A stretch of 64,000 nucleotides of DNA, taken from Sediminibacterium sp. (GTDB taxonomy: Bacteria > Bacteroidota > Bacteroidia > Chitinophagales > Chitinophagaceae). The stretch covers positions 836,104-900,103 of the forward strand of contig JAFWCB010000005.1 of the NCBI GenBank assembly GCA_017537025.1, in the 5' to 3' direction. Positions 1-64,000 of this stretch are shown here, in pieces. The notes beneath the pieces were generated by a model that had not been told where the DNA came from, did not search any database, and saw nothing but the letters and a program-made list of their open reading frames with translations. A program made the position numbers and the translations under genes. Position 1 is the first letter of the stretch. Every line of letters starts with the position of its first letter.

Positions 1-1
1 G

Positions 2-1537
2 GTGAAGGCTTTAGTAGGCGGACAATCAGAGTTATTCACTAACTATTTCTTTGGTGCTTCTCGCCAAGGCTTCGTTAATCCTAATCAACCTTATTTGAAT
101 TTAGGATCGGGAACAAGAGATAATAATGCAGGAGCATCTGAATTGGCGCTTGCCGGCTTCTTTGCCCGTATTAATTATAGTTATGATGATAAATATTTTC
201 TTGAACTGAACGGAAGAAGAGATGGCACATCTCGTTTTTCTCAAGCAAGAAATAAACAGTGGGGAAATTTTGGAGCAGTATCTGCCGGTTGGATCTTTAC
301 GAAAGAGAGTTTCTTGAAAAGTATTTTACCTTATGTAAGCTACGGTAAACTTCGGGCATCCATTGGCGGTAATGGTAACCAAAATATTGGTAACAACTAT
401 GCTTACGATGCCTTCTATTCACAATCTAATTATAGCAATCCTATTAATGGTACAAACGCTTACTTCGGAGGTACTACCAATTTAGGTTTAGCATTATTGC
501 AATTTGCAAATCCTGAATTGAGTTGGGAAACTTCTAAGCAATGGAATATTGGTTTGGATGTTCAAGTGATTAAACATTTTACTGTATCGGCCGACTATTA
601 TGTAAAAACATTGAAAAATATGTTATTACAAAGAACGCTTCCACAATCGGCAGGTGGCTTAACCAACCCCTTTGTGAATGCAGGTAATATGGAAAACAAA
701 GGATGGGAATTTAGCTTGAATTATAAAAATCAGTTCGGCAAATTGGGTGTGAATGTTACCGGAATGATCTCCGATGTAAAAAATAAAGTGTTGAACTTGG
801 TTGAAGGAACACCGTTTATTGGAGATGGTATTCGTACTGCTCCGGGTGAGGCATTAGGTTCCTATTTTGGTTATGTAAGTGCCGGTTATTTTTCAGATTC
901 GAATGATGTGAAGAACTCTCCTGTACAATTTGGTCAGGGCTGGAATCCAAGTCCAACGGTTGGCTCTAAACCCGGAGATGTAAAATATGCGGATACCAAT
1001 GGAGATGGAAAAATTGACGCCAACGATCGCGTATTTATAGGTAATGCCTTTCCACGATATGAATATAGCATCAATGTAAACCTTACATATGGTAATTGGG
1101 ATATGAATATATTCGGACAAGGTGTGGGGCAACGTAATAATTATTTAAGTGGTACCGGAGCGATCCCTTTTAATAGTGCAGATTTTGCTGCTTCTTTATT
1201 AGATATTCATAAAGATTACTGGAGGCCTGATAATCAAAATGCTACTTTCCCTCGCTTACTACCTTCCGGCTCAGGCGGAAACAACTTCTTATTAGCATCT
1301 CAATGGATTAGAAGTGCAGCTTATTTCCGAATAAAAAATATTAGTGTAGGATATACGGTTCCCAAACAATGGCTAAATAAAGCAAAAATTAGTAATATCA
1401 GAATTTATGTAAGTGCTTCTAACCTGCTAACACTATCAAAAGCATGGAAAGGATTCGATCCTGAAATCAATAGCGCCAATGCAGAATTTTATCCACTGAT
1501 GCGTACGTATACAGCAGGTGTAAACGTAACTTTTTAA
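2..1537 (+). CDS. SusC/RagA-family TonB-linked outer-membrane transporter, 3' part
   Basis: The frame is open from the window edge, so the N-terminus (signal peptide, carboxypeptidase-like domain, plug) lies outside. The visible 511 residues are the C-terminal beta-barrel: alternating aromatic strands, a DTNGDGKID loop near residue 330 and a terminal strand ending in aromatic NVTF, as in outer-membrane barrels. SusC proteins import oligosaccharides or peptides with a SusD lipoprotein lid using TonB energy. The susD gene follows after 22 bp, which fixes the assignment. The substrate cannot be read from the barrel. The GTG at position 2 is not a real start. Confidence 0.95.
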   Translation: MKALVGGQSELFTNYFFGASRQGFVNPNQPYLNLGSGTRDNNAGASELALAGFFARINYSYDDKYFLELNGRRDGTSRFSQARNKQWGNFGAVSAGWIFTKESFLKSILPYVSYGKLRASIGGNGNQNIGNNYAYDAFYSQSNYSNPINGTNAYFGGTTNLGLALLQFANPELSWETSKQWNIGLDVQVIKHFTVSADYYVKTLKNMLLQRTLPQSAGGLTNPFVNAGNMENKGWEFSLNYKNQFGKLGVNVTGMISDVKNKVLNLVEGTPFIGDGIRTAPGEALGSYFGYVSAGYFSDSNDVKNSPVQFGQGWNPSPTVGSKPGDVKYADTNGDGKIDANDRVFIGNAFPRYEYSINVNLTYGNWDMNIFGQGVGQRNNYLSGTGAIPFNSADFAASLLDIHKDYWRPDNQNATFPRLLPSGSGGNNFLLASQWIRSAAYFRIKNISVGYTVPKQWLNKAKISNIRIYVSASNLLTLSKAWKGFDPEINSANAEFYPLMRTYTAGVNVTF

Positions 1538-1559
1538 ATGAACCAGTAAAAAAATAATT

Positions 1560-3338
1560 ATGAAAAAATATACAATAATACTGCTTTCATCAGCTGCGTT
1601 AGCGCTTGGAGCTTGTCAGAAGTTTCTCGATCGCAAACCACTTGATGCTTCTTCTTCTTCGACCTTTTTAAGTAATCAGGCCGAAATGGAACAAGGGTTA
1701 ATTGGTGTATATGCTGCCGGCATGTGGAGCATAGCCAATAACACCCCCATGCACTACGCTATTGAATCGAGTACCGATTTAGCTATGCGGCGCCCGGGAA
1801 ATGCAGACGACCAAATTGCTTTAGGGGATGCGGGTTTTTTATATAATAATAGTTTACCTATCAGTGCTTGGAATGCTGCGTATCGGTTAGTTCAACGCGC
1901 TAACCAACAAATAGTTGGCATGGAGAATGGGAGAGCCGCTGTAAATGCAACTATTTATAATCGTATCAAAGCAGAAGCATTGGTACTTCGCGCTTGGGGT
2001 TACTATAATTTAATGGGGTGGTTTGGAGATGTTCCTTATTACCGTGCAATGCCCGGGGTAACAGAAGTGTTAGGAGCTTCACGCACACCTGTAGCTACTA
2101 TTGTAGCAGATATGTATAAAGATTTAGACGAAGCAGCCGCTGCGTTTGATGCTGCGGGAACACCGGCAGTACAAGCATTAGGTCGTGTAAATAAAGGTGT
2201 TGCTTTAGGACTAAAAGCAAAAATTGCGATGCTAATCAAAGATTACAGAACTGCTGCCACAGCATCGAAAGCGATTATTGATGGTGGGAATTATTCTTTG
2301 AATCCAAGCTTTCCGGCATTGTTTAATTCACCCGGACAAACAGCCAATGCAGGTAGAGAAATTATGTTTATTCAAATGTATCCTACTGATGTAAATGAGC
2401 CGCAAAACTGGATGACGGTGATTGGTGTTCCTCGCCAAGTTACTAACTCACAATCCAGCCATTTCCCATCTCAACAATTAGTAGATCAATTTGAAGATCG
2501 CCAAGGAAATAGAATTGATGCATCATTAACTTATGATCCTGCTAACCCAAGATTGAATAGAGATAGAAGATTATTCTGGACCTTATATATGCCCGGCGAT
2601 ACTATGGTGCATTATGCATCCAAAACTGCGATTCTTCCCTATAATAATTTAAGAGAGCGTACGGTGTTTAATATCTATTCTAATATTCGCAGAAAATTCA
2701 ACTGGAATACCGGTGCTTGGGATAATGTTACCGGTAATAATGATTGGATCGGTGCACAAGCTGCAGGTATTCAGTGGCAGGTTAGCGCTACAGGTTCAAT
2801 CGGTGGTGTAGGGTATGTTTGGAATAAATATAATGATACTACACAGTACACTTTTGAGTCGAAAGTAGGATTCATCTTAATGCGCTATGCAGATATCTTA
2901 CTCACTTATGCCGAAGCAAAAATTGAATTGAATGAAATTGATGGAACCGTAACAGGTGCTATTAATGCTGTAAGAGCAAGAGCCGGACAACCAGCTACTT
3001 TATTAGTTTCTCAGACCGCTTTGCGTACTTTATTAAGAAGAGAACGCGCGGTAGAACTAGCCGGTGAAGGACATCGGTTATTCGATTTACGCAGATGGGA
3101 TATTTATGGTAAGGCCAATAGCTTTAATGTTGTAGGTGCGGCATTAGATCCTACAGTACCTCCGGCTATTCCAACTTTTGATGCAGACAATATTCCTGAT
3201 TATAGCGCCAGTATTAATCAAAGAATTCGTTTCAGAGCACAAACAAGAGTAAATACCAATGTGAAATATAAGCTTTGGCCTATTCCTCAATCGGAAATAG
3301 ATAATAATCCCAACCTTACGCAAAATGCCGGCTGGTAA
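1560..3338 (+). CDS. SusD/RagB-family nutrient-binding outer-membrane lipoprotein
   Basis: This 592-residue protein starts with a lipoprotein signal whose lipidated Cys is residue 19 (ALGAC-QK). The N-terminal FLDRKPLD segment and the C-terminal RRWD and YKLWPIPQSEID segments are typical of the SusD/RagB family. It forms the surface lid of the SusC channel encoded 22 bp upstream and the two are surely co-transcribed. A hairpin terminator follows at 3381-3418. The length is usual for the family. Ligand specificity is not inferable from sequence. Confidence 0.95.
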   Translation: MKKYTIILLSSAALALGACQKFLDRKPLDASSSSTFLSNQAEMEQGLIGVYAAGMWSIANNTPMHYAIESSTDLAMRRPGNADDQIALGDAGFLYNNSLPISAWNAAYRLVQRANQQIVGMENGRAAVNATIYNRIKAEALVLRAWGYYNLMGWFGDVPYYRAMPGVTEVLGASRTPVATIVADMYKDLDEAAAAFDAAGTPAVQALGRVNKGVALGLKAKIAMLIKDYRTAATASKAIIDGGNYSLNPSFPALFNSPGQTANAGREIMFIQMYPTDVNEPQNWMTVIGVPRQVTNSQSSHFPSQQLVDQFEDRQGNRIDASLTYDPANPRLNRDRRLFWTLYMPGDTMVHYASKTAILPYNNLRERTVFNIYSNIRRKFNWNTGAWDNVTGNNDWIGAQAAGIQWQVSATGSIGGVGYVWNKYNDTTQYTFESKVGFILMRYADILLTYAEAKIELNEIDGTVTGAINAVRARAGQPATLLVSQTALRTLLRRERAVELAGEGHRLFDLRRWDIYGKANSFNVVGAALDPTVPPAIPTFDADNIPDYSASINQRIRFRAQTRVNTNVKYKLWPIPQSEIDNNPNLTQNAGW

Positions 3339-3380
3339 TCAATGATAGTGGTTTTTTTGGATTGTTTATTTTAAGCGTGG

Positions 3381-3418
3381 AAGCAGGCCCTTGTGTAAAC
3401 AATGTGGCCTGCTTTTTT
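3381..3418 (+). terminator. Intrinsic terminator after susCD
   Basis: A 9-bp perfect stem (AAGCAGGCC pairing with GGCCTGCTT, 3381-3389 and 3406-3414) with a 16-nt loop is followed directly by a T run. It lies 43 bp after the susD stop and separates susCD from the DUF5009 gene. Confidence 0.8.
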
Positions 3419-3429
3419 AATTTATAATT

Positions 3430-4824
3430 ATGAAAGAAAGATTTCTTCAACTCGATGCCTTACGTGGCTATGCTATTTTCACGATGATTTTATCGGGTAG
3501 TATCGCTTATGGGCCGGCATTACCCGGTTGGATGTTTCACGCGCAAGTACCACCCCCTACGCATCAATTCAATCCATTATTACCCGGTATTACCTGGGTA
3601 GATTTAGTTTTTCCTTTCTTTCTTTTTTGTATGGGGGCTGCCATACCGATTGCTCTGCAAAAAGCAAAGCTTGAAAATAAAACGGCACCTATTATCCTTA
3701 TCGCTTTAAGGAGATATCTATTACTGGCAGGCTTCGCTATTTTTTTAGAACATATGAAAGCGAATAGATTGGCTGAATCACCAACTACCACAACTTATTT
3801 AAATACTATCGTTGGATTTTTTATTTTATTCTTTGCATTTGCAAAATTAAAATCATTTGTGACCGATCGCATTAATACAATTATCAATGTTTTATTTATG
3901 GGTATCGCCATTTTGATATTAGCACTGGCGCCACTCAATAATGGGGAAGGATTTCTACTCAATAAATCCGATATCATTATTTTAGTACTTGCGAATATGG
4001 CTTTGTTTGGTACACTTGCCTGGTGGTTTACCCGAAATAACCCAATCCTGAGAATCGGGTTATTACCATTTATTGCTGCTGTATTTATTGGAGCAAAAGA
4101 AATAGGAAGCTGGAACGAATGGCTGTATAATCTCACGCCTTCAACAGCATTATATAAATTCTATTTTTTAAAATACTTGTTTATCGTTATTCCCGGAACC
4201 TTTGCCGGTGAATGGTTTTTGAAAGAAAAAGACTTTAATGTGGGTGCTATTAAAATAAGTAAATCATTTTCGCTTCTCGCTGTATTATCATTATTACTTA
4301 TTGTAGTAAACATATATGGATTATATACACGCAATTTATTAGTAAACTTATTTGTAACGGTTGGATTGCTAATTTCAATAGGTCGATTAATCAAAAGCAG
4401 TGAGTTACCTCATCAACAATTGGTAAAACTATTTTTTAATGCCGGCACTTATTGTTTGTTGCTTGGCTTAACATTAGAAGCTTGCGAGGGGGGAATTAAA
4501 AAAGATTTTTCAACTTATAGTTACTACTTTGTAACAAGTGGACTCGCCTTTTTTACTTTTTTTCCTATTGCGCTATTATCAGCTATTCCGATTGGCAAAA
4601 ATATTCATCAATTCTTAGTGTATATAGGCCGTAATCCAATGATGGCTTATGTTTCAGGAGGGTTATTCATACTCCCTTTATTGCATATAACCGGCTTATA
4701 TCCTTTATGGAATAGCATGAATACAAGTGCCTTAAGTGCTTTTTTAAAGGGCTTTTTGTATACCCTTGTTGTTTGTGGTATTACTATTCCTTTTACGAAG
4801 AAGGGGATTATTTGGAAGTCATAG
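3430..4824 (+). CDS. DUF5009 / NagX-like (heparan-alpha-glucosaminide N-acetyltransferase-like) membrane protein
   Basis: The 464-residue polytopic membrane protein begins with the RFLQLDALRGYAIF motif and has WVDLVFPFFLFCMGAAIPIAL near residue 57, both hallmarks of the COG4299/DUF5009 (NagX, HGSNAT-like) family. It has roughly 10-12 hydrophobic segments. In other bacteria relatives sit in N-acetylglucosamine utilisation loci and are thought to acetylate or transport amino sugars. Here it lies between susCD and a convergent GH92 gene whose stop is 3 bp away. The exact reaction is inferred only. Confidence 0.8.
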   Translation: MKERFLQLDALRGYAIFTMILSGSIAYGPALPGWMFHAQVPPPTHQFNPLLPGITWVDLVFPFFLFCMGAAIPIALQKAKLENKTAPIILIALRRYLLLAGFAIFLEHMKANRLAESPTTTTYLNTIVGFFILFFAFAKLKSFVTDRINTIINVLFMGIAILILALAPLNNGEGFLLNKSDIIILVLANMALFGTLAWWFTRNNPILRIGLLPFIAAVFIGAKEIGSWNEWLYNLTPSTALYKFYFLKYLFIVIPGTFAGEWFLKEKDFNVGAIKISKSFSLLAVLSLLLIVVNIYGLYTRNLLVNLFVTVGLLISIGRLIKSSELPHQQLVKLFFNAGTYCLLLGLTLEACEGGIKKDFSTYSYYFVTSGLAFFTFFPIALLSAIPIGKNIHQFLVYIGRNPMMAYVSGGLFILPLLHITGLYPLWNSMNTSALSAFLKGFLYTLVVCGITIPFTKKGIIWKS

Positions 4825-4827
4825 ATA

Positions 4828-6999
4828 TCACTGAATTTTATAAATAAGCTTTCCACCCTGCATTAATTCTTCGTGACGAATGGCATGGTTGGCAATTTTT
4901 TTTCCATTCAACCATACTTCTTTTATCGATGCTGCGGAAGTATTCTTAGCGCTGTTGATTGTTTCTATTTGTAATGTTTTATTTCCGGGTAATATAACCG
5001 TTGCTTTTTTAACTAAAGGAAACCCGAATACATATTCGCCTGAAGCAGGATTCATAGGGTACATGCCAAGTGCCGTAAATACATACCAAGCACTCATCTG
5101 TCCGCAATCATCATTACCCGTTAACCCATCAGGGCCTAGTTTATACATGCTATCTGCAACAACCCGAATCCATTTAGCTGCTTTTTCGGGATGACCTAGC
5201 GCCGTGTACATATAGATGATATGATGACTGGGTTCATTGCCGTGGGCATATTGTCCGATTAAACCGGTAACATCTGCAGAAGTATTTTCGCCATGTAAAA
5301 CAGAAGGAGCTGTAAACAAAGCATCGAGTTTCGCTACTAATTTTTCTTTTCCTCCATACAAGCTAGCGAGGCCTTCTATATCATGCGGTACAAAAAAACT
5401 ATGTTGCCAAGCGGTACCTTCAATGTATTGTCCATCAAAACCATGTTCGGATAATAAAGGATCGAAGGGCTCAATAAATGTACCGCTACTATTTTTTGCA
5501 CGCATAAAACCTGTTGCAGAGTCAAATAGTTTCTGATAGCTTCTGGCGCGTTTCATAAATAAATCATAATCGGCATAACGATCTAGTTTTTTTGCTACTT
5601 GTGCAATACACCAATCGTCGAAAGCGTATTCGAGTGTAATGGTAACACTCCATCCATGTTTTTCTTGTGGCAGGTAACCATATTGAATATATTCCTGTGT
5701 ACCGCGTTGCTGCTGATTGGCCGATTTTTTCATGGCTTCATAAGCGGCTTCCACATCAAAGCCGGGAATATCTTTAAGAATAGCATCAGCTATTACCGGT
5801 ATCGCATGATAGCCCGTCATCGTATTAGCTTCCCAGGTACTAATATCCCAAACAGGTAAAAGTCCATTGTCTTTTTGAAATTGCAATAAGCTATTAATAA
5901 GCGGAGCTACCATATCGGGTTGTGCTATAGTAAGTAAAGGATGCAATGCCCGAAAGGTATCCCATAAAGAAAAAATGGTATAGCGTTTTGCACCGTTAGG
6001 CATTTGCAATACACGATTATCTTGATTCCTATACCTACCATCTGCATCAGAATATAAAGTGGGTGCTAATTTGGTTCGATACAAAGCCGTATAAAATTTA
6101 GTTGCTAATCCTTTATTGGCGGTATCTATGCGAATCTTCGCTAAGGCTTGCTCCCATTCTATTTCTGCTTTCTTTGTTTGGGTTTCAAAAGAAGTACCCC
6201 GTAATTCTTTGGTTGCTTCCAATGCCGCAGTAGTGCTAACAGAGCTAATGCCTGTTTTTACTAGAATCGTTTTTGAACCGGATGCAAACTCAATCAATAA
6301 TTTTATGTTCGGTCCGCTGGCGCTGTTTAGTGTAGATATCGTTGCTGCTTGTATAAACCGAAATGATTTTATTTTTTCAGAAAAAATAGCAGTAAAAAAT
6401 ACGCGTTGATTTTTTGCCCATCCTGTAGAGAAGCGATAGCCTACAATGGTAGAATCATTTATTTTTTCAAGTGCTGCTTCTGTTGGCTTATCCCAATTGA
6501 TATGAAAGCCCATATCTACTCGAATCCATTGCTGTTTATTCGGGAACCTATAGCGATGGTAGCCGGCACGCGCTGCAGTTGTTAACTCTGCGCGAATGCC
6601 ATTATTAAATACAACACTATAATAACCCGGTTTTGCTTTTTCATTTTTATGTTGAAAAGAGTATTTGATAAAACGTTTGTTACTATTTATTGTATCTATT
6701 AAAGGCATAAAAGAAATATCACACCAATCACCAATACCGGTTCCGTTTAAATGGGTATGACTAAAACCGGCAATACTATCGCTGCTATAATGATAACCAC
6801 TACACCAATCCCAGCCTTCTGTTCCATTATCGGGGCTTAACTGTATCATCCCAAAAGGTACTGCTGCACCCGGGAATACATGTCCATGCCCACCGGTTCC
6901 TAGAAAAGGATCGACAAATTTTGTATACCGCTGCGCGTTAGCTGTAAAAAAAGAAACCGCAATCAATACGGTTCCAATCCATAATTTCTTATGTAGCAT
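4828..6999 (-). CDS. GH92 alpha-mannosidase, exported
   Basis: The 723-residue protein has a signal peptide cleaved about residue 22 (FFTANA-QR). The mature part starts with VDPFLGTGGHGHVFPGA, the GH92 N-terminal signature, and near residue 628 has GNDDCGQMSAWYVF, which carries the family's catalytic base region. GH92 enzymes are calcium-dependent inverting exo-mannosidases, commonly alpha-1,2. Length is normal. It is followed 4 bp downstream of its stop by a convergent gene and preceded by a GHL10 lipoprotein gene 4 bp upstream on the same strand, so these two form an operon. It points to mannose-containing glycans as part of the diet. Confidence 0.93.
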   Translation of the reverse strand: MLHKKLWIGTVLIAVSFFTANAQRYTKFVDPFLGTGGHGHVFPGAAVPFGMIQLSPDNGTEGWDWCSGYHYSSDSIAGFSHTHLNGTGIGDWCDISFMPLIDTINSNKRFIKYSFQHKNEKAKPGYYSVVFNNGIRAELTTAARAGYHRYRFPNKQQWIRVDMGFHINWDKPTEAALEKINDSTIVGYRFSTGWAKNQRVFFTAIFSEKIKSFRFIQAATISTLNSASGPNIKLLIEFASGSKTILVKTGISSVSTTAALEATKELRGTSFETQTKKAEIEWEQALAKIRIDTANKGLATKFYTALYRTKLAPTLYSDADGRYRNQDNRVLQMPNGAKRYTIFSLWDTFRALHPLLTIAQPDMVAPLINSLLQFQKDNGLLPVWDISTWEANTMTGYHAIPVIADAILKDIPGFDVEAAYEAMKKSANQQQRGTQEYIQYGYLPQEKHGWSVTITLEYAFDDWCIAQVAKKLDRYADYDLFMKRARSYQKLFDSATGFMRAKNSSGTFIEPFDPLLSEHGFDGQYIEGTAWQHSFFVPHDIEGLASLYGGKEKLVAKLDALFTAPSVLHGENTSADVTGLIGQYAHGNEPSHHIIYMYTALGHPEKAAKWIRVVADSMYKLGPDGLTGNDDCGQMSAWYVFTALGMYPMNPASGEYVFGFPLVKKATVILPGNKTLQIETINSAKNTSAASIKEVWLNGKKIANHAIRHEELMQGGKLIYKIQ

Positions 7000-7003
7000 A
7001 ATA

Positions 7004-8191
7004 TTATTTTATAAATGGATAGAGCCCCTGAAACCAAGTAGTTTTATCTTTCAAGCCTTCATAAAAAAAGAATACTTCTCCTTTAAAACCCCTGTTACGA
7101 TTGCTTTGAATCATTTGCGATAGTAAGCCATCACTTTGTACGGTAGTTCCCGACTTAACCAATACACCGGGATAGAAAGGTATATTACTATTTCGATAAT
7201 AACTTTTTTGTTGTGTAAGCACATTATCATAATCGGCGATAGTGTAACGATAGCATTGTGGCATTACTGCATCTACCCAAGAGCTATCCACCCAGGTTGG
7301 CCAATCTTGCAGGTATTCATTGATACTAAATGGATAAGGGCTTGGCGACATAGTAATCATTACGGCTGGCTTGATGGCTTTTACTTCTGTTCTTAATCTT
7401 TTTAAGAAAAGATTGAGTTTATTGGCTCGCCAGGTAATCCATCCGGCATCGCTACTAAGAGATGGCGGGTTTGCTCCTCCATTTTCTGTTTTATATAAGT
7501 TTACGGTATAATCGTCATAACCACCTGTACTCGGCATAGCAGGCAAGCGATCATCTCCCTGTACACCATCAACATCGTAGCGCGTAACTACTTCCTTAAA
7601 TAAGTCGATAATATATTGTTGTACTTCCGGGTGTAATCCATTCAACCAATCGAATCCATTTTTTACAACGAGTGCGCCATTAATATCTTTGGCAGCCCAA
7701 TTTGGTTTTGCTGCAACGATGGGGCCGCCGTTGGCGGAATAGGAAGAAGAAAAACCATACTCGAACCAGGCGTGTAATTTTAAACCGGCAGCATGTGCTT
7801 CTTCAATGCATTCTTGTAATGGATCTCTTCCGGCAAGCCTTTCTAATTGCGGCTTTGCGATCGTATTCTGCATTACCGTGCTCGGGTAAATGGTGCGGGC
7901 GTTATTATATACCACTACAAAAATATGATTGATGCCTGCAGCTTTACAATTGGCAACCATCTCTTTTATATTGGCTCTGCTATCCAGTGCCGTGCTGGCA
8001 GTGGTGGTAACCCAAACCCCACGGATCGCATTCGGATCCCAAGAAGGGGTAGGTGTAACCGGCGTAGGGGAAGGAATGGTTCCTCCACCGGCGGAACCAT
8101 CGCTTTTCTTAGAGCAGTTCGCCATCAAAAAACAGGCAAAAATCAATGTAGCAGCTAATTGTAGCGGCTTTTTAGCAAGCATCATGTGCAA
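7004..8191 (-). CDS. GHL10 (DigH/YddW-like) family 10-type glycosyl hydrolase lipoprotein
   Basis: This 395-residue protein has an N-terminal lipoprotein-like signal with Cys26 followed by SKKSD, then a Pro/Thr linker. The TIM-barrel domain starts at RGVWVTT (about 57). It contains HAWFEYGFSSSY near 140 and VDGVQGDDRLPAMP near 207, where acidic barrel-end residues cluster. GHL10 includes E. coli DigH, which cuts denuded peptidoglycan. The start could be any of the codons MHMM. A paralogue lies at 10503-11600 on the other strand. The assignment to the family is firm; the substrate is not. Confidence 0.85.
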   Translation of the reverse strand: MHMMLAKKPLQLAATLIFACFLMANCSKKSDGSAGGGTIPSPTPVTPTPSWDPNAIRGVWVTTTASTALDSRANIKEMVANCKAAGINHIFVVVYNNARTIYPSTVMQNTIAKPQLERLAGRDPLQECIEEAHAAGLKLHAWFEYGFSSSYSANGGPIVAAKPNWAAKDINGALVVKNGFDWLNGLHPEVQQYIIDLFKEVVTRYDVDGVQGDDRLPAMPSTGGYDDYTVNLYKTENGGANPPSLSSDAGWITWRANKLNLFLKRLRTEVKAIKPAVMITMSPSPYPFSINEYLQDWPTWVDSSWVDAVMPQCYRYTIADYDNVLTQQKSYYRNSNIPFYPGVLVKSGTTVQSDGLLSQMIQSNRNRGFKGEVFFFYEGLKDKTTWFQGLYPFIK

Positions 8192-8302
8192 TAAGTTAAG
8201 AATTCAAGAACAACTTAATTAAAAATATTATAAATAAAGAAAAAGTTATTAAATTTTTTTATTTAATAAAGATTTCCGTACTTACCGTTTCAAACGATTG
8301 TT

Positions 8303-9568
8303 ATGGATCAACCGGTACAAAAAACTATACATCCTGTAAAATGGGTGCCCAGTACTTGGTTTGCCATGGGATTACCCTTCGTGGCGCTAGCAACCTCAAG
8401 CGCCATCATGTATAAAAATTTGGGTATCTCCGATTCGCAGATTGCGTTTTGGACTTCCTTAATTATGCTTCCTTGGACGCTCAAGCCTCTATGGGGCCCT
8501 TTTTTGGAGATGTATAAAACCCGAAAATTCTTCGTGTATACGACCCAAATAATAACGGGTTGTTTATTTGCCTTAGCAGGAATGAGCTTACAGCTAAATC
8601 ATTTCTTTAGTATTTCCATTGGTATTTTAGCAATCATTGCGCTTAGCGGAGCCACACATGATACGGCAGCAGACGGCGTTTACTTACATGAAATGGATAG
8701 CAAGCAACAGGCCCAATATGTTGGCTGGCAAGGGGCTTTTTATAATATAGCCAAAGTTTTATCGGGTGGTGTATTGGTATACTTAGCAGGCGAGTTAGAA
8801 AAGAAATTTGGTATTGCTAACGCATGGACAACCATTCTGTTTATATATGCTGCCATTATGATTTTGCTGGGTTTATATAATCGCTACGCTATTCCGAATG
8901 GTACCCCAAGTACACAAGTTCATTCTTTGCAAGAAGGCTTTACTACTTTAAAAGATGTCATTATCACTTTCTTTCAGAAAAAAAATATTTGGTTCGGACT
9001 TTGTTTCATTGTGTTTTATCGTTTTGCCGAAGGGCAGGCCATAAAAATTACACCCTTATTTTTCAAAGCGCCAAGAGCCAATGGCGGCTTGGGTTTAACT
9101 ACTTCACAAGTAGGTGTTTTGTATGGTGTTTTTGGAGCGGCTGCATTTGTGCTAGGCTCTATAGCAGCAGGCTACTTTGTTTCTAATAAAGGACTTACCA
9201 GAAAAACATTAATGATACTTTGCGCTTTTTTTAATATCCCATTTTTAGCCTACGCTTTCTTAGCTGTTACACAACCGGAGAATGTATTTATTATTGGAAC
9301 TGCAGTCGCTATTGAATACCTTGGATATGGTTTTGGTTTTGTTGGATTGATATTATTCATCATGCAACAAATAGCTCCGGGTAAATATAAGATGGCGCAC
9401 TATGCTTTTGGAAGTGGATTAATGAATTTGGGATTCATGATTCCTTCAATGATTAGCGGGTTTGTTAGCGATTATTTAGGTTATCGCGAATTTTTTATTT
9501 GGGTATTAATCGCCACCATACCCGCATTTATTATAACATGGATCGTACCATTGCAGAAAACGGAATAA
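8303..9568 (+). CDS. MFS permease, AmpG/PAT-like
   Basis: The 421-residue protein has about 12 hydrophobic segments. The first half contains MYKNLGISDSQIAFWTS and LPWTLKPLWGPFLE, a pattern of the AmpG/acetyl-CoA transporter-like MFS group, and HDTAADGVYL in the fourth segment. AmpG proteins import anhydro-muropeptides or other sugar conjugates into the cytoplasm. It is the first gene of a tight operon: the next start is 2 bp after its stop. A DigH-like hydrolase and a YkuD-like protein downstream support import of cell-wall glycan fragments. Confidence 0.8.
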   Translation: MDQPVQKTIHPVKWVPSTWFAMGLPFVALATSSAIMYKNLGISDSQIAFWTSLIMLPWTLKPLWGPFLEMYKTRKFFVYTTQIITGCLFALAGMSLQLNHFFSISIGILAIIALSGATHDTAADGVYLHEMDSKQQAQYVGWQGAFYNIAKVLSGGVLVYLAGELEKKFGIANAWTTILFIYAAIMILLGLYNRYAIPNGTPSTQVHSLQEGFTTLKDVIITFFQKKNIWFGLCFIVFYRFAEGQAIKITPLFFKAPRANGGLGLTTSQVGVLYGVFGAAAFVLGSIAAGYFVSNKGLTRKTLMILCAFFNIPFLAYAFLAVTQPENVFIIGTAVAIEYLGYGFGFVGLILFIMQQIAPGKYKMAHYAFGSGLMNLGFMIPSMISGFVSDYLGYREFFIWVLIATIPAFIITWIVPLQKTE

Positions 9569-9570
9569 AG

Positions 9571-10503
9571 ATGCTGATAACAGGAACATTTATAGACGAA
9601 ATTAGTCATGATATACCCCACCAAAACTGGGGCCCGACAGAATGGGCGCAAGACTTTAAATATATGAAGGCCGCAGGTATCGATACAGTAATTGTAATTA
9701 GATGTGGGTATCGAAAATTTATTACCTATCCTTCTCCCTACTTAACAAAAACATTTGGATGTTATGAGCCACCCTTAGATTTAATAGATCTCTTTCTTAC
9801 CCTCGCCGAACAACATGATATGACACTTTATTTCGGATTGTATGATAGTGGAATATACTGGGATACCGGTAATCTGCAACAAGAGATCGATGCAAATACA
9901 TTCGTGATAGAAGAAGTATGGAAAAAGTATGGCCACCGCAAGGCATTTAAAGGTTGGTATCTGAGTACAGAAATCAGTAGAAAAACAAAAGGCGCTATCG
10001 AAGCTTTTCATGGTATGGGTTCTATGTGTAAAAGCATAAGCAATGACTTACCGGTATTCATTTCTCCCTGGATTGATGGTAAGAAAGCGGTACTGGCTGC
10101 ATCAAATAACCTGAATAAACAAGATGCTGTATCGCTAAAAGAACATGAAGCGGAGTGGGAAGAAATTTTCGCGGGTATTCAAGGAGCCGTAGATGCCGTT
10201 GCGTTTCAGGATGGACAAATAGACTATCATGAACTAGCCGATTTTTTTACGATCAATAAAAAATTAGCAGATAAATATGCTTTGCAATGCTGGACGAATG
10301 CAGAATCATTTGATCGGGATATGCCGATAAAATTTTTACCTATCAAATTTGAAAAATTAAAACTTAAACTAGAAGCAGCCAAGAAAGCGGGATATGATAA
10401 AGCTATCACTTTTGAGTTCTCTCATTTTATGAGCCCACAATCGGCATATATCCAAGCCCATCATTTATACAATCGTTATCTCGAATACAAAAACAATTAC
10501 TGA
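9571..10503 (+). CDS. DUF4434 TIM-barrel protein
   Basis: The best start is the ATG at 9571, 2 bp after the permease stop. It yields MLITGTFIDEISHDIPHQNWG, the usual N-terminus of the DUF4434 family; upstream in-frame ATGs at 9499 and 9538 lie inside the permease gene. The 310-residue product has no signal peptide, so it is likely cytoplasmic. DUF4434 domains are TIM-barrels related to glycoside hydrolases, with acidic residues in segments such as GWYLSTEIS and CWTNAESFD. Its stop overlaps the next start (TGATG). The substrate is unknown; context suggests processing of an imported glycan. Confidence 0.8.
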   Translation: MLITGTFIDEISHDIPHQNWGPTEWAQDFKYMKAAGIDTVIVIRCGYRKFITYPSPYLTKTFGCYEPPLDLIDLFLTLAEQHDMTLYFGLYDSGIYWDTGNLQQEIDANTFVIEEVWKKYGHRKAFKGWYLSTEISRKTKGAIEAFHGMGSMCKSISNDLPVFISPWIDGKKAVLAASNNLNKQDAVSLKEHEAEWEEIFAGIQGAVDAVAFQDGQIDYHELADFFTINKKLADKYALQCWTNAESFDRDMPIKFLPIKFEKLKLKLEAAKKAGYDKAITFEFSHFMSPQSAYIQAHHLYNRYLEYKNNY

Positions 10504-11600
10504 TGTTAGTGTACAAAAAAAATCTTCTTTTAATGGGCCTGTTATTATTAGGAATAGCTCAGGCACAGGATACCCATAATGATCTATTACGCGGCACTTG
10601 GATAACGAATGTAGCCAGTGAAGCGATGCTTAGCAAAGAAAAGGTGCAGGAAACAGTTGCTAATTGTAAGAAAAATAAACTGACAGATATTTTTGTTGTG
10701 GTATGGAATAATGGAGTAACCATGTATCCTAGTGAAGTGAACAAAAAATATATTGGTATTAAACAATCGCCGGTATATAAAGGTTTTGATCCCTTAGCTG
10801 CTTTTGTAGCGGAAGGACATAAGGCCGGATTAAAAGTGCATGCTTGGTTTGAATTCGGTTTTTCTTATGCCTATAAAGACTCCACAAATAAAGGATGGGT
10901 ACAGAAATATCCTCAATGGGCCGGTAGAAATGCAAAAGGTGAACTCTTACAGAAAAATGGTTTTTTTTGGTGGAATGCCATCAACCCCGAAGTACAGCAA
11001 TTACTTACCGAACTTGTGTTAGAAGTAGTAAAGAATTATAAAGTAGATGGTGTGCAGGGAGACGATCGCTTACCGGCTATGCCAGCAGAAGGCGGTTATG
11101 ATAATTATACCATCGCTTTATATAAAAAAGAACATAACGGTGCCGCACCTCCTGCTAATGCAAAAGACAGCGCATTTATAAACTGGAAAGCCGGTAAGCT
11201 TAATACATTTGGGAAAACTTTATACGCTGCTGTAAAGAAAACAAGGAAAGAATGTTTGGTAACTTGGGCGCCAAGTTTATACCCATGGAGTAAGGAACAG
11301 TATTTGCAAGACTGGCCTGCATGGGTAGCCGGTGGTTATGCAGATATGGTATTCCCTCAATTGTACAGATATGATATTAAAGCCTATGAGAGAATTTTAA
11401 AAGAATTGGATGCTATTGTACCGCCATCTTATAAAAACAAAGTATTTCCGGGTATATTAACTTCTTTAGGTGATGGATATCGTGTAAAACCTGAGTTACT
11501 GCAACAGATGATGGAACTAAACCGCAAGCACGGATTTAAAGGAGAAGTATGGTTTTATTACGAGAGCTTCCGTAACTTACCTGTAACACCGTATCAATAA
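10503..11600 (+). CDS. GHL10 (DigH/YddW-like) glycosyl hydrolase, exported paralogue
   Basis: This 365-residue protein has a cleavable signal peptide (ending GIAQA-QD near residue 21) rather than the lipoprotein signal of its paralogue at 7004-8191. It shares RGTWITNVAS, HAWFEFGFSYAY and VDGVQGDDRLPAMPAEGGYDNYT with it. Family members include the E. coli denuded-peptidoglycan hydrolase DigH. The start overlaps the DUF4434 stop, and its own stop overlaps the next start (TAATG), so the operon is translationally coupled. A cell-wall glycan substrate is inferred from context. Confidence 0.85.
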   Translation: MLVYKKNLLLMGLLLLGIAQAQDTHNDLLRGTWITNVASEAMLSKEKVQETVANCKKNKLTDIFVVVWNNGVTMYPSEVNKKYIGIKQSPVYKGFDPLAAFVAEGHKAGLKVHAWFEFGFSYAYKDSTNKGWVQKYPQWAGRNAKGELLQKNGFFWWNAINPEVQQLLTELVLEVVKNYKVDGVQGDDRLPAMPAEGGYDNYTIALYKKEHNGAAPPANAKDSAFINWKAGKLNTFGKTLYAAVKKTRKECLVTWAPSLYPWSKEQYLQDWPAWVAGGYADMVFPQLYRYDIKAYERILKELDAIVPPSYKNKVFPGILTSLGDGYRVKPELLQQMMELNRKHGFKGEVWFYYESFRNLPVTPYQ

Positions 11601-12748
11601 TGCGTACGATTTTTCTTTTTGTTTTCTGTCTTAGTAATCTTATTAGAAGCAATGCGCAGATAACCGGCTTTGAATTTGCTTCCGCCATAAAGCGAGAGGA
11701 ACAAGAAAAGAAATTACGATCTATCGTTGACAAAACAATTATGCAGCCGTTTTCCAGTGCAACTTATGCTAGTTGGAAAAGTGCTTGTTGGGCTATGGAA
11801 TTGATGCTGTATAAACCGGCTAATTATGAAAATAGCATACCCGACCTGTTAAAAGGATTTGCAGATTACGATGCCAACATGCAGTGGATATTGTTGCAAA
11901 ATATATTCACCTTATTTCCAAAAAAGTTTGCAAATGAAATAGAAGCTTCATGGGTATTTGCAAAAACAAATAAAATTAAAGCAGCTATAGCGGCTTATTT
12001 ACAAACTGCCGATAAATCAATTAATCTACATAAGCAGGATCCATTTTTTGAATCAGATTATTATCAAGCGTTCACAAATTATTATCATCCAAAAAATAGT
12101 ATCAAATTTTCTGAGCATGATTTTCTGCATAAATCTTTTTTGCCCAATGAAAACATACTCATCAGTTTTCAGCATCGCAATAGAGATAAACCGGGGTACT
12201 TAATGATTCGCAAAGCAGATGGAAATTGGTTATGTGATAGTAGTGGTAAACCGTATCGTTTTACCCAATTAGCCAGATCAATTACCAATATGCCTTTTTT
12301 TCTAACGAATGGAAATACACCACAAGGTTTATATAAGATAATTGGTTTTGATAATTCTACCAACGCCTGGATCGGACCAACCACCAATTTACAAATTGTA
12401 TTGCCTTTTGAAAAAGAAGTAAATACCCCCTTTTTTACCGATACTACGAATGCGAAAGAAGTATATGCAAAGCTTCTAACTCCTTTTGCCACCTCGCCTG
12501 CCCTATGGGAATCCTTTGATGCAGGTCGTTTAGGCCGATCGGAAATTATTGCACATGGAACCACTATCCCGGAAAAATTTTATGTAAATCAACTTTATTA
12601 TCCTTGTACTCCTTCTTTGGGTTGTTTATGTAGCCCCGAAATATGGGATAAAAGCGGAAAGCTAGTATCCAGTGTTCAACAACAATGGATACTGCTTGTT
12701 CAGCAACTTCCCGCTACACCCACCTGGTTATTGGTGGTTGATTTATAA
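11600..12748 (+). CDS. Divergent L,D-transpeptidase (YkuD)-like exported protein
   Basis: The 382-residue protein has a signal peptide ending near NAQ (residue 20). The C-terminal third shows a His in IIAHGTT (H319) and, 20 residues later, SLGCLC (S339, C342, C344), which resembles the YkuD catalytic pattern HG...S-x-G-C-x-R with the usual Arg replaced by Cys. The N-terminal 200 residues are helical and unrecognised. It is the last gene of the AmpG-like/DUF4434/GHL10 operon. L,D-transpeptidases act on peptidoglycan peptides, which fits the neighbours. Family membership is inferred from motif only. Confidence 0.55.
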   Translation: MRTIFLFVFCLSNLIRSNAQITGFEFASAIKREEQEKKLRSIVDKTIMQPFSSATYASWKSACWAMELMLYKPANYENSIPDLLKGFADYDANMQWILLQNIFTLFPKKFANEIEASWVFAKTNKIKAAIAAYLQTADKSINLHKQDPFFESDYYQAFTNYYHPKNSIKFSEHDFLHKSFLPNENILISFQHRNRDKPGYLMIRKADGNWLCDSSGKPYRFTQLARSITNMPFFLTNGNTPQGLYKIIGFDNSTNAWIGPTTNLQIVLPFEKEVNTPFFTDTTNAKEVYAKLLTPFATSPALWESFDAGRLGRSEIIAHGTTIPEKFYVNQLYYPCTPSLGCLCSPEIWDKSGKLVSSVQQQWILLVQQLPATPTWLLVVDL

Positions 12749-12757
12749 AAAGCACAC

Positions 12758-13495
12758 CTACTTTTGTTTTCTTAGGTATAGATTACCGTACGTTGAATTT
12801 AACTTATACGCAGGCCCCCTGCCGGTAGTAGCAGTGATAGAAGTATAAAAATCTTTCTCCAATTTATCGGTAACATTCAATTGCATATTAGTATAAATCT
12901 GTCCATATTTCGTAGTAGCACTTACTGAGCCTACCTGTGGTTCTTGAATAGATGCGTCTATACCTCCATAAGTTGCATTCACGGTTATGGGGCCATTAAA
13001 ATTGTTAAGCTCTACAATTCCGTAAGTGGCTTTAACTCCGGTGGTTGTATTCGCGGGCACTTTTATTTCTACTGTTATTTCAATATCAACATTGCTACCC
13101 CAATAGTTTAGATTTGTTTTGCCGTTTTTTTGCATATACTCATTCCAAGCTTCCTTAGTTCTGAAAGTAAGTTTATCCTTACTATTTTTTTCTTGCACGG
13201 TATACACGCGGGGTAGTTTATCAAAATCTTTTATCTTACCGGTGATCGTGATAGCATCATTTTCTTTTTTTTCTTCCAACACAAATGCATCATTATTATC
13301 GCCACCATTAATACTTACAGATGCGGTAATGGCCACTTCATTTTTATCCCATGTACTGAATTTGATAACTTTTGGGAAATCGAAATTGAAGTTTATTTCT
13401 TTGGCTGCTGCGGTAGATATGCTTCTATTCACAATAGTTTGGGCATGGAGCGAGCTTATTAGCATGCATAAGCATGCTAGTAATATTGTTTTCAT
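12758..13495 (-). CDS. DUF4097-like exported beta-repeat protein
   Basis: The 245-residue protein has a signal peptide (SSLHA-QT, about residue 19). Short beta-strand repeats with TYG-type turns occur at VKATYGIV, NATYGGID and TTKYGQIY, as in DUF4097/putative adhesin proteins. It is the last gene of an operon starting with an ECF sigma factor, after a tandem paralogue ending 17 bp upstream. Such proteins often accompany sigma/anti-sigma pairs in Bacteroidota. Their function is unproven; an envelope-stress output is an inference. Confidence 0.7.
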   Translation of the reverse strand: MKTILLACLCMLISSLHAQTIVNRSISTAAAKEINFNFDFPKVIKFSTWDKNEVAITASVSINGGDNNDAFVLEEKKENDAITITGKIKDFDKLPRVYTVQEKNSKDKLTFRTKEAWNEYMQKNGKTNLNYWGSNVDIEITVEIKVPANTTTGVKATYGIVELNNFNGPITVNATYGGIDASIQEPQVGSVSATTKYGQIYTNMQLNVTDKLEKDFYTSITATTGRGPAYKLNSTYGNLYLRKQK

Positions 13496-13512
13496 ACAAA
13501 AAATTTAATGTG

Positions 13513-14280
13513 TTATTTTTTGCGGAGATAAATTTTACCCCAGTTAGATTTTAGGGAGATATCGGTACCGCCGCCATTGAGTTTACCTTTCACAGAACTA
13601 CTGCCATAGCGAACCATTTCATCTGTTTTCTCAATATCGAATTTAAAATCGGAAGCCGCATAAATATCGCCATAAGGAGTACTCAAACTCATATTGGCTT
13701 TTAGTGTGGTAGGCATAGTTACATCTACTCTACCATAAACAGAAACAATCGATATAGGACCTTTAACAGTATTACCTAGTTCTGCGTCAATTTGTCCATA
13801 AATAGTTTTAACAGTCATCGGTCCGGTTACATTATCTAAATCAATATCATTATAAGTACATGATACCTCAATTTCATTTTCAATGTTTTTGAATTTTACT
13901 TTTGAATGATTCATTACTTTATCGTGCTGGAAGAAAACAGTAATTCCTTTTGGTACTTTTATAACAAGCTTGTTTGGATCTTTTCTTCCAACCTGGCGAA
14001 TTTCTACAGTACCTGCTTTTTCGGTAACATTCACGCCCAAACCGGTATTATCATCCAAGCCATTACCACTGATAACGCGTAATCCTTTGGCACGATCATC
14101 TTCCTCATCTCTGCCAGAAGTGTTGCTGATAATAATTTCGTTACCATTATAACCTTCGATGGTGGCGCCGCTTAGATAAATGCTAAGCTTACCGGAGCTT
14201 TTGTTGATTTTAAATTCTTGTGCGGTACTTAGTAAACTCATGCAGAACAGGGCTGCAACAATGGTGATTATTTTTTTCAT
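13513..14280 (-). CDS. DUF4097-like exported beta-repeat protein, tandem paralogue
   Basis: The 255-residue protein has a signal peptide ending about STAQ (residue 21). It has regular short strands with SYG/IYG/VYG/PYG turns (KTIYGQID, SVYGRVD, TPYGDIY) and ends in KIYLRKK, which resembles the YLRKQK end of the neighbour at 12758-13495. This supports a tandem duplication. It lies 56 bp downstream of the HEAT-repeat anti-sigma-like gene. Function unknown. Confidence 0.7.
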   Translation of the reverse strand: MKKIITIVAALFCMSLLSTAQEFKINKSSGKLSIYLSGATIEGYNGNEIIISNTSGRDEEDDRAKGLRVISGNGLDDNTGLGVNVTEKAGTVEIRQVGRKDPNKLVIKVPKGITVFFQHDKVMNHSKVKFKNIENEIEVSCTYNDIDLDNVTGPMTVKTIYGQIDAELGNTVKGPISIVSVYGRVDVTMPTTLKANMSLSTPYGDIYAASDFKFDIEKTDEMVRYGSSSVKGKLNGGGTDISLKSNWGKIYLRKK

Positions 14281-14336
14281 GATTTTTTTTATTTGATGGA
14301 TGGATGGGCAAGCTGTGCACCGCTGCTCATCGGGGG

Positions 14337-15197
14337 TTATAAACTATATTTTAGTAAACTACTGTATGCCTGATCTTTTACGGGTTTTGTGGTATTGCCA
14401 TCTTCTGCAATTTTCTTAAGTTCATTGGCAATAGACGTGTTTCTAAATTTGGTAAGCATTTCTATGAGTGCAATTTGTACCACAGGGTCTTTTTGTTTAC
14501 TCATAGCGGCTACTAATTGTTTTTTTACGTAGGGCTCTCGATAATATTTTCCTAAAGACTCTAAAGCGGCTAAGCGAACATTGCTATTCGGATCATTATT
14601 CATGGTTTTAACCAATACCTCAATAATATCCCGATCTACTTTTTTCATTTCCATTATTTCACTCACGGCAGCATAGCGGTCAGATGCGGATTCCATATTT
14701 TTTAGACGAAGAGAGACCGTAGACGATAGACCGGAGACCGAAGAAGAGTTTCGAGATGCGAGATTCGGGCTTCGGGTTTCGGAATTCGACTCTTCGACGC
14801 TGCCTACACGTACTTGGTTACGTTGAGATTTGGGTTGGTTATTCACTGGAACTTGTAACTCGTAACTCGTATCCCGCAACTCGTAACTTTTTTTACTAGC
14901 TACTGACCCTTGACTATTGACCATTGACGATTTCACGGTCTCCGGTCTCCGGTCTATGGTCTTATAAACCCCAACCCCCGCTAATAAAATCACCACCGCC
15001 GCTGCAACCCAACGGTAGAATCCCGCATTACGCGGGACAAGCGTAGACGGTAGACGATAGACGGTAGAAGATGGCTCATTGATTTCTTTGGTTCCTCCCA
15101 TTTTGGCCTGAATACGATTAAGTATGTCTGGGTTCGGATTCAACGAATCAAATTCTTCGCGGTGGTCATTTACAAAATTTTCTAATTGATCATGCAT
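14337..15197 (-). CDS. Membrane-anchored anti-sigma-like protein with HEAT repeats
   Basis: The 286-residue product has a short cytoplasmic N-terminus (1-60), one membrane segment (about 62-78), a low-complexity linker (about 82-168), and a C-terminal domain of alpha-helical HEAT-like repeats (172-286). Its start overlaps the end of the ECF sigma gene by 8 bp, which suggests coupled expression and an anti-sigma or sensor role. The linker is encoded by DNA made of short repeated words (see the repeat entry at 14694-15070), which is unusual for a coding region. Confidence 0.65.
   Translation of the reverse strand: MHDQLENFVNDHREEFDSLNPNPDILNRIQAKMGGTKEINEPSSTVYRLPSTLVPRNAGFYRWVAAAVVILLAGVGVYKTIDRRPETVKSSMVNSQGSVASKKSYELRDTSYELQVPVNNQPKSQRNQVRVGSVEESNSETRSPNLASRNSSSVSGLSSTVSLRLKNMESASDRYAAVSEIMEMKKVDRDIIEVLVKTMNNDPNSNVRLAALESLGKYYREPYVKKQLVAAMSKQKDPVVQIALIEMLTKFRNTSIANELKKIAEDGNTTKPVKDQAYSSLLKYSL
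14694..15070. repeat. Degenerate short repeat words inside a coding region
   Basis: Several tandem-like word families follow each other. GTAGAC/GATAGAC units lie at 15043-15070. A TCCCGC-N5-GCGGGA hairpin is at 15021-15037. CCGGTCT units lie at 14935-14963, and TTGAC/ATTGAC units at 14901-14930. CGTAACT units lie at 14853-14888, and TTCGGG/CGAGAT units at about 14752-14782. They encode the linker and flank the membrane segment of the anti-sigma-like protein. Similar words recur at 49666-49684 and about 51380-51410 in this window. Confidence 0.75.
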
Positions 15198-15744
15198 AGT
15201 GCCCTTCTTCTTTGAGTGTTTTCCAAATTTTCGCCTTTGCCCGATGGTATTGTGTTCTCACCGTATTATGTGATATACCCAATAATACCCCTATTTCTTC
15301 CTGTGGCAGTTGCTCAAATAAATAGAGATTTACTACCGTTCTATACCCTTCGGGTAATGCGTTAATGGCTTTTTTTACTGCTTCTACTCTTAGCTCAAAC
15401 CCTGCTTCATCTATCGTTTCATCATCTTGTAAAGAAGGGTCGAGTGCCAATTCTTCGAAACGAATTTTTTTCTTCCGTAAAGAACTAATGGCCTTATTAA
15501 TGGCAATTCGCTTTATCCAGGCTCCAAAACTGCTTCGCTGCTCAAACTGATTGATCTGCTGAAAGGCAATTACAAAGCTCTCCTGCAATAGGTCTTCCGC
15601 CTCGCCGGTGTGTTGCACAATACGAAATATGCTATTGTACAGTTCTTTGGCGTAACGATGATACAATTCGGTAAAAGCCCGGCTATCGCCTTTTTTACCT
15701 CTTTCTACCCATTCTTCGGTTGGTATGACCTTTCCTCTCTCCAA
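15190..15744 (-). CDS. ECF-type RNA polymerase sigma factor
   Basis: The 184-residue protein has the sigma-70 region 2 (FTELYHRYAKELYN... EAEDLLQESFVIAFQ, about 22-60) and region 4 (LPEGYRTVVNLYLFEQL... EEIGVLLGISHNTVRTQYHRAKAKIW, about 130-175). The length is typical. It heads an operon with the HEAT anti-sigma-like gene (8-bp overlap) and two DUF4097-like genes. The likely role is envelope-stress transcription, which is inferred from this arrangement. Confidence 0.93.
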   Translation of the reverse strand: MERGKVIPTEEWVERGKKGDSRAFTELYHRYAKELYNSIFRIVQHTGEAEDLLQESFVIAFQQINQFEQRSSFGAWIKRIAINKAISSLRKKKIRFEELALDPSLQDDETIDEAGFELRVEAVKKAINALPEGYRTVVNLYLFEQLPQEEIGVLLGISHNTVRTQYHRAKAKIWKTLKEEGHYA

Positions 15745-15841
15745 GCAGTGGTGCGCTGTTTAGTATATAATCGCAAGAATAAGCGCTATGTTGCATGCGC
15801 CGAAGCTTTTTTTACAAAATAGTTTTAAGGATATTTGCATT

Positions 15842-16798
15842 ATGAATAAAGCCATAACCGGATTACACCATGTAACAGCCATGGCATCCGACCCTCAAAA
15901 GAATGTAGACTTTTATGCCGGTATTCTCGGATTGAGAATGGTAAAGAAAACCATCAATTTCGATGCCCCGGATGTATATCATTTATATTATGGAGATGAG
16001 GTAGGGAACCCCGGTACTATCATGACTTTTTTCCCCTTCCCGGGTTTGATCAGAGGAAGAAAAGGTAAGGGACAACTAACCGTTACTTCCTTTTCTATAC
16101 CCGAGAACTCGCTTGATTATTGGATGAAGCGACTAACAAAATTTGGTATCACCTATGAACAACCCCAACAAAGATTTGATCATGAAGTGAGTATTTATTT
16201 TGAAGATCATGATGGGTTAGGGGTAGAATTGGTAGCTAATAAAACGGATGAACGTGTTGGGTTTAGTTACGGACAAATTCCTCCTGAACATACCGTGAAA
16301 GGGTTTTATGGCGTGAGCTTAAGTGAAGAAGGGTATGAAAGAACAGCAGGATTGCTTACACAGCAAATGGATCATCAACTCATTGTTGAAAAAGGCAATC
16401 GCTTTCGTTTTTCGGCCAGTGGTAAACCGGGCGATTTTGTAGATGTACTTTGCAACCCCGAAACCATGCGCGGACTTAATGGCGCCGGCACGGTGCATCA
16501 TTTGGCTTTTGCAACACCAACCGACGAAACACAATTATCGTTCAGAGAAAGTATTTTAGGAAAAGGCGTAAACCCTACGCCGGTATTGGATCGGCAATAC
16601 TTCCACTCTATTTATTTTAGAGAACCCGGTGGCGTTTTGTTTGAAGTGGCAACCAGTGATATTGGTTTTGCTATTGATGAAGATAAAGCGCATTTAGGCG
16701 AGGCTATTAAATTACCGCCTTGGGAAGAAGCACATAGAGCTGAGATCGAAAAAGGGCTCCTACCTATCGCCGTACATGCCGATAAATTTATGGACTGA
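15842..16798 (+). CDS. Ring-cleaving dioxygenase of the VOC superfamily, MhqO-like
   Basis: The start is taken at ATG 15842 (MNKAITGLHHVTAM) because that is the family N-terminus; an upstream in-frame ATG at 15788 adds 18 unlikely residues. The 318-residue protein has two VOC modules: GLHHVTAMASDPQKNVDFYAG at 6-26 and GTVHHLAFATP around 215, each with a metal-ligand His. A C-terminal metal Glu lies in PGGVLFEVATS. Relatives such as Bacillus MhqO cleave hydroquinone-type rings. The next gene overlaps its stop (TGATG) and encodes an MhqD-like esterase, so the two form the classic quinone-detoxification pair. Confidence 0.85.
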   Translation: MNKAITGLHHVTAMASDPQKNVDFYAGILGLRMVKKTINFDAPDVYHLYYGDEVGNPGTIMTFFPFPGLIRGRKGKGQLTVTSFSIPENSLDYWMKRLTKFGITYEQPQQRFDHEVSIYFEDHDGLGVELVANKTDERVGFSYGQIPPEHTVKGFYGVSLSEEGYERTAGLLTQQMDHQLIVEKGNRFRFSASGKPGDFVDVLCNPETMRGLNGAGTVHHLAFATPTDETQLSFRESILGKGVNPTPVLDRQYFHSIYFREPGGVLFEVATSDIGFAIDEDKAHLGEAIKLPPWEEAHRAEIEKGLLPIAVHADKFMD

Positions 16799-17409
16799 TG
16801 CACCAATATCAAATAATAGAAAAAGGAAAACCACTCGAGCAAGCCAATAAAGCCATGATATTATTGCATGGCAGAGGTGGAACGGCTGATGGAATTATTG
16901 ATTTAGCCGCAGAATTTTGTGATGAGAATTTTTATATTGCCGCACCACAAGCTACCAATCATACCTGGTATCCATATTCTTTTATGGAAGACGAAAAAAT
17001 GAATGAGCCTTGGCTAAGCAGCGCAGTAGCAACAGTAAAAAAATTAATCGATTCCATTACTAGTACTATAGCGGTAAATAACCTGTTTATTGTTGGCTTT
17101 TCGCAAGGTGCTTGCTTAACACTGGAAGTAGCTACAAGATATGCGGCACCTTATGCAGGAGTAATAGCATTTACGGGCGGGCTTATAGGCAAAGAAATAG
17201 ATGAAACCCGCTATGGGGGTAACTTCGGAGGCGCAAAAGTTTTTATCGGTAATAGTGATCAGGATCCGCATGTACCGGAACAAAGAAGTGTGGATTCAAA
17301 AAACTTAATGGAAAAATTGGGGGCTCATGTTAATTTACAAATTTATCCCGGCATGCCCCATACGATTACAGTAAGAGAAATCAATGATGTGAAAAACTTT
17401 ATGTTTTAA
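16798..17409 (+). CDS. Alpha/beta-hydrolase, MhqD-like carboxylesterase/phospholipase
   Basis: The 203-residue single-domain hydrolase has ILLHGRGGTADGII near residue 21 (oxyanion region), GFSQGACLTLEVA near 99 (nucleophile Ser in G-F-S-Q-G), an Asp in GNSDQDPHVP and a His in GMPHTIT. It is translationally coupled to the MhqO-like dioxygenase. In Bacillus, mhqO and mhqD protect against quinones. The 3' end overlaps the convergent GNAT gene by 11 bp. Confidence 0.85.
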   Translation: MHQYQIIEKGKPLEQANKAMILLHGRGGTADGIIDLAAEFCDENFYIAAPQATNHTWYPYSFMEDEKMNEPWLSSAVATVKKLIDSITSTIAVNNLFIVGFSQGACLTLEVATRYAAPYAGVIAFTGGLIGKEIDETRYGGNFGGAKVFIGNSDQDPHVPEQRSVDSKNLMEKLGAHVNLQIYPGMPHTITVREINDVKNFMF

Positions 17410-17851
17410 TGGTTTTACGCATACAGATACTAGTAGGTACCCCAATATATTGTCCGTAATTATCAATTCTGGTATAACCCGTTCTTTCATAAAGCTTAAC
17501 AGCACTAGGTAAGCGCGTACTCGTTTCCAATATGCAAGATTGATAACCCAGCTCTACTGTCCATTTTTCTAATTCATCTAAAATAGTATTGGCAATTTTT
17601 TGCCCGCGGAAAGAAGACAGTACAAACATGCGTTTTACTTCCATTGTTACAGCATCGTAATGTTTGATAGCCCCAATACCAACCGGCTTCGTATCGATAT
17701 AGGCAATAACCGTATGGTGAATATCAACAGTTTTATTGTAGGTAGAAAAAAAGGCATGATCATCGCCATCAATAATTGCCAGCTCTTTATCAAGCTCGGC
17801 TACTAGAGCTATAAAATCTTTGTGGAGCGCATTAGCGCGGAGTAATTGCAT
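17399..17851 (-). CDS. GNAT-family N-acetyltransferase
   Basis: The 150-residue single-domain GNAT protein has the acetyl-CoA loop in VKRMFVLSSFRGQKIANTIL (about 92-111) and strand/helix pattern to CILETSTRLPSAVKLYERTGY. The substrate is unknown. It is convergent with the MhqD-like gene, overlapping by 11 bp, and is transcribed alone. Confidence 0.85.
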   Translation of the reverse strand: MQLLRANALHKDFIALVAELDKELAIIDGDDHAFFSTYNKTVDIHHTVIAYIDTKPVGIGAIKHYDAVTMEVKRMFVLSSFRGQKIANTILDELEKWTVELGYQSCILETSTRLPSAVKLYERTGYTRIDNYGQYIGVPTSICMRKTIKT

Positions 17852-17877
17852 ATTTCAAAAGTCGGATTTTTTGATTT

Positions 17878-18315
17878 ATGTTGCAATATATGAGCGGAAA
17901 GAAACTCGATATTATTGATAAAGTATTAAACGCTTGTTATGCTTATAACAGCGATGCTTTATTTGTAATGAGTTTAATGCATCAATATGAAGAGAGAGGA
18001 ACGTTGAGTAAAAAACAATTGGAAGGCCTTTTGCACAAAGCACGTAAGGTTCCTGAAATGCCTTCTAATTGGATCGCTACATTAGAAGCTACTATTTTAA
18101 AAATGCATACCAAAGAAAAAGCACCGGCAACAATCAATACTCCTGTATTTGTGCAGGATGAGGAGCTAGGAAAAAAAATGGAAGCGATATTAGCTAAATA
18201 TCCGCAGCACAAGCGGGTAGTTTTTTTATATGCCCGATATAAGAAATTAGAACCCATCAGTGCAGCGGAGAAAACAGAGATAGAGAAATTTTATAAGCTC
18301 TTGATAAAGAATTAA
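17878..18315 (+). CDS. Hypothetical helical protein
   Basis: The 145-residue protein is not recognised. It is predicted mostly helical, charged and without signal peptide or membrane segments. A Met at codon 5 (MSGKKLDIIDKV) is an alternative start. It is divergent from the GNAT gene (26 bp apart) and its stop overlaps the convergent YeeE/YedE gene by 4 bp. Compositional similarity to its neighbours suggests a real gene. Confidence 0.6.
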   Translation: MLQYMSGKKLDIIDKVLNACYAYNSDALFVMSLMHQYEERGTLSKKQLEGLLHKARKVPEMPSNWIATLEATILKMHTKEKAPATINTPVFVQDEELGKKMEAILAKYPQHKRVVFLYARYKKLEPISAAEKTEIEKFYKLLIKN

Positions 18316-18812
18316 TGGGGGAGCTTTTCTCTAATGCTTCCATAAACCCATGTACCGGCAATGGCACTTAGTAATGTAATGATAATTACGGTTGAGCCGA
18401 TGCCAATTTGAGCGTAAAGCGGGCCCGGACAAGCACCGGTTATAGCCCAGCCTAAACCAAATAATAAGCCTCCATATACCTGCCCTTTATTAAAGGCTTT
18501 AGGATGAAAAATAATGGACTCGCCTTGTAGCGTTTTTATCTTGAATTTTTTTATAAGCCATACAGAAATGGCACCGGTAATAACGGCAGAGCCGATAACA
18601 CCATACATATGAAAGGATTGTAAACGAAACATTTCTTGTATGCGAAACCAGCTGATGATTTCAGCTTTCACGAATAATATCCCAAATAGTAAACCTATGA
18701 GGGTATATTTTAATAAATGATACCAAGGCTGTGTAGTTTCACTTTCGTTTATACAAATGGTATCTAAAGAGCGAACTTCAAAATCGGTATTTTTTTCTAT
18801 ACTTTCTGGCAT
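18312..18812 (-). CDS. YeeE/YedE-family sulfur transporter half (PmpB-like)
   Basis: The 166-residue protein has an N-terminal soluble stretch and four hydrophobic segments. It carries LFGLGWAITGACPGPLYAQIG near residue 117, where the GACPGP Cys motif is characteristic of YeeE/YedE (thiosulfate or sulfane-sulfur uptake) proteins. It follows its partner at 18817 by 4 bp. The two halves together make the split form common in Gram-negative bacteria. Confidence 0.85.
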   Translation of the reverse strand: MPESIEKNTDFEVRSLDTICINESETTQPWYHLLKYTLIGLLFGILFVKAEIISWFRIQEMFRLQSFHMYGVIGSAVITGAISVWLIKKFKIKTLQGESIIFHPKAFNKGQVYGGLLFGLGWAITGACPGPLYAQIGIGSTVIIITLLSAIAGTWVYGSIREKLPH

Positions 18813-18816
18813 AAAA

Positions 18817-19380
18817 CTATAATGATAAAATAAAAGGTAAAATTAAATTGGCCATCAAAAAACCGCCGAGCATAAAGCAAATAGTAGCTACTAAAGAAGG
18901 CCATTGTAAGGTAGAAAGTCCCGTTATGGCATGGCCGCTGGTACAACCTCCGGCATATCTTGTACCAAAACCTACTAAAAACCCACCCACAACCATGAGT
19001 AAAAATCCTTTAAGCTTAAAAAGAGTGCTCCAATTAAAAATATCTACCGGAACCAGACTGTTATAATTGGTAATACCGTAAGTAGCAAGCTCGGCTTTAA
19101 GATTACTATTTACGATTATCGGGTTTGGGTTTGCTAAAAAAAGCATAGCTACTATTCCTCCTAATAATATACCGAATACAAAAAATAAATTCCAGGCTTC
19201 TTTTTTCCAGTTGTATTGAAAGAAAGGGATCTTACCCGGTAAACATGCTGCACAAATATGTCTTAATGAAGCACTGATGCCAAAGGATTTGTTTCCTAAA
19301 ATAAGTAGTGCAGGAACGGTTAATCCGATCAAGGGACCGGCAATATACCAAGGCCAGGGTTGTTTTAATGTATCGATCAT
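18817..19380 (-). CDS. YeeE/YedE-family sulfur transporter half (PmpA-like)
   Basis: The start is placed at ATG 19380 ([16 protein letters not shown]); the longer frame to 19455 would run into the upstream nuclease gene and has no family support. The 187-residue membrane protein contains [14 protein letters not shown] and [19 protein letters not shown], where the Gly-Gly-Cys-Thr-Ser-Gly-His motif marks the family. It likely moves thiosulfate or another reduced sulfur species with its partner encoded just downstream. Confidence 0.85.
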
Positions 19381-19403
19381 AGTTAAAGATAAAAATACAT
19401 TCA

Positions 19404-20114
19404 CTATAAAGCAAAATCTGCTATCAATGGGATATGATCGCTTTTGTCTTTCCATGTATTAAACCTACCCACTTTCACAAAATTTAGTTTCTTGATTAAA
19501 CTTATAGATGCAAAGCAATAATCAATATGATAGGGCTTGTTTTGGTGCCTATACATATACAGTGTGGGATGCTTTTCCTTGCCTTGAATTTGATTGAAAT
19601 AGTGGTGATAGGTACTAACTATTTTTTTCTGCGCCAGTTTCTCTACAAGCGCGGTATGATTATGTACACGTTTAGGCCTATCCCAAATGGTATTGCTATT
19701 AAAATCTCCGACCAATAAAATATGGGAATGATTAAGTAGTGGCTCATATTCTTTGAGTGCTTTCCAAATTTGGCCATTATACTCATACCCTTTATCTGCC
19801 GGGTTATTTGCCCAAATTCCAAAAAGTATCAATCTGTGCTTTTCGTAGTTTAATTGAATCGGCAGAATGGTTTTATATCTAGGGTTATGCTGTGGGAGTA
19901 GGGATATGGTATATCCGTTAAATGAAAATATGGTCAGGCCTTTATGTTGGTTCTCGCCATACCAAATGATACTACTTGGTTTTTTCTTCGCTGAAAAAAT
20001 AATTTTATCGGGATGCTCGCATTCAGGAACAACTAAAATATCGGGCTTATATTTTAATATATGATCTGCTTTATGTCGAAAAGCCATATTGCAATTCCAT
20101 GTAATTACTCTCAC
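19404..20114 (-). CDS. Endonuclease/exonuclease/phosphatase (EEP) family protein
   Basis: The 236-residue protein shows the EEP fold motifs in order: [12 protein letters not shown] (metal Asn), ILVVPECE (metal Glu), LLVGDFNSN (catalytic Asp and Asn), and [11 protein letters not shown] (catalytic Asp-His pair). There is no signal peptide, so it probably acts in the cytoplasm. The substrate could be nucleic acid or a phosphoester. It ends 23 bp before the YeeE/YedE start but is not obviously related to it. Confidence 0.85.
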
Positions 20115-20187
20115 TGTAGGGTTTCAATTAAATGTGAATTGGATATTGTTAGTGCGTTGAAATTACAATAGAAATTTTACCCCTACG

Positions 20188-20217
20188 CCTAATCCACCCT
20201 CGATTTGTTAGATTAGG
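20188..20217. promoter_or_regulatory. Imperfect inverted repeat between divergent genes
   Basis: CCTAATC at 20188-20194 is repeated inverted as GATTAGG at 20211-20217, in the 203-bp gap between the divergent EEP and SnoaL-like genes. It may be an operator, but there is only one copy, so support is weak. Confidence 0.25.
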
Positions 20218-20317
20218 TTGAGGAAAAGCCGAACAGACCTTCCAATCCTTTTAATTAATCTTAGTTTAATATAATACACTGGAAAAGAATTGTAATTTTC
20301 CTTACTAAAACAATCAT

Positions 20318-20671
20318 ATGTCAATTCAAGAAGTGGCGGATCAGTTTTATGCCCACATGCAAGTAGCGGCGTACGAAAAAATTTATAGTGAACTGTATAG
20401 TCCTGATGCAACCAGTGATGAAACACCCGGCTCGGATTGGGAGAAAGCTATAGGCATGGAAGCAATATTTGAAAAAGGTAAAAAATGGAATGATATTATT
20501 GAAGCCATTCACGGAGGTACTACTGAAAAACCTGTTATTGCTGGAAACTATTTTAGTTGTTTAATGACAATGGATTTCACCCCTAAGGGAGGTGAAAGAA
20601 CCCTATTGACCGAAATCGGTTTATACCATGTGGTAGATGGTAAAATTGTATCAGAACAATTTTTTTATTAA
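20318..20671 (+). CDS. SnoaL-like / NTF2-fold small protein
   Basis: The 117-residue protein begins IQEVADQFYAHMQ and ends GLYHVVDGKIVSEQFFY, the usual N- and C-terminal strands of SnoaL-like domains (cone-shaped alpha+beta barrel). It is single-domain and cytoplasmic. Function cannot be told from sequence. It has its own upstream region of about 200 bp and its stop overlaps the convergent M20 gene by 4 bp. Confidence 0.75.
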   Translation: MSIQEVADQFYAHMQVAAYEKIYSELYSPDATSDETPGSDWEKAIGMEAIFEKGKKWNDIIEAIHGGTTEKPVIAGNYFSCLMTMDFTPKGGERTLLTEIGLYHVVDGKIVSEQFFY

Positions 20672-22136
20672 TTCTTTGCATCAAAATTTTTCATCAGGTA
20701 GCTATAATGTGCAATCATTCTGGCATAATTTGCTGTGCTCATATATTCATTGAAATTGTGAATACTTCTTTGTTCGGCAGGGTTTAGAAGAACGGGCATA
20801 AAACGATATATATGATTGCTCAAATCGCCCATGTGTTTACAATCTGTAGCCCCAATAGTAAGATAAGGCGTTACTAGAGTGCCGGGATATAGCTTTTCAA
20901 CACTTTCTTTTATCGTCTCAAAACCTCTTCCATTAGCCGGTGAAATTTTCGACGGCTCAACAGGAACACGAGGCGCATCAATTTCTACTTCGTATCCTTT
21001 GCAAGCTTTTTGGATATGCGCCAGCACATCTTTTGAAGTTTCTCCCGGAAGTAGAAGTTAATAACTACATCTACTTCGGGCGCCAATACATTATTACCAT
21101 CGCTTCCTTTGAGCATCGTTATAGCAGTGGTGGTGCGGGTGAGTGCATTGGCCTGTGGATTTTTTTCCATTTGTTTCAGTAATAATGATTTTAATAACCA
21201 TTGATTGGCGATAGCCATCTTACCCATAAATCCCATACCCGCACCGGCAACTTTTAAAAAATTTTCAGTTGGTTCTATCAATCGTTGTGGAAGTTGATTT
21301 TTTTCTAAACGTTGCATAATTACTGCTGCCCGCCCTGCAGCAGACTCGAGGGGAGGCATGGATGAATGTCCGCCCAAACCTTTAACTTTTATTCTATACC
21401 CTACTACTCCTTTTTCGCCCATACCAACAAAAGCTATATTTTGATTAATCCCTTCTGCTGTGCCTGGCGCGGCTACTATTCCTCCTTCATCATAAATGGT
21501 TTCAAAAAATAATCCTTTTTCTTTTAGGTAGATAGCTAGTTTCTCAGCACCTCTTATACCACCTACTTCTTCATCGGGGTCTAAGGCAATGTAGATATCA
21601 CGCTCAGGTATAAAACCAGATGCTAATAATGTGTCTGCCGATTCGAGTAATGCAAATGCAACCGATTTCATATCGATGGTACCTCTGCCTTGTACACGCC
21701 CCTCTGCAATGGCACCCGAGAAGGGACCGTATTTCCAATCTTTTGGATCACTGCTACCGGGGGCAACAACATCGTAGTGCGACATAAAAAGAATGGGCTT
21801 CAAGGAAGTATTTTTTCCCTTCCAGTGTAGGAGCCATTGATGTTTGTTTATTAAAGTATCGTGCAGTTGTTTAAATACATTCGGGAAGGCATTTCTTACA
21901 TATAGCCGGAAAGAATCGTAAACTGCGAAATTATTTTCAGCACTATCAATATAACTGATAGTTGCAAATTGTACTCCTTTAGCAAAACGAGAAATACTTT
22001 TTTCAGATATGGCAACTTTGGTTGGCTCGGGTTGATTGTCGGATAATTTTGCGAATGGATAAGTAAGGGTTTTGATAACCAACACAATAACTAAAATTAA
22101 CAAGGCTGAAACAGATATGGCTAATAGTTTTTTCAT
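20668..22136 (-). pseudogene. M20-family metallopeptidase (PM20D1/carboxypeptidase-S-like), frameshifted
   Basis: The N-terminal frame (22136 to about 21055) has a membrane/signal segment, then FMSHYDVVAPG (H120, D122), GRGTIDMKS (D155) and ALDPDEEVGG (E189, E190), the metal-site motifs of M20. The frame then shifts at about 21051-21058: the family motif N-F-R-x-L-P-G-E becomes NFYFREKL. The correct C-terminal part (VLAHIQKACKGYEV onward, with the metal His in TIGATDCKHMGD) continues in another frame to 20668. A 1- or 4-base deletion explains it. It is either a real pseudogene or a sequencing error; everything else is intact. Confidence 0.8.
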
Positions 22137-22320
22137 AATTTGTAAATGATAATTGGTAGGTATGCTTATACTCTGTAATCTAATGAATATTAGCTTCGAT
22201 CAACTGTTCTGTTTATACTTTGTTTTTGTTTCGGATAGTTTGTATAAGCAAAAAAAATATATGGAGTAGTAAAAAATCATAAATAGTTTCATATGTATTT
22301 ATGCTACACTTATTGTGAGA

Positions 22321-22734
22321 TTATCTCCCTGTTTTTTCTTTGAATTTGTTCATATCCAAATATATAATACCCCAATTATGCCCATCTAAATCCTCTATAT
22401 TTCTGATTTGCATAAATCCTTCATCTATGGGTTCTGTCGTTTCTCTGCCTCCCGCTTTTATACCCTTATGCACTATTTCATTCATACTTTCTAAGCTTTC
22501 TACCGGAAGTGTAAATGTTGCGATTCTATTTTGTTTAGGATCCACTATGTTTTTCTTTTCTCCACTTTTAGACATTTCAATAGTTTGGAGCATAACATAA
22601 ATTTGCTCACTCCATACCATACATTTTTGATTCTCAAAAGTAAATAGTGGATTTACCTCAAAACCTAATTGAGTATAGAAATGCATAGAAGCCTCAATAT
22701 CTTTTACTGGTAAATTGATGAATATCTGTTTCAT
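22321..22734 (-). CDS. VOC-family (glyoxalase/bleomycin-resistance-like) protein
   Basis: The 137-residue single-module VOC protein starts IFINLPVKDIEASMHFYTQL and ends DLDGHNWGIIYLD, the expected first and last strands of the family. It is cytoplasmic. The N-terminal metal-ligand His is replaced by Asn (INLPV), as in many uncharacterised members. Its reaction is unknown. Confidence 0.8.
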   Translation of the reverse strand: MKQIFINLPVKDIEASMHFYTQLGFEVNPLFTFENQKCMVWSEQIYVMLQTIEMSKSGEKKNIVDPKQNRIATFTLPVESLESMNEIVHKGIKAGGRETTEPIDEGFMQIRNIEDLDGHNWGIIYLDMNKFKEKTGR

Positions 22735-22780
22735 AGATTAGATTATTTACTACTAATAACGTTAAACCTTATTTTTATGA

Positions 22781-23608
22781 TTAGAGATCACCATAGAAGT
22801 ATGATGCGGTTGCGCCTCCATCAATCAAAAAATCTGCACCTGTTATGAATGATCCTTTTTCAGATAATAGCAACTCCGCAACATTAGCTACTTCGTCTGC
22901 TGTACCCGGCCTGCCGGCAGGACTTTTAGCAAACATGTTTTTATAAAAATCACCTCTTGGGCCGTTTATTTCATCTAATGCTAATGGGGTAATAATAATA
23001 CCAGGTGAAATTGAATTTACTCTTGCCCCACGTTCTCCCCATTTCACAGCTTCCGCCATTACTCTTTTAACATTACAACGCTTTGCCATTTGGTAAGCGT
23101 GAAGCGTATCCCTGATATTTTTGGGTTGTAATATTTCCAAATCAAGTAATGCCTCCGTGGGTGTAGTTGCCAAAAGCCGATCTTCATTCGCAGTTAATGC
23201 CGGCATTCTGTAGCCGGATTGACTTGCGATAATTACACCGGTTCCCCCTGTTTTAATTACTTTCCCAAATTCATCTAGCAATAAAGCTGTTCCGTATAAA
23301 TCTACTTTTAAAATTTGCTCAATAGAAGCCTGACTTGGCGATACACCGGCGGCATTAATGAACGTTGAAATTTCTCCTTGTGTATGTGCTGCAACAATCA
23401 ATTGTAAAACGGATTCCTTTGATGAAATATCCACTTCAAATGGAGCTGCATCAAATCCTGCCTCTTTCAATATGTTGGTTATACTATTGGCGTTTTCAAG
23501 CTTCCAGTCGCCTACAAATATTTTGTTTCCATAAGCCATTCTTCTGGCTATTGCCAGTCCAAGTTGCCCTGCCCCCACCAGTACGATAATATCTTTTTGA
23601 GCTTTCAT
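22781..23608 (-). CDS. SDR-family oxidoreductase
   Basis: The start is placed at ATG 23608 (MKAQKDIIVLVGAGQLG), which gives a proper Rossmann N-terminus; the longer frame adds 27 residues of intergenic character. The 275-residue enzyme has the cofactor motif GAGQLGLA, NAAG, and the active-site Tyr-Lys in AYQMAKR. The terminal GADFLIDGG is typical. It follows the RidA gene by 62 bp, perhaps one transcript. Substrate unknown. Confidence 0.85.
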   Translation of the reverse strand: MKAQKDIIVLVGAGQLGLAIARRMAYGNKIFVGDWKLENANSITNILKEAGFDAAPFEVDISSKESVLQLIVAAHTQGEISTFINAAGVSPSQASIEQILKVDLYGTALLLDEFGKVIKTGGTGVIIASQSGYRMPALTANEDRLLATTPTEALLDLEILQPKNIRDTLHAYQMAKRCNVKRVMAEAVKWGERGARVNSISPGIIITPLALDEINGPRGDFYKNMFAKSPAGRPGTADEVANVAELLLSEKGSFITGADFLIDGGATASYFYGDL

Positions 23609-23670
23609 TTTATCTTTTAATTGATAACTAAGATACCTACAAACTCTTTTTACATATGATTTTAGTAGGC

Positions 23671-24054
23671 TTAGGCCAATGCAATACATTCTACAGATAC
23701 CAGTATTCCTGCCGGGAAAGGCATTACTTGTGGTGTGCTTCTGGCAGGCGGGTTCTCCGGAAAAAATTCTTGATACACTTTATTTACTGCTGAAAAGTCG
23801 TTACCTGCAACCATGAATATGGTTGTTTTAACAATTTTCGATAAACTGCTGCCGGCTTCTTCTAAAACGGTTTGAATATTTAAGAAGCATTGCCTAAGTT
23901 GATCTTCGAAATTATCGCTCTCCACCACTCCTGAAACCGGACTAATTCCGGGCATGCCTGAAAAGAAAATATAGTTTTCAGTAACTACTGCTTGCGGATA
24001 GGCGGTAGACATTCTGGCAACCTTAGCGGTATTAAAATTTATATTTTTTGACAT
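23671..24054 (-). CDS. RidA/YjgF-family protein
   Basis: The 127-residue protein has YPQAVVTENYIFFSGMPG, the QLRQCFLNIQTVLEEAGSS helix and the C-terminal PPARSTPQV with the substrate-binding Arg, followed by VSVECIALA. RidA proteins hydrolyse reactive enamine/imine intermediates. The family signature is complete. It lies upstream of an SDR gene in the same direction. Confidence 0.88.
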   Translation of the reverse strand: MSKNINFNTAKVARMSTAYPQAVVTENYIFFSGMPGISPVSGVVESDNFEDQLRQCFLNIQTVLEEAGSSLSKIVKTTIFMVAGNDFSAVNKVYQEFFPENPPARSTPQVMPFPAGILVSVECIALA

Positions 24055-24122
24055 ATAATTTTTAGAATTTAGTTGAGTTTAAAAGGGTTCTTACAAGCGT
24101 ACAAGTATTTGCGCTGTTGAAG

Positions 24123-24569
24123 CTACTTCAATTGTTTAACATAGCCGGTGGATTTAGATTCGAAACCTAGTTTTGGGTAAAATTTGTGTGCCGCTTGTCT
24201 TTCCTCCCGATTAGTACAATTCAAGACAATGGTTTTTATATTATGATTTCTCGCTAATTGTTCTGCAGCCTGTATAAGTTTTTGTCCAACACCAAGCTTT
24301 CGATAATCCGCATTCACCACTAATGCCTGAACCCTTAAATAGGGCCCGTCTTGTTCCCAAAAATAATTTTTGATGAGCCCAATGTATCCCACAACCATAT
24401 CTTCCGCAACGGCAACAAACGTCCAATAGTTATTGAGTGTCATGATATTACTCATCCTTTCCGTCATTTGGTCGGTTGTTGTGTCGTAACCAAGCTCTTT
24501 AGTGAGTGACGTTAAGTAAGGAATATCCTTCAGTTCACATTCTCGAATTATTATGTTTTGTGTTGACAT
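24123..24569 (-). CDS. GNAT-family N-acetyltransferase
   Basis: The 148-residue GNAT domain has an acetyl-CoA loop at ALVVNADYRKLGVGQKLIQ (about 86-104), followed by IVLNCTNREERQAAHKFYPKLGF. The pattern R-K-L-G-V-G-Q is canonical. It is a monocistronic-looking gene between RidA and a phosphoesterase. The substrate is unknown. Confidence 0.88.
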   Translation of the reverse strand: MSTQNIIIRECELKDIPYLTSLTKELGYDTTTDQMTERMSNIMTLNNYWTFVAVAEDMVVGYIGLIKNYFWEQDGPYLRVQALVVNADYRKLGVGQKLIQAAEQLARNHNIKTIVLNCTNREERQAAHKFYPKLGFESKSTGYVKQLK

Positions 24570-24615
24570 TTTTGATGATGTGTAATTTTACTAATAGCCA
24601 CTGTTGGTAGCTTTT

Positions 24616-25470
24616 TTATACCTTTTGTAATTCGAATATTGTTATTTCCGGTCTCACATTGAATCTTACTTGCCATAAATGTCCGAGTGCTCTGTTGATG
24701 TATAAGGTTCTTTGATTGCTTAATTCAATTTTACCCGATGAGTAGTTTCTGTTTTTTACCGGAAGTAACAGAGGTGGTAAAAATGGTGGCTTAACTTGTC
24801 CGCCATGAGTATGGCCTGATAATATCCAGCTATCGTATTTGCCCCAGATATCTAAGTCGCAAACATCCGGATTATGGCAAAGAGCAATATTTGCTTTTGA
24901 TTTATTAAAGCCAGACATAGCTAGGGCAGGGTCAAAATTAAGACCCCAGAAGTCGTCGAAACCAATAAAGTTTAAACCATTTATTTCAGTTGATTGATTT
25001 CTTAATAAATTAATTCCATTTTCTTTTAGTAAGGCTGATATTTTATTTGATACTTCTATTTGAGACCAGTTTCTTCCATAGTCATGATTTCCCAAGATAC
25101 CTACAGTACCTAGTTTACCTTTTACCGAGTAGTTCAGTGTTTCTTTTAGTTTGTAATACTGAACTTCATCTTTATATGTACTAACGTAGTCGCCTGTATA
25201 AACAACAAAGTCAGGATTTAATTTGCTTGCCTCTTTGAATGATTTAATTATAAAATGATAGTCGAACCTATTTCCAACATGTATGTCACTTATTTGCATT
25301 AGGGTTTTGCCTTCTAAATCATTGGGTAAATTTTTAATTGGCATCTTAACCTTCACAAATTCTAACCAGAACGGTTCAATTTGCCAGGAATAAAGAGCTG
25401 TTAAAAAACTCATTCCTGTAAAGCCCCAGAAAGTATGTTTTATGAATTTCTTTCTATTCATTATGCTCAC
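24616..25470 (-). CDS. Membrane-anchored metallophosphoesterase
   Basis: The 284-residue protein has an N-terminal hydrophobic anchor and all calcineurin-like motifs: QISDIHVG (D-x-H), YTGDYVS, GILGNHDYG (GNHD) and ILSGHTHGGQ (GHTHGGQ). It resembles YkuE-type membrane phosphoesterases that act on UDP-diacylglucosamine or phospholipids. Start may instead be the Met at codon 4. Function inferred from family only. Confidence 0.88.
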   Translation of the reverse strand: MSIMNRKKFIKHTFWGFTGMSFLTALYSWQIEPFWLEFVKVKMPIKNLPNDLEGKTLMQISDIHVGNRFDYHFIIKSFKEASKLNPDFVVYTGDYVSTYKDEVQYYKLKETLNYSVKGKLGTVGILGNHDYGRNWSQIEVSNKISALLKENGINLLRNQSTEINGLNFIGFDDFWGLNFDPALAMSGFNKSKANIALCHNPDVCDLDIWGKYDSWILSGHTHGGQVKPPFLPPLLLPVKNRNYSSGKIELSNQRTLYINRALGHLWQVRFNVRPEITIFELQKV

Positions 25471-25526
25471 TTAAAAATTGATTCCTTCAGCTCCATTTTA
25501 CCAAACCCTTGTTAGCTACAGATTTT

Positions 25527-26465
25527 TTAATTTTCATTTTGACTACTCAAAATTAGATTTATTATATGTTTTATTGCGTCCTTGGCTTCTTTCAACATAG
25601 TTACTGCCATAAAAACGTGAAACATTCTTGGATATTCAAAATAGTTAAAAGAAATGTTTTGTTCGTTCATCATCCGCTTGAATTTTCTTGAATCACAAAT
25701 GAAGAGGTCATTTGTTCCAATGAATAGGGATATTTTGCCTAAGCCTTTAAAATCACCATAAATTGGACTTAATAAATAATTTGTTGGCTCTGAGCTTCCT
25801 GCATAAGCCTGTCCTGCTTTTATAAGACCACTCTTCGAAAGCATATTGTCTTGTTTTTCAATGCTTAAAATATCAGGGTTTGCCATTGTGATATCTAACC
25901 AGGGCGATAATAAAATTATTTGTTCTGGTTGCGGACTATTTTCTTTTTGTAATTTTTGAGCTAACCCCAGTGCAAGACCTCCCCCTGCACTGTCTCCCAT
26001 AAAAATGATATTTTGAGGTGCCGTAGTAGTAAGTATATGCTTATAGGCTTTTTCAACCATTTTGTAGGTTTCTGTAAAAGTTGAAAATGGTGCTAACGGA
26101 TAATCAGGCACTATAAAAAATGCACTAGTATGCTCGGCAAGTATTTTTATCAAGTCCCAATGCTGTGAAATTATATTTGAAATGTATGCACCACCATGTA
26201 TATAGAAAATAACTTTTGGGCTCTTACTCTCTTTTCGATTTATGATATAGAGATTTCGTTCAGCAATTTTAAGTGAAGAAATATGAAGATTTTTAGAAAA
26301 CCCTTTTGGAAATTTTGCAGGTTGCGTTAAAAATTTTCTTGTTGAAAAAATCTTATGAATTCTGTTTTTAAAATTTACAACATACATAAAAAATTGTAAC
26401 AAATTCGATAAAAAACTTACTGATTTTTCATAAATGAAATCAATTCCAACTTTTGAATAATTCAT
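25527..26465 (-). CDS. Alpha/beta-hydrolase of the hormone-sensitive-lipase group
   Basis: The protein carries the HSL-family HGGAY oxyanion motif (FYIHGGAYISN), nucleophile elbow MGDSAGGGLAL, an Asp in FIGTNDLF and a His in RMFHVFMAV. The frame runs to 26507; I prefer the Met at 26465 (MNYSKVGIDFIY) since the longer start adds 14 residues with no pattern. It acts on short acyl esters in relatives. It is transcribed alone. Confidence 0.82.
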   Translation of the reverse strand: MNYSKVGIDFIYEKSVSFLSNLLQFFMYVVNFKNRIHKIFSTRKFLTQPAKFPKGFSKNLHISSLKIAERNLYIINRKESKSPKVIFYIHGGAYISNIISQHWDLIKILAEHTSAFFIVPDYPLAPFSTFTETYKMVEKAYKHILTTTAPQNIIFMGDSAGGGLALGLAQKLQKENSPQPEQIILLSPWLDITMANPDILSIEKQDNMLSKSGLIKAGQAYAGSSEPTNYLLSPIYGDFKGLGKISLFIGTNDLFICDSRKFKRMMNEQNISFNYFEYPRMFHVFMAVTMLKEAKDAIKHIINLILSSQNEN

Positions 26466-26580
26466 ATTTTCTTGCATAAGGCCACTCTTTAAATTTGCGG
26501 CTAACACTTAAGTTTACGCCACTCTCCGCATCTCTCCAAAACCAAATAATGAATCCCAGCAACCATTTGAGCCGAGAATT

Positions 26581-26787
26581 TTATCTGCGATTGCTTTTAC
26601 GCAGCTCTTTAATTAATTTATTATTTCGCTTATCGGCCCTTGCGTTTTGTAAAGAGATAACAGCCCAAACAGCAGCGGGTATCCAGCCAATAAGTGTGAT
26701 CTGGAGTAGCAAACAAATGATCCCGGTGAATAATCTGCCGCGTAACAGAAACGATAGAAACGGGAAAAAAATAGCAATAAGCGTCAT
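26581..26787 (-). CDS. Pmp3/YqaE-family small membrane protein
   Basis: Starting at ATG 26787 (MTLIAIFFPFLSFLL) gives a 68-residue protein with two hydrophobic helices and IGWIPAAVWAVISL, the pattern of PF01679 (Pmp3/YqaE). An upstream Met at 26820 would add 11 residues. These small proteins are linked to membrane potential and stress. The C-terminal tail is strongly basic. Confidence 0.75.
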   Translation of the reverse strand: MTLIAIFFPFLSFLLRGRLFTGIICLLLQITLIGWIPAAVWAVISLQNARADKRNNKLIKELRKSNRR

Positions 26788-26849
26788 GATAATATTTTTT
26801 TTAATCTTGGTGATTTGCACCTATACCCTAATATAACCCACCCCTCAGT

Positions 26850-26865
26850 CCCCTCCAAGGAGGGG
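26850..26865. repeat. Short perfect palindrome (CCCCTCC-AA-GGAGGGG)
   Basis: A 7-bp GC-rich stem with a two-base loop lies in the gap between the Pmp3-like gene and the MFS gene, inside a C-rich stretch (26840-26945). It lacks a clean T tract on the strand that would need one, so I call it an intergenic palindromic repeat rather than a terminator. Confidence 0.5.
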
Positions 26866-26947
26866 TAGTTTTATTTTGTTTAGTGACATTTTAACCCTAC
26901 CCCCTTTACCTTATCCCCTACTCCTTAAACCTCCTATCTCCTTTCGC

Positions 26948-28180
26948 CTAACCCTCATAAAAATCCAAGTCTTTATGATAGGTTTCTTCTAGCTGCGTCA
27001 TAGCCAAGAAGGCCAGTACCAATGCAGTACAGGCAATGATAACAGCGCTGGTATAATAATTACCACTAAACAAACTTGCAACCCATTGAAAAGCAAAACT
27101 CAATGGTATTACCCAACCTCGTACTAAATTTAATGACGTGCTGGTAACCAATGTTCTGATATTGGTACCAAACTGCTCTGCAGCTAATGTAAAAAGCATG
27201 ATAGTAAAACCAACACCCATACCCATCGCCACAAATAATCCGTAGTATATGGTAAGTGAATATTTAGCGAAAAGAAAAAATAAAATAATGAATAGACTAT
27301 ATGCGGCTAAGAATGTATAAATAGCTTTTTTGCGACTCTTCAAATACTGGCTCAATAAACCACATAGCGGATCACCAAAGGCAAAACCTAAAAAGTTTAA
27401 AGAAATAACTGTTGCAGCAGATGGTATTTCTTGCATACCCATACTGGTTGCAATTTCTTTGGTGAATGTAATCAGTATGCCTGTTGCAAACCAGCCGGGC
27501 ATACCTACTAACAATATGCAAAAGAACTTCCAAAACAATTCTTTTTTGCGAAGCACAATTATAAAGTTACCCTTACTAATACCTTCTTCTCTCATCATGT
27601 TAAATAAACCACTCTCTAAAACACCTAGTCTTAAAATCAATAACACCAGACCCAGGCCTGCCCCAATAATATAACTTGTTTTCCAACTACAGTAAGTGGC
27701 TACAATACCCGCTGTTACTGCCCCAAACATACCAATGCCTCCTACCAGGGCTACTGCAAAACCACGGTATTTTTTATCCATCTGCTCGGTTACTAATGTT
27801 ATACCGGCACCAAGTTCTCCGGCTAAACCTACACCCGCTAAAAACCTACACCACATGTAACTATTTACATCTTTTACAAAAGCATTTAATAAAGTGAAGA
27901 GACTGTACATTAAAATAGATCCAAATAATACTTTTAACCTGCCAAATTTATCGCCAATAGTTCCCCAAATAAAACCACCCAGTAGCATACCAAACATTTG
28001 CGCATTGAGAATATTGCGAGTATGAACAGGCCATTCGGCTTCGGGTATAGCAAGACTCTTAAAACTATCTATACGCTCGGCACTAAATATGATAATATCG
28101 TAGAGATCTACAAAGAATCCAAGTGCCGACACAATTACACCAATAATAGCGGCTTTGGTTATAGTACTTGGTGCTTGCAT
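26948..28180 (-). CDS. MFS transporter (metabolite:H+ symporter type)
   Basis: The start is placed at ATG 28180 (MQAPSTITKAAIIGVIVSAL); the longer frame overlaps the upstream gene. The 410-residue carrier has 12 hydrophobic segments and the MFS loop motif GTIGDKFGRLKVLFG after segment 2, plus FFVDLYDIIIF in segment 1 as in the organic-acid/aromatic-acid symporter branch. It is the last gene of the operon that begins with HyuA at 34898. It likely carries the pathway substrate or an intermediate across the inner membrane. Confidence 0.85.
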   Translation of the reverse strand: MQAPSTITKAAIIGVIVSALGFFVDLYDIIIFSAERIDSFKSLAIPEAEWPVHTRNILNAQMFGMLLGGFIWGTIGDKFGRLKVLFGSILMYSLFTLLNAFVKDVNSYMWCRFLAGVGLAGELGAGITLVTEQMDKKYRGFAVALVGGIGMFGAVTAGIVATYCSWKTSYIIGAGLGLVLLILRLGVLESGLFNMMREEGISKGNFIIVLRKKELFWKFFCILLVGMPGWFATGILITFTKEIATSMGMQEIPSAATVISLNFLGFAFGDPLCGLLSQYLKSRKKAIYTFLAAYSLFIILFFLFAKYSLTIYYGLFVAMGMGVGFTIMLFTLAAEQFGTNIRTLVTSTSLNLVRGWVIPLSFAFQWVASLFSGNYYTSAVIIACTALVLAFLAMTQLEETYHKDLDFYEG

Positions 28181-28203
28181 GTGGTTACTATTATTATGTA
28201 AAA

Positions 28204-28626
28204 CTATTTTTGTTGAAGCCAGTCGCCAATGCCATAAGGATCGGGATGCACCAGCGACACGTGCTCGTGCTTTATTTTCCAAGTGTCGTTTTGTTTCAGT
28301 AAAACAAAAGAAGAACGAAAAATATTTTCAAATGCTTTTTCTTTTACTTGTACTCGTAATCGAATAATACCGGCCACCCAAGCCATGCTGTGAACTTCTT
28401 CCGCAAAGGGGCCTTCTATCCAATCGATAGATATTAGTTGAAGGGATGAAGCACAGAAATCGGTCCACCCCTTTTTAATTTTTTCGAAACCTATAGTAGT
28501 TAATCGAGGCCCTTCGAGTATTACATAGGTTTCTTCAGAAGGCATATATTTATCACATATACCTGCTAAGTTCTTTTGGATAATTAGAGCATAATGCTCA
28601 TTAACGGTATCAAGAGGAGTACTCAT
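28204..28626 (-). CDS. SnoaL-like / NTF2-fold protein
   Basis: The 140-residue protein has the first helices TVNEHYALIIQKNLAGICDKYM and the terminal strands IFRSSFVLLKQNDTWKIKHEHVS, typical of the SnoaL/YybH-like NTF2 fold. It is cytoplasmic. It lies 2 bp after the stop of the unknown gene at 28629 and 23 bp before the MFS start. In such catabolic operons these small folds can be isomerases or ring-modifying enzymes, but none is proven here. Confidence 0.75.
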   Translation of the reverse strand: MSTPLDTVNEHYALIIQKNLAGICDKYMPSEETYVILEGPRLTTIGFEKIKKGWTDFCASSLQLISIDWIEGPFAEEVHSMAWVAGIIRLRVQVKEKAFENIFRSSFVLLKQNDTWKIKHEHVSLVHPDPYGIGDWLQQK

Positions 28627-28628
28627 TA

Positions 28629-29048
28629 TTACATCTCATTAATTTCGTCAGCAATTTGCCTCATCGGTGAATTATTCTCAGGCTTAGCAATAGCATCTAC
28701 TTCTTGTTGCACGATACGCAAAATTCTGGCAGCAAATCGCGCATGCCAAAGCTGGCGCTCTTCGGCCTGTTCATCGGATGGTACGAAATCCTCTATCTCT
28801 TTTTGTGTGAGCAAACCCTTCGCTTCTAACAATCTTTCAATAGTATCTATTCGCTCACGTACAACGGCTACTTCGGTGGCAACTGCCATACTAATATTGA
28901 GTACACGCTCTACAGCGGGGTCATCAAAAAAATAAGGTCTTCCTCCCTTACTCTTATCCCCTGCCATGAGTATATCATTTACCGCACCGGCATCTATCTC
29001 TTCGTTTATTTGTCCACTTGAATGTGAACCGCTTAATTCTGTTGACAT
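28629..29048 (-). CDS. Hypothetical helical protein in catabolic operon
   Basis: The 139-residue product is unrecognised. It is acidic and helical, with a heptad-like stretch VATEVAVVRERIDTIERLLE near residue 58 that could form a coiled coil. No signal peptide or membrane segment. It sits between the methyltransferase and the SnoaL-like gene in the HyuA operon. Confidence 0.6.
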   Translation of the reverse strand: MSTELSGSHSSGQINEEIDAGAVNDILMAGDKSKGGRPYFFDDPAVERVLNISMAVATEVAVVRERIDTIERLLEAKGLLTQKEIEDFVPSDEQAEERQLWHARFAARILRIVQQEVDAIAKPENNSPMRQIADEINEM

Positions 29049-29051
29049 ATT

Positions 29052-29118
29052 ATCAATTTTAAATCTTCAATCTGTTTTAATTATAGGGTCGTCTTTGTGT
29101 CTTCGTGACTTTGTGGTT
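29052..29118. repeat. Intergenic short repeat words
   Basis: The gap before the unknown gene holds the 11-mer TCTTCAATCTG (29064-29074) and, at 29091-29118, a run of TCTTTG/TCTTCG/CTTTGTGG words. The 11-mer is also present twice at 30354-30378 and at 57031-57041, the last with an inverted copy at 57065-57075. Confidence 0.6.
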
Positions 29119-29148
29119 ATTTAACCACTTGGCATAAAGGCATGAAGC

Positions 29149-30339
29149 CTACTTCTTCCAACCCCCGAATACGTTCCAGATCGGGCTTCTTCCATAATCC
29201 TCGGTTACTTTACCATCTTGTTTTTTCTTATCTAGATCATTCACCGCTTTCACCCCTACTTGCATAAAATTTTCTTTGGGTACACCTGCCTCTTGCATCA
29301 GGTCTGCCGGTTGTAAATCGTGCATATGTCCCCAATAAGGTTCTGCATTATAATAGGCATCCCAATCGCGCATGAACTGTTCATACATACTCATTTCGGG
29401 TGTGTACTGCGGTTGCTCAATGTGTAAGTTTAATCCATTGGGTTTTAGTACCCGATTGATTTCTTTGAAGATGGTATGGATAGATTTACCACCTGTTTCA
29501 TGTAAGAACATGGTTGTTTGAACCCAATCGAAACTTTCGTTTTCGAACTCTTTCATAGCCGCTGCATCGGCTTGAATGAATTGAACATTTTTTATGCCTA
29601 ATGCATTGGCACGTGCAGCACCATAACGCAACATGGGAGCGCCTGCATCAATAGCAACAACTTCCGCCTCCGGAAATGCTTCGGCAATGGGCAGTGTGTT
29701 ATGTCCTAGTCCACAACCTATATCCAGTATACGTTTGGGCTTAAACTCAGGATAGGTTTCTTTTACCCATTTTGCAATGGCTTTACCACCACCATCGGTT
29801 AAACTGCCGAGCATTCCACCACTCGTAACAAAGAGTCCACTATCGTAGTTAGCCGCATTGGCTACATCGCCTTTAAAATATTCGGTATGATAGCTGCCGG
29901 GCATTAGATGATTATCTACATGGGTTAAATAGGGTGGTACAGCAAACCCTTCTTTGAGTTGCAGGTTATTGGTTTTCTTTAATTCATTAGCTGCTTTCTG
30001 TGCTAATTCAGCAGCCTGACGCAGTACGGTTGCTCTTCCATTTTGCTGGCGCATTTCCATCGTACTTCTTCTTAATGCCGCCCACATTTGATATACAGGA
30101 TCTTTCTTCATGGCTTCACCTACTTCAAAACGATCTTTAAAAGTTCTGCCATTTTCTTTTTTAAATGCAGGCTCAACGCGTTGCTCATACGCCGTTTTGT
30201 TTCCCGGCGCAATAACCGTACTTACAAAACGATTGAGGTTTGCTAAAAAATTATAGCGCGCTCTTTCATCATGATTAAAGTCCGGAAATACGGCATGCTT
30301 TTGCAGCTTCGTCCAAACAGGTGGTAGTTGGTATGACAT
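29149..30339 (-). CDS. Class I SAM-dependent methyltransferase
   Basis: The 396-residue protein has a C-terminal class I methyltransferase domain: motif I is ILDIGCGLGHNTLPIAEAFP (about 198-217), followed by VVAIDAGAPML and a motif around FDWVQTTMFLHE. The first 150 residues are helical and unassigned. It is in the HyuA-HyuB operon, 81 bp after HyuB. A role in methyl transfer to a pathway intermediate is possible; the substrate is unknown. Confidence 0.82.
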   Translation of the reverse strand: MSYQLPPVWTKLQKHAVFPDFNHDERARYNFLANLNRFVSTVIAPGNKTAYEQRVEPAFKKENGRTFKDRFEVGEAMKKDPVYQMWAALRRSTMEMRQQNGRATVLRQAAELAQKAANELKKTNNLQLKEGFAVPPYLTHVDNHLMPGSYHTEYFKGDVANAANYDSGLFVTSGGMLGSLTDGGGKAIAKWVKETYPEFKPKRILDIGCGLGHNTLPIAEAFPEAEVVAIDAGAPMLRYGAARANALGIKNVQFIQADAAAMKEFENESFDWVQTTMFLHETGGKSIHTIFKEINRVLKPNGLNLHIEQPQYTPEMSMYEQFMRDWDAYYNAEPYWGHMHDLQPADLMQEAGVPKENFMQVGVKAVNDLDKKKQDGKVTEDYGRSPIWNVFGGWKK

Positions 30340-30341
30340 AA

Positions 30342-30422
30342 ATCAATTTTAAATCTTCAATCTGGAATCTTCAATCTGAGCCTTCATAATGTTTTATTAT
30401 TGAAGACTGTAGATTGAAGATT
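30342..30422. repeat. Intergenic inverted repeat of TCTTCAATCTG words
   Basis: Two direct copies of TCTTCAATCTG (30354-30364, 30368-30378) face a partial inverted copy AGATTGAAGA at 30411-30420. The unit fills the 81-bp gap between HyuB and the methyltransferase gene and can form a hairpin. Confidence 0.65.
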
Positions 30423-32052
30423 ATCTTTCTCTCCCATACCCTCCTCCTCCCGGTAACTCCATCACCAGCTCTTCGCCGGGATGCAGTTTATCGTGGCCTT
30501 TAGGAGGGGTGAATCTTTTTTTCCCATTACTCATCCGAATATATACCGCACCCTTTCTTCCTGCTTCTCCGCCAAATAGCCCGTAAGCGCGGTTATTTAT
30601 TTTTTCGGTAACATTACTTATTTGAATAGGTAATGTACCAATATTTTTATAAGCAAATTTTTGTCCTGCTCCACCCTTCCATTTTCCCTTACCGCCACTA
30701 TTCGGTATGAGCGATTTTTCGGTTACCAAAACAGGGGCATCGTTCTCAAATACTTCAATCGGTACATTAGCTACATTGGTAGGATAGCAAAGTGTTGGAT
30801 CTCCATCTAATCCTTTTCTTCCTCCATACCCTCCTGCTAAAAATAAATACTCAACAAATTCAGCTCCATTTTCTTTTTTACCACTCAGCACCATCACCCA
30901 AACAGCTGCGCCACAATCGGCTTGCACCTTATCGGGAATAGCCTGAGATAAGGCTTTCATGATAGGGCCATGCAATAGATTACCGGTTACATTTCTGGCA
31001 CCAAGTGGTGAGGGTTTTTTTGCGTTGAGTAAACTGCCTTCGGGTGCTGATACATGAATGGGACGGAAACTGCCTTCGTTGTTAGGTACTTCTGGACTAA
31101 ACACGCACTTAATAGGATAGGCTGTATAAGCAAATACATAATTGAGTACAGCATTGATAGCTAATGAATGTGCAGCAGAGGTACCGGTATAGTCTACATA
31201 AATTTCATCGTCCTTAATAGTAATTGTGCATACAAATTTTACAGCTTCTTTTATACCATCTCCATCTGCATGATAGTCCGATTTATAAACGCCATTCGGA
31301 GCGGCTTTAATGGCAGCACGCATGGCTTTTTCAGACGAAGCAATAATTTGATGACCTAATGAATCAATTTCCGATAATCCATTTTCCTCCATCATTCTAT
31401 GTAAGGAACGGATACCTTGATCATTGGCAGCTACCTGCGCTAAAATATCACCCATGGTTTGATTAGCAGCGCGTACATTGGTTTCAATGATGCGAAATAA
31501 GACTTCATTTTTTATCCCGGCATCGTATAGTTTAGCAGGAGGAATGTACAATCCTTCTTCATAAAAATCTTTAGCACCGGCACCCCAGAGTGTTCCACCA
31601 ATATCCGGACTATGTGCAATACATCCGATAAAACCTATGAGCTCTCCGCTGCCTTTGGAAGAGTTGGGTTTGAAGATAGGCGTAACGATTCCAATATCGG
31701 GCTTATGTCCGGCGCAAAGCCAGGGATCATTGGTAATAACTACGTCACCTTCTTTCCAACTATTTACCGGAAAATAATCTTTAATCAACGCTTTTACTAA
31801 AAAAGGTAATACACCCAAAAACGAAGGAACACTTACACTGCTCTGTGCCAGTGATTGCCCCTTCGTGTCCATCAGTACCACAGCAAAATCGGCACTCTCT
31901 CTTGTTACGGAAGAAAAAGCAGTTCGCTGTAATGTAGTGCCTGCTTCATCTACAATAGATATCAATCTACTCCAGAGTACACTTAATTCTATGGCATCGA
32001 ATTGTGTCTTTGCGTCTTTGCGCCTTTGCGTTGAACTCTTTTCCTTTTTCAT
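30421..32052 (-). CDS. hyuB: Hydantoinase B / oxoprolinase-type subunit (HyuB)
   Basis: The 543-residue protein matches the HyuB family from FDAIELSVLWSRLISIVDEA onward, with TRESADFAVVL, VVITNDPWLCAGHKPDIGI, GHIG-like metal-site segments and the C-terminal ELVMELPGGGGYG. With HyuA (32829-34898) it should form an ATP-dependent enzyme that opens a lactam, hydantoin or similar ring, or carboxylates a ketone. The first 17 residues (STQRRKDAK region) are an extension encoded by TTTGCG repeat words at 32004-32030. Its start overlaps the upstream gene by 4 bp. Confidence 0.88.
   Translation of the reverse strand: MKKEKSSTQRRKDAKTQFDAIELSVLWSRLISIVDEAGTTLQRTAFSSVTRESADFAVVLMDTKGQSLAQSSVSVPSFLGVLPFLVKALIKDYFPVNSWKEGDVVITNDPWLCAGHKPDIGIVTPIFKPNSSKGSGELIGFIGCIAHSPDIGGTLWGAGAKDFYEEGLYIPPAKLYDAGIKNEVLFRIIETNVRAANQTMGDILAQVAANDQGIRSLHRMMEENGLSEIDSLGHQIIASSEKAMRAAIKAAPNGVYKSDYHADGDGIKEAVKFVCTITIKDDEIYVDYTGTSAAHSLAINAVLNYVFAYTAYPIKCVFSPEVPNNEGSFRPIHVSAPEGSLLNAKKPSPLGARNVTGNLLHGPIMKALSQAIPDKVQADCGAAVWVMVLSGKKENGAEFVEYLFLAGGYGGRKGLDGDPTLCYPTNVANVPIEVFENDAPVLVTEKSLIPNSGGKGKWKGGAGQKFAYKNIGTLPIQISNVTEKINNRAYGLFGGEAGRKGAVYIRMSNGKKRFTPPKGHDKLHPGEELVMELPGGGGYGRER
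32004..32030. repeat. TTTGCG-type repeat words at the hyuB start
   Basis: Three to four near-identical units (GTCTTTGCG, TCTTTGCG, CCTTTGCG) encode the extra N-terminal residues of HyuB. Related words occur between genes at about 32811-32826 and 29091-29118. An intergenic-type repeat has apparently been incorporated into the reading frame. Confidence 0.65.
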
Positions 32053-32807
32053 TTAGCAAATATTTGATCCGCTATTTTCCCATTCACCACATTTTTCTCC
32101 CATCGAATATCCATCCATTTAATTCCGTCAAAATAAATCCTGAGTCGTTTAGGCTGCATAAAAAACCCTTCCCCTCCTACAGGTTTTAGTTTTTCAAAAT
32201 CTGAATATATACGATGATGATAACCTATATCGGTTTTGAAAGCAACGCCCCGTATTAGGAATGTTTTTTGATCGATACTAAAAGTAGTAACCATTTTTTT
32301 GGGATCGGTTATTTGAACAATAAATACCTGATGCCCTTCTACCTGATCATCTGTTAAGCGTTGTATCTGAAATGAATCTCTATCGGCAAAACGAATAATA
32401 CTAAATCCAAAATTATTGCTCCAGGAAAAATATTTCTGATAAGGCTTTGCTTTATCACTAAGATAGTTAAGGGTAGTTTTTCCGTCGTAAATTAATTGTA
32501 AGTATAAGCTGTCGCCATACTTGGCATCGAATCGAATTTTTCCGTTAGCACTATGTGCCGCATTATTTTCTACCGGGAATATCCGATACATTTTGTAGGT
32601 ATCAAAGTATATGGATTCACTAGGATCGGTTTTGCCATAAGGGGTCCAGCGTGCATTCCCATTGAGTTGTAGCGTAGCGGGCTGCTGCCAGGTATTACCG
32701 CCGGCGGCGGCAGTGGCTTTGCGGAGTATTTCTTTTCCGGAAAAGTTTTCTTGGGAAAACGCGATACCTGCAACAAGGGTAAAAATATATGTGATTACTA
32801 TTTTCAT
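32049..32807 (-). CDS. Exported LolA-like protein of unknown function
   Basis: The 252-residue protein has a signal peptide (AGIAFS-QE, about residue 19). The rest is beta-rich and includes KMYRIFPVENN, YLQLIYDGKTTLNYLSD and TTFSIDQKTFLIRGVAF, reminiscent of the LolA/outer-membrane-lipoprotein-sorting fold that binds hydrophobic ligands. It sits exactly between hyuA and hyuB, overlapping hyuB by 4 bp, so it is part of the same pathway. The similarity is weak; a periplasmic ligand-binding role is only an idea. Confidence 0.55.
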   Translation of the reverse strand: MKIVITYIFTLVAGIAFSQENFSGKEILRKATAAAGGNTWQQPATLQLNGNARWTPYGKTDPSESIYFDTYKMYRIFPVENNAAHSANGKIRFDAKYGDSLYLQLIYDGKTTLNYLSDKAKPYQKYFSWSNNFGFSIIRFADRDSFQIQRLTDDQVEGHQVFIVQITDPKKMVTTFSIDQKTFLIRGVAFKTDIGYHHRIYSDFEKLKPVGGEGFFMQPKRLRIYFDGIKWMDIRWEKNVVNGKIADQIFAK

Positions 32808-32828
32808 TTTAATGCAAAGACGCGGAGT

Positions 32829-34898
32829 TTATTTATTTAAGTTAATCACTATATTTTTAAATTCATCTATCATCACTGTACTATGATGCCCTACCACTGT
32901 GGTGCTCTCAAATTCTTCAATGATACAAGGCCCGGCTATTTTCTTTTTTTGTGGGATACTGTATCTATCATACACAGGTGTATCTTCATATTTTGTTCCC
33001 CAAAAAATTTTTCTTGTTCCCTTCAAGGCTTTGGTATGTTTACCAACAATAGCCTGATTAGGAATAAGCTCTGGTGAAGGACCGCTTACCAATACTCGCC
33101 AGGTAACTGATTCAATAGGAATATGATCAATATCTCTTCCATAGCGTAAGCGATATTCTTTTTTAAAATTTGCCTCTATAACAGGAATTGATTTTGAAGA
33201 TAATTTACCACCAGGGATAGTAACGGTTATCTCATGCCCCTGTCCGCTATAACGCATATCTGCAACAATAGAAGTAGTTGCTTTTTTAATTGAGATTCCC
33301 GCACGCTTAATAAAATCAAGCCCTTTGGCTTGCATAATTGCGATCATAGTATTTACATGCTGCCAGTTCATGTGATGAAGCTGGCATATATAGCTTGTGA
33401 TTTCTTCTGTTGCTACAGGACTTACCAAGAATCCTAAAGCACTTAACACACCCGCTCCGCTAGGTATAATTAATTGAGGGGCATTCATTAATCGGGCCAC
33501 ATGAAAAGCGTGAACCGGGCCAGCACCGCCAAAAGCGAGCATACTAAAAAAGCGCGGGTCTAATCCTTTTTCAATGATATGAACACGTGCCGCATTCGCC
33601 ATATTTTCATTCACAATTCTGTGAATTCCCCAAGCGGCAGCTTCTACTGAAATTTTTAATGGGTCTGCAATTTTTTTCTTCATAGCGGCAATAGCTTTAT
33701 CTCTATGAAGTTTCATGGTGCCGCCTAAAAAATAATCTTCATTTAAAAATCCTAATATCAAATCGGCATCCGTAACTGTTGGGTTCTCTCCGCCTCTATT
33801 ATAACAGGCAGGGCCCGGCGAAGAAGAAGCGCTTTCCGGACCAACTGTTAATAATCCTAAATTATTTAAGTGTGCGATGCTACCGCCGCCGGCACCAATT
33901 TCAATCATATCTATTACCGGTATGCGAACCGGTAAGCCACTTCCTTTTTTAAAACGTTTTTCTCTTGCGGCTTCAAAATGATTAGTTATCTCGGGAGCTA
34001 AATTTCGAATCATGGAAGCTTTTGCCGTGGTACCACCCATATCAAAAGCTACCAAATCTTTTTTGCCTACTAGTTTGCCAAAGAAAACACCTGCCATCGT
34101 TCCACCGGCGGGACCACTCTCTAATAATTGAACCGGAGCCTTGCGGGCACCTTCAATGGTTGTGAGCCTTCCGGCAGAATTCATAATATGAATAATACCG
34201 GTAAAGCCAAGTGTGTTTAATTTGGTTTTTAAATTCTTTAAGTAATCATTGGTAATCGGTTGCACATAGGCATTCATCACTGTAGCACTGGTGCGTTCGT
34301 ATTCCCGAATTTCCGGCATTATTTCACTACTTAGCGAATAGGTAAGGGAAGGAAATTTTTTTTGAATAAGGTCACCAATTTGTTTTTCATGTTTGGTGTT
34401 TGCGTACGCATGCAATAAGGATACGGCAACAGATTGGACTCCTTGTTTATGTAGTTGCTGAAGTGTTTTTTCTGCTTCTTTCTGATTTAGTGAAGTGAGA
34501 ATATTACCGGCTTTATCTACCCGCTCGCTAATACCTTTGCGTAAAGCTTTTGGTACTAAAGGCTTGGGCATGGTGATGAAGATATCATAGATATCATAGC
34601 GCATTTCTCTTCCAATTTCCAGCACATCTTCAAAACCTTTTGTGGTGAGCAAAGCCGTTTTCGCCCCCTTTCTTTCAATAACTGCATTGGTAACTAATGT
34701 TGTACCATGCACCAATGTACTTACTTCCCTAATGGCTTTTCCATATTGATTTAATAGTTCTTGTACGCCATTTAAAATACCAAGTGTAGGGTCGGGGTAA
34801 GTGGTAAGTGTTTTACCGAAATAGAGTATGCTTTTTTGTTCATCTAATAATACTAAGTCGGTAAAAGTACCACCAATATCTATCCCGAGTTTATGCAT
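32829..34898 (-). CDS. hyuA: Hydantoinase A / oxoprolinase-type subunit (HyuA)
   Basis: The 689-residue protein starts LGIDIGGTFTDLVLLDE, the ATP-binding signature of the ASKHA-fold HyuA family, followed by AFDMGGTTAKASMI near 290, IGAGGGSIAHL near 337 and GPACYNRGGENPTVTDADL. Length and motifs are complete. HyuA phosphorylates the carbonyl of a cyclic amide or ketone, and HyuB completes ring opening or carboxylation. A perfect 21-bp palindrome (34915-34935) lies 16 bp upstream of the start and probably controls the whole operon down to the MFS gene. Confidence 0.9.
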   Translation of the reverse strand: MHKLGIDIGGTFTDLVLLDEQKSILYFGKTLTTYPDPTLGILNGVQELLNQYGKAIREVSTLVHGTTLVTNAVIERKGAKTALLTTKGFEDVLEIGREMRYDIYDIFITMPKPLVPKALRKGISERVDKAGNILTSLNQKEAEKTLQQLHKQGVQSVAVSLLHAYANTKHEKQIGDLIQKKFPSLTYSLSSEIMPEIREYERTSATVMNAYVQPITNDYLKNLKTKLNTLGFTGIIHIMNSAGRLTTIEGARKAPVQLLESGPAGGTMAGVFFGKLVGKKDLVAFDMGGTTAKASMIRNLAPEITNHFEAAREKRFKKGSGLPVRIPVIDMIEIGAGGGSIAHLNNLGLLTVGPESASSSPGPACYNRGGENPTVTDADLILGFLNEDYFLGGTMKLHRDKAIAAMKKKIADPLKISVEAAAWGIHRIVNENMANAARVHIIEKGLDPRFFSMLAFGGAGPVHAFHVARLMNAPQLIIPSGAGVLSALGFLVSPVATEEITSYICQLHHMNWQHVNTMIAIMQAKGLDFIKRAGISIKKATTSIVADMRYSGQGHEITVTIPGGKLSSKSIPVIEANFKKEYRLRYGRDIDHIPIESVTWRVLVSGPSPELIPNQAIVGKHTKALKGTRKIFWGTKYEDTPVYDRYSIPQKKKIAGPCIIEEFESTTVVGHHSTVMIDEFKNIVINLNK

Positions 34899-34914
34899 AA
34901 CGACTACTCAAAAA

Positions 34915-34935
34915 TTAGTTAACAATATTAACTAA
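34915..34935. promoter_or_regulatory. Operator site A upstream of hyuA
   Basis: A perfect inverted repeat TTAGTTAA-CAATA-TTAACTAA lies 16 bp before the hyuA start. It is the best match to the island-wide 21-bp palindrome and likely binds the MarR-family regulator encoded at 55244-55726 (inference). Confidence 0.8.
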
Positions 34936-34965
34936 TTTTAGCCAGCACTCCAAACAGTAGGGCTT

Positions 34966-37356
34966 TTAGCGGAGTATTGTTACAAGTCCTTTTTCCCGAA
35001 CGGGCTTTCCGGTAGCATCTGTAGCACTAATTTCCCAAACAAAGGTTCCGGTAAGTTGCGGTATTCCTGCAACAGTTCCATCCCACCCGGGTTTGGCGGT
35101 TTTCGATTCGAAAACTAATTGTCCCCATCGGTTCCAAATACGGAAATAATTAAGTTCAGCGATGCCAATTAATATAGGAGATAATCGATCATTTTTTCCA
35201 TCTCCGTTAGGAGAAAAACCGGTTGGAACAAATATGCTGATTTTACTAAATAATTCTACGTCTACCGTATCAACAACTTTACAATCATTTGGGGTTGTAA
35301 TGGTGGCTAAATAGCGCATAGCGCTACCTCCATTAAATATGGGCTCAGCTACATCCGTGCTATTGATATAATTAGTGGGTGCCCAACTAAATTTGATACC
35401 ACTATTCAAGGTAGTTAGTTTAGTATCGATACCGCTAGCTGCTCTGATAATATTCTTTTTAGCATTTGGTGCATTTAAAATGGTAATATTTTTCGTTATA
35501 CTTACTGTATCGGCACATTTATCTGTAATTGTTTTTAAGGTTACAGGATATAGCCCTTGTTTCGTATAGCTATGGGTCATATCTCTGTTATTAAAACGGT
35601 TGCCCGCTACAATCCAAGTATATACAGGAATATCGCCATTTGCAATGATACTGGTATTTGTAAATGTAGTATTAGTGCTGGTGCATGGGTTGCCTACAGT
35701 AAAATCAGAAATAGGCGGCGTATAAATTTTGATGATCTTACTCAAAGAATCAATACATCCGTCGGTGGATTGTAATATTTGCGTGAGGGTATAATTCCCG
35801 GGATTGGTATAACTATAGTTTGCGGTGCTATCTTTTCCCGCTCTCCCATCACCCCATCGCCAACTATATTTTACAGGGTAAAGCCCCGGATTAACCGCAT
35901 TTACGCTAATACTATTACCGGTTAAACATTGAGCGGGGTTATTAATTTGAAAACCCGTTTTTGGCAGCGGACGCTGCTTGATCTCGATATTTCTGGTATA
36001 AAAATTACATTGCGCTTTAGTTAATATGGCTCTATAAAAACCTATAGCGGATGGTGTATAGATATAATCAGAAATACCGCTAATGTTGCTGCCATTTTTT
36101 TGCCAGGTGATTGAGAACGTTGAATCTACTTTTAAAGAAGCCGTATATGGCCGATTGCCACAAACCAATGTGTCTCCTTGAATCTGTACAGCCGTATTCA
36201 TTTTTACTACTTCTACATCTACTGTTGACTGCCTGGTGCAACCGGATGCTGTATCTATAACTTTAAGGGTATATGTTTGATCGGTAGGGGGTGAAGCGGT
36301 GCTTGAAAATTCATTAGGGCTTCCTAATCCGATATCGGGTATCCATTCGAAACTATATTGTGTATTATTAAAGCCCGCACTAAGAACAATACTATCTTTT
36401 TCGCAAACTTGTTTTTTTGTAAAAGAAAAGGGAGGGATATATCCTTCTCTCACCACTGTTTTTAAAGTATCGGCACAACCATACCCCGGATATGGTTCTA
36501 AAACAACTGCATAAGCTGCTCCTGCAGATGGAGCTGGTGTAAATTTAAGGGTCGCTTCTGTACCTAATAATTGTGAAAAATCTCCGTTAAACCAAGAATA
36601 CTTGTTGAATCCGAAAGGAGCTTTTAAAACCAAACTATCATCTCCTGTACAAAAACCGGCACCTTTTAATGGGCCTCCACAATCTGTATCAACATCAACA
36701 TAAGCATATCCAAAATGGCCTCCTCTTGTACAATCTGCGGTAGCAAATTTTAATTGAATGGTATGACCGGCTAACTTAGACAAGTTTACTGTAACAGGAG
36801 TCCATTTTTTATACATGATGGTGGTACCTACTGTAGACTCTTCAAATCCCGGTAAGTTAGCACTTACAACATAGGTGAAAGATCCGCACTGTACCTGTGA
36901 GTTTGTGGTTAGATCCAAAACCTCTACTGTAAATCGAGGTTGCTCATTGGGAGCATGACCTGGGTTTTGAAATACTACTGCATACCAATAAACAAGGCTG
37001 TATAAGTTGGCATTTGAAGGAATCGTGAAGGTGTAACGAAGTTGTTCTGTTTGGGCTCCTGTTGATGAATTTCCGAGTTGAACAGAGTAGCCACTTCCAT
37101 TTGGACATAGAACCGGAAATTTTCCATATGGATCGAAACCCATGGTACCATTTCTGAATACTTCATGTCTATTACTGATAGGGCCGCTTTCCAACAGTAT
37201 ATTGTTACCATTGCGTACATTTCCCGTATCGCAAATCCAGTTTGTAAAATTCCCCAGTTCAAAATCAATATTTGCAGCACAACGCTGTGCATTAGTTTGA
37301 ATAACAAACACACAAATACAAATCGCTAAAATCGTAAAAGAGACCAATTGGCGCAT
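34966..37356 (-). CDS. Secreted PKD-domain protein with T9SS type B (gliding-motility) C-terminal domain
   Basis: The 796-residue protein has a signal peptide (VIQTNA-QR). It continues with a jelly-roll-like N-domain (CAANIDFELGNFTNW) and several Ig/PKD-type modules, including YSWRWGDGRAGKDSTANYSYTNPGNY. The C-terminal domain starts IFVPTGFSPNGDGKNDRL, with FRIWNRWGQLVFE and GTFVWEISATDATGK, the type IX secretion sorting signal. It should be displayed on or released from the cell surface. It sits between two metabolic operons of the island without a catalytic domain. A surface binding role is possible. Confidence 0.88.
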   Translation of the reverse strand: MRQLVSFTILAICICVFVIQTNAQRCAANIDFELGNFTNWICDTGNVRNGNNILLESGPISNRHEVFRNGTMGFDPYGKFPVLCPNGSGYSVQLGNSSTGAQTEQLRYTFTIPSNANLYSLVYWYAVVFQNPGHAPNEQPRFTVEVLDLTTNSQVQCGSFTYVVSANLPGFEESTVGTTIMYKKWTPVTVNLSKLAGHTIQLKFATADCTRGGHFGYAYVDVDTDCGGPLKGAGFCTGDDSLVLKAPFGFNKYSWFNGDFSQLLGTEATLKFTPAPSAGAAYAVVLEPYPGYGCADTLKTVVREGYIPPFSFTKKQVCEKDSIVLSAGFNNTQYSFEWIPDIGLGSPNEFSSTASPPTDQTYTLKVIDTASGCTRQSTVDVEVVKMNTAVQIQGDTLVCGNRPYTASLKVDSTFSITWQKNGSNISGISDYIYTPSAIGFYRAILTKAQCNFYTRNIEIKQRPLPKTGFQINNPAQCLTGNSISVNAVNPGLYPVKYSWRWGDGRAGKDSTANYSYTNPGNYTLTQILQSTDGCIDSLSKIIKIYTPPISDFTVGNPCTSTNTTFTNTSIIANGDIPVYTWIVAGNRFNNRDMTHSYTKQGLYPVTLKTITDKCADTVSITKNITILNAPNAKKNIIRAASGIDTKLTTLNSGIKFSWAPTNYINSTDVAEPIFNGGSAMRYLATITTPNDCKVVDTVDVELFSKISIFVPTGFSPNGDGKNDRLSPILIGIAELNYFRIWNRWGQLVFESKTAKPGWDGTVAGIPQLTGTFVWEISATDATGKPVREKGLVTILR

Positions 37357-37394
37357 AACATAGTATCCCTTGATAAAGTTATGCTATAAAACTA

Positions 37395-38228
37395 TTAGTG
37401 GTACTCTTCTCCGCCGCTAACATTCATGGCTTCACCGGTAATATATGCTGCTTCATCGCTACTTAAAAATGCTACGGCTTTAGCAATATCTTCTGCTTGT
37501 CCTGTTCTGCCAAGCGGATTCTTATCTACTATGGCTTGTAAATAATCGTCGTAACTCAGCCCTAACTTATCGCTGAAGAATTTGTTTTGCCAATGACCTA
37601 AACCGGTTGTGATATGATTCGGACAAACAGCGTTTACCCTAATTTTATATTTACCCAACTCAACGGCATTGCTACGCGTAAGACCAACCAGCCCATGTTT
37701 ACTGGCTGTATAAGCTGCGGCAAAAGGGAAGCCGGTTTTGGCCGCCTGAGAGGCAATATTTATAATAGATCCGCCTGTAGCTTGTTTTTGCATTTGAATA
37801 GCAGCATGTTTGCTACATAAAAAAGCCCCTTTTAAATTCACCCCCAATACGGCATCCCAACTACTTTCTTTGAATTCAGTAAAAGGTTCCATGATATAAC
37901 CAACGCCGGCATTATTTACTAATATGTCTAATCGTCCGAATCTATTTACGGTCTGAGCAATCAGGTTTTCACAATCCGCTTCTACGCGAACATCACAGGC
38001 AACCGTAATTACTTCAACCCCAAGAGTCCTGCAGTTTTCTGCTATCTCATTCATTTCGTCGGTAGCACCGATATGTTCAGCAGCAAATTCGGTTCCTTTC
38101 GCTTGGCCAATATCACTAATAACAATACTACAGCCTTCGGCAGCTAATTTTAAAACTATTGCTTCACCAATACCTTTATGCCTGCCTGAACCTGTTACGA
38201 TGGCTACTTTGTTTTTTAAATTATACAT
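37395..38228 (-). CDS. SDR-family oxidoreductase
   Basis: The 277-residue classical SDR has the cofactor motif TGSGRHKGIG (about 12-21), NNAGVGY, and the active-site YTASK. The C-terminal GEAMNVSGGEEYH matches the family. It terminates the operon starting at 41835 and probably oxidises a secondary alcohol in the pathway. Confidence 0.9.
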   Translation of the reverse strand: MYNLKNKVAIVTGSGRHKGIGEAIVLKLAAEGCSIVISDIGQAKGTEFAAEHIGATDEMNEIAENCRTLGVEVITVACDVRVEADCENLIAQTVNRFGRLDILVNNAGVGYIMEPFTEFKESSWDAVLGVNLKGAFLCSKHAAIQMQKQATGGSIINIASQAAKTGFPFAAAYTASKHGLVGLTRSNAVELGKYKIRVNAVCPNHITTGLGHWQNKFFSDKLGLSYDDYLQAIVDKNPLGRTGQAEDIAKAVAFLSSDEAAYITGEAMNVSGGEEYH

Positions 38229-38258
38229 TTTTCAAGGTTATAGGTGAAAGGGAATAGG

Positions 38259-38567
38259 TTAGAGATCGTTGGCTACTATGAACTGTGGATTATCTGCAAA
38301 TTCTGCGAATTGTTTAGCACCCGCTTGAACAGCCTCTGATCCTAGATCTGCGAAGAATGCATTCATATCGGGTATTTCAATAATCTCTGCATATTGATAG
38401 GGAGAAGCAGTTTCCGTACCGAGTAGATTTCCCATTTTCAAAACCCGAAAATTTGAAACAGAATTTAATCCATTTACCGTGGGAATATCTTTTGCTTTTG
38501 CCCAAGCTTCATAATCGGCAATAGAGGCGCTGGGCTTTAGGTTGAAGAGAACAAGGATGGTTGGCAT
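38259..38567 (-). CDS. HapK-like small protein (REDY-like family)
   Basis: The 102-residue protein has ILVLFNLKPSASIADYEAWA, the pattern of the HapK/REDY-like family, a dimeric alpha+beta barrel named after a gene from the prodigiosin cluster of Hahella. Relatives without prodigiosin occur beside catabolic genes in many bacteria. The family link is by recalled sequence pattern, not by search. Function unknown; it lies 30 bp upstream of the SDR start in the same operon. Confidence 0.6.
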   Translation of the reverse strand: MPTILVLFNLKPSASIADYEAWAKAKDIPTVNGLNSVSNFRVLKMGNLLGTETASPYQYAEIIEIPDMNAFFADLGSEAVQAGAKQFAEFADNPQFIVANDL

Positions 38568-38626
38568 GTGGGGAGTTTATAAGGTTTATAGTGTTTGTAA
38601 GTTTATATTGTTATTAGTCAATTGGA

Positions 38627-38735
38627 AAGTCGGTAAGCCAGTCCATTAGAAAGTCCGAGAGTCCGGAGTACAGTAGTCAAAGAAATTTTGGTTTACGGAC
38701 TTGGCTCACTGACTCACCCACTTTCTTATCGACTT
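38627..38735. repeat. Long-spaced inverted repeat with AGTC words
   Basis: AAGTCGGTAAG (38627-38637) is matched inverted, with one mismatch, by CTTATCGACTT (38725-38735). AGTCCG/GTCCGG-type words lie between. The unit fills the 158-bp gap between the aldolase and HapK-like genes and just overlaps the aldolase stop codon. Confidence 0.6.
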
Positions 38736-39481
38736 ATAAAAACTTTCACCCCACTCATAAGCAATCCTTGCACACTGTTCAATAATAAACGAACGCCTTT
38801 ATCACTAAGCTCTTTAGCTTGTTCGGCTGTTGCTGCAACGGTACCAATAATTTTACCTTTAGATGTTACAAAGCTTATCACTTTATCTATGGCTTCTTTT
38901 ACTTCGGCATGCGCAGGGCCATCAATGAAACCCATGCTGAGTGCTAAATCGCGCGGACCAATAATAAAACCATCTACACCTTCCACGGCACACATAGCTT
39001 CCAGGTTATGTATAGCTGTGGTAGTTTCAATCATTGGAAATACCAATGTTTGTTCATTAGCGAATTCAATATATTGCTGTTGGCTCATTTTCCCTGACAT
39101 ATAATCTGATGCGCGTACCGGACCTAATCCTCTTTCCCCTTTCGGAAAATATTTCACAGCTTTTACTAAACGCGCACAATCTGCAGCTGTATTGGTTCCC
39201 GGCATCATCACACCCATAATACCGGCATCGAAATATTGTAGAATCATTTTTTCATCTAAGCTATTGATACGCGCCATAGGAGTGATGCCTACCGATTCAC
39301 AAGCGCGAATCATATGGGTTACTTCAGAAAGGGTGAGAGGACCATGTTCTGCATCCATGATATAGAAATCCATTCCTGCTAAACCGATGTATTCACAAAC
39401 TATGGGATCTGTATTGGGTGTTATTACACCATAACAAGTTTTATTAGCAAGCAATCGGTTACGTAAGTTATTTTCTTTCAT
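38726..39481 (-). CDS. HpcH/HpaI-family aldolase
   Basis: The start is ATG 39481 (MKENNLRNRLLANKTCYGV); the longer frame overlaps the upstream LeuD-like gene. The 251-residue enzyme has FYIMDAEHGPLTLSEV, the catalytic Arg-containing ARINSLDE, MIETTTAIHNLEAM (metal Glu) and FIIGPRDLALSMG (metal Asp). Family members make a retro-aldol cut of 4-hydroxy-2-oxo or related 3-hydroxy acids, giving pyruvate-type products. It follows the first LeuC/LeuD-like pair, as expected for a hydration-then-cleavage module. Confidence 0.88.
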   Translation of the reverse strand: MKENNLRNRLLANKTCYGVITPNTDPIVCEYIGLAGMDFYIMDAEHGPLTLSEVTHMIRACESVGITPMARINSLDEKMILQYFDAGIMGVMMPGTNTAADCARLVKAVKYFPKGERGLGPVRASDYMSGKMSQQQYIEFANEQTLVFPMIETTTAIHNLEAMCAVEGVDGFIIGPRDLALSMGFIDGPAHAEVKEAIDKVISFVTSKGKIIGTVAATAEQAKELSDKGVRLLLNSVQGLLMSGVKVFISR

Positions 39482-39485
39482 AGTA

Positions 39486-40022
39486 TTAATGGAGGTTTGC
39501 AATAGAGCCATCGGCAATTTTAGCCCGAATAAAATTCATGAGTCCGCCACTGGCGGCCACTTCTGCCACAAATGGAGCTACGGGTACACTAGAGAATATT
39601 TTACCGTTTGTAAGATTTTTTATTTCACCGGTTTCGTTGTTATAAGCTAATTCATCACCTGTTTCGCATTCAAGGTTAATGTCTTTACTGGTGATAAATG
39701 GCATGCCATAATTTATAGCATTGCGAAATTGTAAGCGAGCAAAACTGGTTGCAAAAACTGCTTTGATACCGGCGCCAATAAGTCCGGTAACACAATGCTC
39801 AATACTTTTTCCGCCTCCTGCGAAATTATGTCCTGCTACTATAAAAGTGTATCCCATATTCTTAAAGCCATTCTCTTTATTGAATGCTTCATCTACCCCT
39901 GCCATTACCCATTTGCTGTTTTCTTCAGGGTCGATAGGAGAGGTCCAGTATTTTTGGATGATCATATCAAAACTCATTACATAAGTTTTGGCTACCCATG
40001 CTTTTCCACGAATTATTGCCAT
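39486..40022 (-). CDS. LeuD-like aconitase-family small subunit, divergent
   Basis: The 178-residue protein has the swivel-domain fold pattern (IVAGHNFAGGGKSIEHCVTGL, SFARLQFRNAINYGMPFI). The usual substrate-loop motif N-F-G-C-G-S-S-R-E is replaced by N66-F-A-G-G-G-K-S-I-E: the Cys is Gly and the substrate Arg is Ile. The N-terminal NIDTD motif is also absent. It pairs with the LeuC-like gene 9 bp upstream. It should therefore act on a substrate unlike isopropylmalate or citrate, perhaps without the usual free carboxylate contact. Confidence 0.82.
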   Translation of the reverse strand: MAIIRGKAWVAKTYVMSFDMIIQKYWTSPIDPEENSKWVMAGVDEAFNKENGFKNMGYTFIVAGHNFAGGGKSIEHCVTGLIGAGIKAVFATSFARLQFRNAINYGMPFITSKDINLECETGDELAYNNETGEIKNLTNGKIFSSVPVAPFVAEVAASGGLMNFIRAKIADGSIANLH

Positions 40023-40031
40023 AAAAAATAT

Positions 40032-41300
40032 TTACCAGTTTTCGGAACGAGGATCTGTAATTTCTCCTTTAATAGCACTTGCCGCTACTACAGCAGGAGA
40101 GGTTAAATAAATTTGTGCGTTCTTACTACCCATGCGACCCTTCATATTTCTATTGCCTGCGCTTAACACGATATCGCCATCACCGGCTACACCGGTATGG
40201 ATGCCCGCACAGGGCCCACAGCTAGATGTTTCTACCGCGGCACCAGCTTTTACCAAGGTTTCAAAATATCCTTTTTGAATACATTCTAAATACACTTGCT
40301 GACTGGCAGGTATGCAAATCATATTCACATCCCGATGAATTTTTTTACCCTCTAAAATTTTTGCCATGATGGCGAAGTCTTCAGTTCTACCATTGGTACA
40401 AGTACCTACAAATGCTTTATTGAATTTGGTACCCACCAATTGTTCTACAGGAACGGTATCATCTAGTTTATCGGGTTTTGAAACGGTTGGACCTACATTT
40501 GATACATCTACTTCATATACGGCATCATATTTTGCATCCGCATCGCTGTTAATCATCTCCCAGTTTCCTTTCTGAACAGGGTTTAAGTATGTGGCTGTTT
40601 TGGCATCCGGCGCGATGATTCCGTTTTTGGCACCCAAGTCAACAGTCATATTGCATAAAGTCATTCTTCCGGCTATATCCAAAGCTTCAATGGCCGGGCC
40701 GCAGTATTCTAATGCTTTGTAAATAAGATGTCCGTTCCAATGCATCATACCCATGATATGTAAACTAAGATCTTTGGCCATTACCCAGGGTTGCCAGGTT
40801 CCGGTGATGTGAAACTTTACCGATTCGGGAACCCGGAACCAGCATTTACCTGTTGCCATAGCAATAGCGGCGTCTGTAACGCCGATTGCGTTCCCAACAG
40901 CACCAACAGCACCATAGGTATTCGCATGTGAGTCAGTTCCGATAGATATTTTACCCGGTAGCACATGCCCTTGCTCAACCATGAGTTGATGAGCAATACC
41001 TTGCCGGCCGAGGTCGTAGAAATAAGGCAGGTCGTAGCTTTTAACGATTTCCCGCCATTCGTTGAGCATGGTAGCATATTCGGGGGTGGGCGGAGGAACA
41101 AGATGGTCGCTCACGCAAATCACTCGCTCTTTATCAAATAATTTTTTAGATCCCAGGCTTTCAAATGCTTTAAAACACTGTTTGCCTAAATAATCCATCG
41201 TCATTACTGAATGTACATCTACCCAAACTAATTGTCCGGGTACAACGGAATCACGCCCGCTATTGAAAGCCATGATTTTTTCCGTAATCGTCATCGCCAT
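40032..41300 (-). CDS. LeuC-like aconitase-family large subunit (first set)
   Basis: The 422-residue protein retains the aconitase motifs: GTDSHANTYGAVGAV, FVGTCTNGRTEDF with the first cluster Cys, and TSSCGPCAGIHTG with the C-x2-C ligands of the 4Fe-4S cluster. It is expected to dehydrate or hydrate a hydroxy-diacid. It is smaller than LeuC of E. coli and belongs to the homoaconitase/dimethylmalate-dehydratase type branch. It forms a heterodimer with the divergent LeuD-like protein downstream. Confidence 0.9.
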   Translation of the reverse strand: MAMTITEKIMAFNSGRDSVVPGQLVWVDVHSVMTMDYLGKQCFKAFESLGSKKLFDKERVICVSDHLVPPPTPEYATMLNEWREIVKSYDLPYFYDLGRQGIAHQLMVEQGHVLPGKISIGTDSHANTYGAVGAVGNAIGVTDAAIAMATGKCWFRVPESVKFHITGTWQPWVMAKDLSLHIMGMMHWNGHLIYKALEYCGPAIEALDIAGRMTLCNMTVDLGAKNGIIAPDAKTATYLNPVQKGNWEMINSDADAKYDAVYEVDVSNVGPTVSKPDKLDDTVPVEQLVGTKFNKAFVGTCTNGRTEDFAIMAKILEGKKIHRDVNMICIPASQQVYLECIQKGYFETLVKAGAAVETSSCGPCAGIHTGVAGDGDIVLSAGNRNMKGRMGSKNAQIYLTSPAVVAASAIKGEITDPRSENW

Positions 41301-41328
41301 ATGATATGATTAAAAGAGTGATTGCTAA

Positions 41329-41835
41329 TTAGTGATCTGAACGCGATTTGCCGATAAATCTTCTGGCAGCCAGGTTTTCCCAAAAACCGGGATCAATTTG
41401 ATCTTGGGTAGCTGTTTGTCTTTCTTCGATCATGGTAAGACCTTCGAAAGTATCTTCAAAGCTCCATTTCCAAGTGCGGATTCGGTGTTTACCATCTCCG
41501 ATCAAATCTATCATTTCATACAAATGAGAACCCGGGCGGTTTCTGTAGCTCCATGTTAAACATACGCTATCGTGGGTTTCCCAAGCTTTACCGAGAATGC
41601 GGGGGTTATCGAAAATAAGAATGCCATCAGCATTAAATTCACAAACACCAAAATCGTGTAGTTCATAATGTCCATCAGGCCAAGTATATTCATTCACTTG
41701 GTGGTATTTGTTACCATCATATAATTTAATGGTGAGTTTGCTTTTCCACTGATCATACTTTACGCCATTGGCATCAATACGTGTATAAGTGCCCTCCCAG
41801 ATGCCTGTATGATTTGGGAATAGTTTTAGGTTCAT
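41329..41835 (-). CDS. DUF3598-like (lipocalin-type) protein
   Basis: The 168-residue protein lacks a signal peptide. It reads as a run of beta-strands, starting HTGIWEGTYTRIDANGV, with IFDNPRILGKAWETHDSVCL and SHLYEMIDLIG. This resembles DUF3598, whose fold is lipocalin-like and ligand-binding. It is the first gene of the operon for the first LeuC/LeuD set; operator site B lies 22 bp upstream. The assignment is from pattern only. Confidence 0.5.
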   Translation of the reverse strand: MNLKLFPNHTGIWEGTYTRIDANGVKYDQWKSKLTIKLYDGNKYHQVNEYTWPDGHYELHDFGVCEFNADGILIFDNPRILGKAWETHDSVCLTWSYRNRPGSHLYEMIDLIGDGKHRIRTWKWSFEDTFEGLTMIEERQTATQDQIDPGFWENLAARRFIGKSRSDH

Positions 41836-41857
41836 AAACAGTGAGGTTAAAATGAAA

Positions 41858-41878
41858 ATAGTTAACTAAGTTAATCAA
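41858..41878. promoter_or_regulatory. Operator site B upstream of the DUF3598-like operon
   Basis: ATAGTTAA-CTAAG-TTAATCAA matches the shared palindrome with mismatches at three half-site positions. It is 22 bp before the DUF3598-like start. Confidence 0.6.
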
Positions 41879-41941
41879 TTTGATATAAAATAAAATTATT
41901 TTAAATTAGGATTTTAGAATAAAAAAGTAGTATTTTTAAAA

Positions 41942-41962
41942 TTGATTAACATCGTTAACTGT
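41942..41962. promoter_or_regulatory. Operator site C upstream of the TonB receptor
   Basis: TTGATTAA-CATCG-TTAACTGT matches the shared palindrome apart from mismatches at half-site ends. It is 22 bp before the receptor start, and about 63 bp from site B, so the divergent genes share a two-operator control region. Confidence 0.65.
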
Positions 41963-41984
41963 TTACGAAACTAAATTAATTGCT

Positions 41985-44849
41985 ATGAACAAATTGCTCA
42001 GGATCCTCTTTTTTTCCCTGACTTTATTCGTAACTAATAGCTTGCTTGCCCAAGTGAGTGTTACTGGTAAAGTATCTTCGCCCGATAAAAAAGGGTTAGA
42101 AGGGGTGTCTGTTACCGAAAAAGGCACCAAAAACGGAGTGGTAACAGATAAAGACGGAAAATTTATCATCAAAGTAAAATCTAACACGGCTACTTTGCTC
42201 GTGAGCGCGGTAAATTATCGGGATCAGCAGATTGCATTAGGCGGTCGTATTACGGTAGATGTGGCTTTACAGGAAGAAACAAGTACGCTTAATGAGGTGA
42301 GTGTAACGGCTGGTAGGCAACCGGTAAGAAAGCTTGAGACAACCCAAGCGGTAGATATTATCAACAACAAAGTATTAAAGTCTATCAAGCCGGAAAGTTT
42401 TGCAGAAGCTGTAACTCTTACTCCGGGTGTGTTTGCTAATAATTCTCAAGGTAGAAGAGGTGGTGTAGTAATTAGAGGCTTCCCTGATGGCAACCCATTA
42501 GGTGGATTGGTGTATACCAGTATTTTAATTGATGGATTGCCTGCCTTTGGTAGTGCCGGTCGTTTACCTGATGCGGGATTTGGATTTGATGATAATGTTG
42601 AAAAAGTAGAAGTAGTAAGAGGTAGTACGGCTACTGTTTATGGTAGATCTGCTGCTGCCGGGGTAATCAATATGATCAGTAAAACAGGTGGAGAAGAAAC
42701 CCGTGGCTCTGTAAAGTTTTCTCGATATGATAATATTCATACCGACAATAGTTATCTTAATTATAGATTGGATTGGAACGTGAATGGCTCGGTAACAGAA
42801 GATAAACTGGTGCGCTATAATATCGGTGGTTGGTTTCTGGATGATAGAGGGTATCGCAAAACCGGGTATAATGATAACGGGTATCAGTTACGTGGTAATT
42901 TTGATTTTATCAATAAAGATGGAAAGGGTAAAATCCGATTAGGGTTTTTATTTGCAAAATATTCTTTCCAAAACTTAACAGATGTGCCGCTAGACCCAAC
43001 CAATATGAAACTCCCCTATGGCTGGAGAAACACAAGCACTTTTATTTTCCCGGCGTTTACCAATATTACTTATTCTGTTTTTGGAACCGGTCAAAGCACA
43101 GTATTACCTCGTCCGAGTGGATTACCTGTTACGGATGCCAATGGTGGTCAAATTTCAAGAAATATCAATCAACAGTTATCTAAAGGGAATTTCAGTAGAA
43201 ATATTCAACTAAATTTTCAAGTAGAACGAGACTTGGGAAGCGGGTGGACTTTTGAAAATAAATTTAGATATCAGTCTTTGGGAAGCGGTACAAAATATCC
43301 ATTCTCCATTCCTTCTTTCTATAACTCAAATGGAGCCTATTCTCCGGCTGTACTACCTACACCACTTGCTCCGGGTACTGCTTACACTTCTGCCGGAGGC
43401 GCGTTTAGATTAATGTTAGATGGGGATGCTTATGATAATGATGTTATGAATGAGGCGAGGGTTAAGAAAAACTGGACTTCCGGAAATGTAAAACAAACAT
43501 TCCAAGTCGGATATTATTTCTCCAGTACTAATCTTCGTCCCACAACCTATAGTTACTCTCATTTTGTAAATCCGATCAACGCAAGTGATATTCAATTGAT
43601 TAGTGGTGTGATTCCCGGTAGATTAGCCCTATCACCTGTAACTTCAATTCCATTAAATATTACCATTGCTAGCGCAGCAGCTAATCCGCAACGTGGTTCA
43701 ATTACCAGAAGAGGAATTTACACAGAGCAAGTAAATGCTATTTTTGGTGGCTACGAAGCTAAGTTTAATGATAAGCTTACTATTAATGTAGGTGCCCGGT
43801 ATGATGCATTATGGATGAATCTTGCAGAAACCAAAGCGCCTTTTGATAGTGCTATCAAGCGTATATTGAATTTTGGTGATTACTCTGCATCCCTTGGTTT
43901 CAACTACTTGTTTGATAGATCAACATCTATTTACGCCAATGTGAACCGAGCTTATAGAATGCCTGATTATTCTGCTTTTACCTCTCTTGAATATGTAAAT
44001 GCAACAGCAACAAATGCAAATGCCAGTACGCTATCAAGATTGCCCAATGGATTATCCGGTAATGAAATTATCATTTCATCTGAAGTTGGTTTTAGAAAGC
44101 AAGCCGGCGATGTAGGGTTTGATGTAGCCGTATACTACAATACCATTAAAAACAGATTAGCCTCTATTTTTGAAAATGGATTGTTGGTATCTAAACCTTT
44201 CGGGTCGAACCGAATCATGGGAGCAGAACTATCGATTTCATATAACCCAACGCAAGTATTAAAAGGATTGAGTCTTCGTTCAAGCATTACGATTCAAAAA
44301 GCAACATTTACCGATTTCAAAATTTCGAATGCTGTTTCAGGAGGTATCATTGGCAAACAATCAAACTTACCTGATGTAGATATTGCGGGTAATTTATTCG
44401 GGCTTAGTGTAATCAATGAAGGTAATAATCAAACATCTATTAATGTAGTGGGTAATAAATTACCGGGTGTTCCCGATTATATATGGAACACAACATTGCT
44501 CTATACCCATAAATGGTTTGGACTTGATTTCTCTTCTAACCTAAATGGCGGTAAACGGTATGCCGATGCCACTAATCTTATTGATTTAGGCGAGTTAGCG
44601 GTAATTAATACAGGGGGTTATTTCCGTTGGGCTATGAAAGGAAGAAATGAACTTCGTATAGGCTTGCAGTGTAAAAACCTCGGTAATCGTCAAGGTGTAC
44701 AGAATATTGCAGGTTTAGCAGAAAATTCAACGGCTATGGGACAATTACAAACAACACCAAATTTTAGCAATGGAGGTGTTCCTATTTGGGCGCAAGGATA
44801 TCTTCAATTGCCTAGAAGATGGATTGCATATATTTCTTTTGATTTTTAG
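41985..44849 (+). CDS. TonB-dependent outer-membrane receptor (no SusD partner)
   Basis: The 954-residue protein has a signal peptide (NSLLA-QV) and a carboxypeptidase-like N-domain (GKVSSPDKKGLEGVSVTEKG). A plug domain (VVIRGFPDGNP, VEVVRGSTATVYGRSAAAGVINM, about 170-250) and a barrel ending in WIAYISFDF follow. It is a classical ligand-gated type (siderophore, cobalamin, heme or polyphenol-like cargo) because no SusD gene is adjacent. It lies inside the catabolic island with an operator upstream, so it probably imports the pathway substrate. A strong terminator follows at 44872-44905. Confidence 0.93.
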   Translation: MNKLLRILFFSLTLFVTNSLLAQVSVTGKVSSPDKKGLEGVSVTEKGTKNGVVTDKDGKFIIKVKSNTATLLVSAVNYRDQQIALGGRITVDVALQEETSTLNEVSVTAGRQPVRKLETTQAVDIINNKVLKSIKPESFAEAVTLTPGVFANNSQGRRGGVVIRGFPDGNPLGGLVYTSILIDGLPAFGSAGRLPDAGFGFDDNVEKVEVVRGSTATVYGRSAAAGVINMISKTGGEETRGSVKFSRYDNIHTDNSYLNYRLDWNVNGSVTEDKLVRYNIGGWFLDDRGYRKTGYNDNGYQLRGNFDFINKDGKGKIRLGFLFAKYSFQNLTDVPLDPTNMKLPYGWRNTSTFIFPAFTNITYSVFGTGQSTVLPRPSGLPVTDANGGQISRNINQQLSKGNFSRNIQLNFQVERDLGSGWTFENKFRYQSLGSGTKYPFSIPSFYNSNGAYSPAVLPTPLAPGTAYTSAGGAFRLMLDGDAYDNDVMNEARVKKNWTSGNVKQTFQVGYYFSSTNLRPTTYSYSHFVNPINASDIQLISGVIPGRLALSPVTSIPLNITIASAAANPQRGSITRRGIYTEQVNAIFGGYEAKFNDKLTINVGARYDALWMNLAETKAPFDSAIKRILNFGDYSASLGFNYLFDRSTSIYANVNRAYRMPDYSAFTSLEYVNATATNANASTLSRLPNGLSGNEIIISSEVGFRKQAGDVGFDVAVYYNTIKNRLASIFENGLLVSKPFGSNRIMGAELSISYNPTQVLKGLSLRSSITIQKATFTDFKISNAVSGGIIGKQSNLPDVDIAGNLFGLSVINEGNNQTSINVVGNKLPGVPDYIWNTTLLYTHKWFGLDFSSNLNGGKRYADATNLIDLGELAVINTGGYFRWAMKGRNELRIGLQCKNLGNRQGVQNIAGLAENSTAMGQLQTTPNFSNGGVPIWAQGYLQLPRRWIAYISFDF

Positions 44850-44871
44850 TTTTGATAAGCGTTTCATTGTT

Positions 44872-44905
44872 AAGCGGCCCCGCTTTGGCGGGGCCGCTTT
44901 TTTTT
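44872..44905 (+). terminator. Strong intrinsic terminator after the TonB receptor
   Basis: A 12-bp perfect GC-rich stem (AAGCGGCCCCGC with GCGGGGCCGCTT, 44872-44883 and 44888-44899) with a TTTG loop is followed by a run of T. It ends the receptor transcript before the convergent DUF1838 gene. Confidence 0.92.
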
Positions 44906-44924
44906 CTAAACTGTTAGGTAAGTA

Positions 44925-45791
44925 TTAATTTTTCTTCTTACGCTCTTCCATAATCTTCTTATAATATTTCCAGCTTGTCATATTGGGTGAAACATAGGTT
45001 TCAGGAGCGTGCTGGTACTCAGGAAAATTCGCCAACACAAAATCCTGTATGGTTTTAGGCAAATCTTTCCATCCGTTTTTTAGCTTATAACCCCTACTTT
45101 GATATAATAGGTTTCCGGGGCGAGCTGCCATCTTCATCCAAGGTAAAAAATCGCTGAAGCGTGTCCATGAAATATCAACAGTGGCATTATCTGTTTTAGG
45201 ATTTTGTAAATCGGCTTCGCTCATAAAAAAATTAAATAACTCTGCACCTTGATAAACATCGCTCCTTGTATTCTCCGGCCATTCGGCTTTTTTTAATGGC
45301 GATGGATAAGAAAGAGGTACATCGTTATAAAGGTTGATACGATCATTGCCTAGTCGCTCGAAAGGCACTTTAAATGTGCCATATTTAAAAGTTTGATTAA
45401 CAGGATCATTCCACACATGTACTACCTCTACTTCCTCGCCTGTCCAGGGATTCTTCCAGGTTTTTAATATTTCATTTGTTTTGGGGTCTTGATATACCAG
45501 CATTTCTCTGGTTATAAGTTTCCAGCCACTATCACCGACTAATTTTTCTACGCGGGCAATATTATACATTTCAAAATTAAAAACATGTTTCCAAGGCTTA
45601 TCCGGATCATAGGCATAGATGGCTCCTTTTGCATAAAACACAACTTCATCTTTAGGATTGAGAGAGGCACGCATTTTAACATAGGCGTCCATATTGCCTT
45701 TTGCATCTGTTAGATCGAAGAGGGGCTTCTTTTGGGCTGATACTGTAAGAAGTGTTGTCAGTAAGAAAATTCCGAAAAATATCTTTTTCAT
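44925..45791 (-). CDS. DUF1838-family exported protein
   Basis: The 288-residue protein has a signal peptide (LTVSA-QK). The mature part starts LFDLTDAKGNMDAYVKMRAS and has MLVYQDPKTNEILKTWKNPWTGEEV, typical of DUF1838. The family's function is unknown, but it is widespread near degradation genes for complex organics. It ends the operon MDR oxidoreductase - exported VOC - DUF1838 that starts at site D. Confidence 0.75.
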   Translation of the reverse strand: MKKIFFGIFLLTTLLTVSAQKKPLFDLTDAKGNMDAYVKMRASLNPKDEVVFYAKGAIYAYDPDKPWKHVFNFEMYNIARVEKLVGDSGWKLITREMLVYQDPKTNEILKTWKNPWTGEEVEVVHVWNDPVNQTFKYGTFKVPFERLGNDRINLYNDVPLSYPSPLKKAEWPENTRSDVYQGAELFNFFMSEADLQNPKTDNATVDISWTRFSDFLPWMKMAARPGNLLYQSRGYKLKNGWKDLPKTIQDFVLANFPEYQHAPETYVSPNMTSWKYYKKIMEERKKKN

Positions 45792-45798
45792 ATTTATA

Positions 45799-46911
45799 TT
45801 ATTCTTTAGTAAAGATTGTTTCTAATTTAGTGATTGGTTTATTATTACTTGATTTTTTTTCAATGATTTGCCAGGTTGCGCCTTCCGGCCCTCGGAATAC
45901 AAAACTCATTTCTCCGAATTCATTCTTCTGTATTGGGGAAGGCTTTAAACCATGGCGTGTCACCAACATATGTACAAAGTTTATTGTAGGCGTATAAAAA
46001 CTATGCATCGTTATGCCCGGCTCGCCTAAACGTTGGTGCCCTGCGGCATTCGGTTTATTGCGATGATGAGCCATAAAGAATTTTAGTTTACCACAAATAT
46101 TATTCGGACTTACAAAGCCTTGATAAAAATGACTATATCCGTCAGCCATCAGAAAAGTAGCTTTGGGACCACGTAAATAATCCCCATCAATCTTAGGCGT
46201 ATTCTCGGCACGTAAACCGAGTGCTGTTTGCAGATACATCAATTGTTGCATGCTGTCTACCACAATCATAAAATCATGATGGGTAAATTCGCTGGTTTTT
46301 AAATTTGATTTTTCATTGATAGTGCCATATCCGGGAATAGTATACCCGTAACGCTGAAAAAAAACATGGTTAAATAATTCTCCATACACTGCATTTTCTC
46401 TTACACCAACCGGACGTTTAAAGAAATCTATTTCAGTTGATTTGTTGATTCGTAAAGGATCGTCAAAAACAGGAACAGTTGGTAACCATCGTTGTTGCTG
46501 ATTGCGTAAGCTTTTGTAAATGTCTTCTAAACGTATAATATCTTTTGTAAGCATAATGCTCATACGTTGCCCAACGGTTTCAGGTTCTGTATAACCAACA
46601 CCCGGACCTAAAGGTTCTTGCCATTGTATAATCCTTAATAATCCATGTGAGTCAATACCTCCATTTTGTAATCGATAACTGATTGCGTTACTAGGTACAT
46701 TATAAATTGCCAGCGATTGTGCTTTAGTAAGAGTGGCGCTATCAATTACGGTAAATCCGAATTCGTTAAAATAGCGAATCAAATAGGCTGCGTCGGAGGT
46801 TCCTACTACAACTTCATATACACCACTTATGCCTGTATTGGGAATAGAATCTTTTTGTGCTGAGGAAAAGAAAGCACTAAAAAAAAAGAGTATTGAAAAA
46901 AAAGCCTTCAT
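45799..46911 (-). CDS. Exported protein with VOC/glyoxalase-like modules
   Basis: The 370-residue protein has a signal peptide (FFSSA-QK, about residue 19). Segments such as GISGVYEVVVGTSDAAYLIRYFNEFGF and FTHHDFMIVVDSMQQLMYLQTALG resemble paired VOC modules. The protein ends MSFVFRGPEGATWQIIEKK, like a VOC terminal strand with a metal Glu replaced. Exported VOC proteins are uncommon. It is followed by DUF1838 7 bp downstream. A similar gene starts at 63243. The assignment rests on pattern only. Confidence 0.6.
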   Translation of the reverse strand: MKAFFSILFFFSAFFSSAQKDSIPNTGISGVYEVVVGTSDAAYLIRYFNEFGFTVIDSATLTKAQSLAIYNVPSNAISYRLQNGGIDSHGLLRIIQWQEPLGPGVGYTEPETVGQRMSIMLTKDIIRLEDIYKSLRNQQQRWLPTVPVFDDPLRINKSTEIDFFKRPVGVRENAVYGELFNHVFFQRYGYTIPGYGTINEKSNLKTSEFTHHDFMIVVDSMQQLMYLQTALGLRAENTPKIDGDYLRGPKATFLMADGYSHFYQGFVSPNNICGKLKFFMAHHRNKPNAAGHQRLGEPGITMHSFYTPTINFVHMLVTRHGLKPSPIQKNEFGEMSFVFRGPEGATWQIIEKKSSNNKPITKLETIFTKE

Positions 46912-46914
46912 ATC

Positions 46915-47916
46915 TTATACATTTAATACAAGCTTCCCTTTATTTTCTCCGGTAAAAAGCATATTGAGAACTTCTGCAAAACGATCCAATCCTTGTTCTG
47001 TATGTTCTTTATATTTTATTTTACCGGATGCGAGCCATTGGGATAGTTGTGTAATGCATTCTGCTGCCCGATCAAAATAATCGAGTACAATAATGCCACT
47101 GAGGGTACCCCGAGCTGAGATCAATTTCATATAATTCTTCAATCCCACATAATTCGTTTCATTGTATTGAGAAATAGCGCCACAAATTACTACACGGGCA
47201 TGATTAGCTAAATTGAGCAGGGCTGCATCAAGTATTTCCCCGCCAACATTGTCAAAATAAATATCAATGCCGTTCGGGGCAGCCGCACGTATGGCTTTGG
47301 CAATGTTATCTATGTTTTTATAATCGATAGCAGCATCGAAACCATAATCCGTAATCAACGAATCACATTTTTCTTTGCCACCTGCTATACCAATTACTTT
47401 TAGGCCTTTTATTTTGGCGATTTGTCCAACTAAGGAACCTACCATTCCTGCAGCACCACTTACCAATAAGGTTTCTCCTTCTTTCGGTAACCCTTTTTCG
47501 AGTAATCCGAAGTAGGATGTCATACCCGGCATTCCTAAAATACCTACATACCAACTTAAGGGCACTTTCGTAGCATCCACTTTAGTTAGATATTTACCAG
47601 GTACAATGGCATAAGCTTGTGCACCCATGGTTCCTGCTACGGTATCTCCTTCTTTGAAATCAGGATGTTTAGACTCAGCCACTGTACCTGCCACAAAAGC
47701 GCGCATCACTTCTCCTATTTCTACACCTCGTATATAAGTGGTTCCGGCATTCATCCATCCGCGCATGGCCGGATCTAAAGATATATGTGCTATTTTTACT
47801 AGTACTTCATTATCTGCAAGTGCCGGTAGGGGGGTCTCAACGATTTTAAAATCTGTTGACTGAATTTTTCTGGTTGGACGTTGTGCTAAAAGTACCTGCT
47901 TATTGAGTAAGGCCAT
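46915..47916 (-). CDS. NADP-dependent MDR oxidoreductase (alkenal/one reductase type)
   Basis: The 333-residue protein begins VLLAQRPTRKIQSTDFKIVE and has HISLDPAMRGWMN, GMPGMTSYFGLLE and the NADP motif LVSGAAGMVGSLVGQIAKIKG. It is the zinc-free medium-chain group (leukotriene B4 dehydrogenase/CurA-like), which reduces activated C=C bonds. It heads the operon with the exported VOC and DUF1838 genes; operator site D is 13 bp upstream. Confidence 0.9.
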   Translation of the reverse strand: MALLNKQVLLAQRPTRKIQSTDFKIVETPLPALADNEVLVKIAHISLDPAMRGWMNAGTTYIRGVEIGEVMRAFVAGTVAESKHPDFKEGDTVAGTMGAQAYAIVPGKYLTKVDATKVPLSWYVGILGMPGMTSYFGLLEKGLPKEGETLLVSGAAGMVGSLVGQIAKIKGLKVIGIAGGKEKCDSLITDYGFDAAIDYKNIDNIAKAIRAAAPNGIDIYFDNVGGEILDAALLNLANHARVVICGAISQYNETNYVGLKNYMKLISARGTLSGIIVLDYFDRAAECITQLSQWLASGKIKYKEHTEQGLDRFAEVLNMLFTGENKGKLVLNV

Positions 47917-47929
47917 GTGATGGTGTTAA

Positions 47930-47950
47930 ATAGTTAATGAAGTTAACTAA
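47930..47950. promoter_or_regulatory. Operator site D between divergent genes
   Basis: ATAGTTAA-TGAAG-TTAACTAA differs from the perfect palindrome by one base. It lies in the 49-bp gap between the divergent MDR oxidoreductase (13 bp) and alpha/beta-hydrolase (15 bp) starts, so one site controls both. Confidence 0.8.
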
Positions 47951-47965
47951 TTTCATAAATAGAAA

Positions 47966-48799
47966 ATGCCAATACAAAAAAATTATACGGTAGCTGCCGG
48001 TAAACAATTATTTTATCGATCTGCAGGTACAGGGCCGGTAATCTTTTTATTGCACCCGTCACCTCGCAGTTCAGCCATGTTAGAACCGTTGATTGAATTA
48101 TTATCTGCCTCCTTTACTGTTATTGCTCCTGATACACCCGGGTATGGATTATCGGAAGCAGCCGGCAAACAGGTGAGCTCAGTGTATGATTATAATGCCT
48201 TTATTTATGCCTTGCATCAGCAAATAACCGATACACCGATTCATGTATATGGAACTGCCAGTGGCGCACAGTTGGCTTTAGCTTATGGTATCACACATCC
48301 GCAGCGGGTAAAAGGATTATTTTTAGATAATGCAGCTCATTTTGAGTTAGCTGAGCGGGAAGAATTGCTAAAGAAACATTTTATTGATATAACACCCAAA
48401 GAAGATGGGAGTCATTTAACGGGATTATGGCAAATGGTTGTTGACAGTTGTTTATATTTTCCTTGGTATGATAAAAGAGAGGAAAACAGGATTGCTAATG
48501 GATTACCTCCACTTCCAATGATACAGAACATAGTAAAAGATTACTTACAGGCAGGAGCTAATTATTCTGATGCTTATATTGCTGCTTTCAAACATGAACG
48601 AGCCGAAAAAATACAGGCATTAAAAGTGCCTACTGTATTATTTCGCTGGCTGGGAAGTCCGATTTTAAAATATATTGACGCTTTATTAGCCTTTGAAATG
48701 CCCCCTAATGTACGTGTTGTTGAAACACCCGTAGATATGCGAGAAAGGTTTGAGAAGATTGTTCAGACCATAGACGATGGACTTTCCTATCGACTATAA
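47966..48799 (+). CDS. Alpha/beta-hydrolase with atypical nucleophile elbow
   Basis: The 277-residue protein has FLLHPSPRSSAMLEPL (oxyanion region), DTPGYGLS, and VYGTASGAQLAL around residue 95-105. The likely nucleophile is S99 in T-A-S-G-A, not the normal G-x-S-x-G. No signal peptide. It could cut an ester or a C-C bond of a ring-fission product. It overlaps the convergent FAD gene by 6 bp. Confidence 0.82.
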   Translation: MPIQKNYTVAAGKQLFYRSAGTGPVIFLLHPSPRSSAMLEPLIELLSASFTVIAPDTPGYGLSEAAGKQVSSVYDYNAFIYALHQQITDTPIHVYGTASGAQLALAYGITHPQRVKGLFLDNAAHFELAEREELLKKHFIDITPKEDGSHLTGLWQMVVDSCLYFPWYDKREENRIANGLPPLPMIQNIVKDYLQAGANYSDAYIAAFKHERAEKIQALKVPTVLFRWLGSPILKYIDALLAFEMPPNVRVVETPVDMRERFEKIVQTIDDGLSYRL

Positions 48800-50227
48800 A
48801 TGGTCTCCTAGATACTTCCCAAAGCTCAGTGCAGGAGTAAGTAACATACCGCCACAGAATGCATGTCCGCTGGTAGCAGCGGCGCCTAATATTTCACCTG
48901 CTGCATAAAGGTTTTTAAAATGGGTACCATCTTCTTTTATTACTTGTAAATTTTCATTTACTTCAATGCCGCCAAAACTGATAAGCGAGTAGGCGTAAAC
49001 AAGTATTGAGTAATAGGGAGCTTGGGTTAAGGGATGCTCCAGGTATGAGCGATTAAAATCGGGATCTTTTTTATTGGTGCAATATCGATTATAAATATTA
49101 ACTGTTTGCTCAACGGCAGTAATAGGTAGTTTTATTTTTTGGGCAAGTTCTGTAATAGTATTTGCTCTCCATACCGCTTTTTCTTTTTCGCTTTCTGCTA
49201 TAAGTTGTTCTGGTGTCCATTGGGGAACCACACATGTGCCATCGTATAATGCGTGATGATCGAAGAGTAACCAGAATCTGCGATTGGGTTGTTGAAGTAC
49301 TATTCTTTCTCTTTCATCGGCATGAATGTCGTATTCATTCATAAATCTTTGTCCGGATTCATTAATATATATTTCTCTTTGTTTACGATCTACGCCATTA
49401 CTTACACGTGCCCAGGCGCCCCAGAAGTTAACGCGACCGCTGCCGGGTTCTAATTCCATACCACCAAGGGTAGAACTATGTTTTTGTGCACCGCTGAAGC
49501 GCGCGCCGCAGGCGCGCGCGGCTATAATTCCATCACCGGTTGAATTAAGATTGGCGGTACTAATCAGTCTTGTTGCACCATCTGTTACCGCTTTAAAAAA
49601 TTCAGGATTAGAAGCATAACCACCGGTAGTGAGGAGGTAGTTTTTTGCGGTATTAATCGTACACCCTCTATCGTCTATCGTCTTTATTCCTACCACTTCC
49701 TCCCCCTCCACCTCAATCCCTTCCATCTTTGTATTATAATGTACTTCAATTTTCCCTGCTGAAATATATTTATTAAAAATGGGTAATAGTAAATGCAGTA
49801 AGGTTTTACCTGGAGCATCTATTTGTGTGCGAATATCATTCAATCCCAAATAAGTACGTGGCTTACTGTAAGGCTCATGCCCATAAATAATTAAGGGTGC
49901 TTTTTCATGAAAAGGATAACCCAAATCTTCCAACCAATTTAGTGTTGATGGGGCTAAGTCAACCGCTTTCCGGGCGATAACCGGGTTCATTGTATGTTGC
50001 GAAATTCGTTCTATATCTGCATAGTGCTCTTCAGGTGTATCAATAATTCCTTTGCGTATTTGTAGATTCGTACCTGCCGCGCTTAAATGTCCGGCGGTAT
50101 AGTGTAAGGTTCCGCCTGCCTCATCAGCTTTTTCAATCACTACTACTTTTTTGCCCCTTTCAGCAGCGCAAATAGCTGCTGTAATACCTGCAGTACCGGC
50201 ACCAACAATTAATAAATCGGCCAACAT
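48794..50227 (-). CDS. FAD-dependent oxidoreductase (fumarate-reductase flavoprotein-like)
   Basis: The start is ATG 50227 (MLADLLIVGAGTAGI); the frame allows 3 more codons. The protein has the FAD motif GAGTAGITAAI, EKADEAGGTLHYTAGHLSAAG, and C-terminal ATSGHAFCGGMLLTPALSFG that caps the flavin. It belongs to the fumarate-reductase/3-ketosteroid-dehydrogenase-like FAD_binding_2 group, which introduces or removes C=C bonds next to carbonyls. Operator site E is 29 bp upstream. Confidence 0.85.
   Translation of the reverse strand: MLADLLIVGAGTAGITAAICAAERGKKVVVIEKADEAGGTLHYTAGHLSAAGTNLQIRKGIIDTPEEHYADIERISQHTMNPVIARKAVDLAPSTLNWLEDLGYPFHEKAPLIIYGHEPYSKPRTYLGLNDIRTQIDAPGKTLLHLLLPIFNKYISAGKIEVHYNTKMEGIEVEGEEVVGIKTIDDRGCTINTAKNYLLTTGGYASNPEFFKAVTDGATRLISTANLNSTGDGIIAARACGARFSGAQKHSSTLGGMELEPGSGRVNFWGAWARVSNGVDRKQREIYINESGQRFMNEYDIHADERERIVLQQPNRRFWLLFDHHALYDGTCVVPQWTPEQLIAESEKEKAVWRANTITELAQKIKLPITAVEQTVNIYNRYCTNKKDPDFNRSYLEHPLTQAPYYSILVYAYSLISFGGIEVNENLQVIKEDGTHFKNLYAAGEILGAAATSGHAFCGGMLLTPALSFGKYLGDHL
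49499..49519. repeat. Perfect GC-only hairpin inside the FAD gene
   Basis: A 9-bp stem of only G and C (GCGCGCGCC and GGCGCGCGC) with a 3-base loop lies within coding DNA that is otherwise AT-rich. It encodes an Ala-Arg-Ala-Cys-Gly-Ala-Arg stretch. It is an isolated GC spike. Confidence 0.6.
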
Positions 50228-50256
50228 AATGTACATTTAGTTGAACAAATCTTAAT

Positions 50257-50277
50257 TTAGTTAATGAAGTTAACTAA
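50257..50277. promoter_or_regulatory. Operator site E between divergent genes
   Basis: TTAGTTAA-TGAAG-TTAACTAA is a perfect inverted repeat in the short gap between the FAD oxidoreductase (29 bp) and nitrilase-like gene (15 bp). The N5 spacer is identical to sites D and H. Confidence 0.85.
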
Positions 50278-50292
50278 TTTTAAAGCAATATC

Positions 50293-51330
50293 ATGATGCA
50301 TACTATTGCCCCCTACAAAGCACTTGCTTTACAAGTAACTACCGAAGCGGTTAATAGCTGTACAAACTACACTGCTGCTAAAGAAAAAATGATGCAAGCA
50401 ATTACGCGCATCAGCAAACAAATAAAAGCATCTAAAGCTTTTATTGGTAATGACTTACAACTAGTGGTTCTTCCGGAATATTTTCTAACCGGATTTCCTA
50501 TGGGCGAATCCATCATCGAATGGCGTGATAAGGGTTGTATTGATATGGAGGGCGATATATACGATGCTATTAAACAAATAGCCACTGATACACAAGTTTT
50601 TTTAAGCGGTAATGTGTATGAGCGCGACCCTCATTTCCCCGATTTATATTTTCAAGCTTGTTTTGTTATTAGTCCACAAGGCGATCTGGTACTACGTTAC
50701 AGAAGGTTGAATAGTATGTTTGCTCCTACACCGCATGATGTGCTGGATAAATATATTGCTATATATGGAGAAGAAAGTTTATTCCCTGTTGCCAAAACGG
50801 CAATCGGTAACTTAGCTTGTATTGCTTCTGAAGAAATTCTATATCCTGAGATTGCAAGATGTTTAGCCTTGCGTGGAGCGGAAGTTTTTTTGCATAATAC
50901 TTCAGAAGCAGGTGCGCTAACTCCTTCTCCCAAAAACATTGCAAAGCTGGCCAGGTCAATCGAGAATATGGCATATGTTATAAGTGCTAATAGTGCCGGT
51001 ATTACCGGGTATGCTATTCCTGCTGCGAGTACGGACGCGCATTCGCAAATTATAAATTATGAAGGTGTTAAACTTATTGAAGCCGGTTTTGGTGAGTCGA
51101 TGGTAGCAAATGCTACTATTCATATTGAGGCACTCAGACAATATCGCAACCGACCGGGTATGGGTAATTATTTATCGCGCTTACGGATGGAATTGTTTGC
51201 CAAAACATATCAAACATCTATTTATCCGGCTAATTCCTTAGCTGATAAAAAACCCGATCGTTCTCATTTTAACCAAACACAGTTAGGAGTGATTGAAGCA
51301 TTACAGATTAAAAATGTTATTAGTAAGTAG
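50293..51330 (+). CDS. Nitrilase-superfamily (carbon-nitrogen hydrolase) protein, Lys replaced by Arg
   Basis: The 345-residue protein has the nitrilase fold pattern: VVLPEYFLTGFP with Glu62, YRRLNSMFAP with R138 where the catalytic Lys normally stands, and IGNLACIASEEILYPE with Cys176. The Cys-to-Glu spacing is two residues longer than usual. It could hydrolyse a half-amide or nitrile of the pathway, though the Lys-to-Arg change makes activity uncertain. No signal peptide. Confidence 0.82.
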   Translation: MMHTIAPYKALALQVTTEAVNSCTNYTAAKEKMMQAITRISKQIKASKAFIGNDLQLVVLPEYFLTGFPMGESIIEWRDKGCIDMEGDIYDAIKQIATDTQVFLSGNVYERDPHFPDLYFQACFVISPQGDLVLRYRRLNSMFAPTPHDVLDKYIAIYGEESLFPVAKTAIGNLACIASEEILYPEIARCLALRGAEVFLHNTSEAGALTPSPKNIAKLARSIENMAYVISANSAGITGYAIPAASTDAHSQIINYEGVKLIEAGFGESMVANATIHIEALRQYRNRPGMGNYLSRLRMELFAKTYQTSIYPANSLADKKPDRSHFNQTQLGVIEALQIKNVISK

Positions 51331-51354
51331 GTATATACCATGTAAAAGATTTAT

Positions 51355-51375
51355 CATATTAATAAAGTAAATAAA
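51355..51375. promoter_or_regulatory. Degenerate operator-like site F before the aldehyde dehydrogenase
   Basis: A segment 40 bp upstream of the dehydrogenase start resembles the shared palindrome (13 of 21 positions), including the AATNAAGT core. The region is AT-rich, so chance similarity is quite possible. Confidence 0.25.
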
Positions 51376-51414
51376 TTAATTCGCAACCCGTATCTCGAAA
51401 CCCATAACTAATCC

Positions 51415-52833
51415 ATGAAAATCAGAAACCCGCGCACTGGAATATATGACTTTGAAATCCCCGATTTGTCGGCCGATTTTGTGCGCAATAGATGCCATAC
51501 GCTACGTGCGGGTCAAAAAGAATGGCATAAAATCGGGATTCACAATAGAATTGGGATACTACAAGAATGGAAAGCAGTTGTACTTAAACATAAAGACGAA
51601 TTGATCGAAGCACTTGCTACTGATACGGGAAGAATCTGGGAAACAAAATTAGAGGCCGATATTGTAGCAGCTTCAATTGATCGATGGTGCACTATCGCAA
51701 AAGATTTTTTTTCGCCTAGCATCAGAAAAAAATCATCTATACCCTTTATTCAATTGCAACAAGAACTGGAACCCTTTTCTGTAATTGGTGTGATATCTCC
51801 GTGGAATTTTCCTTTGCTTCTTTCCTTAATTGATACCATTCCGGCATTATTGGCTGGCTGTAGTGTTATTGTAAAACCAAGTGAAGTAACACCCCGATTT
51901 ATATCAGTACTACAACAAACTATTGATAAAGTACCAGATTTAGCAAAAGTATTATCCTATATACCCGGTGATGGAAAAGTTGGAGAAGCATTAGTAAATA
52001 ATTGCGATCTTATTTGTTTTACCGGTAGCAGCGCAACAGGCAAAAAAGTATATGATGCGGCCAGCAAAAGAATGATACCGGTATTTCTAGAATTAGGCGG
52101 AAAAGATCCGGCAATTGTATTGGCCTCTGCAGATTTGGAATTAGCAGCTAATTCAATTTTATGGGGAAGTACGGCTAATGCGGGACAAAGCTGCTTGTCT
52201 ATAGAAAGAGTATACGTGCAAGACACGGTGTTTGATAATTTCGTAGCATTGATTTCATTGAAGGCAAAAGAATTATTACTCAATGCAGATAATATCAATC
52301 ATGGGGAAGTTGGCCCTATTATTTTTGAAAAACAAGCGACTATTATTAATGAACATTTAGCCGATGCCATAGAACAAGGTGCGGAAATAGTTACAGGCAG
52401 TACACAATGCGAAAAAATAAATGGTGGTTTTTATTGCCGACCAACGGTAGTAACAAAAGTTACACATCATATGAAATTAATGCAAGAGGAAACATTTGGC
52501 CCTATTATTCCCATCATGCCTTTTCACACTACAGAAGAAGCTATTTCTTTAGCAAATGGTACGGTATATGGACTGAGTGGAGCCGTTTTTGCAGGCACTG
52601 TTGAGGAGGCCATGAAAGTTGGATCTCAGATAGAAGCCGGAGCCATAAGCATTAATGATGCAGCGCTTACAGCCATCATGCATGAGGGAGAAAAAAACGC
52701 CTTCAAATTAAGCGGTATTGGCGGTACTAGAATGGGACCTTCGGCTATAAAAAGATTTATGCGACAAAAAGTATTCATCATTAAAGAGCAACCCATTGTT
52801 TCGCCATGGACCGTGGCTAGGTATAGAGAGTAA
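51415..52833 (+). CDS. Aldehyde dehydrogenase (NAD(P)+)
   Basis: The 472-residue enzyme has VISPWNFPLLLSLIDTIPALLAG, FTGSSATGKKVYDAA, the catalytic Glu in LELGGKDPAIV and catalytic Cys in NAGQSCLSIERVYV, plus EETFGPIIPIMPF. All are intact. It oxidises an aldehyde intermediate to the acid, without a known specificity. It is followed 47 bp on by the CpeT-like gene in the same direction. Confidence 0.93.
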   Translation: MKIRNPRTGIYDFEIPDLSADFVRNRCHTLRAGQKEWHKIGIHNRIGILQEWKAVVLKHKDELIEALATDTGRIWETKLEADIVAASIDRWCTIAKDFFSPSIRKKSSIPFIQLQQELEPFSVIGVISPWNFPLLLSLIDTIPALLAGCSVIVKPSEVTPRFISVLQQTIDKVPDLAKVLSYIPGDGKVGEALVNNCDLICFTGSSATGKKVYDAASKRMIPVFLELGGKDPAIVLASADLELAANSILWGSTANAGQSCLSIERVYVQDTVFDNFVALISLKAKELLLNADNINHGEVGPIIFEKQATIINEHLADAIEQGAEIVTGSTQCEKINGGFYCRPTVVTKVTHHMKLMQEETFGPIIPIMPFHTTEEAISLANGTVYGLSGAVFAGTVEEAMKVGSQIEAGAISINDAALTAIMHEGEKNAFKLSGIGGTRMGPSAIKRFMRQKVFIIKEQPIVSPWTVARYRE

Positions 52834-52880
52834 ACAGGTAACTAAGTAACTAACCCCGAAGGGGTGAAATAATCATAAAA

Positions 52881-53504
52881 ATGAAAAAGATAATCCTCTT
52901 TTTAACAATCGTATCGGGTGTAAATGCCCAAAAGCAATCACCGTTGCTCGCCAGATTTCAGCAATATATTACCGGTGATTTTGATAATAGTAAACAAGTA
53001 GTTGCTGAAATAACTGCGGGTAAGCAGGTACATCCGCTAGCGATACATGTAAATAGATTAGCAACGCATAAAGTAAAAAATGTACCTCAAGGGCTGAATG
53101 GTTTTTTTATTATAGAAGAAAGCTATTATCTCGTAGAAGGTAAGCCGATAGATCTAAAACCTTATTTGTTTTTATTTGAAGAAAGGGTGGGCGGTATCAT
53201 TCATTTAACTACCTATCAATTGAATGCTTGGAAAAAAGAAGAAATAAGAAATGATAATAATACCTTGAGTTTCGATTATACTCAATTAGTATCATCTTCT
53301 ACTTTTAAAGGTGCCGATTACACTTGGGATCCTAAGGATAAAACTTTTAATACCATATCTCCTAACGATTTAGGCAATGGAATGAAATTTACACTTACAG
53401 AAAAATTTACGAATAAACAGTTAAGCGTTTTAGAACAGGTTGAAAGAGACGGTAAGCTAATTACAGCTTGGAACACCCCCATCATTTATATAAGAACGAA
53501 GTAG
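52881..53504 (+). CDS. CpeT/CpcT-family (chromophore-lyase-like) exported protein
   Basis: The 207-residue protein has a signal peptide (SGVNA-QK). LARFQQYITGDFDNSKQ and NGFFIIEESYYL are recognisable from cyanobacterial CpcT/CpeT, whose calyx-shaped barrel attaches phycobilins to phycobiliproteins. No phycobiliprotein is encoded nearby. In non-phototrophs the family has no known role; a lipocalin-like ligand-binding role is possible. It is co-oriented with the aldehyde dehydrogenase. Start chosen for the signal peptide. Confidence 0.6.
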   Translation: MKKIILFLTIVSGVNAQKQSPLLARFQQYITGDFDNSKQVVAEITAGKQVHPLAIHVNRLATHKVKNVPQGLNGFFIIEESYYLVEGKPIDLKPYLFLFEERVGGIIHLTTYQLNAWKKEEIRNDNNTLSFDYTQLVSSSTFKGADYTWDPKDKTFNTISPNDLGNGMKFTLTEKFTNKQLSVLEQVERDGKLITAWNTPIIYIRTK

Positions 53505-53516
53505 TGGTACACAAGG

Positions 53517-55229
53517 TTATAGCTCATAAACTACCGCCTCATACGGCCTTAATTTATCTGTTGTTGTATTCTCGTTATAATTATTGATGATTTGTGTTTT
53601 TGAACGATAATCGAATCCAATATTTACGCTAGATTCTTTTGTGCTGAAGTTTAATAGTATCAACCATTTCTTTCCTTGCCATTCACGCGTATAAGCATAT
53701 ACTGTTGGATTTTGCTTATCAAGTAAGCTATATTTCCCGTGTACTAATATGGGGTTTGATTTACGAATAGCCACTATTTTTCTAAAGTAGTTTAATATGG
53801 AATTAGGGTCTTTATCTTGCGTTGCTTTATTAATCGTTTTATAATTAGGATTAATACTTAGCCAAGGTGTGCCTGTTGTAAAACCGGCATTTAATGAACT
53901 ATCCCATTGAAAAGGAGTTCTGCCATTATCTCTACACTCAAACTGAATCTTCTTCATAAAGAGATTCATATCAGCTCCCTGCTTTAATTGAAACTGGTAC
54001 TCATTGAGGGTAGGCATATCTTTATACTGTTTGATATCTGTGAAATAAGCATTTGTCATACCGAGTTCATCACCATTGTAATAGTAGGGAGTTCCGCGCA
54101 TCGTCATGATAAAAGTGGTAAGGAGCGTGGATGATTTTTCTCTATATGCAGGACTATCATTACCAAATCTTGTGACCATTCTTGCTTGATCGTGATTAGC
54201 TAAAAAAATGGAAAGCCATCCATTATTTGCAAAAGCACTATCCCAGCGAGAGAAAACTTCTTTAAAATGTACCAAACTATAGCCACTTGCTTTAGCAATG
54301 TCAACACCTTCAAAAGCATAAGCCATATTTAATTCGTTTCTATTGGCATCCACTAAATCATGCGCATCTTTAAAACTATTACCTGCTCCTTCGGCTACAC
54401 TCATGAGTTTATATTTACTAAAAACCTCTTTATTCATTTCTTGTAAATACTCATGTAAACGGGGGCCCATGGAATAATACAACATAAAGTTTTTTTCAAA
54501 CCCTTTGGGAAAAATAGGGAAGCTGGTATCTTTCGATGCAAATCCAAAGGCATCTAGCCTGAATCCGTCAATTCCTTTATCAGCCCAAAATTTCATGATA
54601 TTATAAACCTCTTTTCTCAATACAGGGTTTTCCCAATTTAAATCGGGTTGTTTTCGTGAGAAATAATGTAAATAGTAGGCGTTGGTGGTAGAATCATATT
54701 TCCAGGCATCGTGATTAATATCGAATAAGCTGTATCGATAAGGTGGTTTTCCCTTCTCGGCATTCCACCAATGATAATAATTTCTATACTTGCTGTTTCT
54801 AGAGGCTTTACTCTGCTTAAACCATTCATGTTCATCACTACTATGGTTTACCACCAAGTCCATAACCAGTTTAATATTTCGCTCGTGTAACCCTTTTAGC
54901 AATATATCAAAGTCTTCCATGGTACCAAACTCAGCCAATATTTTTCTATAGTTGCTAACATCATATCCATTGTCGTCGTTCGGCGACTCATAAATAGGAT
55001 TAAGCCAAATAGCTGTAATGCCTAAACTTTTTAAATAATCTAATTCACTGATGATCCCTTTTAAATCGCCTACGCCATCTCCGTTACTGTCTTTGAAACT
55101 GCGTGGATAGATTTGATAAACGATTTCTTCTTTCCACCAATCATTTTTTGATTCTACTTTAGGCTTTTTTGAATTGCTGCAGGAATTTAATATTAGCAAG
55201 GCGATTGCTAAAAAAAATAAATTTTTCAT
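53517..55229 (-). CDS. GH13 alpha-glucosidase/oligo-glucosidase-type lipoprotein
   Basis: The start is ATG 55229 (MKNLFFLAIALLILNSC), giving a lipoprotein signal with lipidated Cys; the longer frame overlaps the MarR gene. The 571-residue enzyme has the GH13 motifs: WWKEEIVYQIYPRSFKDSNGDG, DLVVNHSS, GFRLDAFGF (nucleophile Asp), SVAEGAG (acid Glu) and LANHDQARM. It hydrolyses alpha-glucosidic bonds. It follows MarR in an operon with the MFS gene at 55732, which is odd for the rest of the island. Confidence 0.92.
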   Translation of the reverse strand: MKNLFFLAIALLILNSCSNSKKPKVESKNDWWKEEIVYQIYPRSFKDSNGDGVGDLKGIISELDYLKSLGITAIWLNPIYESPNDDNGYDVSNYRKILAEFGTMEDFDILLKGLHERNIKLVMDLVVNHSSDEHEWFKQSKASRNSKYRNYYHWWNAEKGKPPYRYSLFDINHDAWKYDSTTNAYYLHYFSRKQPDLNWENPVLRKEVYNIMKFWADKGIDGFRLDAFGFASKDTSFPIFPKGFEKNFMLYYSMGPRLHEYLQEMNKEVFSKYKLMSVAEGAGNSFKDAHDLVDANRNELNMAYAFEGVDIAKASGYSLVHFKEVFSRWDSAFANNGWLSIFLANHDQARMVTRFGNDSPAYREKSSTLLTTFIMTMRGTPYYYNGDELGMTNAYFTDIKQYKDMPTLNEYQFQLKQGADMNLFMKKIQFECRDNGRTPFQWDSSLNAGFTTGTPWLSINPNYKTINKATQDKDPNSILNYFRKIVAIRKSNPILVHGKYSLLDKQNPTVYAYTREWQGKKWLILLNFSTKESSVNIGFDYRSKTQIINNYNENTTTDKLRPYEAVVYEL

Positions 55230-55243
55230 ACTGTATAAAATAG

Positions 55244-55726
55244 TTACTTCACTAAATTGTCGTGACGCATAGCTTGAAGACAAGTATCAATAAACTGAGT
55301 GAATTGTAATTTATCGGCTTTGGAAAATTTAGCGAATAGCCTCTTATTATATTCTTGTCGCACAAACTCCATTTTTTCTACCAATTTTTTACCTGCTTCT
55401 GTTAAGGATAGGCGCTTTCTTCTTTTATCATGGATATCTTCTAGTTGAACTACTAATTTCTTTCTAATTAATACATTCAGTAAGTTAGTAATATTCGCCC
55501 TGCTCACATTCATAGCTTCAGCGAGCTCTTTGGCCATCATGGGTTTCTCTTGCGGATTCTCTTTGAAATACAGGATATTAGGATCTTTGGCTAGTAATAG
55601 CAAGATTAACCATTGTTGGGTGGTAATACCAAATTGCTGCGTAATAGCATCACCATTTCGCTTCCAGGTTTCTGAAAGTTTTATAACATGGAATATAACG
55701 GAAGCGTTGAGGTTCTTTTTTAGCAT
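55244..55726 (-). CDS. MarR-family transcriptional regulator
   Basis: The 160-residue protein has a winged-helix domain: FGITTQQWLILLLLAKD, ELAEAMNVSRANITNLLNVLIRKKLV (recognition helix, about 78-103), and the wing DIHDKRRKRLSLTEAGKKL. Length and layout are typical for MarR dimers, which bind roughly 20-bp palindromes and often respond to aromatic or phenolic ligands. It is the only transcription factor in the island, so I infer it controls the TTAGTTAA-N5-TTAACTAA sites, including one before its own operon (site G). Confidence 0.9.
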   Translation of the reverse strand: MLKKNLNASVIFHVIKLSETWKRNGDAITQQFGITTQQWLILLLLAKDPNILYFKENPQEKPMMAKELAEAMNVSRANITNLLNVLIRKKLVVQLEDIHDKRRKRLSLTEAGKKLVEKMEFVRQEYNKRLFAKFSKADKLQFTQFIDTCLQAMRHDNLVK

Positions 55727-55731
55727 TTTTT

Positions 55732-56970
55732 TTAATTAGATAGGATAACACCTTTCTTTGCTCTTTGATTGATGATAAAGGTAATTACTATTGAAATAAG
55801 GGTCAAAATCAGCATAACAACAAATGCTTTCTCATAATTTCCATTTGCTTTTCGCATACTGCCGAGTACAGCTACACCCACAGATGCGCATATCGTATCA
55901 ATGAATGAAAGTAATCCCAAAATGGTTCCGTAAGCAGCGCCGCCAAACAAATTAATGATGTATAACTGAATCATGGTAAATGTACCACTATAGCCTAGCC
56001 CGAAAACAATAGCACAGGGTATTACAAAGTTTTTATCATGTAAGCTGAGATATAAAAATAAACAGCCTAAAAACATATTTACAACGCTTAGTAACATGAT
56101 TTTTTTCACATCGAACTTATCTCCTAAGAAACCGAATAAAAATTTACCTAATAATCCGCAAGTAAAGAATACGCCTTGCAGTTTACCGCTTTGAGCAACA
56201 TCCAGGAGTAGGTCGGCTTGATAATTTCGTTGATTTTGAATAAAGCCGCCAATGCAAAACCACAACGCTGCGGTAACTAATGCCAGCATATAAAATTCAC
56301 TGGATCCTAATGCTTTTTTAAGTAATGATTTGCGTTCGGCCCTGTCTACTTTTGGTTGTTTACCTATGGTACCTTCAACACCATCTGCATAGGCATTAAT
56401 TTTAGACGGATGCGAAAAGATCAAAAGTGCCGGAAGCAAAATCAAACAAGTACAAATAATAGCTTGATATTGCGCAGCAGTTTGCCAACCTAGTATCTTG
56501 ATCCATTTGCCTACTAGTGGGGCAAATATGGCCGGACCAACACTACTTGCCATCAATAAAGTGCCGGTTGCTATTCCTTTGTATTTTACGAACCAGTTAT
56601 TAATTACATACATGCTGGTGAGTAACCCTACTAAACAAAGAAACAGGGGGTATACAATGGTAAAAGCTCTAACCATTCCAAAGCTTGTAGCATTGGCCAA
56701 AAAAAATAAACCTGCAGAAGCTCCAATAGCACCGGTAACAATTAATTTTTTTGGAGAAAAACGTTCTAGTAAAAAACCTACCAATGGCAAGGGCAGGGCT
56801 AGTACTAAATAGAGTATCGCAGCTAAGCCAGTTGCTTTAGCAATATCAACATTAAAAGTTTTGGCAAACTCTGGCAAATACAAATTGAATGTATTAAGTA
56901 CGATACCATTACTAGCCATGTACATTAAAAACAAGCAAACTAATATTACCCAACAATATATTTTTTTCAT
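55732..56970 (-). CDS. MFS transporter (oxalate/formate antiporter-like, OFA)
   Basis: The 412-residue carrier has 12 hydrophobic segments. It contains GIVLNTFNLYLPEFAKTFNVD after helix 1, GFLLERFSPKKLIVTGAIGAS, and FFTCGLLGKFLFGFLGDKFD between helices, typical of the OFA/monocarboxylate MFS group. It is the first gene of the MFS-MarR-GH13 operon, 5 bp before MarR. It probably carries a small acid product or substrate, under control of site G, 33 bp upstream. Confidence 0.85.
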   Translation of the reverse strand: MKKIYCWVILVCLFLMYMASNGIVLNTFNLYLPEFAKTFNVDIAKATGLAAILYLVLALPLPLVGFLLERFSPKKLIVTGAIGASAGLFFLANATSFGMVRAFTIVYPLFLCLVGLLTSMYVINNWFVKYKGIATGTLLMASSVGPAIFAPLVGKWIKILGWQTAAQYQAIICTCLILLPALLIFSHPSKINAYADGVEGTIGKQPKVDRAERKSLLKKALGSSEFYMLALVTAALWFCIGGFIQNQRNYQADLLLDVAQSGKLQGVFFTCGLLGKFLFGFLGDKFDVKKIMLLSVVNMFLGCLFLYLSLHDKNFVIPCAIVFGLGYSGTFTMIQLYIINLFGGAAYGTILGLLSFIDTICASVGVAVLGSMRKANGNYEKAFVVMLILTLISIVITFIINQRAKKGVILSN

Positions 56971-57003
56971 GCAGCAATTTTTTGGCTGTATTAAGGTACA
57001 TAA

Positions 57004-57024
57004 TTAATTAACATGGTTAACTAT
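57004..57024. promoter_or_regulatory. Operator site G upstream of MFS-MarR-GH13
   Basis: TTAATTAA-CATGG-TTAACTAT matches the shared palindrome with one or two mismatches in each half. It is 33 bp before the MFS start, so the regulator's own operon is probably autoregulated. Confidence 0.7.
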
Positions 57025-57030
57025 TTTCAA

Positions 57031-57084
57031 TCTTCAATCTGTAATCTTCAATCAGTGATAAAAGCAGATTGAAGACTGAAGATT
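57031..57084. repeat. Intergenic inverted repeat of TCTTCAATCTG
   Basis: TCTTCAATCTG (57031-57041) is matched exactly inverted by CAGATTGAAGA (57065-57075), with further related words to 57084. It lies between the SDR stop and operator G. The lack of a T tract argues against a simple terminator. Confidence 0.75.
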
Positions 57085-57094
57085 TCTGATTTAG

Positions 57095-57868
57095 CTAAAC
57101 GCCTTTAATAGCTCCTCCATCAACGGTAATAGTTTGCCCGGTAATATAGCGGCTATGCGGGCTTAGAAGCCATAGTGCTAAGCTGGCAAAATCATCGGCT
57201 TCACCCAGGGCGCCCACAGGTATTTGGCTGATAGCTGCTGCCTTAACTTCTTCAAAAGTTTGGCCTGTTTGTTCGGCTTTCTTATGATAAATCCGATTGA
57301 TAGCCGGGGTATTATGCGAACCCGGACCCATGATATTTAAAGTAATCCCCGATTTGGCAATTTCTTGTGCTAAAGTTTTTACCATACCCACAACCGCAGC
57401 ACGCAATGAGTTACTCAACACTAAATTTTCTGCCGGTTGCTTTACAGTATAACTTTCGATATAAACAATACGGCCATAGCCGCTTTCTATCATCTGTGGA
57501 ATAAAAGCTTGTGTAAAAGCTACTTTCCAACGCAGTAATAACTGGTAGGCATGATCCCAATCCGCTAAAGTTGTTTCTAGTACTGTTTTTGCCGGTGGTC
57601 CGCCGGCATTCATAACAATTCCATGTAATTGTTGATTACCGATGTACTTTTTACAAGCTTCGATAGCTGTGTTTGTATCAACGCCTACATCTGCCACAAC
57701 ACAGTGTACAAATGGGTTTTCGGCATATAATTCGGCGAGGGAAGATGCTGTTCGGGCAATAGCAATTACACGGGCTCCTTCTGTTAATAATTGTTGTGTA
57801 ATAGCTTTGCCAAAACCGGAAGTAGCACCTCCTACAATAAATAATTGATTTTTAAGTTGAAGATTCAT
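57095..57868 (-). CDS. SDR-fold protein with non-canonical active site
   Basis: The 257-residue protein has GGATSGFGKAI (cofactor), NAGGPP and the terminal TGQTITVDGGAIKG. The usual YxxxK is replaced by S152-N-S-L-R156 (LVLSNSLRAAVVG), a variant seen in some SDR-family members. S139 of IVYIES keeps its place. Activity may depend on other residues or be lost. It ends the operon that begins with the HMG-CoA-lyase-like gene. Confidence 0.85.
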   Translation of the reverse strand: MNLQLKNQLFIVGGATSGFGKAITQQLLTEGARVIAIARTASSLAELYAENPFVHCVVADVGVDTNTAIEACKKYIGNQQLHGIVMNAGGPPAKTVLETTLADWDHAYQLLLRWKVAFTQAFIPQMIESGYGRIVYIESYTVKQPAENLVLSNSLRAAVVGMVKTLAQEIAKSGITLNIMGPGSHNTPAINRIYHKKAEQTGQTFEEVKAAAISQIPVGALGEADDFASLALWLLSPHSRYITGQTITVDGGAIKGV

Positions 57869-57877
57869 ATTGTTATA

Positions 57878-59335
57878 TTAATAAGGTCGATGTAAATAGT
57901 TTCCTTGGGCTTCACCAAGTATTTCTCCTTTTTCATAAATCAAGGTACCCCTTAAAAAGGTAGCTGTTACAGGGGCTCTAAATTGATGACCTTCAAAAAC
58001 GCTATAGCCCTGCGTGCTTGGCGAGTCGGCTGATTTAACGGTAAATGTTTGATTGGGATCAATTAATACAATATCACCATCAAAGCCTTCTGCAATATCG
58101 CCTTTATGTTTTAATCCAAATCTTTGTGCAGGGTTCCAACAGAGCAGTTCTGCCATTTTATTTACGGATAAACCACGTTTAGAGCCTTCGGTGAACACGC
58201 CACTAAGTAGAAATTCAGATCCGCCAAAGCCGCTTTTGGCTAACCATACATTATCTTTTTCATGTGCATCTGTTTTAAATTCTGCTTTACAGCATGCATG
58301 GTCGCTACATACCCAGTCTATATTACCGGCTAATACATGTTCCCATAAATATTCCACATCTTCCCGGCTCCTAATGGGTGGATTCACTTTAGCATGTAAA
58401 CCACATTCGCAATCGTAATCTAATATTAAATGTGCTAGCGTTACTTCTCTTTTGAAGTTAATATGCGGAAAAACTTGTTGCATCATAAGGGCTGCATCTA
58501 CTGCTTTCGCTGAAGTGAGATGCAATAAATTAATATTGGCGCAAGATGTTTCATGTGCGAGATAGGAAGCAATAAAAATAGCGAGCCCCTCACTATGTGG
58601 AGGCCTGGCCGCAGAATAAGCCCTTAAACCTTTGAGCTTGCCTTCTTTCTGTACAATATTGGTATATGCTCGCATGATTTCTGCAGTTTCACAATGTAGC
58701 CCGAGACTAATGGAATCCGCTTTCTCAGGAAACCGATCTATGGCTTTTTTCACTCCCCTCATAATAAACTCAAAATGGGCATAATCATAATACTCGCCAT
58801 CGGGAGTCATTAAAAAATCTTTCTGTGTATTACTGGTTCCATGTAAGCCATAGTTACCATAAAACATAAATATTTTAAAACTTGTGACGCCGAATTTTTC
58901 AATCAACATTTCTATTTCATCTATATGACTGTATTGAATCGGTGCAATATGGTAGCTATAGTCTACATAAAACCGATCTTTAGAAATAGAGAGTACTTCG
59001 GGGAAAAAAGTTGAATAAGGTCCGGTTTTATTTAAATAATATTTACCGGTACGCATATAGTTTAAGGAAGAAGTAACACCCCCCATCGCAGCCGCCTTAC
59101 TTTCAGTTATGGCATCTTCCTCCAAAGGATTGTAAATACCCGTGTGCATATGCGCATCTGTTAAGCCGGGGAATGCCAATTGATGTTGACCGTCGTATAC
59201 AGTAGCTGCTTCAGTGTCGGTAATGCCAGTAGCTACCTTTACAACTTTGCCATTCTTTATAGCAATATCTGCCTTTTGGGTTCCCACATAATTTGGACGA
59301 ACCACGTCAACATTTTTAATCAATAGATCGTACAT
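57878..59335 (-). CDS. Dihydropyrimidinase/hydantoinase-like cyclic amidohydrolase
   Basis: The 485-residue protein has all metal ligands of the family: DAHMHTG (HxH), the carboxylated-Lys region TSFKIFMFY (Lys about 151), LGLHCET, LLHLTS and VCSDHACC (Asp). It opens cyclic amides, imides, dihydropyrimidines or hydantoins with a binuclear zinc centre. It is 11 bp downstream of the CoA-transferase gene in the HMGL operon. Dihydropyrimidinase, dihydroorotase or allantoinase functions are equally possible, but the context favours a degradative imidase role. Confidence 0.88.
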   Translation of the reverse strand: MYDLLIKNVDVVRPNYVGTQKADIAIKNGKVVKVATGITDTEAATVYDGQHQLAFPGLTDAHMHTGIYNPLEEDAITESKAAAMGGVTSSLNYMRTGKYYLNKTGPYSTFFPEVLSISKDRFYVDYSYHIAPIQYSHIDEIEMLIEKFGVTSFKIFMFYGNYGLHGTSNTQKDFLMTPDGEYYDYAHFEFIMRGVKKAIDRFPEKADSISLGLHCETAEIMRAYTNIVQKEGKLKGLRAYSAARPPHSEGLAIFIASYLAHETSCANINLLHLTSAKAVDAALMMQQVFPHINFKREVTLAHLILDYDCECGLHAKVNPPIRSREDVEYLWEHVLAGNIDWVCSDHACCKAEFKTDAHEKDNVWLAKSGFGGSEFLLSGVFTEGSKRGLSVNKMAELLCWNPAQRFGLKHKGDIAEGFDGDIVLIDPNQTFTVKSADSPSTQGYSVFEGHQFRAPVTATFLRGTLIYEKGEILGEAQGNYLHRPY

Positions 59336-59346
59336 GCCTGGATGTT

Positions 59347-60525
59347 TTATATCGTTGTAATAATATTTTTATTGGCTAATGTTAAAATCGTTGCTTCGTT
59401 GTATCCTAAGCTTGTTAAGATATCTTTCGTGTGTTCTCCAATAGCAGGTGGATTTTGAATAAGTTCAATGGTGGCCCCTTCATAATCGATAGGTGTTTTT
59501 GGAAGTTTAGTAATAGTGCCATCCGGTAAAGTAGTGGTAAGTAAGCTTCCGCCTTCATTTAATTGAATGTCGTTGAATAAATCTTCCGGTTTAGTGATAG
59601 GGGCAAATGTAATTCCTGCTACTTCGCACTTATCCATGATCTCCTGCTTAGTAAATGTTTTCATCATTTTTTCTACTTCGGGTAGAAACCATTCTCGCTG
59701 ATCAATACGATTATTATTAGTATGTAACCGTGGATCAGCTTTCCAATCCGCTCTTTCAAAAGCATCACAAAAACGCTCCCAATGTTTTTCACTGATGATT
59801 CCTACAAAAACCTGGCTATCGTCTTTTGTATCAAAAACCCGATAAATACTCCAAGCACTAACACGCGCGGGCATTGGCGGCACTGGTGTTTTAGTAATGG
59901 CGCCATAGGCCATATGCTGGCCCATTAAAAAAGCTGTTGTTTCAAACAAGCTTGCTTTCACTATTTTACCAACACCCGTTTTCTCTCTTTCATATAAGGC
60001 TAATAAAATGCCCGTATAGCCGAATGTACCGCCGGTAATATCAATTACCGAAGTGCCCGCACGAAGCGGATCTCCCGGTCTACCGGTCATGTACGCTAAT
60101 CCGCCCATCATTTGTACCACTTCATCCATGGCGTGGCGCTTTTCGTAAGGGCCGTTGGCAAAACCTTTTAAAGAGCAATAAATAATTTTTGGATTGATTT
60201 GTTGTAAGTGTATGTAACTGTATCCTAAGCGATCCATAGTGCCCGGACCAAAATTCTCTACTACTACATCAGCGGTAGGCACTAGCTCTTCAATAATTTT
60301 TTTGCCTTCAACCGATTTAATATCAATGGCTAAACTTTTTTTATTTCTATTGTAGAAAGGAAAATAACCTGTGCCAAATCCTTTAAGGCGGCGGGTTTCA
60401 TCGCCCTGCGGTGGTTCAATATGAATGACTTCTGCACCCATATCTGCCAATAATAAACCTGTTGTTGGTCCCATTACGGCATGGGTAAATTCGAGTACAC
60501 GTATGCCTGTTAAGGGTAAGCTCAT
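59347..60525 (-). CDS. CaiB/BaiF-family (class III) CoA-transferase
   Basis: The 392-residue enzyme starts PLTGIRVLEFTHAVMGPTTG and has GDETRRLKGFG, RNKKSLAIDI, ADVVVENFGPG and the catalytic Asp in HAMDEVVQMMGGLA (near 169). Class III enzymes transfer CoA between carboxylic acids. It overlaps the LeuD-like gene by 4 bp. It would activate a diacid for cleavage by the HMGL-type lyase. Confidence 0.92.
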   Translation of the reverse strand: MSLPLTGIRVLEFTHAVMGPTTGLLLADMGAEVIHIEPPQGDETRRLKGFGTGYFPFYNRNKKSLAIDIKSVEGKKIIEELVPTADVVVENFGPGTMDRLGYSYIHLQQINPKIIYCSLKGFANGPYEKRHAMDEVVQMMGGLAYMTGRPGDPLRAGTSVIDITGGTFGYTGILLALYEREKTGVGKIVKASLFETTAFLMGQHMAYGAITKTPVPPMPARVSAWSIYRVFDTKDDSQVFVGIISEKHWERFCDAFERADWKADPRLHTNNNRIDQREWFLPEVEKMMKTFTKQEIMDKCEVAGITFAPITKPEDLFNDIQLNEGGSLLTTTLPDGTITKLPKTPIDYEGATIELIQNPPAIGEHTKDILTSLGYNEATILTLANKNIITTI

Positions 60526-61010
60526 TCGAGTATATAATCTTTATGTTTTTGTAAATAGTTTACCAATCCGCCTTCTTGCATAATAGCCAACATTACCTTG
60601 GGCATTTTAGTAGCATTATAGGTTTTGTTTTTTGTTTTATTTTCAACGATTCCGCTTGCTAAATCAACTGCTAACAAATCACCTGTTTCAATATCATGGT
60701 CAGGTATTTCTAAAACAGGTAATCCGATATTGATAGCATTACGGAAAAAAATACGTGCAAAAAAACGAGCGATCACTACCGATACACCTGCAGCCTTTAA
60801 TGCCACCGGTGCTTGCTCGCGCGATGAACCACAACCAAAATTATCTCCTGCCACAATCATATCACCCACTTGAAATTTTTTATGAAAATCAGGATCAAGA
60901 TCTTCCATCACATGCGCTGCTAGTGAGGCGATATCTAATGTTTTAGTATACTTACCGGGTATGATACGATCGGTATCGATATTGTTTCCGTATGTGTGGG
61001 CTATAGGCAT
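60522..61010 (-). CDS. LeuD-type aconitase-family small subunit (second set)
   Basis: The 162-residue protein has the canonical small-subunit features: NIDTDRIIPGKYT at the N-terminus and GDNFGCGSSREQAP (N57-R64) with Cys, SSR substrate loop intact. This contrasts with the divergent partner at 39486-40022. It pairs with the LeuC-like gene 24 bp upstream and overlaps the CoA-transferase gene by 4 bp. Confidence 0.92.
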   Translation of the reverse strand: MPIAHTYGNNIDTDRIIPGKYTKTLDIASLAAHVMEDLDPDFHKKFQVGDMIVAGDNFGCGSSREQAPVALKAAGVSVVIARFFARIFFRNAINIGLPVLEIPDHDIETGDLLAVDLASGIVENKTKNKTYNATKMPKVMLAIMQEGGLVNYLQKHKDYILE

Positions 61011-61034
61011 AGCAAAAAGATTTTTAGATTCGGG

Positions 61035-62279
61035 TTACAAGATTTGAGATTTAGGCGTATTGATGAAACCATGGAGTGCACTTATAGCAACTGTTGCAGG
61101 ATTGGCCAAATAAATACTGGCATTCGGATTACCCATTCTTCCCTTAAAATTTCTATTAGCAGCACTGATCACTACTTCTCCGTCTCCGGGTACCCCTTCA
61201 TGACTTCCTACACAAGGTCCACAGCCACTATTGATGATAGTAGCACCCGCTTCTATAAGTGTTTGTATCGTACCATCTTTTAAGGCATCTATCAAAACCT
61301 GTTTACTGGCAGGTGCAATCACCATGCGAACGCCAGGGGCAATATGCTTTCCTTTTAAAATAGCTGCCGCAGTTTGTAAGTCATCCAGGCGCCCATTTGT
61401 ACAAGTGCCAATAAAAGCATAACTAATTTTAGTGCCTACATAATCTTCAACATTATGAACATCATCGGGCGAATTGGGGATAGCAATTTTAGGTTGGATA
61501 GCGGCGGCATCTATTTCGATAACCCTACTATAATTTGCATCATCATCTGCTTCAATAGGCTCAAAATCGTAGGGCAGTTGTAATCCTTTAGGAGAAACGA
61601 TACCCGTTTTCGCTCCCATTTCTGCTACCATATTACAAAGCACCATACGTTGAGAAAGGGAGAGTTGTGCAGCGGCTTCACCATGATATTCAACTGCCTG
61701 ATAAGTAGCGCCACTGATGGTTAATTGTTTCACCACTTCTAATACTAAATCCTTTCCACTTACACCGGGCTGTAATTTTTTTCCATGTAATACCACCTTA
61801 ATAGTTTGCGGCACTTTCAACCAAATTTTTCCGGTAAGCATAACAGCAGCCAGATCGGTACTACCCACTCCACAGGCAAATGCATTGAGAGCGCCATAGG
61901 TTGGCGTATGGCTATCGGCACCCATAAAAATATCACCGGGTTTTACTTTGTGATTGTCTACCATTACTTGGTGACAAATACCACTGCCAATATCGTATAA
62001 CGAACATCCATACTCATGGGCAAAACTGCGCATCAAGTTATGGAGGTTAGCAATACGCTCATTCGGTGCCGGTGCTGCATGATCGATGATTAAATGAAAT
62101 TTATTTTTATCGGCTAGCTCGGTTCCTCCCATTTCTTTAAAAGCCTTTATGGCTAAGGGTGCTGTGGTATCTGTAGCCATACAACCATCAACAGGAACAA
62201 TACAAAGTTCACCTGCATATACTTTTTTACCGGCATGATTTGATATTATTTTCTCAGCAATTGTTTGCGGCATGATCAT
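61035..62279 (-). CDS. LeuC-type aconitase-family large subunit (second set)
   Basis: The 414-residue protein has GADSHTPTYGALNAFACGVGS, IGTCTNGRLDDL and NSGCGPCVGSHEG with the three cluster Cys. Its size fits isopropylmalate/dimethylmalate/citraconate dehydratase-type large subunits. The start overlaps the HMGL stop (ATGA), so translation is coupled. Because the genome presumably needs a separate leucine-biosynthetic copy, a catabolic role is likely here. It would convert an unsaturated diacid to its hydroxy form. Confidence 0.92.
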   Translation of the reverse strand: MIMPQTIAEKIISNHAGKKVYAGELCIVPVDGCMATDTTAPLAIKAFKEMGGTELADKNKFHLIIDHAAPAPNERIANLHNLMRSFAHEYGCSLYDIGSGICHQVMVDNHKVKPGDIFMGADSHTPTYGALNAFACGVGSTDLAAVMLTGKIWLKVPQTIKVVLHGKKLQPGVSGKDLVLEVVKQLTISGATYQAVEYHGEAAAQLSLSQRMVLCNMVAEMGAKTGIVSPKGLQLPYDFEPIEADDDANYSRVIEIDAAAIQPKIAIPNSPDDVHNVEDYVGTKISYAFIGTCTNGRLDDLQTAAAILKGKHIAPGVRMVIAPASKQVLIDALKDGTIQTLIEAGATIINSGCGPCVGSHEGVPGDGEVVISAANRNFKGRMGNPNASIYLANPATVAISALHGFINTPKSQIL

Positions 62280-63187
62280 ATCATTTTTATATCGGCTCTA
62301 TCTAACAACGAATAAACTAATCCCGGTAGGGGGGCTCCTATTTGTTTTTCCATATCCCTACTAACAAGAGCTACTTTGTGTATATCAATATCGGTGCTAT
62401 GCCCCATTTGATGGAGCATGTGTACGGTATCCTCAGTGGCAATATTGCCGGTAGCGCCTTCAATAAACGGACAGCCACCAAGGCCGCCAAAAGCAGTATC
62501 AAATTGATAAATACCGGCATCAATAGCGGCTAACAAGTTTGCGTATCCTTTATTTTCCGTGTTATGTAAGTGAAGGGTTATAGGCATATCCGATGAAATT
62601 GCTTGTATAATCTTCATCATTTTATGAATTTGTGCCGGATTACCCATGCCGGTAGAATCGGCTAATGCTAATTCGGCTACCCCACAATTAATATGATGCT
62701 GAACCAAGTCATATACTACATGCTCATTTATTTTTCCTTCGTAGCGGCAGCCAAAAGCACATTGAATACCCCCGCGTACGGTTATGTTTTCCTGTCTGGC
62801 AATTTTTACCATTTCAGCAAACTCAACTTTGGCTTCCTCAATAGATTTATTGGTATTTTTACGACTGTGGGTATCGCTGGCAGAGAGTGAGATAGATACA
62901 TGTTTCAAACCCGCTTTAGCAGCTCTTTCAATTCCTTTCAGATTAAGCACTAACCCGCTGAAAACTACACCCGGCGCAGCAGGCAATCCCGAACAAATAA
63001 TTTCTGCATCGGCCATTTGAGGAACTATTTTTGGGTGAACAAAACTTGCTACCTGAATTCGTTTTAAGCCGGCTGTAATAAGTTGGTTTATATACGCCAG
63101 TTTTTTTTCGACAGGAATAATAACCGCAAGCGTTTGCATACCATCGCGTAGTCCTTGCTCTTCAATAATAATTTTTTTCCCTTCCAT
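62276..63187 (-). CDS. HMG-CoA-lyase-family enzyme
   Basis: The start is ATG 63187 (MEGKKIIIEEQGLRDGMQT); the 204-bp upstream extension runs through the operator and the divergent gene. The 303-residue TIM-barrel has EQGLRDG, SFVHPKIVPQMADAE, ALADSTGMGNP, LHLHNTENKG (metal His pair) and GGLGGCPFIEGATGN with the catalytic Cys. It cleaves 3-hydroxy-acyl-CoA such as HMG-CoA or citramalyl-CoA. It heads the operon HMGL-LeuC-LeuD-CoA-transferase-amidohydrolase-SDR. Confidence 0.92.
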   Translation of the reverse strand: MEGKKIIIEEQGLRDGMQTLAVIIPVEKKLAYINQLITAGLKRIQVASFVHPKIVPQMADAEIICSGLPAAPGVVFSGLVLNLKGIERAAKAGLKHVSISLSASDTHSRKNTNKSIEEAKVEFAEMVKIARQENITVRGGIQCAFGCRYEGKINEHVVYDLVQHHINCGVAELALADSTGMGNPAQIHKMMKIIQAISSDMPITLHLHNTENKGYANLLAAIDAGIYQFDTAFGGLGGCPFIEGATGNIATEDTVHMLHQMGHSTDIDIHKVALVSRDMEKQIGAPLPGLVYSLLDRADIKMI

Positions 63188-63190
63188 AAA

Positions 63191-63211
63191 ATAGTTAATG
63201 AAGTTAACTAA
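63191..63211. promoter_or_regulatory. Operator site H between divergent genes
   Basis: ATAGTTAA-TGAAG-TTAACTAA (one mismatch) lies 3 bp before the HMGL start codon and 31 bp before the divergent GTG start. The near contact with the HMGL start means binding would block transcription or the very start of the message. Confidence 0.8.
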
Positions 63212-63242
63212 TTTTTGTAGATTCAACCATAAAATTACTGCT

Positions 63243-64000
63243 GTGAAAAAATGCTTAACAGGCTTACTACTTTTTGTAATCACGATATCATTACCTGCAC
63301 AAAAGCCCGGTGCACTAAGAGATATTTCCGAGCCCGAATCATCCGAAGCCGACGCGCTTTGTGGCCCTTTAAAAATAATTACTATTTGCACCGCTTATTT
63401 AGACAGTTTGGAGCTATTTTATGTAAAAGGGATGGGTATGCAACTAAGCGGACCATTTTCCCTAACCAAAGAACAGGAGAAAATGCAGAAGCGGCTATTT
63501 GATATTAATGGTAATTATAAGTTGTATTTATTAGAACGGAAAAACGTACCAGAAAATATCAAGATACGGGTACTATTGGTAAGCAAGAATAACCCCTTGA
63601 TTCATAAAAGCTATAATGCGAGAGAAATGGGGCCTTTTACATTAGGCTTCCCAAATGCTAATCAAGAGAAATTGGATAAGGAATTACGCGCGCTGGGATT
63701 CACTACTATGGCACCTATGCAAGCAGCTATGCTTAGTAAACCGGATGGTACTAAATATAAGTATTTGGAAACTATTTATAAGGCCCCGGAATTTGTACAT
63801 ATCGTAGGAATTGAAAGGGGGAATGGGATGCCCCAGCTAGCCCCCTATGATTCGGCTACTTTGAAAGGTGGGCCCGGTTATTCAGCACAAATAGTTACCG
63901 GCATGAGTAATCCTATGATTCAATTCTATACATATGTGTTAGGCTGGGAAATGCGACGCGATAATGAGTGGAAAACCGGAGAAGGCTCGGCACTCGGTAT
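63243..64000 (+). CDS. Exported VOC-like protein, 3' end outside the window
   Basis: An open frame runs from GTG 63243 to the window edge (252 codons, no stop). It begins with a Lys-Lys signal peptide cut near SLPA-QK. Segments IITICTAYLDSLELFYVKGMGM and PGYSAQIVTGMSNPMIQFYTYVLGWEMRR resemble the first strand and helix of VOC modules, as in the exported protein at 45799-46911, likely a paralogue. No ATG start is available, so GTG is used. Site H lies upstream. Confidence 0.7.
   Translation, partial: MKKCLTGLLLFVITISLPAQKPGALRDISEPESSEADALCGPLKIITICTAYLDSLELFYVKGMGMQLSGPFSLTKEQEKMQKRLFDINGNYKLYLLERKNVPENIKIRVLLVSKNNPLIHKSYNAREMGPFTLGFPNANQEKLDKELRALGFTTMAPMQAAMLSKPDGTKYKYLETIYKAPEFVHIVGIERGNGMPQLAPYDSATLKGGPGYSAQIVTGMSNPMIQFYTYVLGWEMRRDNEWKTGEGSALG

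Follow-up and report, generated by a model that had tools for sequence, protein, structure and literature searches.

A shared palindrome as the putative operator of a MarR-type regulon in a catabolic gene island of Sediminibacterium sp.

The window, i.e., the whole 64-kb stretch of DNA analysed here, carries a catabolic gene island that extends, as judged from comparison with relatives, from about 26.9 kb to just past the window end. The first part of the island (26948..34898, reverse strand) encodes HyuA, a small exported protein, HyuB, a methyltransferase, an unknown protein, a SnoaL-like protein and an MFS transporter, and the same set is found in the related genomes G196 and G197. It is followed by the operon DUF3598-LeuC1-LeuD1-HpaI aldolase-HapK-like-SDR1 (37395..41835, reverse strand), a gene for a TonB-dependent receptor (41985..44849, forward strand), an operon for a CurA-like reductase, VOC1 and DUF1838 (44925..47916, reverse strand), an alpha/beta hydrolase gene (47966..48799, forward strand), a gene for an FAD-dependent oxidoreductase of the flavocytochrome c type (48794..50236, reverse strand), and genes for a nitrilase-superfamily amidase, an aldehyde dehydrogenase (ALDH) and a CpcT-fold protein (50293..53504, forward strand). 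A MarR-family regulator (55244..55726, reverse strand), the proposed owner of the operators described below, shares an operon with an MFS transporter gene located upstream of it (55732..56970, reverse strand; NCBIfam match below the cut-off). The operon HMGL-LeuC2-LeuD2-CaiB-dihydropyrimidinase-like-SDR2 (57095..63187, reverse strand) and a VOC-family gene of uncertain start, which extends beyond the window (63243..64000, forward strand), complete the set. The exported status of island proteins is a reading of their N-termini. LeuC1 and LeuC2 belong to the homoaconitase/isopropylmalate dehydratase family (477.4 and 522.8 bits, respectively; TIGR01343 cut-off, 385.7), and HyuAB score below the NCBIfam equivalog cut-offs for caprolactamase (542.2/1000 and 186.8/1000 bits). 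The protein at 52881-53504 has the CpcT fold at 14% identity to CpcT; no Pfam family was matched, the gathering score of CpeT/CpcT (PF06206) was not reached, and the best relative in this gene position scores 11.7 against the required 21. Searching PDB sequences with profiles built from the DUF3598 and CpcT-like alignments yielded no match below E 0.03, and a structure model of the VOC protein at 45799-46911 was discarded at a pLDDT of 44.

A preliminary description of this DNA had reported seven copies of a palindrome, TTAGTTAA-N5-TTAACTAA, and all seven were recovered with zero to four mismatches, in intergenic positions and at a frequency far above chance. The copies at 34915..34935 and 50257..50277 are perfect, as had been stated. 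The former lies 16 nt before the start codon of hyuA, and the latter lies between the FAD oxidoreductase and nitrilase-family genes; G195 has a site in the same hyuA gap, and a site precedes the nitrilase gene in G195, G196 and G199. Single mismatches are found in the putative operators at 47930..47950, between the CurA-like and alpha/beta hydrolase genes in a gap conserved in G195, G196, G197 and G199, and at 63191..63211, between the HMGL operon and the VOC gene, where the HMGL side is conserved in G196 and G197. The putative operator at 57004..57024 (two mismatches) precedes the MFS-marR operon, again with a counterpart in the same gap of G195. Two further candidates, also present at the same places in G195, are located before the DUF3598 operon (41858..41878, three mismatches) and before the TonB receptor gene (41942..41962, four mismatches). 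The latter is a weak putative operator with the sequence TTGATTAACATCGTTAACTGT; its gap contains paired sites in G197 and G199, and its half TTAACTGT is the same as in the divergent-gap operator of G230 and G324. The copies at 34915 and 57004 lie between same-direction genes, and five sites in four gaps, rather than the three sites first proposed, lie between divergent genes. A possible eighth copy at 51355 was rejected; the best match nearby, at 51359, has four mismatches, and no site was found between the nitrilase and ALDH genes of G196, G197 or G199.

With up to three mismatches, the window contains eight matches against 1.33 expected, and eight or more were found in none of 100 shuffles. 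Six of the eight are sites named above (the seventh, at 41942, has four mismatches), and the remaining two, at 1887 and 24499, have three mismatches each and fall within ORFs outside the island. The 17 island intergenic segments of at least 21 bases (1,187 bases in total) were shuffled 1000 times as a control, giving means of 0.000, 0.009, 0.112 and 0.624 matches at up to one, two, three and four mismatches, against 4, 5, 6 and 9 observed, respectively. Across the source genome (G000, 3.19 Mb), the palindrome occurs at six places with up to two mismatches, five in the island and one on another contig close to the start of a called ORF. At up to three mismatches, it occurs at 52 places and a back-to-front control pattern at 148. 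Since the control pattern outnumbers the palindrome at this looser threshold, a site with three or four mismatches by itself proves nothing, and the support for sites 41858 and 41942 comes from their conserved positions in relatives. That the palindrome is a chance pattern or a dispersed AT-rich repeat would fit its being no commoner than the reversed control at this threshold, but this explanation is already contradicted and has virtually no probability left, given that high-stringency copies are restricted to island gaps and that the 22 sites counted share no clear flanking sequence past about 25 bp.

Examination of 22 site-gene pairs, 10 of them from the window, revealed that the site lies 2 to 36 nt upstream of the start codon used in 21 pairs. 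The exception is the FAD gene of G196, at 169 nt, whose start was probably called too late. The longest-frame ORF of the HMGL gene overlaps site 63191, and the start set by conservation, 63187, is 3 nt from the site; the corresponding distance is 4 nt in G196 and 2 nt in G197. A symmetrised alignment of the 22 sites from four genomes gave an informative stretch of about 25 bp, in which TTAA is invariant in both arms, 37 of the 44 arms have a G before it, and the spacer edges are Y/R, although the invariance is partly circular in that the sites were picked by similarity. The core, AGTTAA-N5-TTAACT, is 17 bp long and lies inside a palindrome of 21 to 25 bp with the fuller consensus AAWTAGTTAAYNWNRTTAACTAWTT. 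A palindrome near the promoter is a feature of the MarR family, and the 17-bp core ahead of start codons agrees with it; PMC5401885 gives about 16-20 bp as the usual size of a MarR-family palindromic operator. The position of the sites just ahead of start codons would suit a repressor that blocks initiation. Activation by MarR bound to the same sites has a precedent, as some MarR proteins activate, e.g., LdtR (PMC4658428), but sites that abut start codons, at 2-4 nt in the case of HMGL, would be odd for an activator, and we consider this alternative unlikely. The nearness to start codons would also suit a hairpin formed by the 5' leader RNA, and four of the sites fold better than their shuffled versions (z -3.8 to -5.5). 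At -3.4 to -6.0 kcal/mol, these four folds are weak, however, and the inverted repeat serves both directions of divergent gaps, with a single copy between two gene arms in family f19 (described below), leaving the hairpin a very small probability.

GTDB contigs were scanned with a MarR profile, which returned seven loci: in G195 (L030, 98%), G196 (L031, 73%), G197 (L032, 65%), G198 (L033, 65%), G145 (L034, 49%, on the contig of the idi-linked gene as judged by length and position) and G199 (L035, 45%), plus one distant locus (26%). G195, G196, G197 and G199 each combine the island, a MarR orthologue and the palindrome, the last in matching gaps. In the source genome and these four relatives, all 13 places with up to one mismatch are in islands. 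With up to two mismatches, and with G198 added, the count is 21 of 44. Frequent hits elsewhere, named in the preliminary description as evidence against a regulon, are therefore not seen in these genomes at the stricter threshold, and the picture is less clean at the looser one. Nine non-island sites of G195-G199 were fetched with their flanks, and their neighbours are unlike island genes except for a weak TonB match. In 194 other genomes of the family, up to one mismatch is found at 21 places in 20 genomes, none of them perfect and with at most two per genome. In G198 the island is partly decayed: MarR remains, together with a split DUF1838 gene and an MFS remnant of 102 aa, and no site was detected in the 20 kb around these genes.

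Of 395 Bacteroidota genomes scanned for the island VOC gene, six have it, the source genome included; in 395 genomes of the class, the source genome alone matched. The gene set itself occurs in at least four Bacteroidota families or groups. In the phylum sample, the MarR profile (E<=1e-25) matched four genomes, all among the six with the VOC gene, and three of these four (G211, G230 and G324, of the more distant family f19) belong to one genus and thus represent few independent events. In these three, two island arms diverge from a single gap. One arm runs from DUF3598 through HyuAB and in G211 and G230 extends further, to MarR and nitrilase (this part is on a separate contig in G324), and the other is MFS-TonB-...-VOC. 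The divergent gap carries CAGTTAA-N5-TTAACTG in G230 and G324, where it holds the single exact core of each genome, and a degenerate palindrome in G211, where no exact core was found genome-wide and none of the four 21-mers at up to two mismatches is on the island-bearing contig. G473 and G529 have the island with merely distant MarRs (E about 3e-8), and the exact core is absent throughout both genomes; the single two-mismatch 21-mer of G529 is on another contig. Over 13 genomes, 18 of 24 exact cores are in islands and six are outside. The core or the 21-mer is present in seven of the eight genomes with an intact-looking island and orthologue, the exception being the degenerate G211, and the core is in neither of the two islands lacking the orthologue; G198 is an exception to the co-occurrence of operator and orthologue.

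The arrangement of operon heads differs among the relatives. hyuA follows the SDR gene in G196, G197, G199, G211, G230 and G324, whereas in G000 and G195 it is preceded by a PKD-domain gene and, after that gene, a perfect site. In the latter two genomes MFS-marR, too, is headed by a site of its own, and in G196 and G197 it closes the HMGL gene string, which a site heads. Operators thus seem to have been gained when a transcription unit split off from a two-armed island.

The island MarR contains the MarR domain (Pfam MarR_2, 42.6 bits against a cut-off of 27; MarR, 26.5 against 24.6). As previously proposed, no other transcription factor was found among the scanned island proteins, and the regulator's own operon carries a site, 57004, which points to autoregulation in the window; one of the two MarR genes of G199 has no site at its own start. 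The segment SRANITNLLNVL, which we take to be the recognition helix, is identical or almost so in the closest orthologues and the idi-linked proteins (SRANITNLVNVL); G199 and the f19 genomes have a different one. No such palindrome was found upstream of the idi-linked MarR genes of G065 and G145; thus, the target cannot be deduced from the helix by itself. The deep branching order in a tree of 12 MarRs is unsettled. A phage origin of MarR was rejected, with no relative in a scan of viral contigs. A regulator encoded elsewhere could instead bind the palindrome, with MarR merely co-inherited with the island, and the lack of nearby sites at the G198 and idi-linked MarRs would suit it. We regard this as quite improbable, as MarR is the sole regulator found among the scanned island proteins, the site heads the MFS-marR operon and marR-containing operons in relatives, and the exact core is absent from the two orthologue-free islands.

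What is observed is that the sites exist at the stated positions, that high-stringency copies are confined to the island, and that they accompany the MarR orthologue and matching gene gaps. From these observations, the palindromes are probably the operators of one local regulon of the island MarR, with a pathway compound as the predicted inducer, and comparative genomics thereby lends support to the MarR link proposed earlier. We infer that MarR binds the palindromes and represses. A MarR dimer would occupy AGTTAA-N5-TTAACT, which lies upstream of start codons at distances of a few to about 35 nt, and block transcription initiation at the catabolic operons and at the MFS-marR operon itself. 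Binding of a substrate or intermediate of the pathway would free MarR from the DNA and switch on the island genes together. Counted against this regulon are the siteless MarR of G198, the degenerate G211 operator, the idi-linked MarRs and one G199 gene without the palindrome, the six outside cores, and the common genus of three of the four MarR genomes. With the operator defined, a guess made from sequence alone has become a regulon that can be tested, and the island genes are marked as a co-regulated set. The regulation itself is ordinary in kind; more interest attaches to the pathway under its control.

The island pathway probably degrades a cyclic imide or a lactam. The CpcT (bilin-lyase) fold, the imide/lactam hydrolases and the homoaconitase-type enzymes suggest tetrapyrrole fragments as the leading substrate candidate. 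A bolder and rather doubtful proposal places under the regulon a complete bacterial route, as yet undescribed, for dismantling bilins or chlorophyll-derived fragments. In such a route, exported CpcT-fold and VOC proteins would handle the pigment, HyuAB would open pyrrolinone lactams, maleimides would be opened by dihydropyrimidinase-like hydrolases (or PuuE-like ones in family f19), and amidases would remove nitrogen. Substituted maleates would be hydrated by the two homoaconitase-type LeuCD pairs (hydrolysis of hematinic acid would give a methyl-homoaconitate) and then cleaved to central metabolites in HpaI-type and HMGL/CaiB steps, and MarR would act as the sensor of a pyrrolic or maleimide intermediate. 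A search of open-licence PMC papers found none on the motif, the island or its pathway. If the substrate is derived from tetrapyrroles, the island bears on the final mineralisation of pigments such as chlorophyll, whose annual synthesis and degradation are on a scale of 10^12 kg (PMC7318184).

CpcT/CpeT lyases attach bilins, and HapK/RedY proteins are associated with prodigiosin-type pigments; unlike CpcT/CpeT, the window protein matches no Pfam family, has only the 14% identity given above, and is located in a catabolic cluster. Identity of the island MarR as a known equivalog was rejected, as every NCBIfam score is under its cut-off (HpaR, 42.4/121.2; BilQ, 36.3/125; AdcR, 30.1/175; SlyA, 28.4/120 bits). 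The zinc regulators AdcR/ZitR recognise a TTAAC-type site and thus share TTAAC elements, as well as a weak profile match, with the island system, but the island has no zinc genes. The SlyA operator, given as TTAGCAAGCTAA in PMC5797941, has the same outer arms, TTAG...CTAA, whereas the island site is 21 rather than 12 bp long, with an inner TTAA and a 5-bp spacer. MarR-family regulators of catabolic clusters, among which HpaR is the best NCBIfam match, resemble the island system in the MarR domain, the palindromic site, a site before their own operon and a local regulon; in contrast to HpaR, whose cut-off lies far above the score of the island MarR, the genes differ and the island has seven putative operators.

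The spacer TGAAG is common to three of the operators, the 21-bp palindromes proposed as binding sites of the island MarR, in the window (47930-47950, 50257-50277 and 63191-63211), and it is retained at the corresponding places in the related genome G196. The spacer of an operator should be free to vary, yet TGAAG is retained. The operator at 63191-63211, which lies between the HMGL operon and the VOC gene, contains an ATG in frame with the VOC reading frame on its right, a candidate start of this gene; the same in-frame ATG within the operator is found in G196 (MKLTNFCRF...). In another relative, G199, the operators at L075 6489 and L075 8261 are followed by identical 20 bases downstream, and this sequence identity suggests that they represent a duplicated promoter.

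Two genes, encoding a PKD-domain protein (34966-37356) and a GH13-like protein (53517-55283), lie within the island of the window's genome and of G195, and neither is present in the islands as mapped in G196, G197 and G199. The protein encoded at 52881-53504 has no Pfam match, and its predicted model adopts a CpcT bilin-lyase fold; the host bacterium is non-photosynthetic. The island of the more distant G211 encodes two relatives of PuuE-like allantoinase together with an isochorismatase-type hydrolase (L097 11733-14299), and no dihydropyrimidinase-like gene was mapped in this island.

Outside the island, a MarR protein adjoins an isopentenyl-diphosphate-isomerase-like gene in two genomes that lack the island (L018 1438-1947 and L019 1438-1950), and it is 47-49% identical to the island MarR.
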